Shown: positions 1 through 39,042 of the stretch, in pieces | How positions within the stretch are numbered: the first letter of the stretch is position 1 | Layout: each line of letters starts with the position of its first letter | Virus record (IMG/VR): IMGVR_UViG_3300042338_000452 | Span: 1 to 39,042 of that record | Reading direction: 5' to 3' (one strand) | DNA from: a virus | DNA length: 39,042 bases | The notes under the pieces: generated by a model | What the model was told of the DNA's origin: nothing | What the model saw: only the letters and a program-made list of their open reading frames with translations | Database searches by the model: none | Made by a program: the position numbers and the translations under genes

Positions 1-88
1 TTATCCGCAGGCCCCGTCCCGACGACTCCTTGAGGGCGGCGGCTATCGCCTGCTCGAGGGTGGCGGCAACCGACTTTTGGAATCCTGA
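1..88 (+). CDS. gpI-like tail protein, 3' fragment
   Basis: This is the last 28 codons of the P2 gpI-like gene whose full copy ends at 39009. The reading frame starts at base 2 and stops with TGA at 86-88. It carries the duplicated R-LLEGGG motif. It is a duplicate created by linearising a circular genome, not a second gene. Confidence 0.9.
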   Translation, partial: YPQAPSRRLLEGGGYRLLEGGGNRLLES

Positions 89-121
89 TTTATGCCCGAC
101 TCGACGATTACTGGCCTACCT
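1..121. repeat. Terminal direct repeat, left copy (circular join)
   Basis: Bases 1-121 are identical to 38922-39042. The repeat begins inside the 3' end of the gpI-like tail gene and ends inside the following tail-fibre gene, so it cuts through two genes in the middle of an operon. That is what an assembler overlap on a circular or circularly permuted molecule looks like. A real terminal repeat would more likely sit at a packaging site. One copy should be removed when the genome is circularised. Confidence 0.95.
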
Positions 122-1108
122 GCGGCATCTACGATTTCGGACGCTGACCTCGTGGAGATTGTGCAGAGCGGTGTGAGTAAGAAGGCCACCCGAGGGCTGC
201 TTAAATCGACGCTCGCCGCTGACATCTCCGACTTCAATTCCAGTGCAGACGCAAGGATTGCAGCAAAAAGCGGCGCGGCTTCCGGAGTTTGCCCACTGGA
301 TTCAGGCTCAAAAGTCCCGTCGGCTTATCTGCCGGCATACGTGGACGACGTTTTGGAGTACGCAAACCTTGCGGGGTTCCCGGGCACAGGAACCACAGGG
401 CTGATCTACGTCGACCTTGCCACGAACAAAACCTACCGGTGGAGTGGATCGGCTTACGTTGAGATTTCGCCGTCGCCTGGCAGCACTGACAGCGTGACGG
501 AGGGCTCGGTTAACCTGTATCACACGAGTGGGCGGGCGGACGCACGTGTGCAGGCGGCAAAGGGTTCCGCCACCCCGGCAATGAACGGCGCGGCTGCAGC
601 GGGCTCGGCCACAACCTGGTCTCCTGTTGATCACGTTCATCCGAGCGACACCAGCCGGGCGCCGCTCAACAACCCGACGTTTATGGGCAACGCGGGCGTG
701 CTCGCTCCGTTTATGCAGGTGAGGGCCACGCGCGATCTGACGACCATCGTCGCCAGTGCTGCGACGGGTACGATCGTTTTCGATGCGCTTACGCAGGCGC
801 GGGTTTTCTACACGACCAACGCCTCTGGGAACTGGACACTGAACATCCGGGGTGACGGCAGCAACACGCTCAACTCCCTAATGGCCGTGGGGGAATCCGT
901 CTCGCTTGAGTTCTGGGCGCGACAGGGGGCGACGCCTTTTTGGAACAACGTGCTCCAAGTGGACGGAGCGGCGCAAACGATCAACTGGATCACAAAGGTC
1001 GCTCCCACTGCAGGAACCGCGAGCGGGATCGATGTGTACGCGTACACGATCCTTAAAACGGCGGCGAACACGTACACCGTTCTGGGATCACAAACGATTT
1101 TTGGATGA
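92..1108 (+). CDS. Tail fibre protein (gpH position)
   Basis: This 338-residue protein follows gpI by 3 nt, the place of the fibre gene H in P2. The N-terminus (SDADLVEIVQSG) and the stretch around residues 70-130 (DSGSKVPSAYLP, then LIYVDLATNKTYRWSGSAYV) are motifs I know from phage fibre and stalk proteins. Around residue 180 a DHVHPSDTSRAPL-type segment, also typical of fibres, leads into a beta-rich C-terminal domain. It probably forms part of the fibre that contacts the host surface, with the variable C-terminus binding the receptor. It overlaps the next gene by 4 nt (ATGA), so the two are translationally coupled. No Shine-Dalgarno sequence precedes the ATG. A structural role is fairly sure; receptor specificity is unknown. 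Confidence 0.75.
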   Translation: MPDSTITGLPAASTISDADLVEIVQSGVSKKATRGLLKSTLAADISDFNSSADARIAAKSGAASGVCPLDSGSKVPSAYLPAYVDDVLEYANLAGFPGTGTTGLIYVDLATNKTYRWSGSAYVEISPSPGSTDSVTEGSVNLYHTSGRADARVQAAKGSATPAMNGAAAAGSATTWSPVDHVHPSDTSRAPLNNPTFMGNAGVLAPFMQVRATRDLTTIVASAATGTIVFDALTQARVFYTTNASGNWTLNIRGDGSNTLNSLMAVGESVSLEFWARQGATPFWNNVLQVDGAAQTINWITKVAPTAGTASGIDVYAYTILKTAANTYTVLGSQTIFG

Positions 1109-1809
1109 TAACGTCAATTCCCAGAGTCGGGCTCTCTTCGCGCCTCATGCGGAGGAGGCTCGCATCCAACACCATTCTGCTTGTTAATTTTAACGGCACC
1201 AATGGGAGCACAACGTTTGTTGACCAGAGCGCAGCTCCGCACACTTTAACGGCAAATGGATCGGCGCAGATAACAACAACGGGTCCAAAGTTTGGGACTG
1301 GGGCCCTTTCGTTGGGGGGATCTAGTGACGCGATGATAATCAGCGGTTCTCCCGCTGACTTTGGGTTCGGTGCGTCTGATGATGTTTGTGTAGAGTTTTG
1401 GGCAAACCCCACCAGCAACAACGGGCCATCCCTGTTCGACTTTAGGTCTGGAGGTGCTGGCGGCGCGATGGGGCCGGTTATGTTTATGTCGGGCGGCACT
1501 CTTTTTCTCCAGGCAAACGGCGGGGCGGTTACCATAAGCGGGGGCAGCGTCGCAACTGGATCTTACCAGCATTTCGCGTGGTGTCGGGCGGCTGGATCGT
1601 CTCGCATGTTCCTAGACGGCAATCAGGTTGGGTCGACCACTGCGGACACGAACAACTACATAACAAACTCGACTTTGCGCTTTGGAGGTAACGGCAACAA
1701 TACGGCAGGGATGCCCGGTAAAATCGACGGCATCCGCGTCAAGCGCGGGCCGGGAGCCGGAATCTATACGGCCAACTTCATACCGTCTGCTGCTGAGTTC
1801 ACCTCTTAA
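1105..1809 (+). CDS. LamG/concanavalin-like lectin fibre-tip protein
   Basis: This 234-residue protein has the pattern of a LamG-type jelly-roll domain (Laminin_G_3 family): LLVNFNGTNGSTTFVD near residue 25, FGTGALSLGG near residue 65, VEFWANPTS near residue 95, a HFAWCRAAGSSRMFLDGNQVG strand-turn region near residue 155, and a closing KIDGIRVKRG segment near residue 210. Such domains bind carbohydrates and often decorate phage fibres. Its ATG overlaps the stop of the fibre gene, which suggests the two products act together, for example as fibre shaft and sugar-binding tip. No catalytic residues can be recognised, so binding rather than hydrolysis is the likelier role. Confidence 0.7.
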   Translation: MITSIPRVGLSSRLMRRRLASNTILLVNFNGTNGSTTFVDQSAAPHTLTANGSAQITTTGPKFGTGALSLGGSSDAMIISGSPADFGFGASDDVCVEFWANPTSNNGPSLFDFRSGGAGGAMGPVMFMSGGTLFLQANGGAVTISGGSVATGSYQHFAWCRAAGSSRMFLDGNQVGSTTADTNNYITNSTLRFGGNGNNTAGMPGKIDGIRVKRGPGAGIYTANFIPSAAEFTS

Positions 1810-1839
1810 CCGCACCGGATTTATCCTGCCCTAACGACC

Positions 1840-2157
1840 ATGGCCGCACCAGAGCACGATCCAGCAACGTTTCCGATTCTCACTTATGCGTGGGTGCTCG
1901 GGCTCTCGATCATGGGCGGATTCGCCGCGTTCATGCGTAAATTGAAGGACGGCTCAGCGCGGGTGTTTAATTTCGTGGAGTTCATTGGTGAGGTTGTGAC
2001 CTCGGCCTTCGCTGGGCTCATCACGTTTTATCTCTGCGAGGCCTCACATCTCGACCGGATGCTATCCGCTGCCCTCGTCGGCATCGCCGGGCACATGGGT
2101 TCGCGCGCCATTTACCTGCTCGAAAAGTTCCTCAGCGACAAATTTCCGAAGGCTTAA
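1840..2157 (+). CDS. LydA-like holin (superfamily III)
   Basis: This 105-residue protein has three hydrophobic segments, at about residues 12-32, 48-66 and 74-95, with a basic amphipathic stretch (RKLKDGSARVF) between the first two. This matches the P1 LydA holin family (holin superfamily III). Holins form pores in the inner membrane at a set time so that endolysin reaches the cell wall. Here it lies between fibre genes, while the endolysin candidate is at 36575-37039, so lysis functions are scattered through the late operon. The start follows a 30-nt gap containing TTTATCCTGCCC but no good Shine-Dalgarno site. Family assignment is fairly sure. Confidence 0.7.
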   Translation: MAAPEHDPATFPILTYAWVLGLSIMGGFAAFMRKLKDGSARVFNFVEFIGEVVTSAFAGLITFYLCEASHLDRMLSAALVGIAGHMGSRAIYLLEKFLSDKFPKA

Positions 2158-2160
2158 TCT

Positions 2161-3603
2161 ATGTACCTCACGCTCCTTACAAACTACGGGCAGGCTAGGC
2201 TCGCCACAGCCATTGCCACCGGAGTCCCTCTCAACCTGACCACGCTCGTGGTCGGTGATGGCTCCGGCTCCCCGACTACACCGGCAACCTCCCAGACGGC
2301 TCTGGTGAATCAGGTGCACAGCGTCTCGCTGAATAGCGTTTCGGTGGACTCCGGCAATCCGAACTACGTTATCGCGGAGGGTGTTATCCCCGCCGCTGTA
2401 GGTGGGTGGACTATCCGCGAGGCTGGTATTCGCGACAACACAGGTGCGCTGTTTGCCGTGTGTAATTTTCCGGACACGATCAAGCCGATCCTCACAGATG
2501 GCTCCGTGCGTGATCTCGTGATCCGGGTCATCATGCAGGTGAGTAACGCGGCGGCCGTGACGCTGTTGATCGATCCTTCCGTGGTGCTGGCATCCCAGTC
2601 ATGGGTGTTGACGCAAGGGTATTTGCCAAAGTCAGGCGGTACAATGACGGGCCACATCACCCAGCCACTCGCGCCTACCCTCGGCGAGCATGTCCCCAAC
2701 AAGGATTATGTCGACGCCAAGACCGGGGTCGATTCGATCCCTATTGGGCTGATCGACCACTGGCCGAGTGCAACGCCTCCGGCTTCGTTTCTGATCTGCG
2801 ACGGATCCGCAATCAACCGGACCACGTACGCGACGCTGTTTTCTAAGATTGGCACGACGTTCGGGGCTGGCAACGGCACGACCACATTCAACATCCCGAC
2901 GATCGCGGCTTCCGGTGGTGTGTACTACATCATCAAGGCGCTATTGCTGACCAACGTGGACAGCACGCTGCTGAATCAGGCGGCCAACACGTACTGTCGG
3001 CTAGACGGGACTGTGGACATGACGGGGCGCCAGAAGCTTTCGGCTGATCCGACGCACGCCCTTCACGGATCCACGAAGCAGTACGCTGATGCCGTCGCTG
3101 CAGCCGCGCAGGCGGCTTCGCAACCGCTGCTTGGCTTCACCCCACTAAATAAGGCAGGGGACACGGCAACCGGTCAGATCAACGTTCCTGCGACGCCAAT
3201 AAATTCCACCAGCGCCACGCCGAAGGCCTACGTCGATACGGCAGATGCCCTGAAGCTGAACCTCAGCGGCGGCACTATGTCCGGCGACATCGCAATGGGG
3301 GGCGGGCGGGTAACTAACAGCCCCAATACCGCAAAAGCCTGGGTGAACATCAACGGGACGACCGGCGCAATCCGGGCCAGTGAAAACGTCTCCTCGGTCA
3401 CAAAAAATGGGACCGGAGACTACACCGTCAACTTCTCCGCCAGTATCGCAGATACATCGTATGCGGTGGCGCTGGGCTCTGTGAGCGTAGGTGTCGCGCC
3501 ATACATAGTCTCCCAGGCGACAGGGAATTGCCGAATTGGAGTCTTCGACACGTATTACAAGACGGCGGCCGACTCCACTATTTGTGCAATCGTAATGCGC
3601 TAA
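2161..3603 (+). CDS. Tail-collar fibre protein
   Basis: This 480-residue protein has three recognisable parts. Residues 1-155 match the phage tail-collar fibre N-terminal domain (DUF3751, as in P2 gpH), including GGWTIREAGIRD. Residues 195-260 form a phage tail collar domain, with IPIGLIDHWPSATPP, FLICDGSAINRTTYATLF and a GNGTTTFNIPTI closing motif. Residues 285-390 are fibre-shaft-like repeats (KQYADAVAAAA, AYVDTADALKLNLSGGTMSGDI), and the C-terminus is a small beta domain with NGTGDYTVNFSASIADTSY. The N-terminus should dock on the P2-type baseplate. With the fibre at 92-1108 the phage appears to encode two different fibres. The ATG follows a TAATCT junction without a Shine-Dalgarno site. 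Confidence 0.85.
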   Translation: MYLTLLTNYGQARLATAIATGVPLNLTTLVVGDGSGSPTTPATSQTALVNQVHSVSLNSVSVDSGNPNYVIAEGVIPAAVGGWTIREAGIRDNTGALFAVCNFPDTIKPILTDGSVRDLVIRVIMQVSNAAAVTLLIDPSVVLASQSWVLTQGYLPKSGGTMTGHITQPLAPTLGEHVPNKDYVDAKTGVDSIPIGLIDHWPSATPPASFLICDGSAINRTTYATLFSKIGTTFGAGNGTTTFNIPTIAASGGVYYIIKALLLTNVDSTLLNQAANTYCRLDGTVDMTGRQKLSADPTHALHGSTKQYADAVAAAAQAASQPLLGFTPLNKAGDTATGQINVPATPINSTSATPKAYVDTADALKLNLSGGTMSGDIAMGGGRVTNSPNTAKAWVNINGTTGAIRASENVSSVTKNGTGDYTVNFSASIADTSYAVALGSVSVGVAPYIVSQATGNCRIGVFDTYYKTAADSTICAIVMR

Positions 3604-3616
3604 TTCACTTATTATT

Positions 3617-4180
3617 ATGGGAAAACAGATCATTTATCCGAACGACCGGGGCGGGGTTGCGCTAATCATTCCGTGCGAAGAGGCGCGCAGAAAAGTGCTC
3701 GTTGCGCCCGCGCACCATGAGGAGGTCACAGTCGAAGAGGCGACAGACGAGAGTGAAGCGAAAACGGAGCTTCGGCTTGTCTCCCCAGAGGTGTGGCGAG
3801 ATGAAACCGACGAGGAGTTCCTTGGGTGGATTGCCAGGAAGGACATCCCTGCCTCCGGGGACGGATCAGCCCGCCCATTTTTGATTGTGGAAACAACGCC
3901 GGACGACCGCTTCTTTGAGGCGTGGGAATGGAACGCAGGTGCCGTTTCCGTGAACACCGAAAAGGCAAAAGACCTCCAGCGCGCGAAGTGGGAACGGGTC
4001 GCCGCCGGCAAAATTGCTTCTCTCTCTCAAGAGTATGTATCCGCGTTGCTAGCCCAAGATTCGGCGCGGCAAGCAGAGATCACAGCGAAGGTGCAGGCCC
4101 TTCGTGAAGTGAAAAACACGGCGCTCCCCGACGATCTCGACGGTATTGCCGGCACAATGCCTGAAATCTTAACCAGCTAA
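3617..4180 (+). CDS. Tail-fibre-associated / assembly-like protein
   Basis: This 187-residue protein directly follows the collar fibre gene, where P2-like phages place fibre-assembly chaperones. The C-terminal half is a long charged helix region (VNTEKAKDLQRAKWERVAAGKIASL and onward) ending in ALREVKNTALPDDLDGI. That resembles the helical C-termini of tail-fibre assembly or XkdW/DUF4376-type proteins, which end with an LR-D-P element. The N-terminal half contains FLGWIARKDIPASG and FFEAWEWN segments of unknown role. I read it as a probable assembly chaperone or fibre partner, mainly from position and C-terminal pattern. Confidence 0.45.
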   Translation: MGKQIIYPNDRGGVALIIPCEEARRKVLVAPAHHEEVTVEEATDESEAKTELRLVSPEVWRDETDEEFLGWIARKDIPASGDGSARPFLIVETTPDDRFFEAWEWNAGAVSVNTEKAKDLQRAKWERVAAGKIASLSQEYVSALLAQDSARQAEITAKVQALREVKNTALPDDLDGIAGTMPEILTS

Positions 4181-4185
4181 ACACC

Positions 4186-4404
4186 ATGAAATACATCCTA
4201 TCTCGCCTCACAGAGGCATCGTCCTGGTCTGCCATCGCCGCGTTCGCCGCGATTTTCATCCACAATGTGCCCACGCCGCAGGTGCAGGCCATAGCGACGG
4301 TGGTCGGTGTCGTGGGTGGCCTGGTTGGCGTGCTGAAGCCTGAGGCGGGCGCGAAGGTCACCGCCATCGCAAACGCTGCCGCCCGGGGTGTCTCCGTGAA
4401 GTAA
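4186..4404 (+). CDS. Small membrane protein, possible second holin
   Basis: This 72-residue protein starts KYILSRLTEASSWSAIAAFAA, a pattern common in small phage holins (short charged start, then SSW and an alanine-rich helix). Hydrophobic segments lie near residues 12-27 and 34-50, and the end is basic. It could be a second holin, a holin antagonist, or a membrane protein tied to the tail. It ends two bases before the first 20-bp dispersed repeat, so it is the last gene before the sheath promoter candidate. Membrane location is likely; function is tentative. Confidence 0.5.
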   Translation: MKYILSRLTEASSWSAIAAFAAIFIHNVPTPQVQAIATVVGVVGGLVGVLKPEAGAKVTAIANAAARGVSVK

Positions 4405-4405
4405 G

Positions 4406-4425
4406 GGAAACCAACGCACAAGACC
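4406..4425 (+). repeat. Dispersed 20-bp repeat, copy 1 (candidate late promoter)
   Basis: This is an exact copy of GGAAACCAACGCACAAGACC, found four times in the window. It lies in the gap between the small membrane protein and the tail sheath gene, 29 nt before the sheath ATG. A TATTTT hexamer lies at 4443-4448, 17 nt downstream. Transcription from such a -10 would begin close to the ATG itself, so the message could be leaderless. With three flanking bases (AAG) it matches copy 3 over 23 nt. Confidence 0.9.
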
Positions 4426-4454
4426 AACCGGGGAGCTCCGCCTATTTTCCCGCC

Positions 4455-5960
4455 ATGCCAGACCAATTTCTCCACGGCGTCCAAGTCGTTGAAGTCACAA
4501 GCGGCGCGCGCCCAATCCGCACCGTGGAAACCGGTGTCATCGGGATCGTCGGCACCGCTCCAAACTCTGAAGCCGCTATTGCTGGCACGCTGACAATTGG
4601 CGCCGCTGCGACTAATGACGGCATCAAATTCACCGCCGCCACAGCGGGCCTGCTCGGGAATGATATTTCCGTCAGGATTTTCAACCCGGGCACAAACTCC
4701 GCCGCCCTCGCCGTGACGGTGGTGGGTAAGGCGATTTCCATTTCCCTTGCGACTAATGTGTCCGGGGTAGCGACGTCTACGGCCGCGCAGATCCTGACGG
4801 CCTATGCGCTCGTTTCAGCGGCCACAGCACTTGCCACAGCGGCGGCTGTCCCCGGCTCTTCCGGCGCTGGTGTATCTGCGACGTACGCAACGTCCTTCCT
4901 TTCCGGCGGTCTCGATGCAGCCTTCCCACTCAACACCCCCGTCCTCGTGGCGGCTGACCGCACCCTTGCTGCCCGACTCGGCCTCACTGGTACGCTCCCT
5001 AATGCGCTGGACGGTATTTTCGATCAGGTGGGAGCGGTCGTAGTGGTTGTTCGTGTGGCACAAAACACCACCGACGCCGACCCTGGCACGCTCACCAATG
5101 TGATCGGGACCGTTGATGGTTCCGGAAATTACACGGGAATGCAGGCGCTTCTGGCCACCGAGTCTATCCTGGGAGTTGTTCCGAAGGTGCTCATTGCGCC
5201 CGGGTTTACGCATCAGGCTGGTGGTCTCACTGCGCTGGTGTCGGTCGCCCAACGTCTCCGAGCAGTCATCGTCGCCGACGGCCCGAACACGACCGACGCG
5301 GCCGCTCAATCGTACGCTGGAAACTTCGGCTCAGACCGAATCTACCTGGTGGATCCGGGTGTTCAAATTGTGGGGCCGGACGGCGGCGTCGCGTTCGACT
5401 ACGCCTCGCCTCGTGTTGCTGGGTTGATCGCCAAAACGGACAACGAAAAGGGATTCTGGTGGTCGCCATCAAATCAGGAGATCCTGGGCATCACGGGCAC
5501 CAAGCGCGCTGTTGATTTCGTCCTGGGAGACACTTCCAGCCGGGCGAACATCCTCAACTCCCAGAATATCACCACCATCATCCGCCAGAACGGGTACCGT
5601 CTCTGGGGGAACCGGTCGCTCTCGAGCGACCCGAAATTCGCGTTCCTGAGTGTTCGCCGAACGGCCGACGCCATCAATGAATCGATCCTGCGCGCTCACC
5701 TGTGGGCCGTAGATCGGAACATCGTTAAGACGTACCTCGAGGACGTGACCGCTTCCGTGAACGGATACCTCCGCTCCCTGCAGGCGCTTGGAGCAATCCT
5801 CGGGGGCGAGTGCTGGCCTGACCCTGATCTGAACAGCCCGGCGAACATCACGCAGGGGAAGGTCTACTTCAATTTCAAGTTCACCCCGCCGTATCCCGCC
5901 GAAAATGTGACGTTCCGGTCCATGCTCGTGAACGACTACCTCACCGACCTCGTCTCCTAA
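4455..5960 (+). CDS. Contractile tail sheath protein (P2 FI-like)
   Basis: This 501-residue protein is a P2 FI-type sheath subunit. The start (FLHGVQVVEVTSGARPIRTV), the FPLNTPVLV motif near 157-165, the DYASPRVAGLIAKTDNEKGFWWSPSN region and the C-terminal LEDVTASVNGYLRSL segment are family landmarks. The sheath contracts to drive the tube into the cell. P2 FI is about 396 residues. The extra length is one block at about residues 45-153, inserted exactly between TAPNSEAA and FPLNTPVLV, with its own strands (GNDISVRIFNPGTNSAALAV, ISLATNVSGVATSTAAQIL). That is an add-on surface domain. The gene opens the sheath-tube block and is preceded by repeat copy 1; no Shine-Dalgarno site is present. Confidence 0.95.
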   Translation: MPDQFLHGVQVVEVTSGARPIRTVETGVIGIVGTAPNSEAAIAGTLTIGAAATNDGIKFTAATAGLLGNDISVRIFNPGTNSAALAVTVVGKAISISLATNVSGVATSTAAQILTAYALVSAATALATAAAVPGSSGAGVSATYATSFLSGGLDAAFPLNTPVLVAADRTLAARLGLTGTLPNALDGIFDQVGAVVVVVRVAQNTTDADPGTLTNVIGTVDGSGNYTGMQALLATESILGVVPKVLIAPGFTHQAGGLTALVSVAQRLRAVIVADGPNTTDAAAQSYAGNFGSDRIYLVDPGVQIVGPDGGVAFDYASPRVAGLIAKTDNEKGFWWSPSNQEILGITGTKRAVDFVLGDTSSRANILNSQNITTIIRQNGYRLWGNRSLSSDPKFAFLSVRRTADAINESILRAHLWAVDRNIVKTYLEDVTASVNGYLRSLQALGAILGGECWPDPDLNSPANITQGKVYFNFKFTPPYPAENVTFRSMLVNDYLTDLVS

Positions 5961-5964
5961 TCCT

Positions 5965-6474
5965 ATGAGCGCTGCTTCTCAAATTTTCAAAAACTTCGCG
6001 CTCTACATTGATGGGCGCGGCTACGCTGGCAACGTGGACGAGGTCCAGCTCCCTGACCTGAAAGTCAAACTGGAGGAGTACCGCGCGGGCGGGATGGACT
6101 CGTCCATCGGGCTCGATATGGGCATGGAGAAGATGGAGGCGTCCTTCAAACTTTCCAAGTACGACGCCGACGTCCTTGCCCTTTGGGGTATGGGGCCAAG
6201 CCGCACGATACAATTGACGTTGCGTGGGGCGCTGGAGTCGCTGGACGGATCCGTGTCAAACCTCGTGGTAAACCTCGAGGGCACAATCGACACGATGACG
6301 CCGGACGCACTCACGCCCGGCGCAAAAGCGGGTCTCTCCGCGACGATGAGTGTTTGGCACTACAAAAACTCAATCAACGGCGTGGTGGTCCACGACATCG
6401 ACGTGATCAATATGGTGCGCATCGTGGGCGGGGTGGATCGCCTGGCGAAGATTCGCACGGCTCTCGGAATGTAA
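5965..6474 (+). CDS. Major tail tube protein (P2 FII-like)
   Basis: This 169-residue protein, the usual length for P2 FII, forms the inner tube of the contractile tail. Recognisable segments are FKNFALYIDGRGYAGNVDEV at the start, MDSSIGLDMGMEKMEASF near residue 45, and HYKNSINGVVVHDIDVINM followed by a short helical tail near the end. It starts 4 nt after the sheath stop (TAATCCTATGAG) with no Shine-Dalgarno sequence, suggesting reinitiation after the sheath gene. Confidence 0.95.
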   Translation: MSAASQIFKNFALYIDGRGYAGNVDEVQLPDLKVKLEEYRAGGMDSSIGLDMGMEKMEASFKLSKYDADVLALWGMGPSRTIQLTLRGALESLDGSVSNLVVNLEGTIDTMTPDALTPGAKAGLSATMSVWHYKNSINGVVVHDIDVINMVRIVGGVDRLAKIRTALGM

Positions 6475-6478
6475 TTCT

Positions 6479-6718
6479 ATGGAAACCGTAAAACTTGATT
6501 ATCCCATCACCGTAAATGGAGCGACGATCGCCTCTGTGGCGCTGCGCCGACCAAAGGTCTCTGATGAGCTGGCAGCAAAGAAGCTCACCTCGGATGACGC
6601 TATGTACGAGGTGACGCTCATCGCTAATCTCACGGAGCTGGCGCCCGAGGACATCCTCAAGATGGATTCAAGCGACTTCCGTAAGTTGCTGAAGGTGTTC
6701 ACTTCTTTTTTCGCCTAG
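6479..6718 (+). CDS. Tail assembly chaperone gpE-like
   Basis: This 79-residue protein belongs to the P2 gpE / Mu gp41 tail assembly family. It opens METVKLDYPITVNGATIASV and continues with VALRRPKVSDELAAKK, typical of the family, and ends in the helical segment SDFRKLLKVFTSFFA. It acts during tail assembly with the tape measure protein and is not expected in the virion. It lies between the tube and tape measure genes, as in P2. A slippery heptamer near its end (6706-6712) allows a longer fused product, described separately. Confidence 0.9.
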   Translation: METVKLDYPITVNGATIASVALRRPKVSDELAAKKLTSDDAMYEVTLIANLTELAPEDILKMDSSDFRKLLKVFTSFFA

Positions 6719-6849
6719 AGCGGGAGGATTGTCGGAGGGCCGTCCTGTATCTGGCCAACTACACGGGCTGGTCGCTCTCCGAGATTTCGGAGATGCCCGT
6801 GACTGATTTTGTGGAGTGGGTAACAGCCATCCCTAAACCGACATCCTAA
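6479..6849 (+). CDS. gpE-E' frameshift product (-1)
   Basis: A -1 shift at T TTT TTC (6706-6712) moves ribosomes into an open frame from 6712 (CGC, CTA, GAG) to the TAA at 6847-6849. The product has 123 residues, 78 from E plus 45 new. The new part contains AVLYLANYTGWSLSEISEMP and DFVEWVTAIPKP, which matches the P2 GpE' pattern of a W-S-E-(I/L)-M-P-(L/V)-F-W helix motif. No ATG opens this frame near its start, so the 130-bp stretch between gpE and the tape measure is explained only by frameshifting. P2 uses the closely related T TTT TTG. Confidence 0.85.
6706..6712 (+). promoter_or_regulatory. -1 ribosomal slippery site TTTTTTC
   Basis: In the gpE frame the codons are TCT TTT TTC GCC TAG. 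The last T of TCT with TTT and TTC forms the classic X XXY YYZ heptamer, six bases before the zero-frame stop. Both tRNAs can re-pair after a one-base slip. The site is in the same place as the known P2 E/E' shift. Confidence 0.85.
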
Positions 6850-6852
6850 CGC

Positions 6853-8760
6853 ATGAGTATAAAGAATTACGCGGCGCAGATCGTATTCGGAGCCAAGCAG
6901 GACAGCTCCGTCGGAAGCACGATTGGCAGGCTCAGAAGCGAGATCACCAGCATCGGCACGACGATTGCAGCGCAACGGAGGTCACTGGCGGATATAGGCG
7001 GACTAAGGGCCGGGCAGACAAGGGTTAGTCAGGCGCAAGAGTGGCTGAGGGGCGAGCAGATGCGACTGCAGAGCGTCCGCAGAGAGGGGTCCTCTCGGGA
7101 TATTCGGCAGGCGGAGCAGGGTGTCCGGCGGGCAACCACAGAGCTAACGCGGCAACGCACCGCGCTGATTGCGCTCGGGGCGGCAGCGCGCGCAGCCGGC
7201 GTTGATACGTCACGCCTAGCAGAGGAGGAGCGGCGTCTTGGAGACTCGATCGCGGCGCTCGGAACGCGGCAGGCAGGACTGACTGAAACGCACGCGGCTC
7301 ACCAGCGACTAGGGGAATCAATAGCGAACCTGCGCATGAGGTTCGGCGCGGCCGGCGCGGCTTTTGTAAATGACAGCAAGAGGATGGCCGTTGGTATTGG
7401 CGGGATCGCCGCGGCAGCCGGTGTCGCATCGCTCGCGATTGGCGGGCTCGTGAAATCCGTGGTAGACGACGCGGATAATGTGGCCGACACGGCGGATGCG
7501 CTCGGTATTACGACGGCGGCGCTCCAGACGTGGCAGTATGCTGCGAGCACGGTCGGTGTGGACGCGGAAAAGCTGGGGGCGTCGTTTGCGAAGTATCAGA
7601 AGGGCATTGAGGAGGGCAGCGACAAGACACTGAAGGTGCTCGGTGAGCTGGGGATCAGTCATGCAAGCTTGGCACAGCAGCCACTCGGCAGGCAGCTTCT
7701 GATAATTTCGGAGGCCCTGAAGAACTACAAGGGCTCGATGTCAGAGGCGGCGATTGTGCAAACCCTGATGGGCAAGGGGGCGTACAAGCTCACGACCGTA
7801 ATGAAGACCGGGGTGGAAGGCTTGAATAAGCTCCATCTACAGGGCGTTGCCGCCGGATCAGTCTTAACCAAGGAGCAGCTCGGTGTCGTTGATGAGGCAG
7901 CCTCCGCCTTCGACTATCTCGGTGCCACCGCAAAGGGGCTCAAAAACTCATTGGGTATCGCGCTCGCTCCGGCCGTCTCCGAGCTGGCGACGGCGTTCAC
8001 CGATCTCATCAGTGGCAATCGTGGGCAAATCACAGAGTGGGCAAGGCAGTTAGGGGAGACGATCCGGAAAGACCTGGTCCCTCAGGTGCAGGTGCTGATT
8101 ACGGACTTCCCTCGCGTAACCAAGGCCATTGGGGAGACTGCTTCTAAAATCTGGAGTGGAATCACAGCAGTCAAAAATTTCGTGGGCGGCTGGGATAACC
8201 TGGGGATTGCGTTGTTGGCGCTAAATTTCGCCCCAACGATCGCGTCCCTCGGATCTCTCTTATTGTCGCTAGGTCCGGTTGGACTGGCAGTGGGAGCGCT
8301 CGCTGCTGGCGTTGTGCTGCTCGGAGAAAATCAGGACATGGTGCTGGGTAAGGTGACGGATTTCACAAAGACCGTTTCTGGCGCACTGGAGGGCCTCGGG
8401 ACCACAATGAAGGGTGCGCTGGATCCTGCTTTCCGCTGGATCGGGGAGCAGTTTGACTGGATGGCGTCCAAGCTCGACGGCATCCGTGCGCTAGGAGGAA
8501 AGATCCGCGACGCGTTCACCCCGGTCAACACAACCGGGACGGCGAGCTTGCAGCCGAGCGAGGTGTCGACGGACGGAATGGCTCAGCTCATGCCTCAGGG
8601 CACATTGCAGAGCACAATTTCCGGCCGGGCTCCGCAGACGAACAATTTCAATATTACCGTTCCCGCCGTCCAGGACGGCACGGATTTCGCGGGCAAGTTC
8701 CGCGACTCGCTGAAGCAGAAGCCGCTATTCGATGAATTCGGTGTACTTGCCCCCAACTGA
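6853..8760 (+). CDS. Tape measure protein (P2 T-like)
   Basis: This 635-residue protein follows gpE' by 3 nt, the fixed position of the tape measure. Residues 10-160 are helical and charged with coiled-coil character (RLRSEITSIGTTIAAQRRSL and similar). A hydrophobic, Ala/Gly-rich segment lies near residues 178-202. Next comes a conserved tail-length region (DALGITTAALQTWQYAASTV), and a second hydrophobic stretch lies near 450-497. It sets tail length and helps DNA cross the membrane. P2 gpT is about 815 residues, so this tail should be shorter than P2's if length scales as usual. The last residues (NNFNITVPAVQDG) are typical of this family. Confidence 0.9.
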   Translation: MSIKNYAAQIVFGAKQDSSVGSTIGRLRSEITSIGTTIAAQRRSLADIGGLRAGQTRVSQAQEWLRGEQMRLQSVRREGSSRDIRQAEQGVRRATTELTRQRTALIALGAAARAAGVDTSRLAEEERRLGDSIAALGTRQAGLTETHAAHQRLGESIANLRMRFGAAGAAFVNDSKRMAVGIGGIAAAAGVASLAIGGLVKSVVDDADNVADTADALGITTAALQTWQYAASTVGVDAEKLGASFAKYQKGIEEGSDKTLKVLGELGISHASLAQQPLGRQLLIISEALKNYKGSMSEAAIVQTLMGKGAYKLTTVMKTGVEGLNKLHLQGVAAGSVLTKEQLGVVDEAASAFDYLGATAKGLKNSLGIALAPAVSELATAFTDLISGNRGQITEWARQLGETIRKDLVPQVQVLITDFPRVTKAIGETASKIWSGITAVKNFVGGWDNLGIALLALNFAPTIASLGSLLLSLGPVGLAVGALAAGVVLLGENQDMVLGKVTDFTKTVSGALEGLGTTMKGALDPAFRWIGEQFDWMASKLDGIRALGGKIRDAFTPVNTTGTASLQPSEVSTDGMAQLMPQGTLQSTISGRAPQTNNFNITVPAVQDGTDFAGKFRDSLKQKPLFDEFGVLAPN

Positions 8761-8762
8761 TT

Positions 8763-9206
8763 ATGGGCGTCCAAATGATACTCGGGTTTTTCCCGTTCAT
8801 GATCTCGACGGCGGCCTACGAGGAGCTGACCGAGACAACGACCTACCAGTGGCCAGAGCAACAGCCGATCGGGCAGGCACCGGTGCTCCAGTACGTGGGG
8901 CCGGGATCGCCTACGATAACGCTGAGGGGGAGACTGATCCCACCTCTCACCGGGACCCGGGTAAATCTGCGCCGCCTCCGATCGATGGCGGAGCTTGGAA
9001 TACCGTACATACTGATAGCCGGCACAGGGCTGGTACTCGGTCGCTGGGTAATTGAGGAGATTACCGACACTGGGAGATGTCATGCGCCGAACGGCGCGCC
9101 AAGAATCGACGAGTTCTCAATACGGCTCAAGAAAGCCGACGACGGCCTCAATAAGCTGACCAAGCTTCTCAGTGCGGCGTCTAAATTCGTGGGGCTTGTA
9201 AAATGA
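8763..9206 (+). CDS. Tail protein U (P2 gpU-like)
   Basis: This 147-residue protein lies directly after the tape measure, as gpU does in P2. Family features are the GFFPFMISTAAYEEL start, TYQWPEQQPIG, PTITLRGRLIPPLTG near residue 55, and a basic helical end. It is thought to act at tail completion and in joining the tape measure and hub. The ATG at 8763 follows the upstream stop by 2 nt; an alternative ATG at 8775 (MILGFF) aligns better with P2-type starts. It overlaps gpX by 4 nt (ATGA). Confidence 0.88.
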   Translation: MGVQMILGFFPFMISTAAYEELTETTTYQWPEQQPIGQAPVLQYVGPGSPTITLRGRLIPPLTGTRVNLRRLRSMAELGIPYILIAGTGLVLGRWVIEEITDTGRCHAPNGAPRIDEFSIRLKKADDGLNKLTKLLSAASKFVGLVK

Positions 9207-9409
9207 ACTACCTATCACGCGAGGGGCAGACCATAGACGAGATCGTGTGGCAGGCGCTGGGCACCGCTGACAACCGGGTGGTGGAGATCACCTACGAGCT
9301 TAACCAGAACCTGGCCAAGCGCGGGGAGACACTGCCCGCCGGCGTGCTGGTGCGGCTCCCAGACGACACACAGGTGACACCTCAACCGCGCGTTGCGCTT
9401 TGGGACTGA
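9203..9409 (+). CDS. Tail protein X (P2 gpX-like, LysM-like)
   Basis: This 68-residue protein is the size of P2 gpX. It contains the small LysM-like fold pattern of the family: REGQTIDEIVWQALG at the start, VVEITYELNQNLAKRGETLP in the middle, and the closing strand AGVLVRLPD. It sits between U and D as in P2 and is needed for hub and baseplate assembly. Start and stop overlap both neighbours (ATGA at 9203; TGATG at 9407-9411), which couples the three genes. Confidence 0.9.
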   Translation: MNYLSREGQTIDEIVWQALGTADNRVVEITYELNQNLAKRGETLPAGVLVRLPDDTQVTPQPRVALWD

Positions 9410-10203
9410 TGCTCGAATCATTCCTTGCCAGCAAAGTGTCCAAAGGGCCGCGATGTAAGGTTATCGCGAACGGGACCGATATTACGGTGCTGTTCCAGCG
9501 CACGATCGTCAGCATTGAGTGCGCCCAGAGCGTGGACGAAAACTCGGACGGCCTAACACTGACCCTGCAGGATGTCGCAAAGGAGATTCCGATTCCAAAG
9601 CGAGGGGCACGCCTGGAGGTGTGGCTTGGGTACGGCGAGAAGCTTCAAAATGTCGGGTCCTACGTGGTGGATCAGGTGGACATATCAAATCCGCCAAACC
9701 AGATCCGGATCACCGGGACCTCTACTCCGTTCACGGCGGACGCTTTTGGTGGGCAGCCGTCTATGATCACCCGTCGCTCTCAGTCGTACGATGGTAAAAC
9801 CTTGGGTGAAATCGTGGCTACGATCGCAAAACGCAACAATCTCACGCCGGTCGTGCAGGAGGAGCTGGCTGGGGTGGTGTTCGAGCACATCGACCAGGTG
9901 GACGAGTCAGACACGAATTTTCTCCTCCGGATCGCCCGTGACGTTGGTGGGATACTGACGCCGATGGACTCAAAACTCGTCCTGGTCGACGAGCGTGGAG
10001 GTAAAACCGCCACCGGAAAACCACTCGACGCGGTCCAGTTGGAGGAGTCGCAGGTTACCTCTTGGCGCGTTTCGCTCGGGACGAAGTTAAACGAGGCAAA
10101 GAAATGCGAGGCGAAGTACCACGATTACAATGAATGTGAGACCAAAGTGGCGGCTTCCGATATTCCAAAAAATGAGATCTGGAAGGCTTCAGGGGAGGAT
10201 TAA
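9409..10203 (+). CDS. Baseplate hub protein D, N-terminal part
   Basis: These 264 residues match the N-terminal two thirds of the P2 gpD hub (late control D family, gp27-like). Landmarks are the start (SKGPRCKVIANGTDIT), the EIPIPKRGARLEVWLGYGE strand near residue 65, a DGKTLGEIVATIAKRNNL helix near 130, and DESDTNFLLRIARDVGGIL near 170. It ends at KASGED with TAA, where full-length homologues continue. The missing C-terminal third is the next ORF. I chose ATG 9409, which overlaps the gpX stop, over an upstream TTG at 9400. The protein forms the ring at the centre of the baseplate that holds the spike. Confidence 0.85.
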   Translation: MLESFLASKVSKGPRCKVIANGTDITVLFQRTIVSIECAQSVDENSDGLTLTLQDVAKEIPIPKRGARLEVWLGYGEKLQNVGSYVVDQVDISNPPNQIRITGTSTPFTADAFGGQPSMITRRSQSYDGKTLGEIVATIAKRNNLTPVVQEELAGVVFEHIDQVDESDTNFLLRIARDVGGILTPMDSKLVLVDERGGKTATGKPLDAVQLEESQVTSWRVSLGTKLNEAKKCEAKYHDYNECETKVAASDIPKNEIWKASGED

Positions 10204-10205
10204 CC

Positions 10206-10559
10206 ATGCCGGAAACTGAGATAGAAGCGGCAAGCGGGGCTCTCACTGACCCATTCCTGCACGACTCCAGCGCCAGCGCCACGGGGGCATCCAAGGCGAA
10301 GGCCGGCCGGATTGGGCGGATTGGGCGCAAAGTGGAGATTACGATGCCTGGCACACTCGACGTGGTCGCCGGGTCAGTGCTCACCCTGGTTGGGTTTCGT
10401 GAGGGCGTGGACGGGGAATGGCTGGTTAAATCTGTCCGGCAGCAGATAAGCCGCCAGGGATGGACGACCTCAATCCAGGGGGAAGGCTCCCCGCCAGATG
10501 AGACGTACAGGAAGCCAAGTAAGGCCAAGAAAACCGCAGAAACAGCGGCTGATGTTTAA
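10206..10559 (+). CDS. Baseplate hub protein D, C-terminal part (separate ORF)
   Basis: This 117-residue ORF contains the C-terminal part of gpD: VEITMPGTLDVVAGSVLTL, GFREGVDGEWLVKSVRQQ and GWTTSIQGEG are the closing gpD motifs (GF-x-DGxWLV and the G-(F/W)-TT strand). It lies in the -1 frame relative to the N-terminal ORF and begins two bases after its stop. A strong Shine-Dalgarno sequence (GGGGAGGA) ends 7 nt before ATG 10206. Together the two parts have 381 residues, almost exactly the 387 of intact P2 gpD. The product could pair with the N-terminal part, or the split could be a recent frameshift. Its stop overlaps that of the convergent minus-strand gene. Confidence 0.75.
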   Translation: MPETEIEAASGALTDPFLHDSSASATGASKAKAGRIGRIGRKVEITMPGTLDVVAGSVLTLVGFREGVDGEWLVKSVRQQISRQGWTTSIQGEGSPPDETYRKPSKAKKTAETAADV

Positions 10560-10750
10560 GCGCGGGATTTAAGGGCGCGCTGGCGCTTGCTCTCAGGATT
10601 CACGGGCCGTCCGCCTTTTTTACCATTGTTGGCGGAGGCGGTCTGTTGCGCCTCGGTGTTTTTGGCGCGGCCGATACGGCCTATTTTGGCCTGATGCTCA
10701 GTAATTGCCACTGAGATGTCGCCGCCGCAGTGCGGGCAGTTTGCGCTCAT
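10556..10750 (-). CDS. Small zinc-ribbon protein
   Basis: This 64-residue protein starts MSANCPHCGGDISVAI, half of a zinc ribbon (CPHCGG), followed by a basic tail with GKKGGRPVNPESKRQRA. The GGRP element is AT-hook-like, which suggests nucleic-acid binding. I chose ATG at 10750-10748 because a GGAGG lies 7 nt upstream and the start overlaps the stop of the upstream minus-strand gene (ATGA); the longer ORF start lacks this. It is the last gene of a four-gene minus-strand cassette and its stop overlaps that of the gpD C-terminal ORF. Only one CxxC pair is visible, so zinc binding may need a dimer. Confidence 0.6.
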   Translation of the reverse strand: MSANCPHCGGDISVAITEHQAKIGRIGRAKNTEAQQTASANNGKKGGRPVNPESKRQRALKSRA

Positions 10751-11151
10751 GGCTGGGCCTCCAGCATAGCAGCTGCCATGCACCGCTCAAAATCAGCGAG
10801 CCACCCGATGTCGTTTTTTGCAGTATTGGCGAGTGGCGGGAGCAGTACAGCCGCCAGCCATTGGCCGGACGGAGGCTCTGCCATGACTGGCGCAAATTTA
10901 GCCTGCACATCGCACAGAGCTGCCCATGTGTCGTCGCGGGCGGAGCCAATCCCGCACAGGACTAGAGGCTCCGCGCCCCTGTAGATCGTAAACACAGGAC
11001 CGTACGGGGCAACCCGGAACGCCGGGTTGCCAGGGACCGGCCCACCGTCGGGGAGTAGGGCGGCGCAGGAGGCCACCGCACCAGCATCGAGCGTATCGAG
11101 CCGGTGGGCGACACTGTTGCCGGTGGAGAGGGTGATGTGGTGTAGGAGCAT
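10747..11151 (-). CDS. Conserved hypothetical accessory protein
   Basis: This 134-residue protein starts MLLHHITLSTGNSVAHRLDTLD. The LHHITL-TG start and a later segment (AEPLVLCGIGSARDDTWAAL) recall a family of small proteins on plasmids and mobile elements, whose function I do not know. The last third (GWLADFERCMAAAMLE) is helical. I took the internal ATG at 11151 because it lies directly after the stop of the upstream minus-strand gene (TAAAATG) and the family starts there; an in-frame ATG at 11184 would add 11 residues. It is co-oriented with its neighbours in what looks like an accessory cassette. Confidence 0.55.
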   Translation of the reverse strand: MLLHHITLSTGNSVAHRLDTLDAGAVASCAALLPDGGPVPGNPAFRVAPYGPVFTIYRGAEPLVLCGIGSARDDTWAALCDVQAKFAPVMAEPPSGQWLAAVLLPPLANTAKNDIGWLADFERCMAAAMLEAQP

Positions 11152-11152
11152 T

Positions 11153-11383
11153 TTAATTGGAGGGGGCGCGGGCGATGAACCCATCCCCTAGTTGCGAAAA
11201 ATCGACGCGGAATCCGCCGATCACTGCCGTTTTTGCGAGCAACCGAGCAGCCTGCTGAGGTGAGACTCCCTCAGGTACATTTAAAACCTCGTAGTGGCTG
11301 GCATTGCCGCTAGGGCAAACACCGATGGGCGCGGAGGGGTGAGCGGGGGCGATGCCCCCCTGTGAGTTACATTTAAATTTCAT
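11153..11383 (-). CDS. Hypothetical protein
   Basis: This 76-residue protein is not recognised. The C-terminal half (HYEVLNVPEGVSPQQAARLLAKTAVIGGFRV) reads as a small alpha/beta domain. The N-terminus contains two cysteines (KCNS, GVCPSG) in a Pro/Gly-rich stretch. It lies in the minus-strand cassette just after a very stable hairpin, and its stop almost touches the start of the next gene. Coding status is supported by tight packing with its neighbours. Confidence 0.5.
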   Translation of the reverse strand: MKFKCNSQGGIAPAHPSAPIGVCPSGNASHYEVLNVPEGVSPQQAARLLAKTAVIGGFRVDFSQLGDGFIARAPSN

Positions 11384-11398
11384 AATTTTAAGAAGGTT

Positions 11399-11418
11399 GC
11401 CCCCTCCGAAGAGGGGGC
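11399..11418 (-). promoter_or_regulatory. Stable UUCG hairpin between minus-strand genes
   Basis: The sequence is a perfect 8-bp stem, GCCCCCTC with GAGGGGGC, closed by four bases. On the minus strand the loop is C(TTCG)G, the exceptionally stable UUCG tetraloop. It lies in the 45-bp gap between two minus-strand genes, about 15 nt before the ATG at 11383. No T-run follows on either strand, so it is not an ordinary terminator. The GGAGGGGG arm could be a sequestered ribosome-binding site or the hairpin could be an RNA-stability element. Confidence 0.65.
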
Positions 11419-11428
11419 GGGTTGGGGA

Positions 11429-11701
11429 TTACTCGGCGGTGATCGCGTATTCAGCCATAAGAGATTCAAAGGCTGTAGTGCCCTCCCAGGCCGGGTCTCC
11501 ATTGGTCTCGAAAACTAGGGCGTCTGCCGCTCGGTACAGGCGCACCACCCAATCATTCCCGTCGTGTTGTGGGTGGTGGAACGTGCCGAGTAGTTCGGCT
11601 GTTGAGTAGCTGTCTTTTTTCATTTCTGCCACGATGCCCGCGCTGTTGAGTGCCTGGATTCCGACTGTCATTCCGCTGTTTGGGTTGTATGTATTAGCCA
11701 T
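11429..11701 (-). CDS. Hypothetical protein, first gene of minus-strand cassette
   Basis: This 90-residue protein (MANTYNPNSGMTVGIQALNSAG) is not recognised. It contains the acidic and aromatic segments FHHPQHDGNDWVVRLYRAAD and AFESLMAEYAITAE, consistent with a small soluble fold. I start it at 11701 because the extra upstream residues of the open frame look like untranslated leader. It begins the minus-strand cassette, so the promoter should lie in 11702-11790, beside the attachment site. This position next to attP on the far side from int is typical of cargo expressed in the lysogen. Confidence 0.5.
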   Translation of the reverse strand: MANTYNPNSGMTVGIQALNSAGIVAEMKKDSYSTAELLGTFHHPQHDGNDWVVRLYRAADALVFETNGDPAWEGTTAFESLMAEYAITAE

Positions 11702-11784
11702 GCGCAAACAATAACCCCAGCGGCTTGGGATATGCAAAAGAAAAGTGTGAATACGTGCGATTATTTACAAATTCCCCATCGGCT

Positions 11785-11813
11785 ACAGGGTCAAAACCTG
11801 TCGTTCCGCCGAC
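11785..11813 (+). repeat. Degenerate tRNA 3'-end-like sequence
   Basis: ACAGG-GTCAAAA-CCTGT-CGTTCCG has a 5-bp stem, 7-base loop, then a 7-base arm, the layout of a tRNA T-arm and acceptor strand. It matches the true tRNA end at 11884-11907 at 17 of 24 positions and lies exactly 99 bp upstream. It could be a relic of a former attachment site or an arm-type integrase site. On the minus strand the same hairpin resembles a tRNA-Gln anticodon arm (GGTTTTGACCC), but no D arm or acceptor stem accompanies it. Confidence 0.4.
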
Positions 11814-11883
11814 AAAACCAGCCGGAAATGATGGGAACAAAACGCGACCCTCTTGTGTAAGTGCCTCGTAAACGCCAAAGAAA

Positions 11884-11911
11884 AGAGGTTCGAATCCTAT
11901 CGCCCCGACCA
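11884..11911 (+). other. attP: attP core: 3' end of a tRNA-Pro-like gene
   Basis: The sequence reads as T-arm AGAGG-TTCGAAT-CCTAT, acceptor strand CGCCCCG, discriminator A and CCA. There is no matching 5' half of a tRNA upstream, so this is a tRNA fragment and not a gene. A G72-A73 end implies C1, which among bacterial tRNAs points to tRNA-Pro. The stem mismatch at its outer part suggests that identity with the host gene starts around AGGTTCGAATCC. Integration here would rebuild the host tRNA. The integrase gene begins 165 bp downstream, the usual attP-int arrangement. Confidence 0.75.
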
Positions 11912-11941
11912 TTTTCTTTTTTCTCGTCCGTCACTGCTTTT

Positions 11942-11982
11942 GCCCGTAACCGCTTATCGTGAGGCGTTTGCGGGCTTTTTCT
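11942..11982 (+). terminator. Rho-independent terminator after attP
   Basis: A 12-bp stem (GCCCGTAACCGC with GCGTTTGCGGGC, one mismatch and one G-T pair) encloses a 10-base loop and is followed directly by TTTTTC. It stands 30 bp after the tRNA end and before int. In a lysogen it would terminate the reconstituted tRNA transcript and shield int from read-through. Confidence 0.8.
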
Positions 11983-12076
11983 TGCCGAAATGGCAGCTGT
12001 TCGGGTTGTCAGATTGCCGCCAAAATGGGCCAGTTTTGAGCCTTGAGACGTGACCCGGACGGGAACATGTTCGGGC

Positions 12077-13237
12077 ATGAAACTGAGGAAGAGAATCCGG
12101 AAAGACCGCCCGGAATCATGGGAGGTGGACCTCGGGATTGTGCATGGGAAGCGGGTGCAGCGCTTCTTCAAAAATAAGGCGGAGGCAGAGCGGTTTTTCA
12201 GCCAAGTCAAGGAGGCGCGGCGCCGGGATGGCGATAGAGCGTTGCTGGAAGCCTGGCAGATCACTGAATACCGGGCGGCGAAGGCGGCGTGTAAGGAGAT
12301 GGGCATCCAGTTATCCGAGGCCATGGAGGTTTGCCGGAAATACTATCTGCCTCCCGTTGCTGCGCCAGCCCTGCCTGAGCTGCTCGGGTTGTTTCTCGAC
12401 TCGAAAACCGCCACCGGGCGGCGGGCGAATTACGTCACGGCCCTCAAAAACTCCATCGGCGCATTCATCGGGGCGCACAAGGGTGTGGAGCTGGCGGCGC
12501 TATCACGGGACGTGGTCGCGAAGTACATCTATAGCATGGGGGTCGGGCCAAAGTCGCAACTCAACACCAGGGGCGACATTCGCTCCTTCTTTGAGTGGGC
12601 GCGGAAGGCCAAATTCCTAGCCAAGAACCCTCTGGCTGGCGACGACGGACACATCGAGATCGATGAGCCAGAGCGAGACAAGGAAATCACTGCATTTGGC
12701 GTGGAGGAGGTCCGGGCGCTTCTTACGGCGTGCCTGCGGCCTGAGTTCCGGAATCTCATGGGGTACGTGACGGCGGCGGTGTTTCTGGGTGTCCGTCCTG
12801 AGGAGATCAAGCGCAGCCCTTTGAGCTCCCTGCACCTTCGGGAAAGGACGTTTGTTGTGCTGGGCCTGCACTCAAAGACCCGGTCACGCAGGACCATTGG
12901 TATGCCCCGGGTTGCTGCCGTCTGGTTTCGCTTGTGGCGCTGGTATTGCCCCGATATGCCCGCCTTCACATTCCCGAACCTCCGGAAGCGGTTTGACGCT
13001 CTACGGAAGGCGGCCGGGATCACCGTCTGGCCTCATGACGTGCTGCGGCACACGTTCGGCTCTATGCACCTGGCGGCGTTCGAGGACGAGGCTCTCACGC
13101 AAAAGATGATGGGGCACCGCCCTGGTGAGGACACTTTTGTGCAACATTACCGGGCGACATACACCGTCTCGGGGGCGCTGCTTACGAAACGGATCGCGAC
13201 CGACTTCTGGGCACTCACGCCGAAGCGAGCGCGGTGA
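12077..13237 (+). CDS. int: Tyrosine-family integrase
   Basis: This 386-residue protein has the catalytic set of tyrosine recombinases: Arg in LGVRPEEIK near residue 239, Lys in HSKTRSRR near 266, His and Arg in HDVLRHTFG near 320-323, a second His in MMGHRPGED near 345, and the nucleophile Tyr in VQHYRAT near 357. Residues 1-60 are a basic arm-binding-like domain (KLRKRIRKDRPESWEVDLG) and 100-200 a SAM-like core-binding domain. It should catalyse integration into the tRNA gene matching attP. An upstream in-frame GTG at 12050 would add nine residues; ATG 12077 starts at the recognisable domain. The gene reads away from attP. Confidence 0.92.
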   Translation: MKLRKRIRKDRPESWEVDLGIVHGKRVQRFFKNKAEAERFFSQVKEARRRDGDRALLEAWQITEYRAAKAACKEMGIQLSEAMEVCRKYYLPPVAAPALPELLGLFLDSKTATGRRANYVTALKNSIGAFIGAHKGVELAALSRDVVAKYIYSMGVGPKSQLNTRGDIRSFFEWARKAKFLAKNPLAGDDGHIEIDEPERDKEITAFGVEEVRALLTACLRPEFRNLMGYVTAAVFLGVRPEEIKRSPLSSLHLRERTFVVLGLHSKTRSRRTIGMPRVAAVWFRLWRWYCPDMPAFTFPNLRKRFDALRKAAGITVWPHDVLRHTFGSMHLAAFEDEALTQKMMGHRPGEDTFVQHYRATYTVSGALLTKRIATDFWALTPKRAR

Positions 13238-13323
13238 TGGCGTAAGGATGGCCAATCTGGAAGGGAAATGCTCCCCTCTAGGCGACTTGCCCGGCGGGCG
13301 TTCACATGCTCTGCTGGCATGAT

Positions 13324-13809
13324 ATGCGTACACTCTACTGCTTGCCGACCGTGGCATGTTTGGTCCTCGGCGCCATGCCCGTACAGGCCCGCCTGGGAGA
13401 GACTGAAAAGGAGATTGAGAAACGGTATGGCCCGAACATTAACCTGAAGCTTACGCCAGGCGAATCCGCCCGCGAAAAGGAGGGAAGTTATTCCTACAAG
13501 GGATTCCTCATTTTCGTGTCGTTTTTCGACGGCAAAAGCCACGCGGAACGGTACACGACAGGAGAGCCAGAGGGACTTTCAGACACCCAAATCGATGCGC
13601 TGTTAAAGGCAAACGCCGGCGAGGACCCCTGGAGGAAAGTTGTTGATAAACCGGAACAGAAATGGTGGAGGGCTCGAGGCGGAGATGTCGTCGCATGTTA
13701 CTCGAAGACTGGACTTTTCCCGCAACTAATGGTCTCCACAGGAGAGTATTGGACGTTTATCGGCGAGCGGCTTGAGCAGAAGGCAAAGAAGGGCGTCGAG
13801 GGGTTCTAG
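13324..13809 (+). CDS. Secreted protein, lysogenic-conversion (moron) candidate
   Basis: This 161-residue protein begins with a signal peptide: MRTLYCLPTVACLVLGAMPVQ followed by A-R, with a likely cut after VQA near residue 21. The mature part starts RLGETEKEIEKRYG and has aromatic-rich strands (YKGFLIFVSFFDG, KWWRARGGDVVACYS). I recall similar small exported RLGE-TE-x-RYG proteins in Verrucomicrobiota genomes, without a known role. It lies between int and the regulators, a usual place for genes expressed by the prophage. It has no phage structural motif. Export is well supported; function is unknown. Confidence 0.6.
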   Translation: MRTLYCLPTVACLVLGAMPVQARLGETEKEIEKRYGPNINLKLTPGESAREKEGSYSYKGFLIFVSFFDGKSHAERYTTGEPEGLSDTQIDALLKANAGEDPWRKVVDKPEQKWWRARGGDVVACYSKTGLFPQLMVSTGEYWTFIGERLEQKAKKGVEGF

Positions 13810-13812
13810 ATC

Positions 13813-14232
13813 ATGCAATTATTCCACCCTATTTCATTTCCACGTTTCGCTCAACTGGTTTGCGCTGCGTGTGTTGTCTCGTCAGTTATGATGTTTGCGA
13901 TGGCGCTCCATTGGGATTTAATGGGCTGGGCTGGATACATGGCGGGTGCTGCATGCGTGATGGCGGGGATGCAGCACGCGATACAGGTCGCAGGAAATTC
14001 CGCAGGGGGTACCCCCTCATATGTCCGCCCCTCCGTTATATATTGTGGGCGGACTATGAACCCGCAGACCTACGCATTGTTGTCAGAAATTGCTCGCCTT
14101 GCAAATGTTACCCCTCAGCAGGCGCTAGAGGATATTGGTTCCTGTGTATTAGAGGACGCGGTCAACTGCATGGCATATCGCGATGAGTTTGTGCAACTAT
14201 GCAAGCGGGCAAAAGAGGCTCGCGGCGCGTAG
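13813..14232 (+). CDS. Membrane protein with C-terminal cytoplasmic domain (or two genes)
   Basis: The 139-residue ORF has two transmembrane segments at about residues 13-32 and 37-55, then a soluble part from residue 82 (MNPQTYALLSEIARLANVTPQQAL). It starts 3 nt after the moron candidate. Between the two parts the DNA contains a 12-bp palindrome and an 8-bp inverted repeat ending one base before an internal ATG at 14056. That suggests that the soluble part may be a separate 58-residue protein with its own control, fused by a chance open frame. I cannot assign a function to either part. Confidence 0.5.
   Translation: MQLFHPISFPRFAQLVCAACVVSSVMMFAMALHWDLMGWAGYMAGAACVMAGMQHAIQVAGNSAGGTPSYVRPSVIYCGRTMNPQTYALLSEIARLANVTPQQALEDIGSCVLEDAVNCMAYRDEFVQLCKRAKEARGA
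14005..14016. repeat. 12-bp perfect palindrome GGGGGTACCCCC
   Basis: The palindrome lies inside the open frame of the membrane protein, 7 bp before a second inverted repeat and 40 bp before the internal ATG 14056. It may be an operator half of a small regulatory region. No second copy is seen in the window. Confidence 0.6.
14023..14054. promoter_or_regulatory. Inverted repeat around a TATATT box before ATG 14056
   Basis: GTCCGCCC (14023-14030) and GGGCGGAC (14047-14054) are a perfect 8-bp inverted repeat with a 16-base spacer containing TTATATATTG. The right arm ends one base before an ATG. As DNA it could be an operator flanking a -10 element. As RNA it would form a stem that hides the start codon region. 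Either reading suggests regulation of a start at 14056. Confidence 0.5.
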
Positions 14233-14242
14233 GTTAGATTCA

Positions 14243-14275
14243 AAGTGAAGCGGAATGAATAATTCTGCTTCACTT
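14243..14275. promoter_or_regulatory. 14-bp hairpin upstream of RHH genes
   Basis: AAGTGAAGCGGAAT (14243-14256) pairs with ATTCTGCTTCACTT (14262-14275) over 14 bp with one G-T pair and a 5-base loop. It ends 12 bp before the first GGTGTTAAACACC operator. No T-run follows, so it is more likely a protein-binding dyad or an RNA structure than a terminator. Confidence 0.6.
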
Positions 14276-14287
14276 GTTAGGTATTCG

Positions 14288-14300
14288 GGTGTTAAACACC
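14288..14300. promoter_or_regulatory. Operator palindrome copy 1, GGTGTTAAACACC
   Basis: This perfect 13-bp palindrome ends three bases before ATG 14304 of the first RHH gene, where a bound protein would block ribosome loading or transcription. The same core occurs at 14526-14540 and 14671-14685 and nowhere else that I can see. Confidence 0.75.
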
Positions 14301-14303
14301 TTC

Positions 14304-14492
14304 ATGGCTAATCAACGTGACCCAGGTAAAGCCTTCATCGGCCTATGGGTGCAGCGCGAGCTTAAGTTGGCCCTGCAATCCTTGGCCGAGGAAAAAGAAA
14401 TCCCGCTGTCCGAGCTCGCTGAGGCTTTCCTTGAGAGCGAGCTCGAACGTGAGCTGTCTAAAATCGACCCACAGAACCACCCAAAAGGATAA
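14304..14492 (+). CDS. Ribbon-helix-helix regulator (CopG-like)
   Basis: This 62-residue protein fits the RHH fold. A short strand (KAFIGLWVQRE, residues 8-18) is followed by helix 1 (LKLALQSLAEEKEI) and helix 2 (LSELAEAFLESELERELS). RHH dimers insert the strand into the major groove of palindromic DNA. The start at 14304 follows operator copy 1 directly, so the protein probably regulates itself. It precedes a second RHH gene by 1 nt, and the pair heads the early operon. The longer frame from TTG 14274 would translate the operator, so I rejected it. A lysogeny role is inferred from position. Confidence 0.7.
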   Translation: MANQRDPGKAFIGLWVQRELKLALQSLAEEKEIPLSELAEAFLESELERELSKIDPQNHPKG

Positions 14493-14493
14493 T

Positions 14494-14700
14494 ATGACAA
14501 ACAGTTCAAATACAGAGAAAGGGATGGGTGTTAAACACCCATTGGAGGCCTTGTTACTGCGCGTAAACCCGGCACTAAAACGGAGATTGGAGGCAATGGC
14601 AGAAAAAAATAACCGCTCTCTGAGTGCTGAGGGAGCCCGACTCCTTGAGCGAGCGCTGAATCGGACTAGTGGGTGTTTAACACCCGGCGCATCGAACTAA
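14494..14700 (+). CDS. Ribbon-helix-helix regulator (Arc-like)
   Basis: This 68-residue protein resembles the Arc repressor family. The strand PLEALLLRVNPALKRRL is followed by LEAMAEKNNRSLSAEGARLLERAL, in which the NRS-L-AE motif is typical of Arc-like helices. Two starts are possible: ATG 14494, or ATG 14524, which is the first base of operator copy 2. The short form would contain just the RHH core. The third operator copy overlaps its last codons. An Arc-like protein in a two-RHH tandem recalls P22 immunity I (Arc/Mnt). It probably represses or fine-tunes early transcription. Confidence 0.72.
   Translation: MTNSSNTEKGMGVKHPLEALLLRVNPALKRRLEAMAEKNNRSLSAEGARLLERALNRTSGCLTPGASN
14524..14542. 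promoter_or_regulatory. Operator palindrome copy 2, 19 bp
   Basis: ATGGGTGTT-A-AACACCCAT is a perfect 19-bp palindrome, the longest of the three. It starts on an in-frame ATG of the Arc-like gene, so its first half also encodes M-G-V. A 19-bp perfect palindrome is not expected by chance in a genome of this size. Confidence 0.85.
14671..14685. promoter_or_regulatory. Operator palindrome copy 3, GGGTGTTTAACACCC
   Basis: This perfect 15-bp palindrome differs from copies 1 and 2 only in the central base. It overlaps the last codons of the Arc-like gene and ends 16 bp before the next ATG. It is placed to control the early operon starting at 14702. Confidence 0.8.
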
Positions 14701-14701
14701 C

Positions 14702-14896
14702 ATGACACCGCTAGACCTAACAATCGGCGCAACGCTCAGCGGTGCGATCACGGCCTGCACCGCGTACCTATTTTGGCGCGCTGGCATCAGTCGGGGAGTC
14801 AAGCGGGGCCTCGCCCTACGCAACAAGGCCGACACTTTTGCCGGTGCGGCACTCCGCCACCGGTACTGCAGGCCCAGCCATCACGGTCTCAACTAG
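14702..14896 (+). CDS. Small single-pass membrane protein
   Basis: This 64-residue protein has one transmembrane helix at about residues 6-27 (LTIGATLSGAITACTAYLFW), followed by a basic cytoplasmic tail rich in Arg and His. It begins one base after the Arc-like gene stop. I do not recognise a family; small inner-membrane proteins at this position may act in superinfection exclusion, but nothing in the sequence proves it. Confidence 0.5.
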   Translation: MTPLDLTIGATLSGAITACTAYLFWRAGISRGVKRGLALRNKADTFAGAALRHRYCRPSHHGLN

Positions 14897-14898
14897 CC

Positions 14899-15171
14899 AT
14901 GAGCGAGCAGGAGCAAATCGAGCAGATTTGGAAAGCGGTATCCCTGATCGCCGAAAAGATCGACCGGGTACCGATTCCCGACGGGTTGCTGTCCTGCGAC
15001 AATCTCCGCGACATCCTGTCGGTTGGCGGCAAACGCAAATCGGCCAGATGGCTCGAGCGTGAATTGGCGACCCAAGAATGGCAGCGGATCCTCAAGCCAG
15101 TGAAGGTCGGGCTGACGATCGGATTCCGGCGCCGCGACGTAGACAAGCTTCTCGAGCACCTCGAGCGATAA
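14899..15171 (+). CDS. Excisionase-like / MerR-type helix-turn-helix protein
   Basis: This 90-residue protein starts at ATG 14899, two bases after the preceding stop; longer forms of the frame have no support. After a helical N-terminus (EQIEQIWKAVSLIAEKI), residues 33-88 contain DNLRDILSVGGKRKSARWLE and end in KVGLTIGFRRRDVDKLLEHL. The last part resembles the wing and final helix of excisionase and HTH_17 domains (KVG-x-x-x-FRR-x-DV-x-x-L). A role as excisionase or small DNA-binding regulator is plausible because the phage has an integrase and no other Xis candidate. Confidence 0.5.
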   Translation: MSEQEQIEQIWKAVSLIAEKIDRVPIPDGLLSCDNLRDILSVGGKRKSARWLERELATQEWQRILKPVKVGLTIGFRRRDVDKLLEHLER

Positions 15172-15246
15172 CCAATTCCCCGCACGGGGCTTAATAAAAC
15201 CGGCTAACGCCAACAAGGCACCTTCGTGCCCAGACACCACCACCAC

Positions 15247-15600
15247 ATGACAGCTACACCCACAATTCAAACTCCGCCGCCGAGGCTGACCCAGCGCCTC
15301 GTATTCAACCCGTCCGAACGCCGCGACCGGGGCGCAAGCATAGTGATCCGCATCACCGAAATGGAGCAGGCGCTCCACTGCCTGCAGCTCGCGGAGAACG
15401 AGCACATAACGAACCTGCAGCGACAGGGAATCAAAGGCCTCCGTTACAACACGGTGCGGCATCAGCAGCTCACCGGTCGAGTGTCCTACGGTGCCCGCCT
15501 GATCGGCTGGGTGATCGACGAGGAGCTTTGGGCCGCCATACGCGGCACGGTGCTCGTGTCCGCGCCTCAGATCGAAGCAACAGCGGAGGTGGCCAGATGA
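15247..15600 (+). CDS. Hypothetical early protein
   Basis: This 117-residue protein is not recognised. It is basic in the first third, with a central helical segment (ITEMEQALHCLQLAENEHITNLQ) and a C-terminal ARLIGWVIDEELWAAIRG element. I start it at ATG 15247; a GTG at 15226 is possible. The 75-bp leader contains two tiny hairpins (CCCC-GCA-CGGGG near 15178 and GGCAC-CTTC-GTGCC near 15218) but no clear promoter. It overlaps the RecT-like gene by 4 nt. Confidence 0.5.
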   Translation: MTATPTIQTPPPRLTQRLVFNPSERRDRGASIVIRITEMEQALHCLQLAENEHITNLQRQGIKGLRYNTVRHQQLTGRVSYGARLIGWVIDEELWAAIRGTVLVSAPQIEATAEVAR

Positions 15601-16427
15601 GCGCGCTGGCACTGACGTTTACGCCCCAAGACCTGCTCTACATGGTTGAGCAGGGCGACACGAAGATGTGTGGGAAAACCCAGCAACAGGCGTTCACCTT
15701 GATGCTGGTGGCTCAAGCCAAGGGGCTTCACCCCATCACAGCGCTGATGGATTACGACATCATCAGCGGCCGGCCATCGAAAACGGCTAAGGCGATCATG
15801 CGCGATTTCCTCGGAGCTGGGGGGAAAGTCGAGTGGCACGAGTGGAATGACCAACGGTGCGACGCCACGTTCTCGCACCCGCAAGGCGGCACGATCCGCG
15901 TGGATTGGGACATGGAGCGGGCCAAAACGGCAGGGCTGTTGAAGAACGAGATGTATAAGAAGTTCCCGCGCAACATGCTCAAGGCGCGTTGCATCTCTGA
16001 CGGCGTGGGCATGGTGTACTCGGAGGCGATGGACGGGATGTACACTCCCGAGGAGGTTGCCGATTTCGAGCCGCTCCCCAAAGACCAGCCGCTTCCGCCC
16101 ACTAAACAAGTGCGGGATGTTGCTCCTGCTAAGACCATCCCAAGCCGATCGACTGAAGCCACTAAAAACGAGTGGGTTTCGACCTCGCTCAATGATGCGC
16201 TCGCCGAGCTGGCGGAAGCCGCAACCCTCGCCGACCTGAAGGTGTGCTACAGAGCGGCGCACGCAGTAGCGAAGGGCTGGCCGGACGTTATTGAAAAGCT
16301 CACCGCCGCCAAGGACAAGCGAAAGCTCGAGTTGGAAGCCGCCAATGAGCCGCAAGACGAGCCTGGGCAGGTGCCGTCGGAAAACCTCGAGCCGCAGGTC
16401 AAAGGCGCTGGAGGAGATTGGAAATGA
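15597..16427 (+). CDS. RecT-like single-strand annealing protein
   Basis: This 276-residue protein shows the phage RecT pattern. QQQAFTLMLVAQAKGLHPIT and ALMDYDIISGRPS lie near residues 25-60, GGKVEWHEWND and GGTIRVDWDMERAKTAGL near 75-110, and KFPRNMLKARCISDGVGMVY with GMYTPEEVADFEP near 125-160. The last 100 residues are a charged linker and helix. Such proteins anneal single strands during recombination and replication. The VRR-NUC nuclease 5 kb downstream may be a partner, but no adjacent exonuclease is seen. ATG 15597 overlaps the upstream stop and has GGAGGT 7 nt upstream. Confidence 0.65.
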   Translation: MSALALTFTPQDLLYMVEQGDTKMCGKTQQQAFTLMLVAQAKGLHPITALMDYDIISGRPSKTAKAIMRDFLGAGGKVEWHEWNDQRCDATFSHPQGGTIRVDWDMERAKTAGLLKNEMYKKFPRNMLKARCISDGVGMVYSEAMDGMYTPEEVADFEPLPKDQPLPPTKQVRDVAPAKTIPSRSTEATKNEWVSTSLNDALAELAEAATLADLKVCYRAAHAVAKGWPDVIEKLTAAKDKRKLELEAANEPQDEPGQVPSENLEPQVKGAGGDWK

Positions 16428-16804
16428 GCGCACTCCTTACTCCAGAGGTGTGCGACCGCCTCCGCCTCACCAAAGACGTCGCTCTCGCTGTGTTCGTCGC
16501 CGACGCCGACAACACCGATGCGTACGCGGCAGCCTGGCGTGCGTTCGACCGAGCCGAGGTGTTCGTGAAAGAGTACGACCGGCGCTTCGAGGCGCAGGAA
16601 GACGCTGCGGAGATCGCCCTGGGCACGCCGTGTCCTGAGTCGGTGCAGTCACTCACGGCCGAAGTGGCACGTCTGACCGCCGAGAGCGCAGACCGCCTAG
16701 CGAAGCTCACCAACGCTAGAGCCGAAATCGTCAACCTTCGGCGCCTGTGGGTCAGCCGCGAGAATCGAGGCTTCAAGGGCCGGGTAGGGAGGGCCGGATT
16801 ATGA
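16424..16804 (+). CDS. Hypothetical protein with C-terminal coiled coil
   Basis: This 126-residue early protein is unknown. The first half is helical (LLTPEVCDRLRLTKDVALAV, AWRAFDRAEVFVKEYDRRFE). Residues 70-105 (SLTAEVARLTAESADRLAKL) form a clear heptad coiled coil, and the end is basic. GGAGGAGA precedes ATG 16424, which overlaps the RecT-like stop. Confidence 0.5.
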   Translation: MSALLTPEVCDRLRLTKDVALAVFVADADNTDAYAAAWRAFDRAEVFVKEYDRRFEAQEDAAEIALGTPCPESVQSLTAEVARLTAESADRLAKLTNARAEIVNLRRLWVSRENRGFKGRVGRAGL

Positions 16805-17067
16805 TTCCGCCACTCCTATCGTGTCCGGGTTGCGGTGAGCGCTTGGCAAGCGTGCTCCCTGCGCCCGCCGGAACTGTGGTCGTTGCATGCGTATGCGGCT
16901 GGCAGTCGCCTGCGCGCAACACAGCGACCGAGGCGGTCACTGGCTGGAACCAGCGCGTCGGGCTCAAGCCGTTCTTGGCAGAGGTGTGCACGCTGACTGC
17001 GGAAAATGAAACGCTGCGATCGCAGCTACTCGGGGCGCTTAGCCGTCCCATCACAAACCCAGCATAA
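16801..17067 (+). CDS. Lar-like zinc-ribbon protein
   Basis: This 88-residue protein has the pattern of Lar restriction-alleviation proteins: CPGCGERL near residue 8, then VVACVCGWQSPARNTATEAV and GWNQR. That is a CxxC, a second CxC/G and the closing W-N-x-R motif of the Lar family. Rac prophage Lar moderates EcoK restriction. Many phage proteins share the fold without proven function, so anti-restriction is a possibility only. The C-terminus adds a short coiled coil (LTAENETLRSQLLGAL). It overlaps both neighbours. Confidence 0.6.
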   Translation: MIPPLLSCPGCGERLASVLPAPAGTVVVACVCGWQSPARNTATEAVTGWNQRVGLKPFLAEVCTLTAENETLRSQLLGALSRPITNPA

Positions 17068-17660
17068 TGAATTGCAGAAGCAGGCAGACAGGACAGGTGT
17101 TCCGCATTGTCCAGTGTGGGATCCACTATATCACCATTGAGGGTGATCCGTTTTACGCGTGCAGGGTGCCCCGGGCAGATTTCGAGCGGCTTTATGAGCT
17201 GTCCATGCCGGAAGACGAAGGGGAGGTCGCACAGGCATGGATGGCGGAGGCTCACAAGCTCAGGGCTGCCCTACTCGAGCAGGAGGCTGTGATGAAGCGC
17301 GGCAAAAAACTAATCACCGACCAGCTGGACGGTGTGAAGGCACCAAATCTCCGGGACGGCGAGGAGCTGAATATCCGGGGTCGCATAACCCATCTGGCCA
17401 AGCAGCGAGATGAAGCGCTGCGGAAGGTCGGTGATCTGAGCGCAAAGCTCGGGTACGAAGAGGCGTTTTCGAGGCTCCAGCTCCAGAAACGCACAGAGGC
17501 CGAAGATGTGGCAGATCAGTTGCGGGTTGCAGGCACCGTACTCGAGGAGCGACTACGGCGGATGCCCCGGTGCGGGTGCGGCACTCGATTTTGTGTGGAT
17601 TGCACACGTGCGAGCGAAAACGACATGGCGATCGCCGCATGGAAGGAGGTGACGAAATGA
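17067..17660 (+). CDS. Hypothetical protein, coiled coil with cysteine cluster
   Basis: This 197-residue protein has a small N-terminal beta domain (GQVFRIVQCGIHYITIEGDP), long helices at about 55-165 (HKLRAALLEQEAVMKRGKKL, AKQRDEALRKVGDLSAKLG) and a C-terminal cysteine cluster, RCGCGTRFCVDC. The cluster could bind one zinc ion. The start overlaps the preceding stop by one base (TAATG) and has no Shine-Dalgarno site, so translation is probably coupled. I do not recognise the family. Confidence 0.5.
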   Translation: MNCRSRQTGQVFRIVQCGIHYITIEGDPFYACRVPRADFERLYELSMPEDEGEVAQAWMAEAHKLRAALLEQEAVMKRGKKLITDQLDGVKAPNLRDGEELNIRGRITHLAKQRDEALRKVGDLSAKLGYEEAFSRLQLQKRTEAEDVADQLRVAGTVLEERLRRMPRCGCGTRFCVDCTRASENDMAIAAWKEVTK

Positions 17661-18103
17661 GCCGCCGAGTTAAAACCCTCCTAGTTCCGGTGCGCTTTAT
17701 CTATTCGGCCTTCCTCGCCAATTCGCAAAACGACTATGTTATCCGGCGCGAAATAGAGGGCATCCCTCCGGAGGCGAAGGTCGCGAACGTCTGGTATTGC
17801 GCTGATCGTCACGCGTTCCAGATTGCGATCGAACACGACACATTCGAGGAGGTCGAGGAGTGCAACTGCGCTCCAGTGATAGTGGTGAAGGAGATCGCTG
17901 AGGTCAGTGGATCCCGTGTGCTCATTGAGGCTCTCGACTTGGCTGGGGAGCTCATCGCGGATCGTCCTCAAACATCAAAACGCACAGTGGCCCTTGCCGC
18001 CAGGCTGGAAGCGCTTCGGAACAAGACCGGCCATATACTGACCCCGTTTACTCAGAGCCGTAGCGAAGTAATCGCGGAAATAGAACGCAGGAGGAACGCA
18101 TGA
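17657..18103 (+). CDS. Hypothetical early protein
   Basis: This 148-residue protein is unknown. It starts MSRRVKTLLVPVRFIYSAFL, continues with an alpha/beta region (AKVANVWYCADRHAFQIAIE), and ends in basic helices (RTVALAARLEALRNKTGHIL). A perfect AAGGAGGTGA Shine-Dalgarno sequence lies 4 nt before ATG 17657, which overlaps the upstream stop, so it should be well translated. Confidence 0.5.
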   Translation: MSRRVKTLLVPVRFIYSAFLANSQNDYVIRREIEGIPPEAKVANVWYCADRHAFQIAIEHDTFEEVEECNCAPVIVVKEIAEVSGSRVLIEALDLAGELIADRPQTSKRTVALAARLEALRNKTGHILTPFTQSRSEVIAEIERRRNA

Positions 18104-18258
18104 GCACGCCCACTGAAACAATCCTACTGCGCGTGCTGCTGCCGGTATCTGTGCAGGTGCTATCCCTGCTCGCTGACGCATTCCCTGAGGGGACGCTTGT
18201 GCGGGATACGGGCGGCGTACTCGAGTTTTTCACTGTCGAGAAGGAGGTGGGCAAGTGA
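18100..18258 (+). CDS. Small hypothetical protein, 52 residues
   Basis: This short ORF reads MSTPTETILLRVLLPVSVQV at the start and ends EFFTVEKEVGK. It has a strong Shine-Dalgarno site (AGGAGG, 5 nt before ATG), overlaps the upstream gene by ATGA and the downstream gene by GTGA. Without it the operon would have an unexplained 150-bp gap. The pattern of alternating hydrophobic residues suggests a compact beta-hairpin and helix. No function can be given. Confidence 0.6.
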   Translation: MSTPTETILLRVLLPVSVQVLSLLADAFPEGTLVRDTGGVLEFFTVEKEVGK

Positions 18259-18653
18259 TCGGGATGACCCCTGAGGAGATGGCGGTCATATTCGCCAAGG
18301 GCGCAGCAACGCCCGGCAGCATGGAGCCACCAGAACGGAAGTACGGCCGGCGCGCGATGGTCGCAAGGCCATGGTCCGACACATGCGACGTATGCGGTCA
18401 GCCGGTGCCCGCTGGGCGCAGAACTAAATGCTCCGAGGCCTGCCTGCTCAAGGCCAACCGCTCGCGGGCCCTGGATACGTTTCGGCGAAACTATGTCCAT
18501 AAGCCGCTTAAACTCGAGCTTCGGGCGTGTGACATCTGCACGATGATGTTTGCGCCATCGGCTGTGGATGCCGTGCTGTGCGGGAGTCGCATTTGCTCCA
18601 GCGCGCGCCAACGCAAATTGAAGGTGCTCGCGCAGAATGGAGGTGTGGTATGA
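18255..18653 (+). CDS. Double zinc-finger-like protein
   Basis: This 132-residue protein has two cysteine clusters: CDVCGQPVPAGRRTKCSEAC at about residues 44-63, and CDICTMMFAPSAVDAVLC then RICSSAR at about 92-115. Both look like treble-clef or ribbon-type zinc sites followed by basic helices (LKANRSRALDTFRR, SARQRKLK), which suits nucleic-acid binding. GTG 18255 overlaps the upstream stop and has AAGGAGGTG before it; ATG 18264 is an alternative. Confidence 0.55.
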   Translation: MIGMTPEEMAVIFAKGAATPGSMEPPERKYGRRAMVARPWSDTCDVCGQPVPAGRRTKCSEACLLKANRSRALDTFRRNYVHKPLKLELRACDICTMMFAPSAVDAVLCGSRICSSARQRKLKVLAQNGGVV

Positions 18654-18814
18654 GCCTGTCACATCTTACCCGGTACCGGGTGTATTCCTCGCGGACGAAA
18701 AGCACGTTCCTGTGCATCGTCGCGGCGCGCTCTCGTGGCGCGGCCCTGCGGGTGGCGAAGGCGATGTTCTTCCTGGAACGTACAGCGCACGCTGTTGAGG
18801 AGGTGGCGAAATGA
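18650..18814 (+). CDS. Small basic protein, 54 residues
   Basis: This 54-residue protein (MSLSHLTRYRVYSSRTKSTF) is rich in Arg and Ser, with a C-terminal helix (GAALRVAKAMFFLERTAHAV). It has GGAGGT upstream and overlaps both neighbours by 4 nt. I do not recognise it; small basic proteins of early operons are often inhibitors or nucleic-acid binders. Confidence 0.5.
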   Translation: MSLSHLTRYRVYSSRTKSTFLCIVAARSRGAALRVAKAMFFLERTAHAVEEVAK

Positions 18815-19095
18815 GCGCGGCCTTCACTTCTGAAAAGGTCGTCGCGAAGCCGTGCAAAGCCAAGCGCTGCACGTGGTGCGCTGAAATCTGCGAAGTCGGG
18901 GTTCCTCGCGTCAACTGGGCGGGATACGGAGACGATTTCTGGCATGCCGTAACGCACACCGAATGCGCTGCCGCTGTCCATCGCTTCTACGCCAACAACG
19001 AATCGGAATCGTGGGATGACAGTTGGCCTGAAGAGCCATGTAAGCGCGGCAAAACATGGAGAGAATCCCATGAGCCAAAGGAGGCGCAGTCATGA
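18811..19095 (+). CDS. Phage zinc-binding protein
   Basis: This 94-residue protein has a zinc-site arrangement seen in many phage early proteins: PCKAKRCTWCAEICEVG at about residues 14-30, a WAGYGDDFWHAVTHTEC segment ending in a His-x-x-Cys pair near 48-51, then an acidic tail. C-x-x-C plus H-x-x-C fits one zinc ion. GAGGAGGT precedes the ATG. Function is unknown; it precedes the helicase gene by an ATGA overlap. Confidence 0.6.
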   Translation: MSAAFTSEKVVAKPCKAKRCTWCAEICEVGVPRVNWAGYGDDFWHAVTHTECAAAVHRFYANNESESWDDSWPEEPCKRGKTWRESHEPKEAQS

Positions 19096-20513
19096 GCGCG
19101 ATCCAATTCCGCCCGTATCAACAGGAGTCCGTGGACCGGATCCGGGAATCTTTCCGCTCAGGCAAGCGCGCGCCACTCCTGGTCTCGCCCACGGGTTCCG
19201 GAAAAACGTGCATCTTCTCCGGGATCACCGAGGGAGCCGCAGCCAAGGGTAACCGTGTCCTGATCCTGGTCCATCGTGCAGAGCTGCTCGACCAAACCAC
19301 CCGGGCACTGACTGCACTCGGCGTTCCTCACGGGTGTGTTGCTGCCGGACGAACTCCAAACCCACGGGAGCTGGTGCAGGTTGCATCGGTGCAAACACTG
19401 GTTCGACGCTTGGATGTCGTTAAGTCGCCGGACCTCATTATATTAGATGAGGCCCACCACAGCGCCGCAGGGAGCTGGTCCAAAGTGCTCAAACACTACG
19501 GTTCACGCCTGCTCGGAGTCACCGCAACCCCTGAACGCCTAGACGGCAAGGGCCTCGGTAATGTATTCGATGACCTGATTCGCGGGCCAGAAGTTTCCGA
19601 CTTAATCGAGCAGGGTTATCTCTGTAAACCGGTCTACTACGCCCCGGGGAACGTGGATCTCTCTGGTGTACGCACAACAGCGGGGGACTACAACAAGGGC
19701 GACCTGAAGAAGGCGCTCGATAAGCCGAAGATCGTCGGCTCAGCGATCGAGCACTACACGCGCATCTGTCCGGGGGTACCGGCTATCGCGTTCTGTTGTT
19801 CGATCGAGCTGGCGACCCGGACAGCCGCCGAGTTCAACGCCGCCGGGTACCGGTTCGCCGTGATCGACGGGACGCTCCAACCGGCAGCCCGGAAAGAGCT
19901 GGTGCGTAAACTCGGAACTGGCGAGCTGCACGGTCTCGCGTCCTGCGACATCGTCAGCGAGGGATTCGATCTCCCTGTGGTGACGGCGGCGATCCTGCTC
20001 AGGCCGACTCAGTCTTTGAGCCTGCACCTTCAACAGATCGGGCGTGTTCTTCGGCCGCATCCCACGAAAACCCACGCGATCATCATCGATCACGTTGGCA
20101 ACGTCGGGTCGAAGCAGGGAACAAATTGGATTCCCAAACACGGCGGCGCTGAAGAGCGGCGCGAGTGGACGCTGGAAGGCACGACCTCGAAGCGGAAGAA
20201 GCAACTCGGGTCGGATGTCCGGAATCGCCAGTGCCCGGAGTGCTACGGAGTACATGGCATTGCACCCATCTGTCCTCTGTGCGGGCATGAATACGTCATC
20301 GCAGAGCGTCGACCTGAGGAGGTCGAAGGAGACCTCACCGAGCTATCCCCTGAGGCTATGGCGGCCGCGTCCATGGCGCGCAAAGTCGAGCAGGGCCGAG
20401 CGAAAACGCTACCGGAGCTCATTGCACTCGGTAAGAGCCGGGGATTCAAAAACCCAGCAGCGTGGGCCGGTCACGTCCTGCGGAGTCGAGGAATGAAGGG
20501 GGCAGCGGCATGA
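19092..20513 (+). CDS. Superfamily 2 DEAH helicase
   Basis: This 473-residue protein has SF2 motifs in order: RPYQQESVDRI (Q-like region), Walker A SPTGSGKT near residue 32, motif II ILDEAHH near 117, motif III GVTATPERLDG near 140, and in the second RecA domain ASCDIVSEGFDLPVV (motif V region) and LQQIGRVLRPH (motif VI) near 310. After residue 370 a zinc ribbon, CPECYG and CPLCGHEY, is added, followed by a helical tail. This matches the phage UvsW/ResIII-type helicases used in replication or recombination. A strong AAAGGAGG precedes the start. Confidence 0.9.
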   Translation: MSAIQFRPYQQESVDRIRESFRSGKRAPLLVSPTGSGKTCIFSGITEGAAAKGNRVLILVHRAELLDQTTRALTALGVPHGCVAAGRTPNPRELVQVASVQTLVRRLDVVKSPDLIILDEAHHSAAGSWSKVLKHYGSRLLGVTATPERLDGKGLGNVFDDLIRGPEVSDLIEQGYLCKPVYYAPGNVDLSGVRTTAGDYNKGDLKKALDKPKIVGSAIEHYTRICPGVPAIAFCCSIELATRTAAEFNAAGYRFAVIDGTLQPAARKELVRKLGTGELHGLASCDIVSEGFDLPVVTAAILLRPTQSLSLHLQQIGRVLRPHPTKTHAIIIDHVGNVGSKQGTNWIPKHGGAEERREWTLEGTTSKRKKQLGSDVRNRQCPECYGVHGIAPICPLCGHEYVIAERRPEEVEGDLTELSPEAMAAASMARKVEQGRAKTLPELIALGKSRGFKNPAAWAGHVLRSRGMKGAAA

Positions 20514-20728
20514 GGCGCGTCGCAAATAAACGTGGCGAAAACCCGGTATACGTGGGTGACCCTTCACTGGAAAACCTCACTGGCGGGGCTGCCCTGGTAC
20601 GTCGCCGATGCACCGCATGGCTGGAGGAGCGCGGACTGCAGAAGGAAATTACGGTCAACGGACTGTTCCGGAACCCGAATCCAAAGCCAAAACCTCCCAG
20701 CCCATCCAAAGAGGAGGTCGGGAAATGA
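20510..20728 (+). CDS. Small hypothetical protein between helicase and nuclease
   Basis: This 72-residue basic protein contains NPVYVGDPSLENLTGGAALV and RRRCTAWLEERGLQ, then a Lys/Pro-rich tail with PKPKPPSPSK. It overlaps the helicase stop and the VRR-NUC start by 4 nt each. The frame can be read further upstream, but ATG 20510 has an AAGGGGG site and fits the operon overlap pattern. Function is not recognised. Confidence 0.5.
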   Translation: MRRVANKRGENPVYVGDPSLENLTGGAALVRRRCTAWLEERGLQKEITVNGLFRNPNPKPKPPSPSKEEVGK

Positions 20729-21090
20729 CCGAAGCCGAACTACAGGCCCGCGTCATGCGCGGCATCGGTTCACGTCCTGACACCCGCGTATTCCGCAACC
20801 AGGTGGGAGTGTACCGGCTCGAAGATGGCAGGGTGATCGCGTCCGGCCTCTGTAAAGGATCCGGCGACCTGGTCGGGTGGCAAACCATAGAGGTCACCCC
20901 CTCGATGGTCGGCCGGCGAATTGCCGTGTTCATCTCACTGGAGATCAAAACCAGCAAAGGGCGCGTCAGCCCCGAGCAAATCAACTGGGCAAACGCTGTC
21001 CGGAAAGCCGGGGGCCGCGCTGGTGTGGCCAGAAGCCTCGAAGAGGCGCAACAAATTTTAACTCAACCGTTTCCATCCTTTGAAAATTGA
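20725..21090 (+). CDS. VRR-NUC domain nuclease
   Basis: This 121-residue protein is a stand-alone VRR-NUC nuclease of the PD-(D/E)xK fold. Signature segments are RVFRNQVGVYRLEDGRVIAS, then GLCKGSGDLVGW with the catalytic Asp, and VFISLEIKTSKGRVSPEQINW with the E-x-K pair, ending in the RAGVARSLEEA element. Stand-alone phage versions are found beside helicases and primases and are thought to cut branched DNA. Here it lies between the SF2 helicase and the primase-helicase, so all three are probably replication-recombination partners. GAGGAGGT precedes the ATG. Confidence 0.88.
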   Translation: MTEAELQARVMRGIGSRPDTRVFRNQVGVYRLEDGRVIASGLCKGSGDLVGWQTIEVTPSMVGRRIAVFISLEIKTSKGRVSPEQINWANAVRKAGGRAGVARSLEEAQQILTQPFPSFEN

Positions 21091-23698
21091 CTTCGACCGC
21101 ATCAATACGGCGGCCATCGGCTGCCTTGAATCCTTACTCACAGCCTGGTTCCCGGGCGGGAAACGTGAAGGCCCAGAGTTTAAGGTCGGCTCGCTCGAGG
21201 GCGAACCCGGGAGAAGCCTGAGCATCAGTCTCCGCTCCGGCGTCTGGAAAGACTTCTCCGCTGATCGTGGAGGCTCCGATCCGATCTCGCTCCTGGCTGC
21301 AATTCGCGGGTGCGATATGGGCAAAGCCGCCATCGAGCTCGAGGAGTATCTCGGAACGGGTGCCATTGAACAGCGGCCCGTTCCCCAGGCACAGCCAACC
21401 GTCGAGGAGTGGGAGCCACAAGCGCACGCGCCAGAGGGCACACCGGCTCCGAGTATTCGCCATTTCAAGTTCGGCGAGCCGACCCGTACGTGGGAATACA
21501 CCACGGCCGAGGGCCTGCTCATCGGGTACATTTGCCGGTTCGACACTGAGACAGGCAAGGAGGTGCTGCCCTACACCTGGTGCAAGTCAGCCAGCGCTGG
21601 CGTCTCTCAATGGAAATGGAAGGCATTCAGAAAGCCCCGTCCACTCTATGGACTGCCGCGCCTGGCTGATATGCCAACGGCGCCGGTCCTTATTGTCGAA
21701 GGTGAGAAATGCGCCGATGCCGCCCAAGCGCTCTTACCGACCGCTGTTGTGGTCGCATGGCCCGGCGGATCCAAGGCCGTGCGATACGTGGACCTCTCGC
21801 CTCTCTCTGAGCGCCGCGTCACGATCTGGCCGGATGCAGACCAGCCCGGCCGCGAAGCCGCCGAAGCTCTACGGGACATACTAGCGCCATCGGCCGCTGA
21901 TGTGCGTGTGCTCAACGCTCCCCATGACGCGCCACAAGGATGGGACGTCGCCGACGCTATAGCAGAAGGCTGGGACGAACAGCGGATCAAAGCGTTCATC
22001 CGAGACGGGGGCGCTCCAATACCAACGCCTGAACCTAGCATGGAGCCATACAAGGTTCCCATCGAGGCGGACGAATCCCGCGATCCGGCAGCAGCAGACG
22101 ACGAACCATTCCGGATCCTCGGCCACGCAAACGGCCAATGTTATTACCTGCCCCTCGACACACAGGCCGTGATGTCACTCTCTCCGGGGGCGCACCGAAA
22201 GCTCGAGCTGCTCATGCTCGCTCCTGCGCATCACTGGGAGTTGAATTACCCGAGCAAAGACGGCGCAAACTGGCTGGCCGCTGCAAACAGCCTGATTCAG
22301 CGCTCAAAACGTATCGATTTCGACGCTTCAATGGTCCGGGGGCGCGGTGCCTGGCTGGACGATGGCCGGGTGATCTATCATCGCGGTGCAAATCTGGTGG
22401 TGGACGGCACCGAAATGAAGCTGGCCGATTACGAAGGCCGCTGGACATACGAGAAGGGCCGGAAGCTGGCAATGGAGGTGGTCGAACCGCTAACAGCTAA
22501 GGAAGCGGCGAAGCTCATCGAGTTGGCGAAGTGTTTCCAGTTCCGGAACGCACTGGACCCCGTGCTTCTCGCCGGTTGGCTCGCTATGGCTCCAATCTGC
22601 GGAGCGCTCGAGTGGCGCCCTCACCTCTGGCTCACTGGGCCATCGGGTACCGGGAAAAGCTGGATTCTGGACAACGTAGTCCGGCCGGCACTCGGTAACT
22701 GTGCGCTCTACGTCCAATCGGCCACCACCGAAGCCGGGATCCGGCAGATGCTCGGATGCGACGCGCTCCCCGTTGTGTTCGACGAGGCCGAGACCGAACG
22801 CGACATGGATCAAAAGCGCATGCAGTCGGTGCTAATTCTCGCCCGGCAAGCGTCCAGGGAATCCGAAGGCCGGATTGCCAAGGGCTCTACCGGCGGCCAA
22901 GCGATCGCGTGGCACATTCGGTCCACGTTCCTCTTCTCGAGTATCGCCACAGCCGCAGTTCAGCGGGCCGACACCAGCCGGATCACAGTGTTGGACCTCA
23001 TTCCAGAGCACCAACGCAAGACGGACCGCTTTGAGGAGGCAAAGGCAATCTTCGCTGAAACGCTCGCTGATCCAAAATGGTGCGCAGCCCTACGGATGAG
23101 GTGTCTGAACCTGATGCCGGTCACCACGCGCAACGTGGCGAGGTTCAAGCAGGCCTCTCTCACGCATCTCGGCAGCCAGCGTGATTCGGATCAATTCGGC
23201 GCATTGCTCGCGGGGGCGTTCTCGCTCACCTCAAGCCGGGAGATCAATCCCGAGGGCGCAGCGGAGTTTTGCGCACGCCAAGACTGGTCCTCTATGTCCA
23301 CCGATGGCGGAGACCGCGACGAGTCCAACTGCCTCACCCATCTCCTGGAGGCGTCCGTGATCGCGGATCTCGATTCAGGGCCACCTACACGCACGACCGT
23401 GGTCGAGCTATGCCGGACGCTGGTTGAGTACAACCACGACAGCAAACAGGCCACAGCAGCACGGGCCGCGCTCGAGCGGATTGGTATTGCTGTGCAGAGA
23501 GGGGGCGTCGCCATCGCCAATGGGCATGACGAGCTGAGGCGCATCTTCAAGGAGACGATCTGGGCCGACAAGTGGAAGGACCAGTTTAAGCGTATCGATG
23601 GAGCGGAAGAGCTGCCGTGTGCCACGATTAACGGGATCAAGAAAAGAGCTGTACGGTTACCACTCGCTCAGTTTTACTGCCCGGCAGTAACTGCTTAA
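21080..23698 (+). CDS. Primase-helicase (Toprim plus AAA/DUF927-type ATPase)
   Basis: This 872-residue protein combines a primase half and a helicase half. Residues 50-60 contain VWKDFSADRGGSDPISLL, typical of phage primases. A Toprim domain spans about 203-290, with APVLIVEGEKCADAA and VTIWPDADQPGREAAE. The ATPase part has Walker A GPSGTGKSW near 520, a Walker B-like VVFDEAETE near 555, and a sensor region FLFSSIATAAV near 620. It should prime and unwind DNA at the origin. Start is TTG 21080, overlapping the nuclease gene by 11 nt; the first ATG is more than 70 codons further in. The repeat-rich putative origin begins directly after its stop. Confidence 0.88.
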   Translation: MKIDFDRINTAAIGCLESLLTAWFPGGKREGPEFKVGSLEGEPGRSLSISLRSGVWKDFSADRGGSDPISLLAAIRGCDMGKAAIELEEYLGTGAIEQRPVPQAQPTVEEWEPQAHAPEGTPAPSIRHFKFGEPTRTWEYTTAEGLLIGYICRFDTETGKEVLPYTWCKSASAGVSQWKWKAFRKPRPLYGLPRLADMPTAPVLIVEGEKCADAAQALLPTAVVVAWPGGSKAVRYVDLSPLSERRVTIWPDADQPGREAAEALRDILAPSAADVRVLNAPHDAPQGWDVADAIAEGWDEQRIKAFIRDGGAPIPTPEPSMEPYKVPIEADESRDPAAADDEPFRILGHANGQCYYLPLDTQAVMSLSPGAHRKLELLMLAPAHHWELNYPSKDGANWLAAANSLIQRSKRIDFDASMVRGRGAWLDDGRVIYHRGANLVVDGTEMKLADYEGRWTYEKGRKLAMEVVEPLTAKEAAKLIELAKCFQFRNALDPVLLAGWLAMAPICGALEWRPHLWLTGPSGTGKSWILDNVVRPALGNCALYVQSATTEAGIRQMLGCDALPVVFDEAETERDMDQKRMQSVLILARQASRESEGRIAKGSTGGQAIAWHIRSTFLFSSIATAAVQRADTSRITVLDLIPEHQRKTDRFEEAKAIFAETLADPKWCAALRMRCLNLMPVTTRNVARFKQASLTHLGSQRDSDQFGALLAGAFSLTSSREINPEGAAEFCARQDWSSMSTDGGDRDESNCLTHLLEASVIADLDSGPPTRTTVVELCRTLVEYNHDSKQATAARAALERIGIAVQRGGVAIANGHDELRRIFKETIWADKWKDQFKRIDGAEELPCATINGIKKRAVRLPLAQFYCPAVTA

Positions 23699-24040
23699 AT
23701 ATGAACTCTGCAAAGTCTGCACGGTCTGCAAATCAAGTCTGCAAGGGAAAGTGTTCATCGGTGGTTACTTGCGCTAAAGTCTGCAAAGTCTGCAAATTTT
23801 AGAAGTCCCCTCACATTCCGCACATGAGCGGGTGCGCAAGTGCGCCTGCGCTCGCGTGTGCGCGGGGAATAATAATAATTTAATAGGTAATAGATTTATT
23901 TATTATTTAGGGGAACGTAAGTCCTTGAGGCTGAGGGGGTTGCGAAGTCTGCAAGTGTGTCTGCAGCCGGTGCAGTGCAGAGCAGAGTTTGCAGACTAAT
24001 TGGGCTTAGCTGCCTGCACGCTGACAGCGTTGCACTTACA
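23699..24040. other. Putative replication origin: iteron-like repeats and AT-rich tract
   Basis: This 342-bp non-coding region follows the primase-helicase. It contains nine copies of the core TCTGCA (often AAGTCTGCAA): starts at 23707, 23716, 23725, 23738, 23780, 23789, 23948 and 23960 on plus, and an inverted copy (TTTGCAGACT) at 23988-23997. Within clusters they are spaced exactly 9 bp. A GC-rich stretch with repeated TGCGC (23833-23864) borders a 42-bp tract with only three G and no C (23868-23909), which fits a DNA unwinding element. The alternative is a cosB-like terminase binding region. Confidence 0.6.
23868..23909. other. AT-rich tract, candidate DNA unwinding element
   Basis: This 42-bp run has only three G and no C in an otherwise GC-rich genome. 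It lies between two clusters of TCTGCA repeats. Such asymmetric AT-rich tracts next to iterons are the usual sites of first strand opening. Confidence 0.6.
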
Positions 24041-24550
24041 ATGAATCCACGGGGTTTGATGGGATTCTGTTGCGGTTTTCGGGGACCGTGTCCAAACACC
24101 AGCAGGGTGCGCGCTCACCTCCACCCGCTTCCTCCGACTGCTCAGGCGGTCGCTGACGTCATCGGCGAAGATCTCACGCTCAGGCTCTGCTCACTGCATG
24201 AGTCACAACGGCGATACATCCCAAAGAGCGTATCGATCCATCACCCTGGTGCTCGGGCCATCGGTGTGGACCAGTGGCAACGCATCGTTCGCCACTTCGG
24301 AGGAGAGCTCATTGATCTGCCGTCCTGCGCTCGTGCTGCCCGTCAGCGGGCGATCAAGGCGCAGTTGGCCGCAGGTATGCCGCCGGACGCTGTGGCGGCC
24401 CATTACGGCCTGTCTCGTCGCCGCATCAGCCAGATCCTTCGGTCTCTCAGGTCGGCGCAGGCGACTGCCGAGCCTCCACCCACCCCCGGTCTTGGGTCCT
24501 CCCGGCGGGGGGCTCCTGCGGGTGAGAAGGAAATCTCAGAGGAAAACTAG
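24041..24550 (+). CDS. Mor/C-family transcription activator
   Basis: This protein of up to 169 residues matches the Mor family of phage Mu (Mor and C). It has an AVADVIGEDLTLRLCSLHESQ helix, RRYIPKSVS strands, HPGARAIGVDQWQRIVRHFGGE, and a C-terminal helix-turn-helix in MPPDAVAAHYGLSRRRISQI. Mor and C activate Mu middle and late promoters that lack a proper -35 box. The gene stands between the origin and the packaging genes, the right place for a late-gene switch. The start is uncertain: ATG 24041 or GTG 24107, the latter nearer the conserved domain. The last 25 residues are Pro/Gly-rich and variable. Confidence 0.75.
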   Translation: MNPRGLMGFCCGFRGPCPNTSRVRAHLHPLPPTAQAVADVIGEDLTLRLCSLHESQRRYIPKSVSIHHPGARAIGVDQWQRIVRHFGGELIDLPSCARAARQRAIKAQLAAGMPPDAVAAHYGLSRRRISQILRSLRSAQATAEPPPTPGLGSSRRGAPAGEKEISEEN

Positions 24551-24586
24551 ATCCGAATTTTATTTTTGCCGCTTTCGCTTTCGTTC

Positions 24587-25180
24587 ATGGAAACCACTCC
24601 CGACATTCTGACTATTTCCGCCAGCGATCTCGCGCGGGCGCTCGACGTGACAACTGCGCGCATTCGGCAAATGGCCGAAGACGGCACCGTTGTCCGTTCC
24701 AAACGCGGGAGATATGATCTAATCCGCTCGGTTCGCGGATACGTGAAATCAGTGCAGGAGCGGAAGCTCAACCAACACAGCGGAGCACCTGCCTCAGGAG
24801 AAGCCGGGGACTACGAAACCAACCGTGCCAGGCTAACCAAAGCGAAAGCCGACCTTGCAGAGATGGAGGTTTCGAAGATGCGCGGCGAAACTCTGGACGC
24901 GAAAGCCGTCGAGCAGGTCGTGGGTGAAATGCTCATCGACGCCAAGTCCAAGCTGGAGGCGTTCGAGTTCAAATTGAACGGCCTACTCGAGGGGCTCGAT
25001 ACCCTTGCCGCCCGCGCCCCTGTAATTCGTGGGTCTGTCTCTGAAGTGCTCACAGAACTCTCAAAGTACGATGCTGGACGAATCACTGACGCGTACATTT
25101 CGACGCTTGGCGAACCTTTTGACGCCGAGGCCGAACCTGACGGTGAGCCAGTGGGCAGACCGGTTCCGGCAACTCAGTAG
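24587..25180 (+). CDS. Terminase small subunit (Nu1-like)
   Basis: This 197-residue protein has a winged helix-turn-helix at the N-terminus (ISASDLARALDVTTARIRQM, then DGTVVRSKRGRYDLIRSVRGY), a linker, and a helical assembly region (RLTKAKADLAEMEVSKMRGE). This is the lambda gpNu1 / Phage_Nu1 architecture. It should recognise the cos site and load the large subunit. ATG 24587 is taken over an upstream TTG. No Shine-Dalgarno site is visible. The 3' end overlaps the large-subunit gene by 110 bp. Confidence 0.85.
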   Translation: METTPDILTISASDLARALDVTTARIRQMAEDGTVVRSKRGRYDLIRSVRGYVKSVQERKLNQHSGAPASGEAGDYETNRARLTKAKADLAEMEVSKMRGETLDAKAVEQVVGEMLIDAKSKLEAFEFKLNGLLEGLDTLAARAPVIRGSVSEVLTELSKYDAGRITDAYISTLGEPFDAEAEPDGEPVGRPVPATQ

Positions 25181-27026
25181 CGAGGCATCAGCGGAGCCAG
25201 GCGGTTGGGATACCTCCCGAGCGGAATACCAGCGCGGGATCATGGACGCGTGCGCGTCCGGCCTGAGCAGCGTCGTGATCATGTCGAGCGCACAGATCGG
25301 AAAGACCGAGATCCTGAACAACATCCTCGGCTACTACATCGACTACCAGCCGTGCTCGATCCTCGTGGTTCAGCCGAACCTGCAGGCCGCTCAAATGTGG
25401 AGCAAGGAACGCCTGGCGCCAATGATTCGCGACACGCCGGCGCTTCGGCAAAAGGTGTCTGACGTGAAGGCGCGGGACTCCTCGAACACGATTCTTCAGA
25501 AGCAATTCCCGGGCGGATACGTGGCGGTTACCGGGGCAGAGTCACCGGCCGGGCTGTGTTCGCGGCCCGTCCGTGTGCTGCTTATGGACGAGGTGGACCG
25601 GTACCCGGACAGTGCCGGAACGGAAGGCGATCCAGTGGATCTGGCCACGGCTCGAACCAAAAACTTCTGGAACCGCCTGATTATTGCGACCTCCACGCCA
25701 ACCGTGAAGGGGTTCTCGCGAATCGAGAAAGCGTTCCTGGAATCCGATCAGCGGCACTACTTCATTCCGTGCCCGCGCTGCGGAGAGGCGCATGTCCTGA
25801 AGTGGGGGAACATCGTTTGGGGTGAACGCACCCCTGCCAAAGGTGACCCGAGGAAGGCCGTGTTCCAGTGTCCGCACTGCTCGGGCTTCTTTTCAAACGG
25901 CGAGAAAAACGCGGCAGTCCGAATCGCGCCCAACGTCGGAGCGGGATGGAGAGCCACGGCACCATTCACAGGGAAGCCGGGCTTCCACATCTGGGAGGCG
26001 TACTCCCCCTGGCGCGAACTGTGGCAGATCGTCGAATCGTTCCTTGCCGCAAAGGGCGACCCGCAACGCCTCAAGACGTGGGTGAACACTACCCTCGGCG
26101 AAACGTGGGAAGACGCCGGTGAGGTCGTCCACGACCACGAGCTCCAGGAGCGTTGCGAGACCTACGCCGCGCCGGTGCCCGCTCGAGCGCTTTACCTGAC
26201 GGCCGGCGTCGACACCCAGCCGGACCGCTTGGAGGTGGAGGTCGTTGGCTGGGGGAAGGGCGAGGAGTCCTGGTCGATCGATCACCACGTAATCTACGGA
26301 GATCCGGACATCAAAGAGGGTACGCCTGGCAGCCCTTGGGACACGCTTACCGATTACATCCGGCGGGTGTGGCAACACGAGAGCGGCGCGGAGGTTTCGG
26401 TATCCCACACGATGATCGACTCGGGCGGTCACAATACGACGGCGGTCTACGAATACTGCAAGCGCCACAAGGGCGATCGGATCTACCCCATCAAGGGGAA
26501 GGGCGGCGACCTGCCGATTGTCGGTGGACGCCAGCGCACGAAGACCGGCAAGAGCGTACGGCCCGTGGACCTGTTCATTGTGGGGGTAGACAATGGAAAG
26601 CACGCGGTGATGAACCGTCTCCGGATCAAAGACCCAGGCCCCGGGTACTGTCATTTCCCACAGGGGCGCGATCCGGAGTGGTTCCGGCAGCTCACCTCCG
26701 AGAAGTTGGTGACGTCGTACAAAAAGGGCCGCCCCTCTCGCAAGTGGGAGCTGCAGTCCGGCCGTCGCAACGAAGCGCTGGATTGCCGGGTTTACGCGTA
26801 CGCGGCGTTCCTGGTGGGGGCTCCACAACTCGACAAGGTGGCGTTTCGCCTGAAGGCGGACGCCGCGCGCCGGGGGCCGCTTGTGGTGACGAAGCCTTCC
26901 GCCGACCCCACTCCGGCACCCGAAGAGGAAACCAACGCACAAGACCCCGAACCGTCAGAGCCTATTGTCAGAGCGCGACCTGCCCGCCCAAAACGGCGAG
27001 GCGGGTACGTATCTGCATGGCGCTAA
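25071..27026 (+). CDS. Terminase large subunit (lambda GpA family)
   Basis: This 651-residue protein is a GpA-family packaging motor and nuclease. Features in order: RPNLTVSQWADRFRQLSSEA near residue 25; a Walker A-like SSAQIGKTE near 78; Walker B VLLMDEVDRYP near 170; a zinc-binding pair CPRCGE and CPHCSG near 235-270; and the RNase H-like nuclease with GVDTQPDRLEVEVVGW near 380, MIDSGGHNTTAVYEY near 450 and NEALDCRVYAYAAF near 565. GpA terminases cut at cos sites. The start overlaps the small-subunit gene by 110 bp; GTG 25143 would shorten the overlap but lose part of the usual N-terminus. The C-terminal tail (after 600) is Pro/Glu-rich and encodes repeat copy 2. Confidence 0.93.
   Translation: MLDESLTRTFRRLANLLTPRPNLTVSQWADRFRQLSSEASAEPGGWDTSRAEYQRGIMDACASGLSSVVIMSSAQIGKTEILNNILGYYIDYQPCSILVVQPNLQAAQMWSKERLAPMIRDTPALRQKVSDVKARDSSNTILQKQFPGGYVAVTGAESPAGLCSRPVRVLLMDEVDRYPDSAGTEGDPVDLATARTKNFWNRLIIATSTPTVKGFSRIEKAFLESDQRHYFIPCPRCGEAHVLKWGNIVWGERTPAKGDPRKAVFQCPHCSGFFSNGEKNAAVRIAPNVGAGWRATAPFTGKPGFHIWEAYSPWRELWQIVESFLAAKGDPQRLKTWVNTTLGETWEDAGEVVHDHELQERCETYAAPVPARALYLTAGVDTQPDRLEVEVVGWGKGEESWSIDHHVIYGDPDIKEGTPGSPWDTLTDYIRRVWQHESGAEVSVSHTMIDSGGHNTTAVYEYCKRHKGDRIYPIKGKGGDLPIVGGRQRTKTGKSVRPVDLFIVGVDNGKHAVMNRLRIKDPGPGYCHFPQGRDPEWFRQLTSEKLVTSYKKGRPSRKWELQSGRRNEALDCRVYAYAAFLVGAPQLDKVAFRLKADAARRGPLVVTKPSADPTPAPEEETNAQDPEPSEPIVRARPARPKRRGGYVSAWR
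26927..26946 (+). repeat. Dispersed 20-bp repeat, copy 2 (inside terminase gene)
   Basis: This exact copy of GGAAACCAACGCACAAGACC lies in the variable C-terminal tail of the terminase gene and is read as E-E-T-N-A-Q-D-P. A TATTGT hexamer follows at 26963-26968, 16 nt downstream. The next gene starts 70 nt after the repeat. Copy 3 encodes a different peptide, so the DNA sequence is what is conserved. Confidence 0.9.
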
Positions 27027-27511
27027 CATCCGGCGAGAGCTTCAAAATTGAAATAACAGCCTCCGACGCCGCGAGCGTTCAGGTGGAATTTGCAGGGCCG
27101 TCTCATCGGACGGTTTCGGCAGTCCAAGGCGCGCCTGGTTGGGTTGCTACGGTGACAACAACCGGGTGGGCTCTGGGTACCTACATATATAATGTGTGGG
27201 CCACGTACGCGGACACCACGAGATCGGTGATCCAGCGGGGCAGCATTGAAATCACGGCGGCGCTGGCGAACCTGCCAATCGGGAGCATCGTTTCGACGTC
27301 TGCTCAGATGGTGGCGAACATCGAGGCCATGCTGGCAGGCAACGCCACCGAGGGTGTCCGGCGCTACAAGATCAACAACCGGGAACTCGAGCGCTACTCC
27401 GTGGGCGAGCTCATGCAGCTCCTGACCTACTGGAAGCAGCGCCTTGCCCGGGAGCAGCGCCGCGCCAGAGGCGAATCGATTTTAGGACCACGGATTGAGG
27501 TCCGGTTTTAA
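27017..27511 (+). CDS. Head-tail joining protein (gpW position) with N-terminal Ig-like domain
   Basis: This 164-residue protein lies between terminase and portal, the place of lambda gpW. Residues 1-85 are beta-rich (SGESFKIEITASDAASVQVE, GTYIYNVWATYADTTRSVIQ), like small Ig-like or add-on domains of phage structural proteins. Residues 100-164 are helical (IEAMLAGNATEGVRRYKINN, VGELMQLLTYWKQRLAREQ), matching the gpW/DUF6148-like pattern of a helix, an R-(Y)-x-I-x-x-R turn and a second helix. Lambda gpW is only 68 residues, so the N-terminal domain is an addition. The start overlaps the terminase stop by 10 bp. Confidence 0.7.
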   Translation: MALTSGESFKIEITASDAASVQVEFAGPSHRTVSAVQGAPGWVATVTTTGWALGTYIYNVWATYADTTRSVIQRGSIEITAALANLPIGSIVSTSAQMVANIEAMLAGNATEGVRRYKINNRELERYSVGELMQLLTYWKQRLAREQRRARGESILGPRIEVRF

Positions 27512-27513
27512 CC

Positions 27514-29061
27514 ATGGGCTTCCTCTCGAATATCTTCGGGCGCACCCCGGCAGCTCCCACTAAGGCTCCATCTCGAAAGATGGGCCGTATGCTACCGCAG
27601 GCCGCCGGTACCGGGCGACTTGAGGACACCTGGGCAACATTTCCGACCACGGTCGACGCGCTGATTTACCACCACTGGCGAACCATCGTGACCCGCTCGC
27701 GAGAGCAGGGAGAAAACAATGATTACGCCCGCAAGTTTCTGCAGATGGTCCGCGATAACATCGCAGGCCCTACTGGGTTTGAGCTCCAGGCGAAGGTGAA
27801 GGATCCCACTGGGACTCCGGATTTGCTGGCAAGTAAGGCGTTGGAGACCGCGTGGGACGAGTTCTCTAAAAAAGGCAACTACGAGGTGAGCGGCGCGATG
27901 TCGCGAGCCGACGTGGAGCGCCTTTTGGTCTCAACCGTGGCCACCGACGGGGAAGCCTTTGCAATCAAAGTGGGCGGCTCTGATGCTGGTCCGTACGGGT
28001 TCGGGATGCAGCTCATGGATCCGATACTGTGCAACCCACAGCACTTCGAGAAGCTGCCCAACGGAAACCACATCCGGCACGGAATCGAGATGAACGCCTT
28101 CGGGCGGCCGGTTGCGTACTACTTCCAAGAATTTACAGAACAGCAGGTTGGGTACATCCAATACTCCACGGCCACAGCGCGCCGGGTGCCGGCCGACAGG
28201 GTCGTTCATTTGTTCATCCCTGAAAAGATCGGCCAGAAGCGCGGCCTTCCATGGATGCGAACAGCCCTCTGGAAAATGCGGATGCTGTCCGGATTCGAAG
28301 ATGCCGCGATCACCAACGCACGCGTGGGCGCGGCGAAGATGGGATTCTTCCGCGATCCATCGGCTGAAGGGGACAACGACGAGCCGATCACCATGGACGC
28401 TGAGGCGGGGGTGTTCGAGGACATCGGCAACCGGGAGCTCGTGCAGTGGAACCCGCAGTTTCCGTCGGGGGATTTTGCTCCTTTTGTCACTGAGATGCTT
28501 CGTTCGATCAGCTCGGGGCTGGGAGTGTCCTACAACAACCTTGCGAGCGATCTGACGGCGGTGAATTTCAGCTCGATCCGGCAGGGTGCGCTGGACGAGC
28601 GGGAGGTTTGGAAGGGGTTGCAGAATTGGTTTATCTCCGCATGGTGCATGCCGGTTTACGAGACGTGGCTCGAAAGGGCGCTTCTGTCTCAGAAGGTCTC
28701 GGTAAACGGCCGACCCCTGAAGTTTGAGCGGCTTGAGAAATACAAGCAGGTTGGTTTTCAGGGCCGTCGGTGGGCGTGGATCGATCCGAAGAGCGAGGTT
28801 GCGGCGCAACAGATTGCGATCGCGGCAAGGCTCACATCTCGCTCTGCCTGTATCCGTGATGGTGGAGGGGATCCAGAGGATGTGTTCGAAGAGATCGCCC
28901 GGGAAGAGGTCGAGATGGAGCGCCTAGACATTATGCCGATCGCGATGCCTGGCTCGCCAGTACCGACGGAGTCACCAGCGGATGAGGGCGACGATGACGT
29001 TGCGCCTGCTGCAAAACCCAAGCCGCCGGCCAAAGGGAAACCAACGCACAAGACCGACTAA
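27514..29061 (+). CDS. Portal protein (lambda portal family)
   Basis: This 515-residue protein is a lambda gpB-family portal: THE core has REQGENNDYARKFLQMVRDN near residue 65, IRHGIEMNAFGRPVAYYF near 185, VHLFIPEKIGQKRGLPWM near 230, a DAAITNARVGAAKMGFF segment near 263 and GVSYNNLASDLTAVNFSSIR near 337. It forms the dodecameric ring through which DNA enters. The C-terminal 40 residues are Pro/Lys/Asp-rich, and their last codons lie in repeat copy 3. The start follows the junction TAACCATG, the same as between the two gpD parts. Confidence 0.92.
   Translation: MGFLSNIFGRTPAAPTKAPSRKMGRMLPQAAGTGRLEDTWATFPTTVDALIYHHWRTIVTRSREQGENNDYARKFLQMVRDNIAGPTGFELQAKVKDPTGTPDLLASKALETAWDEFSKKGNYEVSGAMSRADVERLLVSTVATDGEAFAIKVGGSDAGPYGFGMQLMDPILCNPQHFEKLPNGNHIRHGIEMNAFGRPVAYYFQEFTEQQVGYIQYSTATARRVPADRVVHLFIPEKIGQKRGLPWMRTALWKMRMLSGFEDAAITNARVGAAKMGFFRDPSAEGDNDEPITMDAEAGVFEDIGNRELVQWNPQFPSGDFAPFVTEMLRSISSGLGVSYNNLASDLTAVNFSSIRQGALDEREVWKGLQNWFISAWCMPVYETWLERALLSQKVSVNGRPLKFERLEKYKQVGFQGRRWAWIDPKSEVAAQQIAIAARLTSRSACIRDGGGDPEDVFEEIAREEVEMERLDIMPIAMPGSPVPTESPADEGDDDVAPAAKPKPPAKGKPTHKTD
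29036..29055 (+). repeat. Dispersed 20-bp repeat, copy 3 (portal 3' end)
   Basis: This exact copy of GGAAACCAACGCACAAGACC overlaps the last codons of the portal gene, where it reads K-P-T-H-K-T, a different frame from copy 2. It ends 31 nt before the ATG of the protease-capsid gene. At the 16-17 nt position where the other copies have TATNNT, this copy has none; a TATGAG overlaps the start codon instead. Confidence 0.9.
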
Positions 29062-29086
29062 CTGTCGCGTGGCAGGCTCGACCCGT

Positions 29087-31078
29087 ATGAGTGCAGCCAA
29101 ACGTTCACCACGCGACCTAATCGGAACGGCACAATGCCGCTCCAGTCGCGTGTATGGCGGGCTCACTCCAAAGCGTGAAGCGCTGTCGCCAGCAGAACTG
29201 ATCGGCTCCGAGCATCGCCGCTCGATGAGCATCGAGTCTGCTGACGTGCAGGATCGGACACTCGAGTTATCCTTTTCATCCGAGATCGAGCTCGAGCTTT
29301 ATCCTGGCTTGATTGAGGTGCTCTCGCACGAGACCTCAGCCGTGGATCTCACGCGCCTGAACAACAGTGCGCCGTTACTTTTCAACCATGACCTCGACCA
29401 GCCTATCGGCGTCATTGAGTCAGCAAGCATTGGGGCAGACCGGAAGGGGCGCGCGGTTGTGCGTTTTGGCCTGACGGACGAAGCCAAGGCCGCGCTGACC
29501 AATGTTCAGGACGGCATCCTGAAGAACGTGTCCGTTGGTTACAGGATTCTGGCGGTTGAGAAGACCGCAACCCGTGAAAGCGGAGCGGAAGTGTGGACGG
29601 TGACACGGTGGCAACCCTACGAGGTCAGCATCGTGACAGTTCCGGCGGACACAACCGTCGGAGTGGGCCGTTCTCTCGAATCGAAACCACGCATCCCTCA
29701 AAAGTCTCAAATTATGACAAGAGCACAACTTATCGCGCTTCTGACGAAACGCGGAATCACCGTTTCCGACACCACCTCCGATGAAGAATTGGTCCGCCTG
29801 GTGGAGTCCGGAGAAACTAAAATCGACGTAGTGGGCGAGCGCGCCGCTGCACAAACCGCCGAGCGCGACCGCGTCCGGAGCATCCTTAGTGCTGGAGAGC
29901 AGTACAAGGAGCCGGAGCTTGCCCGGGGATTCGCCGAAAGCGGCAAGTCCGTGGAAGAGTTCCGGGCTGAATTGCTCAAAAAGGTAGACGCTCGCAACCG
30001 TGCGATCGCTGATGCCACAAAGCCTATTGGCTTGAGCGAGATGGAGGCGAAATCGTTTTCGTTCATCCGCCTGATGCGCGCTATGTGCGCCGAGGTGGGT
30101 GAACAAGTGAAGCTTCGCGAAGAGGCCAAGTTCGAGCTCGAAGCCTGCGAAGCCGCCGGTCAACGGATGCACCGTCCCACCCAGGGTATGGTGATCCCGA
30201 TCGACGCGCTAATGCAGCGCGCCGGGGCAAACACCACCTCGATCGCTTCCGGAGCCGGCTACAGCGGCACCGGTGGCGCCACAGTTGCCACTGACCTGCT
30301 CGCCGGATCGTTTATCGACATCCTGCGCAACAAGACAGTGCTCATGCAGCTCGCGACCCAGCTGGCGGGCCTCGTCGGCAACGTGGACATCCCTCGCCAG
30401 ACCGACACGACTGGTGCGACGTGGGTTGGCGAAGATGTGGCCGCGACCAAGTCGGCCCTCAACTTCGGCCTGGTGTCGCTTCGTCCGAAGACAATCACGA
30501 CCTTCGGACAGGTTACTCGCCGGATGCTCAAACAGAACTCGGTTGGCGTGGAGGCTCTGTTCCGGAACGACCTCGCGATGACGATTGCCCGTGGAATCGA
30601 CACCGCTGGTTTTTACGGCACCGGATCCGCCAACGATCCTACCGGGATCAAGAACATCGGCGGCATCCACAGCACAACTTTCGCCGTGGCCGGGAAACCG
30701 ACCTACGCGGAGCTGGTGGCTCAGGAGACTGCGATCTCTCAGCTGAACGCCGACGTCGCCTCCATGGCGTATGTCGTCAACCCGTCTACACGGGGTTACG
30801 CGAAGACGACCAGGAAGATCACGACGTCCACCAGTGACGCTACCATTTGGGAACCCGGCGGCACGCTCAACGGCTACCGCACGGAAGTCACCAACCAGAT
30901 CACCGCTGGCGACGTGTTCTTCGCGAATTTCGCGGACTTCATCATCGGCCTGTGGGGCGGTCTCGAGGTGACGGTCGATCCTTATTCGATCAGCACCCAG
31001 GGCGGCATCAAGGTTGTGTTGTTCCAGGACGTGGACATGGCGGTCCGCCGTGCCGCTTCGTTCGCGTACGGCGCATAA
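29087..31078 (+). CDS. Prohead protease-major capsid fusion (HK97-type)
   Basis: This 663-residue protein joins two usually separate genes. Residues 50-200 are an HK97-type (U35/S78) prohead protease, with the probable catalytic His in LLFNHDLDQPIG near residue 100 and Ser in ILKNVSVGYRI near 148. From about residue 210 a helical scaffold-like delta region (MTRAQLIALLTKRGITVSD) leads to the capsid domain from about 370: GAGYSGTGGATVATDLLAGS, IPRQTDTTGATWVGEDVAAT, LRPKTITTFGQVTRRMLKQ and a C-terminal VLFQDVDMAVRRAASFAYG. The protease presumably releases the capsid domain during maturation. An in-frame ATG at 29714 could give capsid without protease. A terminator follows. Confidence 0.9.
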   Translation: MSAAKRSPRDLIGTAQCRSSRVYGGLTPKREALSPAELIGSEHRRSMSIESADVQDRTLELSFSSEIELELYPGLIEVLSHETSAVDLTRLNNSAPLLFNHDLDQPIGVIESASIGADRKGRAVVRFGLTDEAKAALTNVQDGILKNVSVGYRILAVEKTATRESGAEVWTVTRWQPYEVSIVTVPADTTVGVGRSLESKPRIPQKSQIMTRAQLIALLTKRGITVSDTTSDEELVRLVESGETKIDVVGERAAAQTAERDRVRSILSAGEQYKEPELARGFAESGKSVEEFRAELLKKVDARNRAIADATKPIGLSEMEAKSFSFIRLMRAMCAEVGEQVKLREEAKFELEACEAAGQRMHRPTQGMVIPIDALMQRAGANTTSIASGAGYSGTGGATVATDLLAGSFIDILRNKTVLMQLATQLAGLVGNVDIPRQTDTTGATWVGEDVAATKSALNFGLVSLRPKTITTFGQVTRRMLKQNSVGVEALFRNDLAMTIARGIDTAGFYGTGSANDPTGIKNIGGIHSTTFAVAGKPTYAELVAQETAISQLNADVASMAYVVNPSTRGYAKTTRKITTSTSDATIWEPGGTLNGYRTEVTNQITAGDVFFANFADFIIGLWGGLEVTVDPYSISTQGGIKVVLFQDVDMAVRRAASFAYGA

Positions 31079-31102
31079 ACAATTGGTGGGTTTGGGTTAT
31101 CG

Positions 31103-31139
31103 GGGCAGGAGGAGCGCAATACCTCCTGCCCTTTTCCTT
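31103..31139 (+). terminator. Rho-independent terminator after major capsid gene
   Basis: A perfect 10-bp stem, GGGCAGGAGG with CCTCCTGCCC, encloses a 9-base loop and is followed by TTTTCCTT. It lies 25 bp after the capsid stop inside the late region. It would reduce transcription of downstream genes relative to capsid, a common way of producing excess capsid protein. Confidence 0.88.
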
Positions 31140-31148
31140 ATTAAAATC

Positions 31149-31343
31149 ATGAAAGTCCGCATTCTGAAAAGTATCCGCCTGGGTGGCGAACACGTTCCAA
31201 TTGGAGCCACGGCAGAAGTGTCAGACACTCTCGGCGCCGAGCTGATCCACTGCGGGCAGGCCGAAGAAGCGCCGCTGGAAGTGGCTGAGATCACTCCTGA
31301 GCCGGAGCAACCGGTGGCTCCCTCCAAAAAGGCGACCAAATGA
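31149..31343 (+). CDS. Small capsid-associated protein
   Basis: This 64-residue protein starts MKVRILKSIRLGGEHVPIGA and continues TAEVSDTLGAELIHCGQAE, a short SH3-like pattern (V-x-x-L-K-x-I-x-x-GG-x-x-x-x-x-G) often found just after phage capsid genes. The tail is Pro/Glu/Lys-rich. Its role is not established; position suggests head completion or decoration. ATG 31149 lies 10 bp after the terminator T-run, so it may need read-through or its own promoter. Confidence 0.6.
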   Translation: MKVRILKSIRLGGEHVPIGATAEVSDTLGAELIHCGQAEEAPLEVAEITPEPEQPVAPSKKATK

Positions 31344-31639
31344 ACGGAGCACGCCCTAACCCATCGCAGGCGCACGTCGCGCTATCTGTTGGCGCAACAG
31401 CGCAAACACTTTCAGAGCTCGGATATACACCAGAGCTTAGAACGGCTCTGGTACAGCTTTACGTAGAAGGCGGATCCGTCCGCGTGACAGTGAACGGAAC
31501 CGCGCCCACGACCACTCTAGGCGTATTGTGGAAAGACGGAACTCTTTGGGAAATGGGGATTATTGAGGCTTCGGTCGCAAAATTTATCTTGGAGAGCGGA
31601 CAACCCGCGAAGCTTCAGGTGCTGGCTTTTACCGCTTAA
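31340..31639 (+). CDS. Putative head decoration or structural protein
   Basis: This 99-residue protein is beta-rich: HVALSVGATAQTLSELGYTP, LVQLYVEGGSVRVTVNGTAP and AKFILESGQPAKLQVLAFTA. The alternating pattern and small size suit a decoration or fibre-anchor protein. It overlaps the upstream gene by ATGA and precedes the very large structural gene by 3 nt, so it may be its adaptor. The family is not recognised. Confidence 0.45.
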   Translation: MNGARPNPSQAHVALSVGATAQTLSELGYTPELRTALVQLYVEGGSVRVTVNGTAPTTTLGVLWKDGTLWEMGIIEASVAKFILESGQPAKLQVLAFTA

Positions 31640-31642
31640 AAA

Positions 31643-34324
31643 ATGAGACAGATAAACTCCTCTTCATCTTCGTCAGGCGGAGGCGGCGGCTCGACAATCG
31701 ACCGCGAACTTATAACGGAAACGTATGTCGTAAAAACCGCGTTTTCCGGCGCTTCCATTGGCGACCTTTTGACGCTCACGCAGGTAATGGATGTTACCGG
31801 CACGCCTTACACGGTAGCCACCATTTGGAGAAACCAGACGACCGGCGCAGACTTGGTGTCCGCTCCTTCTTTTGCTAATCTCGAATTGCAAGGCGCTTCC
31901 GGGTTGACGAACTCTCAACTCAGGGCCGCGCCACTGGGCATTTTTGCTACTTCCGCCACCGGGGAGACTGTTCCGCTGTTGGCCACAGAAAACGGGGCGA
32001 TCGCTGTCGGAAACGCGACACGAAAATTCAGGGATGGGTTCGTTTCAGCCTCTCCGGATCTGACGATCTGGGATCAAAGCTGGACAAACCAAGGGACGGG
32101 GTTCGTGAATCGCGGCGGCAATTCTGCTGGCTCGTCCTACCTGCGCATAAGCCTCGATCCAACGCAGGCGGATGCAGAGTACGAATTAGTTACTAAAACT
32201 GCATTCCGGCTTCCATCTCGTTTCAATTTTGGGCTCTCCCAAACCCACCGATTCCTCGGGCACGAGATCGAGGTTGGTTTCGTGGGCGTAGACGAAAGCG
32301 GAAACATTGAGGTGAACTCAGCGTTCGCGGATGTGGCCATTTCAGGGACGATCACGATTGCGACCAACGTTGCGACAATCACTTTTGCGAGCGCGCTGCA
32401 CGGGATCAAAGGCGGCGACCGCGTGCTTTTGGTGGGCAACGCTGAGAGCCGGCTGAATGTCGGGCCGGTGATTGCAACCATTGTCACTCCCACGCAAATC
32501 ACCGTGCCTTGTACTCTCGCCAACGGGACTTATACCGCTGGAGGTGTCGTGCGCTGGGCAGACCCTGCCAAAATGGCAAGAAACGCGTGCGGGTTGCTGT
32601 TTGAAAATGCGACCGTTACGAACGCAACCTTTTACACCCGACGCAATGGTAGTTCGGGCCGGTTGCTGAACTCCACAGTCGCCACCACGACAGGCACGCA
32701 GTCGAACACCTCACCTTACTCTGACGCATTTAACAGTGCGGGCGTCCATGAGCTAATCGGCTCCATGCAGGAGTTTATGTTCATTTCTAAAGCTGCGGAT
32801 GGTATCGCTGCGGCAAGTGGTCAGGGCCGGTGGTCGCAGGGGATCCCCGACGAGGAGAAACTCTACGAGTTCCGCATCCGTGCTCGGTCTCTGTCCAACG
32901 TCTCACGACCCATCGCGAAGGTCGTATCGGTTGCAAAATCCGGCACGACCACATGGACCCTCACGCTCGACCGCGATGTTTCGGCCATACTGGTTGCTGG
33001 GCAGTCGCAGGTCGCGGTCTCTGGAAATCGGGACATAACAAATTTCCCAAACACCACGGCGACGCAGGTGGTGTCGGTTGCGACCAACACCATAACAATC
33101 ATCGGGACAACCGGCACGGCAACGAGCGCCGGCGGGATGCTGATGCTTGTGCAGGGGTCAGTTGCGTTGTCCGGACTGACCGGACTCGCAGTGCAAAGCA
33201 TACAGCGCACAAACAACATCCTCACTGTAACAGTCAATACGACCGCGACTGGCGCTCTCCCTGGGGAGTATTGGGAGATGTATGGCTGCGACGCGACCTC
33301 CATGGGGCTCTACGACGGCGCGTATTTCATGCGGCGGATGACCGGCTCGACCTACGAGGTTGATTCTGTCGGTGCTGATTTTGCGTTGATCAACTGCGGA
33401 GGCGCATTTTTCAGGCGCACGGAGCACAGGATCCACTTCGTGCAGGAGCTGGAATATACCAGGCACGTTGTTGAGCTGTTTAACCAGCATGGTTCGCTTG
33501 ATGCAGCCAGAGCGCTGCCGGTAGCCATTACAAATGCTCCGGCGATTGCGTCAAACTCCTCGGTAAACGTTGCGCAAGTCGGCGCGGGCACGCTTGCCGC
33601 TCACTCGGCTGCACTGGCGGGTTTACCTCTACCGATGGGCGGCCGTGTCCAGTCGGTACTGGACACCACCCTGACGAACAACGATTCGAGCTATGTTGGA
33701 TTAACAACGGCTCAACAGCTGATTACAAAAGAGTTTGGAAGCTCGGAAAACGACTTTTCAATCATTGCGCCGCTCAACGGATCGATCACAAACTCGACCA
33801 CCCCGGTGACAGTGCAGGCGGCCCCTGCGGCGTCCACCCGAAACAACTACACGAGCCTCGTGCTAAACTCTGACGCGCTGGGGGCAGCTACAGAGTTTGT
33901 TTTGCGTGATGTTGCGTTGACGCTGACCACGGCCGCACTGGCATCAAACACGCTGGTCACGTCGACCGCGCACGGTCTGATTGTTGGGCAAGCTGTTGTG
34001 TTTGCTGGGGTTTCTGGGCTCACAGGAGTGACTGCCGGGGTCACTTATTATGTGGCGTCCATCCCGCTGACGACTTCGTTCACTCTGTCTGCAACCCTCG
34101 GCGGGGCAGCATTGACGGTAACCGGGACGCCGGCAGCATCGCAGACGCTCAACCACGTCATTTTCCGAACGAAAATCCAGACGGCGGGATTGTTAGCTCC
34201 GCTCAATTTGACATTCCGCTCCCCTTTGCGTGGAGGAATTGCTGTTGCTCAGGAGATTGTTACCCTGACCGCGAGCACGACCGGCGCGGTTTATTTCGCG
34301 GCGCAAGGGTACCGGAGCTTCTAA
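31643..34324 (+). CDS. Large beta-rich structural protein, head-fibre candidate
   Basis: This 893-residue protein is among the largest in the genome and lies between capsid and head-tail joining genes, where fibres are not usual. It begins with a low-complexity Ser/Gly stretch (NSSSSSSGGGGGSTIDRE) and is rich in Thr, Val, Ala and Gly. Repeated beta modules occur near residues 235-305 (ATNVATITFASALHGIKGGD), 425-500 and 755-835 (LASNTLVTSTAHGLIVGQAV), sharing the AHG-x-x-x-G-(D/Q) turn. Such modules are common in surface-exposed phage proteins. I infer a head fibre or capsid appendage that sticks to cells or surfaces; a misplaced tail fibre cannot be excluded. Confidence 0.55.
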   Translation: MRQINSSSSSSGGGGGSTIDRELITETYVVKTAFSGASIGDLLTLTQVMDVTGTPYTVATIWRNQTTGADLVSAPSFANLELQGASGLTNSQLRAAPLGIFATSATGETVPLLATENGAIAVGNATRKFRDGFVSASPDLTIWDQSWTNQGTGFVNRGGNSAGSSYLRISLDPTQADAEYELVTKTAFRLPSRFNFGLSQTHRFLGHEIEVGFVGVDESGNIEVNSAFADVAISGTITIATNVATITFASALHGIKGGDRVLLVGNAESRLNVGPVIATIVTPTQITVPCTLANGTYTAGGVVRWADPAKMARNACGLLFENATVTNATFYTRRNGSSGRLLNSTVATTTGTQSNTSPYSDAFNSAGVHELIGSMQEFMFISKAADGIAAASGQGRWSQGIPDEEKLYEFRIRARSLSNVSRPIAKVVSVAKSGTTTWTLTLDRDVSAILVAGQSQVAVSGNRDITNFPNTTATQVVSVATNTITIIGTTGTATSAGGMLMLVQGSVALSGLTGLAVQSIQRTNNILTVTVNTTATGALPGEYWEMYGCDATSMGLYDGAYFMRRMTGSTYEVDSVGADFALINCGGAFFRRTEHRIHFVQELEYTRHVVELFNQHGSLDAARALPVAITNAPAIASNSSVNVAQVGAGTLAAHSAALAGLPLPMGGRVQSVLDTTLTNNDSSYVGLTTAQQLITKEFGSSENDFSIIAPLNGSITNSTTPVTVQAAPAASTRNNYTSLVLNSDALGAATEFVLRDVALTLTTAALASNTLVTSTAHGLIVGQAVVFAGVSGLTGVTAGVTYYVASIPLTTSFTLSATLGGAALTVTGTPAASQTLNHVIFRTKIQTAGLLAPLNLTFRSPLRGGIAVAQEIVTLTASTTGAVYFAAQGYRSF

Positions 34325-34327
34325 TGC

Positions 34328-34501
34328 ATGAGCGAGAGCTTCGAGTTGGGACCGGTAAACGAGGACGGCACCCGCACGATGACAGTGCTGGGCGTCGCCT
34401 TTCAAATCTCGGCCCAGTCGCTACCGGACGAGACGTGGGCGATAAAACTTCAAGCAAAGGCGGACGCCTGGGCAAAATCACTACTAGCACTGAATGACTG
34501 A
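34328..34501 (+). CDS. Small hypothetical protein, 57 residues
   Basis: This 57-residue ORF (MSESFELGPVNEDGTRTMTV to WAKSLLALND) fills the gap between the large structural protein and the FII-like gene, which it overlaps by 8 bp. An overlapping frame from ATG 34324 is also open but gives an unusual Arg/Gly-rich peptide, so I prefer 34328. The C-terminal helix (ETWAIKLQAKADAWAKSLL) is amphipathic. Function is unknown. Confidence 0.5.
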   Translation: MSESFELGPVNEDGTRTMTVLGVAFQISAQSLPDETWAIKLQAKADAWAKSLLALND

Positions 34502-34784
34502 AAATCTCTCAGTGTTTTTCACCGGCCTCGACGCCGTGCAGGTGACCTTCGACACGTCGCCTGCACGCGTTGTGTCCGGCTATTTCGACAACGCGTTCGT
34601 CGACGCAAATCTAGGCGAGACGATCATGGATACCACGCAGCCGCGTATCGCGTGCAAGGCGGCGGATGTGGCCGGGATCCCGCGCGGAACGATGGCGACC
34701 ATTGGAGATCAAAGCTTTTCCGTGGTGCAGATCCAACCCGAAGGGACAGGGCTTGCGACCGTGACCTTTGCGCATGAGGACTGA
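34494..34784 (+). CDS. Head-tail joining protein (lambda FII-like)
   Basis: This 96-residue protein has the size and position of lambda gpFII. It shows the small beta-barrel pattern VFFTGLDAVQVTFDTSPARV, TTQPRIACKAADVAGIPRGT and DQSFSVVQIQPEGTGLATVT; the QPEG-T-G closing strand is typical. It should form the ring where the tail docks on the head. It overlaps the next gene by 11 bp. Confidence 0.7.
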   Translation: MTENLSVFFTGLDAVQVTFDTSPARVVSGYFDNAFVDANLGETIMDTTQPRIACKAADVAGIPRGTMATIGDQSFSVVQIQPEGTGLATVTFAHED

Positions 34785-35373
34785 CGAATCAGCCACATTC
34801 CGCGCAGCGACCGGGCTTTTTGACCTCAGCGCTGATGTGGCGTTTGGTGGGATTGCTGAGACGCTGGGCCTGACTGAGGAGCAGATCCGAAAGGCAGCGA
34901 AGACGGCAGCATCGAAGGCGGGACGGTGGGCAGAACGCGAAGGATCAAAGGAGCTCGCGAAAATTAGCCACCTGAGCATTCGCGACCTCAGGGAAGCCAC
35001 AAGGTTTCGCATGAAGCCGACAAAGAAACGCGGCGCGGGTATTCCGGGCGTGCGTGTCTGGTTCGGCTTGAACGACATTCCCGCAAAGCTGCAGGATCCG
35101 AGGCAGACGCCCTCAGGCGTGGCTACGTCCGCCGCTGAATATCCGGGGGCATTCATCTCGGAGAAACTTGGCGGGCATGTATTCAAGCGCCGGGGGCGTA
35201 CGCGTCTAAAAATCGACAAGGTCACCTATTCAATCGCGACCTCGATGGAGGCAGCAGTTCAGGACGTTGCGACGCGCGCGGGATCTGTCTACGTCGACGA
35301 ATTTTTCAAGGCCCTGGACAAGGCAGGGGGCAAAGAGTCCGGCTACACACAACGAACCCTCAGTGCATTATGA
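34774..35373 (+). CDS. Minor tail protein Z-like
   Basis: This 199-residue protein follows FII, as lambda gpZ does. The N-terminal helices (EEQIRKAAKTAASKAGRWAE) and the middle region (LSIRDLREATRFRMKPTKKR, VWFGLNDIPAKLQ, PGAFISEKLGGHVFKRRG) match the Z family, with its helix, an I-P strand and a G-AF-I turn followed by VF-R-x-G. It is needed for joining tails to heads. ATG 34774 is chosen over TTG 34768. Confidence 0.72.
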   Translation: MRTDESATFRAATGLFDLSADVAFGGIAETLGLTEEQIRKAAKTAASKAGRWAEREGSKELAKISHLSIRDLREATRFRMKPTKKRGAGIPGVRVWFGLNDIPAKLQDPRQTPSGVATSAAEYPGAFISEKLGGHVFKRRGRTRLKIDKVTYSIATSMEAAVQDVATRAGSVYVDEFFKALDKAGGKESGYTQRTLSAL

Positions 35374-35906
35374 GTGACGAGCTCCCAGAAGTTGACGTGG
35401 AGGCGCTCCACGAGGCGATAAAAGCCGCGATCGAGGACGAGTTTCCTGCGCTTGCGTCGGTGGATTACTATCCTCGCCCTGGTGAGAAGATTGCCACCCC
35501 GGCGGTCTTTCTGGAGTTGGACTCCATCGACCCGGATGGCGAAATAACGCCCGGCACCGAGCAGACATCTGTGACGCTCCGGTTCGCGGCGTACTGCGTC
35601 CACGACTACCGGACAGGGAACAAGCTCGCGGTCCGGTTGCTGGCGACAGCGCTCATAGGCCTGATCGACTCGAACCGGTGGGGGCAACCAGTGGGCGGCG
35701 CGGATTTCACTGGGTGCGTACCGGACAAGATGCGGGTCGAGGGAAATAAGGAATACGAGGTGATGCGGATCGAATGGACGCACGAAGCGCTCCTTGGAAC
35801 GAACATCTGGGAGGATCCAGGCGCAGGGCCGACGCAGGTGTTCGTATCGGAGGCTCCGGCCATCGGGATCCCGCACGCGCCCGCTTACACGGAGGTCACG
35901 CCATGA
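35370..35906 (+). CDS. Putative tail terminator / tail completion protein
   Basis: This 178-residue protein starts with helices (EVDVEALHEAIKAAIEDEFP) and a strand-rich middle (KIATPAVFLELDSIDPDGE, TSVTLRFAAYCVHDYRTGNK), then VRLLATALIGLIDSNRWGQP. The order, a helix, a F-L-x-x-x-x-I strand, a long L-helix ending in W-G, and a W-x-x-E strand, resembles tail terminator and Mu gp37-like (DUF1834) proteins. Its position between Z and V fits. It overlaps both neighbours by 4 nt. Confidence 0.55.
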   Translation: MSDELPEVDVEALHEAIKAAIEDEFPALASVDYYPRPGEKIATPAVFLELDSIDPDGEITPGTEQTSVTLRFAAYCVHDYRTGNKLAVRLLATALIGLIDSNRWGQPVGGADFTGCVPDKMRVEGNKEYEVMRIEWTHEALLGTNIWEDPGAGPTQVFVSEAPAIGIPHAPAYTEVTP

Positions 35907-36571
35907 GTGCGGAGATTTCCGACCTGGTCAGGCGCATTGCAAACATCGTGAGGGTTGGCCGTGTGACACAGGTCGACTACGCCAACGTGCGCGTTAAGAT
36001 GCAGTTTGGCGCGAACGAGTCCGCCTGGGTGCCCTGGATGACCGGCCGGGCAGGCGCGACGAAGGACTGGAACCCGCCGGCTATCGGTGAACAGGTGGCC
36101 ATGTTGTCGCCCTCGGGGACGCTTGGCGCAGGGTTCATCCTCGCTGGCGCGATAAACTGGAATGATCACCCCGCACCCGGATCCGACGGGGATAATACCC
36201 ACCTACGATTCGCGGATGGCGGGACCATCAACTACAACGCCGCCTCGAGCGAATGCGCTGTGACGGTGCCAGCGGCCGGAAAGGTTCTTTTGACATGCGG
36301 TGCGGGTCAGATCGAGGCGACGAACGTGCACACAAAGTTGACGCTGGGGAGCACCTCGATCGAACTCACGGCTGCGGGGATCTCACTCACTGCGGGCGGG
36401 AAAACGATGACCATCAATTCCGGCGGGTGGAACATCAACGGGCCAGTGGTACAGACCGGCGGCGGCATCACCACCACAGGCGGCGACATCGTGGCCGACG
36501 GGAAATCGCTCAAGACGCACGTGCATGGCGGCGTCCAAGGCGGCGGTAGCAACACCGGGGTTCCGATTTAA
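35903..36571 (+). CDS. Baseplate spike protein (P2 gpV-like)
   Basis: This 222-residue protein is a P2 gpV-type central spike. Residues 1-90 form the OB-fold: IANIVRVGRVTQVDYANVRV, AWVPWMTGRAGATKDWNPPA and GEQVAMLSPSGTLGAGFIL. The C-terminal half is a repetitive beta-helix (SIELTAAGISLTAGGKTMTI, NSGGWNINGPVVQTGGGI). It ends with DGKSLKTHVHGGVQGG; THVHGG with nearby histidines suits the metal-binding needle tip. A good GGAGGT lies upstream. It begins the P2-like baseplate block. Confidence 0.9.
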   Translation: MSAEISDLVRRIANIVRVGRVTQVDYANVRVKMQFGANESAWVPWMTGRAGATKDWNPPAIGEQVAMLSPSGTLGAGFILAGAINWNDHPAPGSDGDNTHLRFADGGTINYNAASSECAVTVPAAGKVLLTCGAGQIEATNVHTKLTLGSTSIELTAAGISLTAGGKTMTINSGGWNINGPVVQTGGGITTTGGDIVADGKSLKTHVHGGVQGGGSNTGVPI

Positions 36572-36574
36572 TTT

Positions 36575-37039
36575 ATGGATACACGAAGCGAAAAGCACCT
36601 CTCCACCCTGCTCCCCGAGGTGCAGGCGAACTTCCGGGCGTTTGTTACCGAGGCGCAGGCGCTGGCGGCGTCCAAGGGGTACGAGTACAAGGTGATTTGT
36701 GGGACTCGCGACTGGGACGAACAGGCGCGGCTGTACGCGCAGGGACGGACTGCACCGGGTAAGATCGTGACCAAGGCACCTCCGGGCTCGAGCTTCCACA
36801 ATTTCGGCCTCGCGATTGATTGCGGCGTTTTCCGGGGTGGCAAATATCTGGATGAAGACGAGCCGATCACGGCGGCAAAGTTCCATCGGTTGGTCGCGCC
36901 GCTCGCAAAGGCGCGAAATCTCCGCTGGGGCGGTGATTTCAAGAGCATCGTGGATATGCCGCACTTCGAGTTTAACACGCCAGTAGGTCTCGCCGAGTTG
37001 CGCTCGCGTCGGCAACGCGAGGTGGCCCTGTTAGGCTAG
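36575..37039 (+). CDS. Endolysin, M15-type peptidase
   Basis: This 154-residue protein is an L-alanyl-D-glutamate/VanY-type (M15) peptidase. The sequence DWDEQARLYAQGRTAPG, then SFHNFGLAIDCGVF near residues 73-86, and DMPHFEF near 127-133 give the zinc ligands His-x6-Asp and His plus a catalytic Asp/Glu region. It should cut peptidoglycan stem peptides. No signal peptide is present, so release needs a holin. The gene lies between spike V and wedge W, unlike P2, where lysis genes lie after X. It might alternatively be a virion-borne wall hydrolase. Repeat copy 4 begins on the last base of its stop codon. Confidence 0.85.
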   Translation: MDTRSEKHLSTLLPEVQANFRAFVTEAQALAASKGYEYKVICGTRDWDEQARLYAQGRTAPGKIVTKAPPGSSFHNFGLAIDCGVFRGGKYLDEDEPITAAKFHRLVAPLAKARNLRWGGDFKSIVDMPHFEFNTPVGLAELRSRRQREVALLG

Positions 37040-37058
37040 GAAACCAACGCACAAGACC
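37039..37058 (+). repeat. Dispersed 20-bp repeat, copy 4 (candidate late promoter)
   Basis: This exact copy of GGAAACCAACGCACAAGACC lies between the endolysin and the baseplate wedge gene. A TATGGT hexamer lies at 37075-37080, 16 nt downstream, and the wedge ATG is 30 nt after the repeat. Transcription from this -10 would start within a few bases of the ATG. Confidence 0.9.
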
Positions 37059-37088
37059 GGGCAGGTGCTTCGCTTATGGTTTCGGCCA

Positions 37089-37427
37089 ATGCGAGGCACC
37101 GACGCCACAACCGGGAAGGCTCTCAGCGGGCTGGACCACCTGAAGCAATCCATTCGGGACATACTTACGACGCCTATTGGCTCGCGGGTGATGCGTCGTG
37201 ACTACGGCTCTCGTTTGTTTGAGCTCGTGGACGCACCTCTGAACCGTCGGACCATACTGGAGTTGTATGCCGCCACTGTTGAGGCTCTAAACGCCTGGGA
37301 GAAGCGACTGCTCGTGCAGCAGGTGCAGGCCGATGAATCCTCCGAGGCTGGGCGCATCTCGCTCACAATCACGGGGCTCGATACCTCGTCCGGGCAGGTG
37401 ATCGTTGTTGGGGGGATCGTGTTATGA
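37089..37427 (+). CDS. Baseplate wedge protein (P2 gpW / T4 gp25-like)
   Basis: This 112-residue protein is the conserved gp25-like wedge subunit. TGKALSGLDHLKQSIRDILT and TPIGSRVMRRDYGSRLFELV, with the G-S-R-V-M-R-R-x-Y-G-S motif, are diagnostic. It nucleates the sheath on the baseplate. I use ATG 37089, where family members begin; GTG 37065 would extend it by eight residues into the promoter-like region. It overlaps gpJ by 4 nt. Confidence 0.93.
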   Translation: MRGTDATTGKALSGLDHLKQSIRDILTTPIGSRVMRRDYGSRLFELVDAPLNRRTILELYAATVEALNAWEKRLLVQQVQADESSEAGRISLTITGLDTSSGQVIVVGGIVL

Positions 37428-38332
37428 GCTTCACACCCATTGATCTCACAGGCATCCCGGCACCGACTGTGGTCGAGACTCTCACGTATGAGACGATTCT
37501 GGCCGACATGGTGGCCGATCTACAGGCGCGAGACTCGGCATTTACCGCCCTGGTGGAGAGTGATCCAGCGTACAAGATTTTGGAGGTGTGCGCGTATCGC
37601 GAGCTGGTGATCCGCCAGCGGGTCAACGATGCCGCGAAGGCCGTCATGCTGACGTACGCACTGGGGACGGATCTCGAAAACCTTGGAGCTTTATTTGGTG
37701 TTACCCGAAACCTCATCACTCCGGCAAACACGACAGCAGTGCCTCCGGTCGCGGCTGTTTACGAAACGGACGAAAGCTTGCGTTATCGTATCACGCTCGC
37801 GTTGGACGGCCTTTCGACGGCCGGACCAGCCGGATCCTACATTTTCCATGCACTCAAAACGACGACGGTTAAGGACGTGGCTGTTGCCGGTCCTCCTGAG
37901 GTTTCGCCTGGCAATGTGCGAGTTACTATTTTGTCCAGCAACGGAAACGGAGCGGCCAGCAGCGGCGAGATTTCATCCGTCCAGACCGCTCTAAACGCCG
38001 AAGATGTACGTCCACTGACGGACGTTGTTAGCGTCCAGAGCGCGCAGATTCTGCCCTACTCGCTGAACGTAATGTTGCACGTGTACAGCGGGCCGGATCT
38101 CGCTGTCGTGACCGCCCAGGCTCTCGCTCAAGTGCAGGCGTATGTGCAAAGCGCTCACCGAATCGGGCAGGATGTTCGTGTTTCCGGGATCTATGCCGCC
38201 GCGCACGTCTCGGGAGTTGAACACGTCGAGCTTGTGAGTGTGAGCGGCTCGCTCACGGGTGATCTCGTCGTAACGAGCACCCAGGCTCCCTACTGCACTG
38301 GCGTTGTAATCCAGACAACCGTTGTTACCTAA
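37424..38332 (+). CDS. Baseplate assembly protein J (P2 gpJ-like)
   Basis: This 302-residue protein matches P2 gpJ (302 residues in P2, same length). It has IDLTGIPAPTVVETLTYETI at the start, KILEVCAYRELVIRQRVNDA near residue 50, LGALFGVTR near 87, TDESLRYRITLALDGLSTAG near 115, and the VRVTILSSNGNG strand near 165. It forms the edge of the baseplate wedge with W and I. It ends in a one-base overlap with gpI (TAATG). Confidence 0.93.
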   Translation: MSFTPIDLTGIPAPTVVETLTYETILADMVADLQARDSAFTALVESDPAYKILEVCAYRELVIRQRVNDAAKAVMLTYALGTDLENLGALFGVTRNLITPANTTAVPPVAAVYETDESLRYRITLALDGLSTAGPAGSYIFHALKTTTVKDVAVAGPPEVSPGNVRVTILSSNGNGAASSGEISSVQTALNAEDVRPLTDVVSVQSAQILPYSLNVMLHVYSGPDLAVVTAQALAQVQAYVQSAHRIGQDVRVSGIYAAAHVSGVEHVELVSVSGSLTGDLVVTSTQAPYCTGVVIQTTVVT

Positions 38333-39009
38333 TGCTGGACCTCCTTCCACCGTCAGCAACGCCCCAAGAGCGCGCGCTTTCGCTTGCGACCGCTCGCGTT
38401 GGCGCTGTTGGCGCATCGAGCGTCGCTGATCTGTGGAATCCAGCGACATGCCCGGCGGCGATCCTGCCCTGGCTAGCGTGGGGGATGTCCGTCGATAAGT
38501 GGGACAACACATGGACGGAGCAACAGAAGCGCGACGTGATCGCGGCCTCTGTTGCTGTGCATCGCCACAAGGGGACGATCGGTGGACTCAAAGCCGCCCT
38601 CCGGCCTTTGGATTACGCGGTGTCGATCGAGGAAAATGTGGGTGGTCCGTACCGGTTCCGGGTGAACGTGGATTTTGGCGAGCTGCCGCTGTCGGATCTG
38701 GCGCTCGACCAGGCGCAGGCGATTGCGCTTCGGGTGAAGAATGTCCGCTCCTGGCTGGTTGCCGTGCGGGCCATGCGCACCAGTGTGGCCGGGGTGTTTT
38801 TTGGCTGTTGTGGTCTGCTCGGGGATCTCGCGTCCGTGTACCCGTACATCGTCGGGGAACTGGAATCGATCAACGGTCTCCGGCTCGCGATGACGCTTTT
38901 CTCCTACGAAACGGCTTCTGTTTATCCGCAGGCCCCGTCCCGACGACTCCTTGAGGGCGGCGGCTATCGCCTGCTCGAGGGTGGCGGCAACCGACTTTTG
39001 GAATCCTGA
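38332..39009 (+). CDS. Tail protein I (P2 gpI-like) with C-terminal LLEGGG repeats
   Basis: This 225-residue protein is a P2 gpI-type baseplate wedge component. LLPPSATPQERALSLATARV at the start, CPAAILPWLAWGMSVDKWD near residue 40 and VHRHKGTIGGLKAALRPLDY near 77 are family signatures. P2 gpI is about 176 residues. The extra C-terminal part includes a hydrophobic SVAGVFFGCCGLLGDLA segment and ends with three R-LLE(GGG) units (residues 204-225). These may anchor or vary the fibre attachment. The gene continues into the fibre gene across the circular join. Confidence 0.9.
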   Translation: MLDLLPPSATPQERALSLATARVGAVGASSVADLWNPATCPAAILPWLAWGMSVDKWDNTWTEQQKRDVIAASVAVHRHKGTIGGLKAALRPLDYAVSIEENVGGPYRFRVNVDFGELPLSDLALDQAQAIALRVKNVRSWLVAVRAMRTSVAGVFFGCCGLLGDLASVYPYIVGELESINGLRLAMTLFSYETASVYPQAPSRRLLEGGGYRLLEGGGNRLLES

Positions 39010-39042
39010 TTTATGCCCGACTCGACGATTACTGGCCTACCT
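38922..39042. repeat. Terminal direct repeat, right copy (circular join)
   Basis: These 121 bases are identical to 1-121. Their presence at both ends shows that the contig closes on itself. See the left copy for interpretation. Confidence 0.95.
39013..39042 (+). CDS. Tail fibre protein, 5' fragment
   Basis: These are the first ten codons of the fibre gene whose full copy is at 92-1108, truncated by the contig end. It is the duplicate made by linearising the circle. Confidence 0.9.
   Translation, partial: MPDSTITGLP

Follow-up and report, generated by a model that had tools for sequence, protein, structure and literature searches.

A repeated 20-bp element and the predicted activator-dependent late promoters of a contractile-tail phage group

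The element and its four sites

Why does a phage genome carry the same 20 bp at four separate places among its late genes? The question is raised by the 39,042-nt IMG/VR record IMGVR_UViG_3300042338_000452, which was analysed over its whole length (positions 1 to 39,042, here called the window). GGAAACCAACGCACAAGACC occurs in four exact copies, all on the plus strand, where dinucleotide shuffles give a chance expectation of about 0.01. A search of both strands for exact copies and for copies with up to three mismatches returned no other site, and the original prediction, which had named these four, thus stands in this respect. It was also right that the reading frame differs between copies 2 and 3 (EETNAQDP in terminase, GKPTHKTD* in portal), that copies 1, 3 and 4 end 29, 31 and 30 nt upstream of the ATGs at 4455, 29087 and 37089, and that TATTTT, TATTGT and TATGGT lie 17, 16 and 16 nt 3' of copies 1, 2 and 4. 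Copy 3 has only CAGGCT in the -10 register. The features are the following (all plus strand).

4406-4425: element copy 1, flanked by the genes of a small membrane protein and of the tail sheath; predicted late promoter of the sheath operon (exact repeat; same site in related phages)
4443-4448: -10 hexamer TATTTT of copy 1, in fixed register; predicted +1 is the A of the sheath ATG
4455-5960: tail sheath gene (PF04984, phrog_23), predicted leaderless start, no Shine-Dalgarno sequence
23957-24550: gene of a Mor-like activator of late transcription, the candidate protein to bind the element (PF08765, 28.9 bits, cut-off 24.9; phrog_836, E 8.5e-23)
26927-26946: element copy 2, inside the gene for the terminase large subunit at its 3' end; the ATG of the following gene, at 27017, comes 70 nt later; predicted promoter for head-tail connector/portal genes (exact repeat; same place in G004, G005, G011, G012, ep3, Bas97 and PPpW-3)
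26963-26968: -10 hexamer TATTGT of copy 2; the predicted leader up to the 27017 ATG is about 41 nt
29036-29055: element copy 3, in the final codons of the portal gene; predicted promoter of the protease-capsid gene (exact repeat; homologous sites in G004, G005, G011 and G012)
29073-29078: CAGGCT, weak -10 candidate of copy 3, by register only
29087-31078: protease-major capsid gene (PF04586, PF05065), predicted (near-)leaderless start at offset +2 from the predicted +1
37039-37058: element copy 4, its first G shared with the endolysin stop codon; predicted promoter of the baseplate wedge gene (exact repeat; same place in related phages)
37064-37100: inverted repeat GGTGCTTCGC...GCGAGGCACC, 10 bp, around the -10 and the wedge start codon (z about -4 against shuffles)
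37075-37080: -10 hexamer TATGGT of copy 4
37089-37427: baseplate wedge gene (gp25/W; PF04965, phrog_43), predicted leaderless start MRGTDATTGKALSG at offset +1, no Shine-Dalgarno sequence

The two contig ends (1-121 and 38922-39042) form a 121-bp direct terminal repeat. With these 121 bases in common, the record probably represents a full circular genome, about 38.9 kb in length.

We regard it as highly probable (roughly 0.87) that the four copies are the activator-binding halves of late promoters, in a model whose other parts are a Mor-like activator, a -10 hexamer and, at the wedge gene (likewise at the sheath and protease-capsid genes in the clade of the window), a start codon at the predicted +1. 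A phage-encoded Mor-like activator, whose gene directly precedes the terminase genes, would bind the element at about -49 to -31, where it would replace the -35 hexamer. Host RNA polymerase of the sigma-70 type would then start from the -10 hexamer 17-19 nt beyond the element, and four late blocks would be switched on: connector/portal, protease-capsid, baseplate and sheath/tail. If the true 5' ends lie at the predicted +1, which coincides with the start codon, the wedge message would be leaderless, and in the clade of the window the sheath and protease-capsid messages as well.

Conservation, promoter geometry and start codons

The nearest sheath relatives in IMG/VR (57-75% identity) have a degenerate copy of the element upstream of sheath. 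In a core search of the sheath relatives' records, the longer ones contained four to five forward copies, and a reversed-pattern control in the same records gave none. The relatives' sites lie at the borders used in the window, i. e. at the terminase 3' end and at protease/capsid, baseplate wedge and sheath. Element, position and spacing to the -10 are all kept in related phages, and the kept position and spacing support the proposal of the original prediction that the element occupies the -35 region of activator-dependent promoters.

Within the clade of the window the right half of the element, GCACAAGAC, is constant. The left half differs between phages and is nearly identical among the copies within one phage, being GGAAACCAAC in the window, GGAAGCAACC with close variants in G004, GAAGAAAAC in G005, GGAAATCCCC in G007 and G017, and GCAAACGC in G011 and G012. 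The left halves of a phage thus change in concert, which suggests a trans-acting factor. Since the spelling differs from phage to phage, the exact 20-mer had no match in IMG/VR beyond the window. G011 (L092 11498) and, at the matching place, G012 have a fifth copy, absent from the window, before a short gene whose product starts MKLVQLLKSLL or MKIVQLLKSLL. A portal-based search for relatives returned nothing, megablast with the window's first 25 kb as query found no match in the phage collection, and a sheath search in Verrucomicrobiota found no close relative; the best sheath identity in a genome-contig scan was only about 64%.

In sheath-related prophages of alpha-, beta- and gammaproteobacteria, the region upstream of the sheath gene was compared with the remainder of the locus. 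This brought out related words that recur, among them GGAAAACCCGCCAGAGGAA, GGAAAACCCACAAGAGGAA, AACCCCGCCGCAGGAA and GAACCACTGCCAGCGGAG. All four places are also occupied by the element in the Pseudomonas phage PPpW-3 and in the E. coli phages ep3 and HeidiAbel (Bas97); in the Bas97 record its AAACCC stands at 2429, 5168, 9470 and 13926, and the wedge ATG at 9517. An E. coli K-12 strain whose O-antigen has been restored supports growth of Bas97 (PMC11990801), and with its four sites this phage makes the model testable in E. coli. In Bas97, ep3 and PPpW-3 one element is located inside the protease-capsid gene and is followed by a Shine-Dalgarno sequence and an in-frame ATG (L209 5168-5261; L208 9264-9354; L206 5381); this may be an internal promoter that makes free capsid protein.

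The geometry was derived from 62 deduplicated sites of the wider family, which were aligned on the element alone with no hexamer chosen. A -10 emerged 18 nt downstream of the element, with A at +19 in 57, T at +23 in 56 and G at +24 in 40 of the 62 sites. In the clade of the window the -10 has the same register with slight play (T in 18 of 22). This places the element at about -49 to -31, with its centre near -40. Judged by its sequence, the element together with a -10 at fixed distance is a promoter, and this is the central result of the analysis. The poor -10 of copy 3 speaks against it.

When the predicted +1 is placed seven bases after the -10, the start codon of the wedge gene (ATG or GTG) lies at an offset of -3 to +3, mostly 0 to +2, in all element-bearing phages listed, and nearly always has no Shine-Dalgarno sequence before it. 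Among 75 non-redundant wedge starts, a Shine-Dalgarno sequence was found in 0/33 with the element, a class that was completed by eye, versus 29/42 without it. A strict automatic class, trained on non-wedge sites, gave 0/23 versus 29/52, and a -10 was present in 22/23 versus 18/52. Hence the wedge transcript is predicted to begin at the start codon, with no ribosome-binding leader. Most sheath and protease-capsid starts in the clade of the window also coincide with the predicted +1 and are predicted to be leaderless; the exceptions are the sheath genes of G007 and G017, which start 10 and 18 nt downstream of it. Leaders of about 20-50 nt, most of them containing a Shine-Dalgarno sequence, follow the sheath and capsid promoters of the proteobacterial phages. 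At the other late gene starts of the window, a Shine-Dalgarno-like sequence occurs in only 5 of 21 (one of the 21 positions is off by one base), which suggests that the host of this phage makes little use of such sequences. Since they are rare in the genes of the window generally, their lack alone says little about leaderlessness in this clade. The start codons at the predicted +1 and the reach of the family into proteobacterial phages are new beyond the original prediction. For the wedge gene of PPpW-3, the annotated start lies 9 nt upstream of where the transcript is predicted to begin (L206 9744-9753); the next in-frame ATG is probably the real start, and the promoter model thus corrects gene starts such as this one.

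The candidate activator and other explanations

The activator gene of the window probably starts further downstream than 23957. Most of the complete element carriers tested encode such an activator. Of 32 records or genomes, 23 have a Mor-like protein of phrog_836, and several of the misses are partial contigs; the hits include the longer records G005, G012, G020, G022, G023, G025 and G026, and the match in G040 is weak. Activator and element are both present in ep3 and PPpW-3, and the Bas97 record annotates a late transcriptional activator. The relatives VHML, ZRG1 and AcaML1 have neither a Mor-like activator nor the element. A tblastn search with the activator in phages gave no match, and a search by sequence found no solved structure for it.

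To compare distances over 20 phages, the element spellings were entered by hand and end-anchored. Element distance correlated with activator distance at 0.75 and with sheath distance at 0.57. In partial Mantel tests the element-activator correlation given sheath was 0.61 (p 0.0002), and the element-sheath correlation given activator was 0.11 (p 0.22). The element spelling thus tracks the Mor-like protein, which strengthens the earlier proposal of this protein as the candidate ligand. Two loci, L114 and L059, have other Mor-like genes (for L059, in the record behind it) and quite different, palindromic words, AAGTGnAnnATTTCACCT and TGAAATTTTTCA, which are repeated at late promoters and centred near -44 (L114 663, 6904, 9921; L059 1454, 9914). 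Each has one case of an ATG directly after the -10.

The late promoters could be as described and yet be recognised by another phage factor, such as an Ogr-like activator or a sigma factor, while the role of the Mor-like protein would lie elsewhere. In favour of this, the element lacks the clean dyad of Mu Pm, and binding by the Mor-like protein is a candidate interaction only. We nevertheless consider this very unlikely, given the partial Mantel result and the relatives that lack element and Mor-like protein alike. Ogr-type activation in particular is not supported, as 0/5 phage records contained an Ogr/Delta zinc-finger activator.

Two other readings, already raised with the original prediction, do without a promoter. 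An RNA signal in late transcripts, i. e. a processing, antitermination or translation element, would agree with the constant orientation of the element along transcription and with its location near gene starts. However, a -10 at fixed spacing and a start codon at +1 would put the element outside its own transcript, its spelling tracks a DNA-binding protein, and the window contains no Rfam match (nor a tRNA), so that this reading is very improbable. Recombination linkers between gene modules would account for copies at module borders; yet each phage has one copy within the terminase coding sequence, and ep3, Bas97 and PPpW-3 have one within the protease-capsid gene, all copies of a phage change spelling together, and linkers have no need for a -10. 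We give them hardly any credence. Neither reading predicts a -10 at fixed distance or a start codon at +1, which the promoter reading does.

Relation to known systems and a hairpin at the wedge start

P2 and 186 are contractile-tail temperate phages whose dispersed late promoters depend on a phage activator, Ogr/Delta. The window phage resembles them in its dispersed late promoters, its contractile tail and temperate character and its candidate phage activator; it differs in the site and its position and in the lack of an Ogr family protein, as seen in five phages. In phage Mu, the 16-bp site bound by Mor has its centre at -43.5 and takes the place of the -35 (PMC4390567), and Mu C drives the four late promoters lys, I, P and mom (PMC4461284). 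As at Mu Pm, a Mor-family activator is encoded, a candidate activator site stands in place of the -35, and of the sigma-70 hexamers only the -10 is present. As with Mu C, a candidate activator of the Mor/C type would serve four dispersed late promoters. Unlike Pm, a single promoter with a 16-bp dyad, there are at least four late promoters with predicted leaderless starts, and the 19-20 bp site of the window and of the main family is asymmetric with its centre near -40; the window element is not a clear inverted repeat, unlike the Mu Mor site, which counts against the proposed model. Two relatives, L114 and L059, have palindromes near -44. Moreover, these are non-Mu phages with a lambda-type terminase, a tyrosine integrase, a different binding word and a wedge start at +1. 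Comparison of the sequences thus supports the view that the promoters of the window are a variant of Mu-type activator-dependent late promoters. They appear to be previously undescribed: a literature search, with most subscription journals outside its cover, found no paper describing these words or promoters.

With the model, late promoters can be recognised by a sequence code in a large and little-studied group of phages and prophages with contractile tails, whose hosts include alpha-, beta- and gammaproteobacteria. Each promoter code is paired with its candidate activator, which provides natural activator-promoter pairs for specificity studies. The model also predicts a conserved leaderless structural gene, which is unusual.

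A strong RNA hairpin across the wedge start was predicted for 10 of 33 wedge genes with the element versus 1 of 42 others (one-sided Fisher p 0.0008, with the threshold chosen after looking; rank test p 0.045). Its 5' arm is located upstream of +1, so the hairpin could arise in read-through RNA only. A possible, though rather doubtful, interpretation is that the wedge gene of a very wide phage group is translated only from its own activator-dependent leaderless transcript, and that in about one third of these phages, the window included, the hairpin hides the start codon in read-through RNA, so that promoter choice would gate translation. The wedge hairpin of the window is among the strongest.
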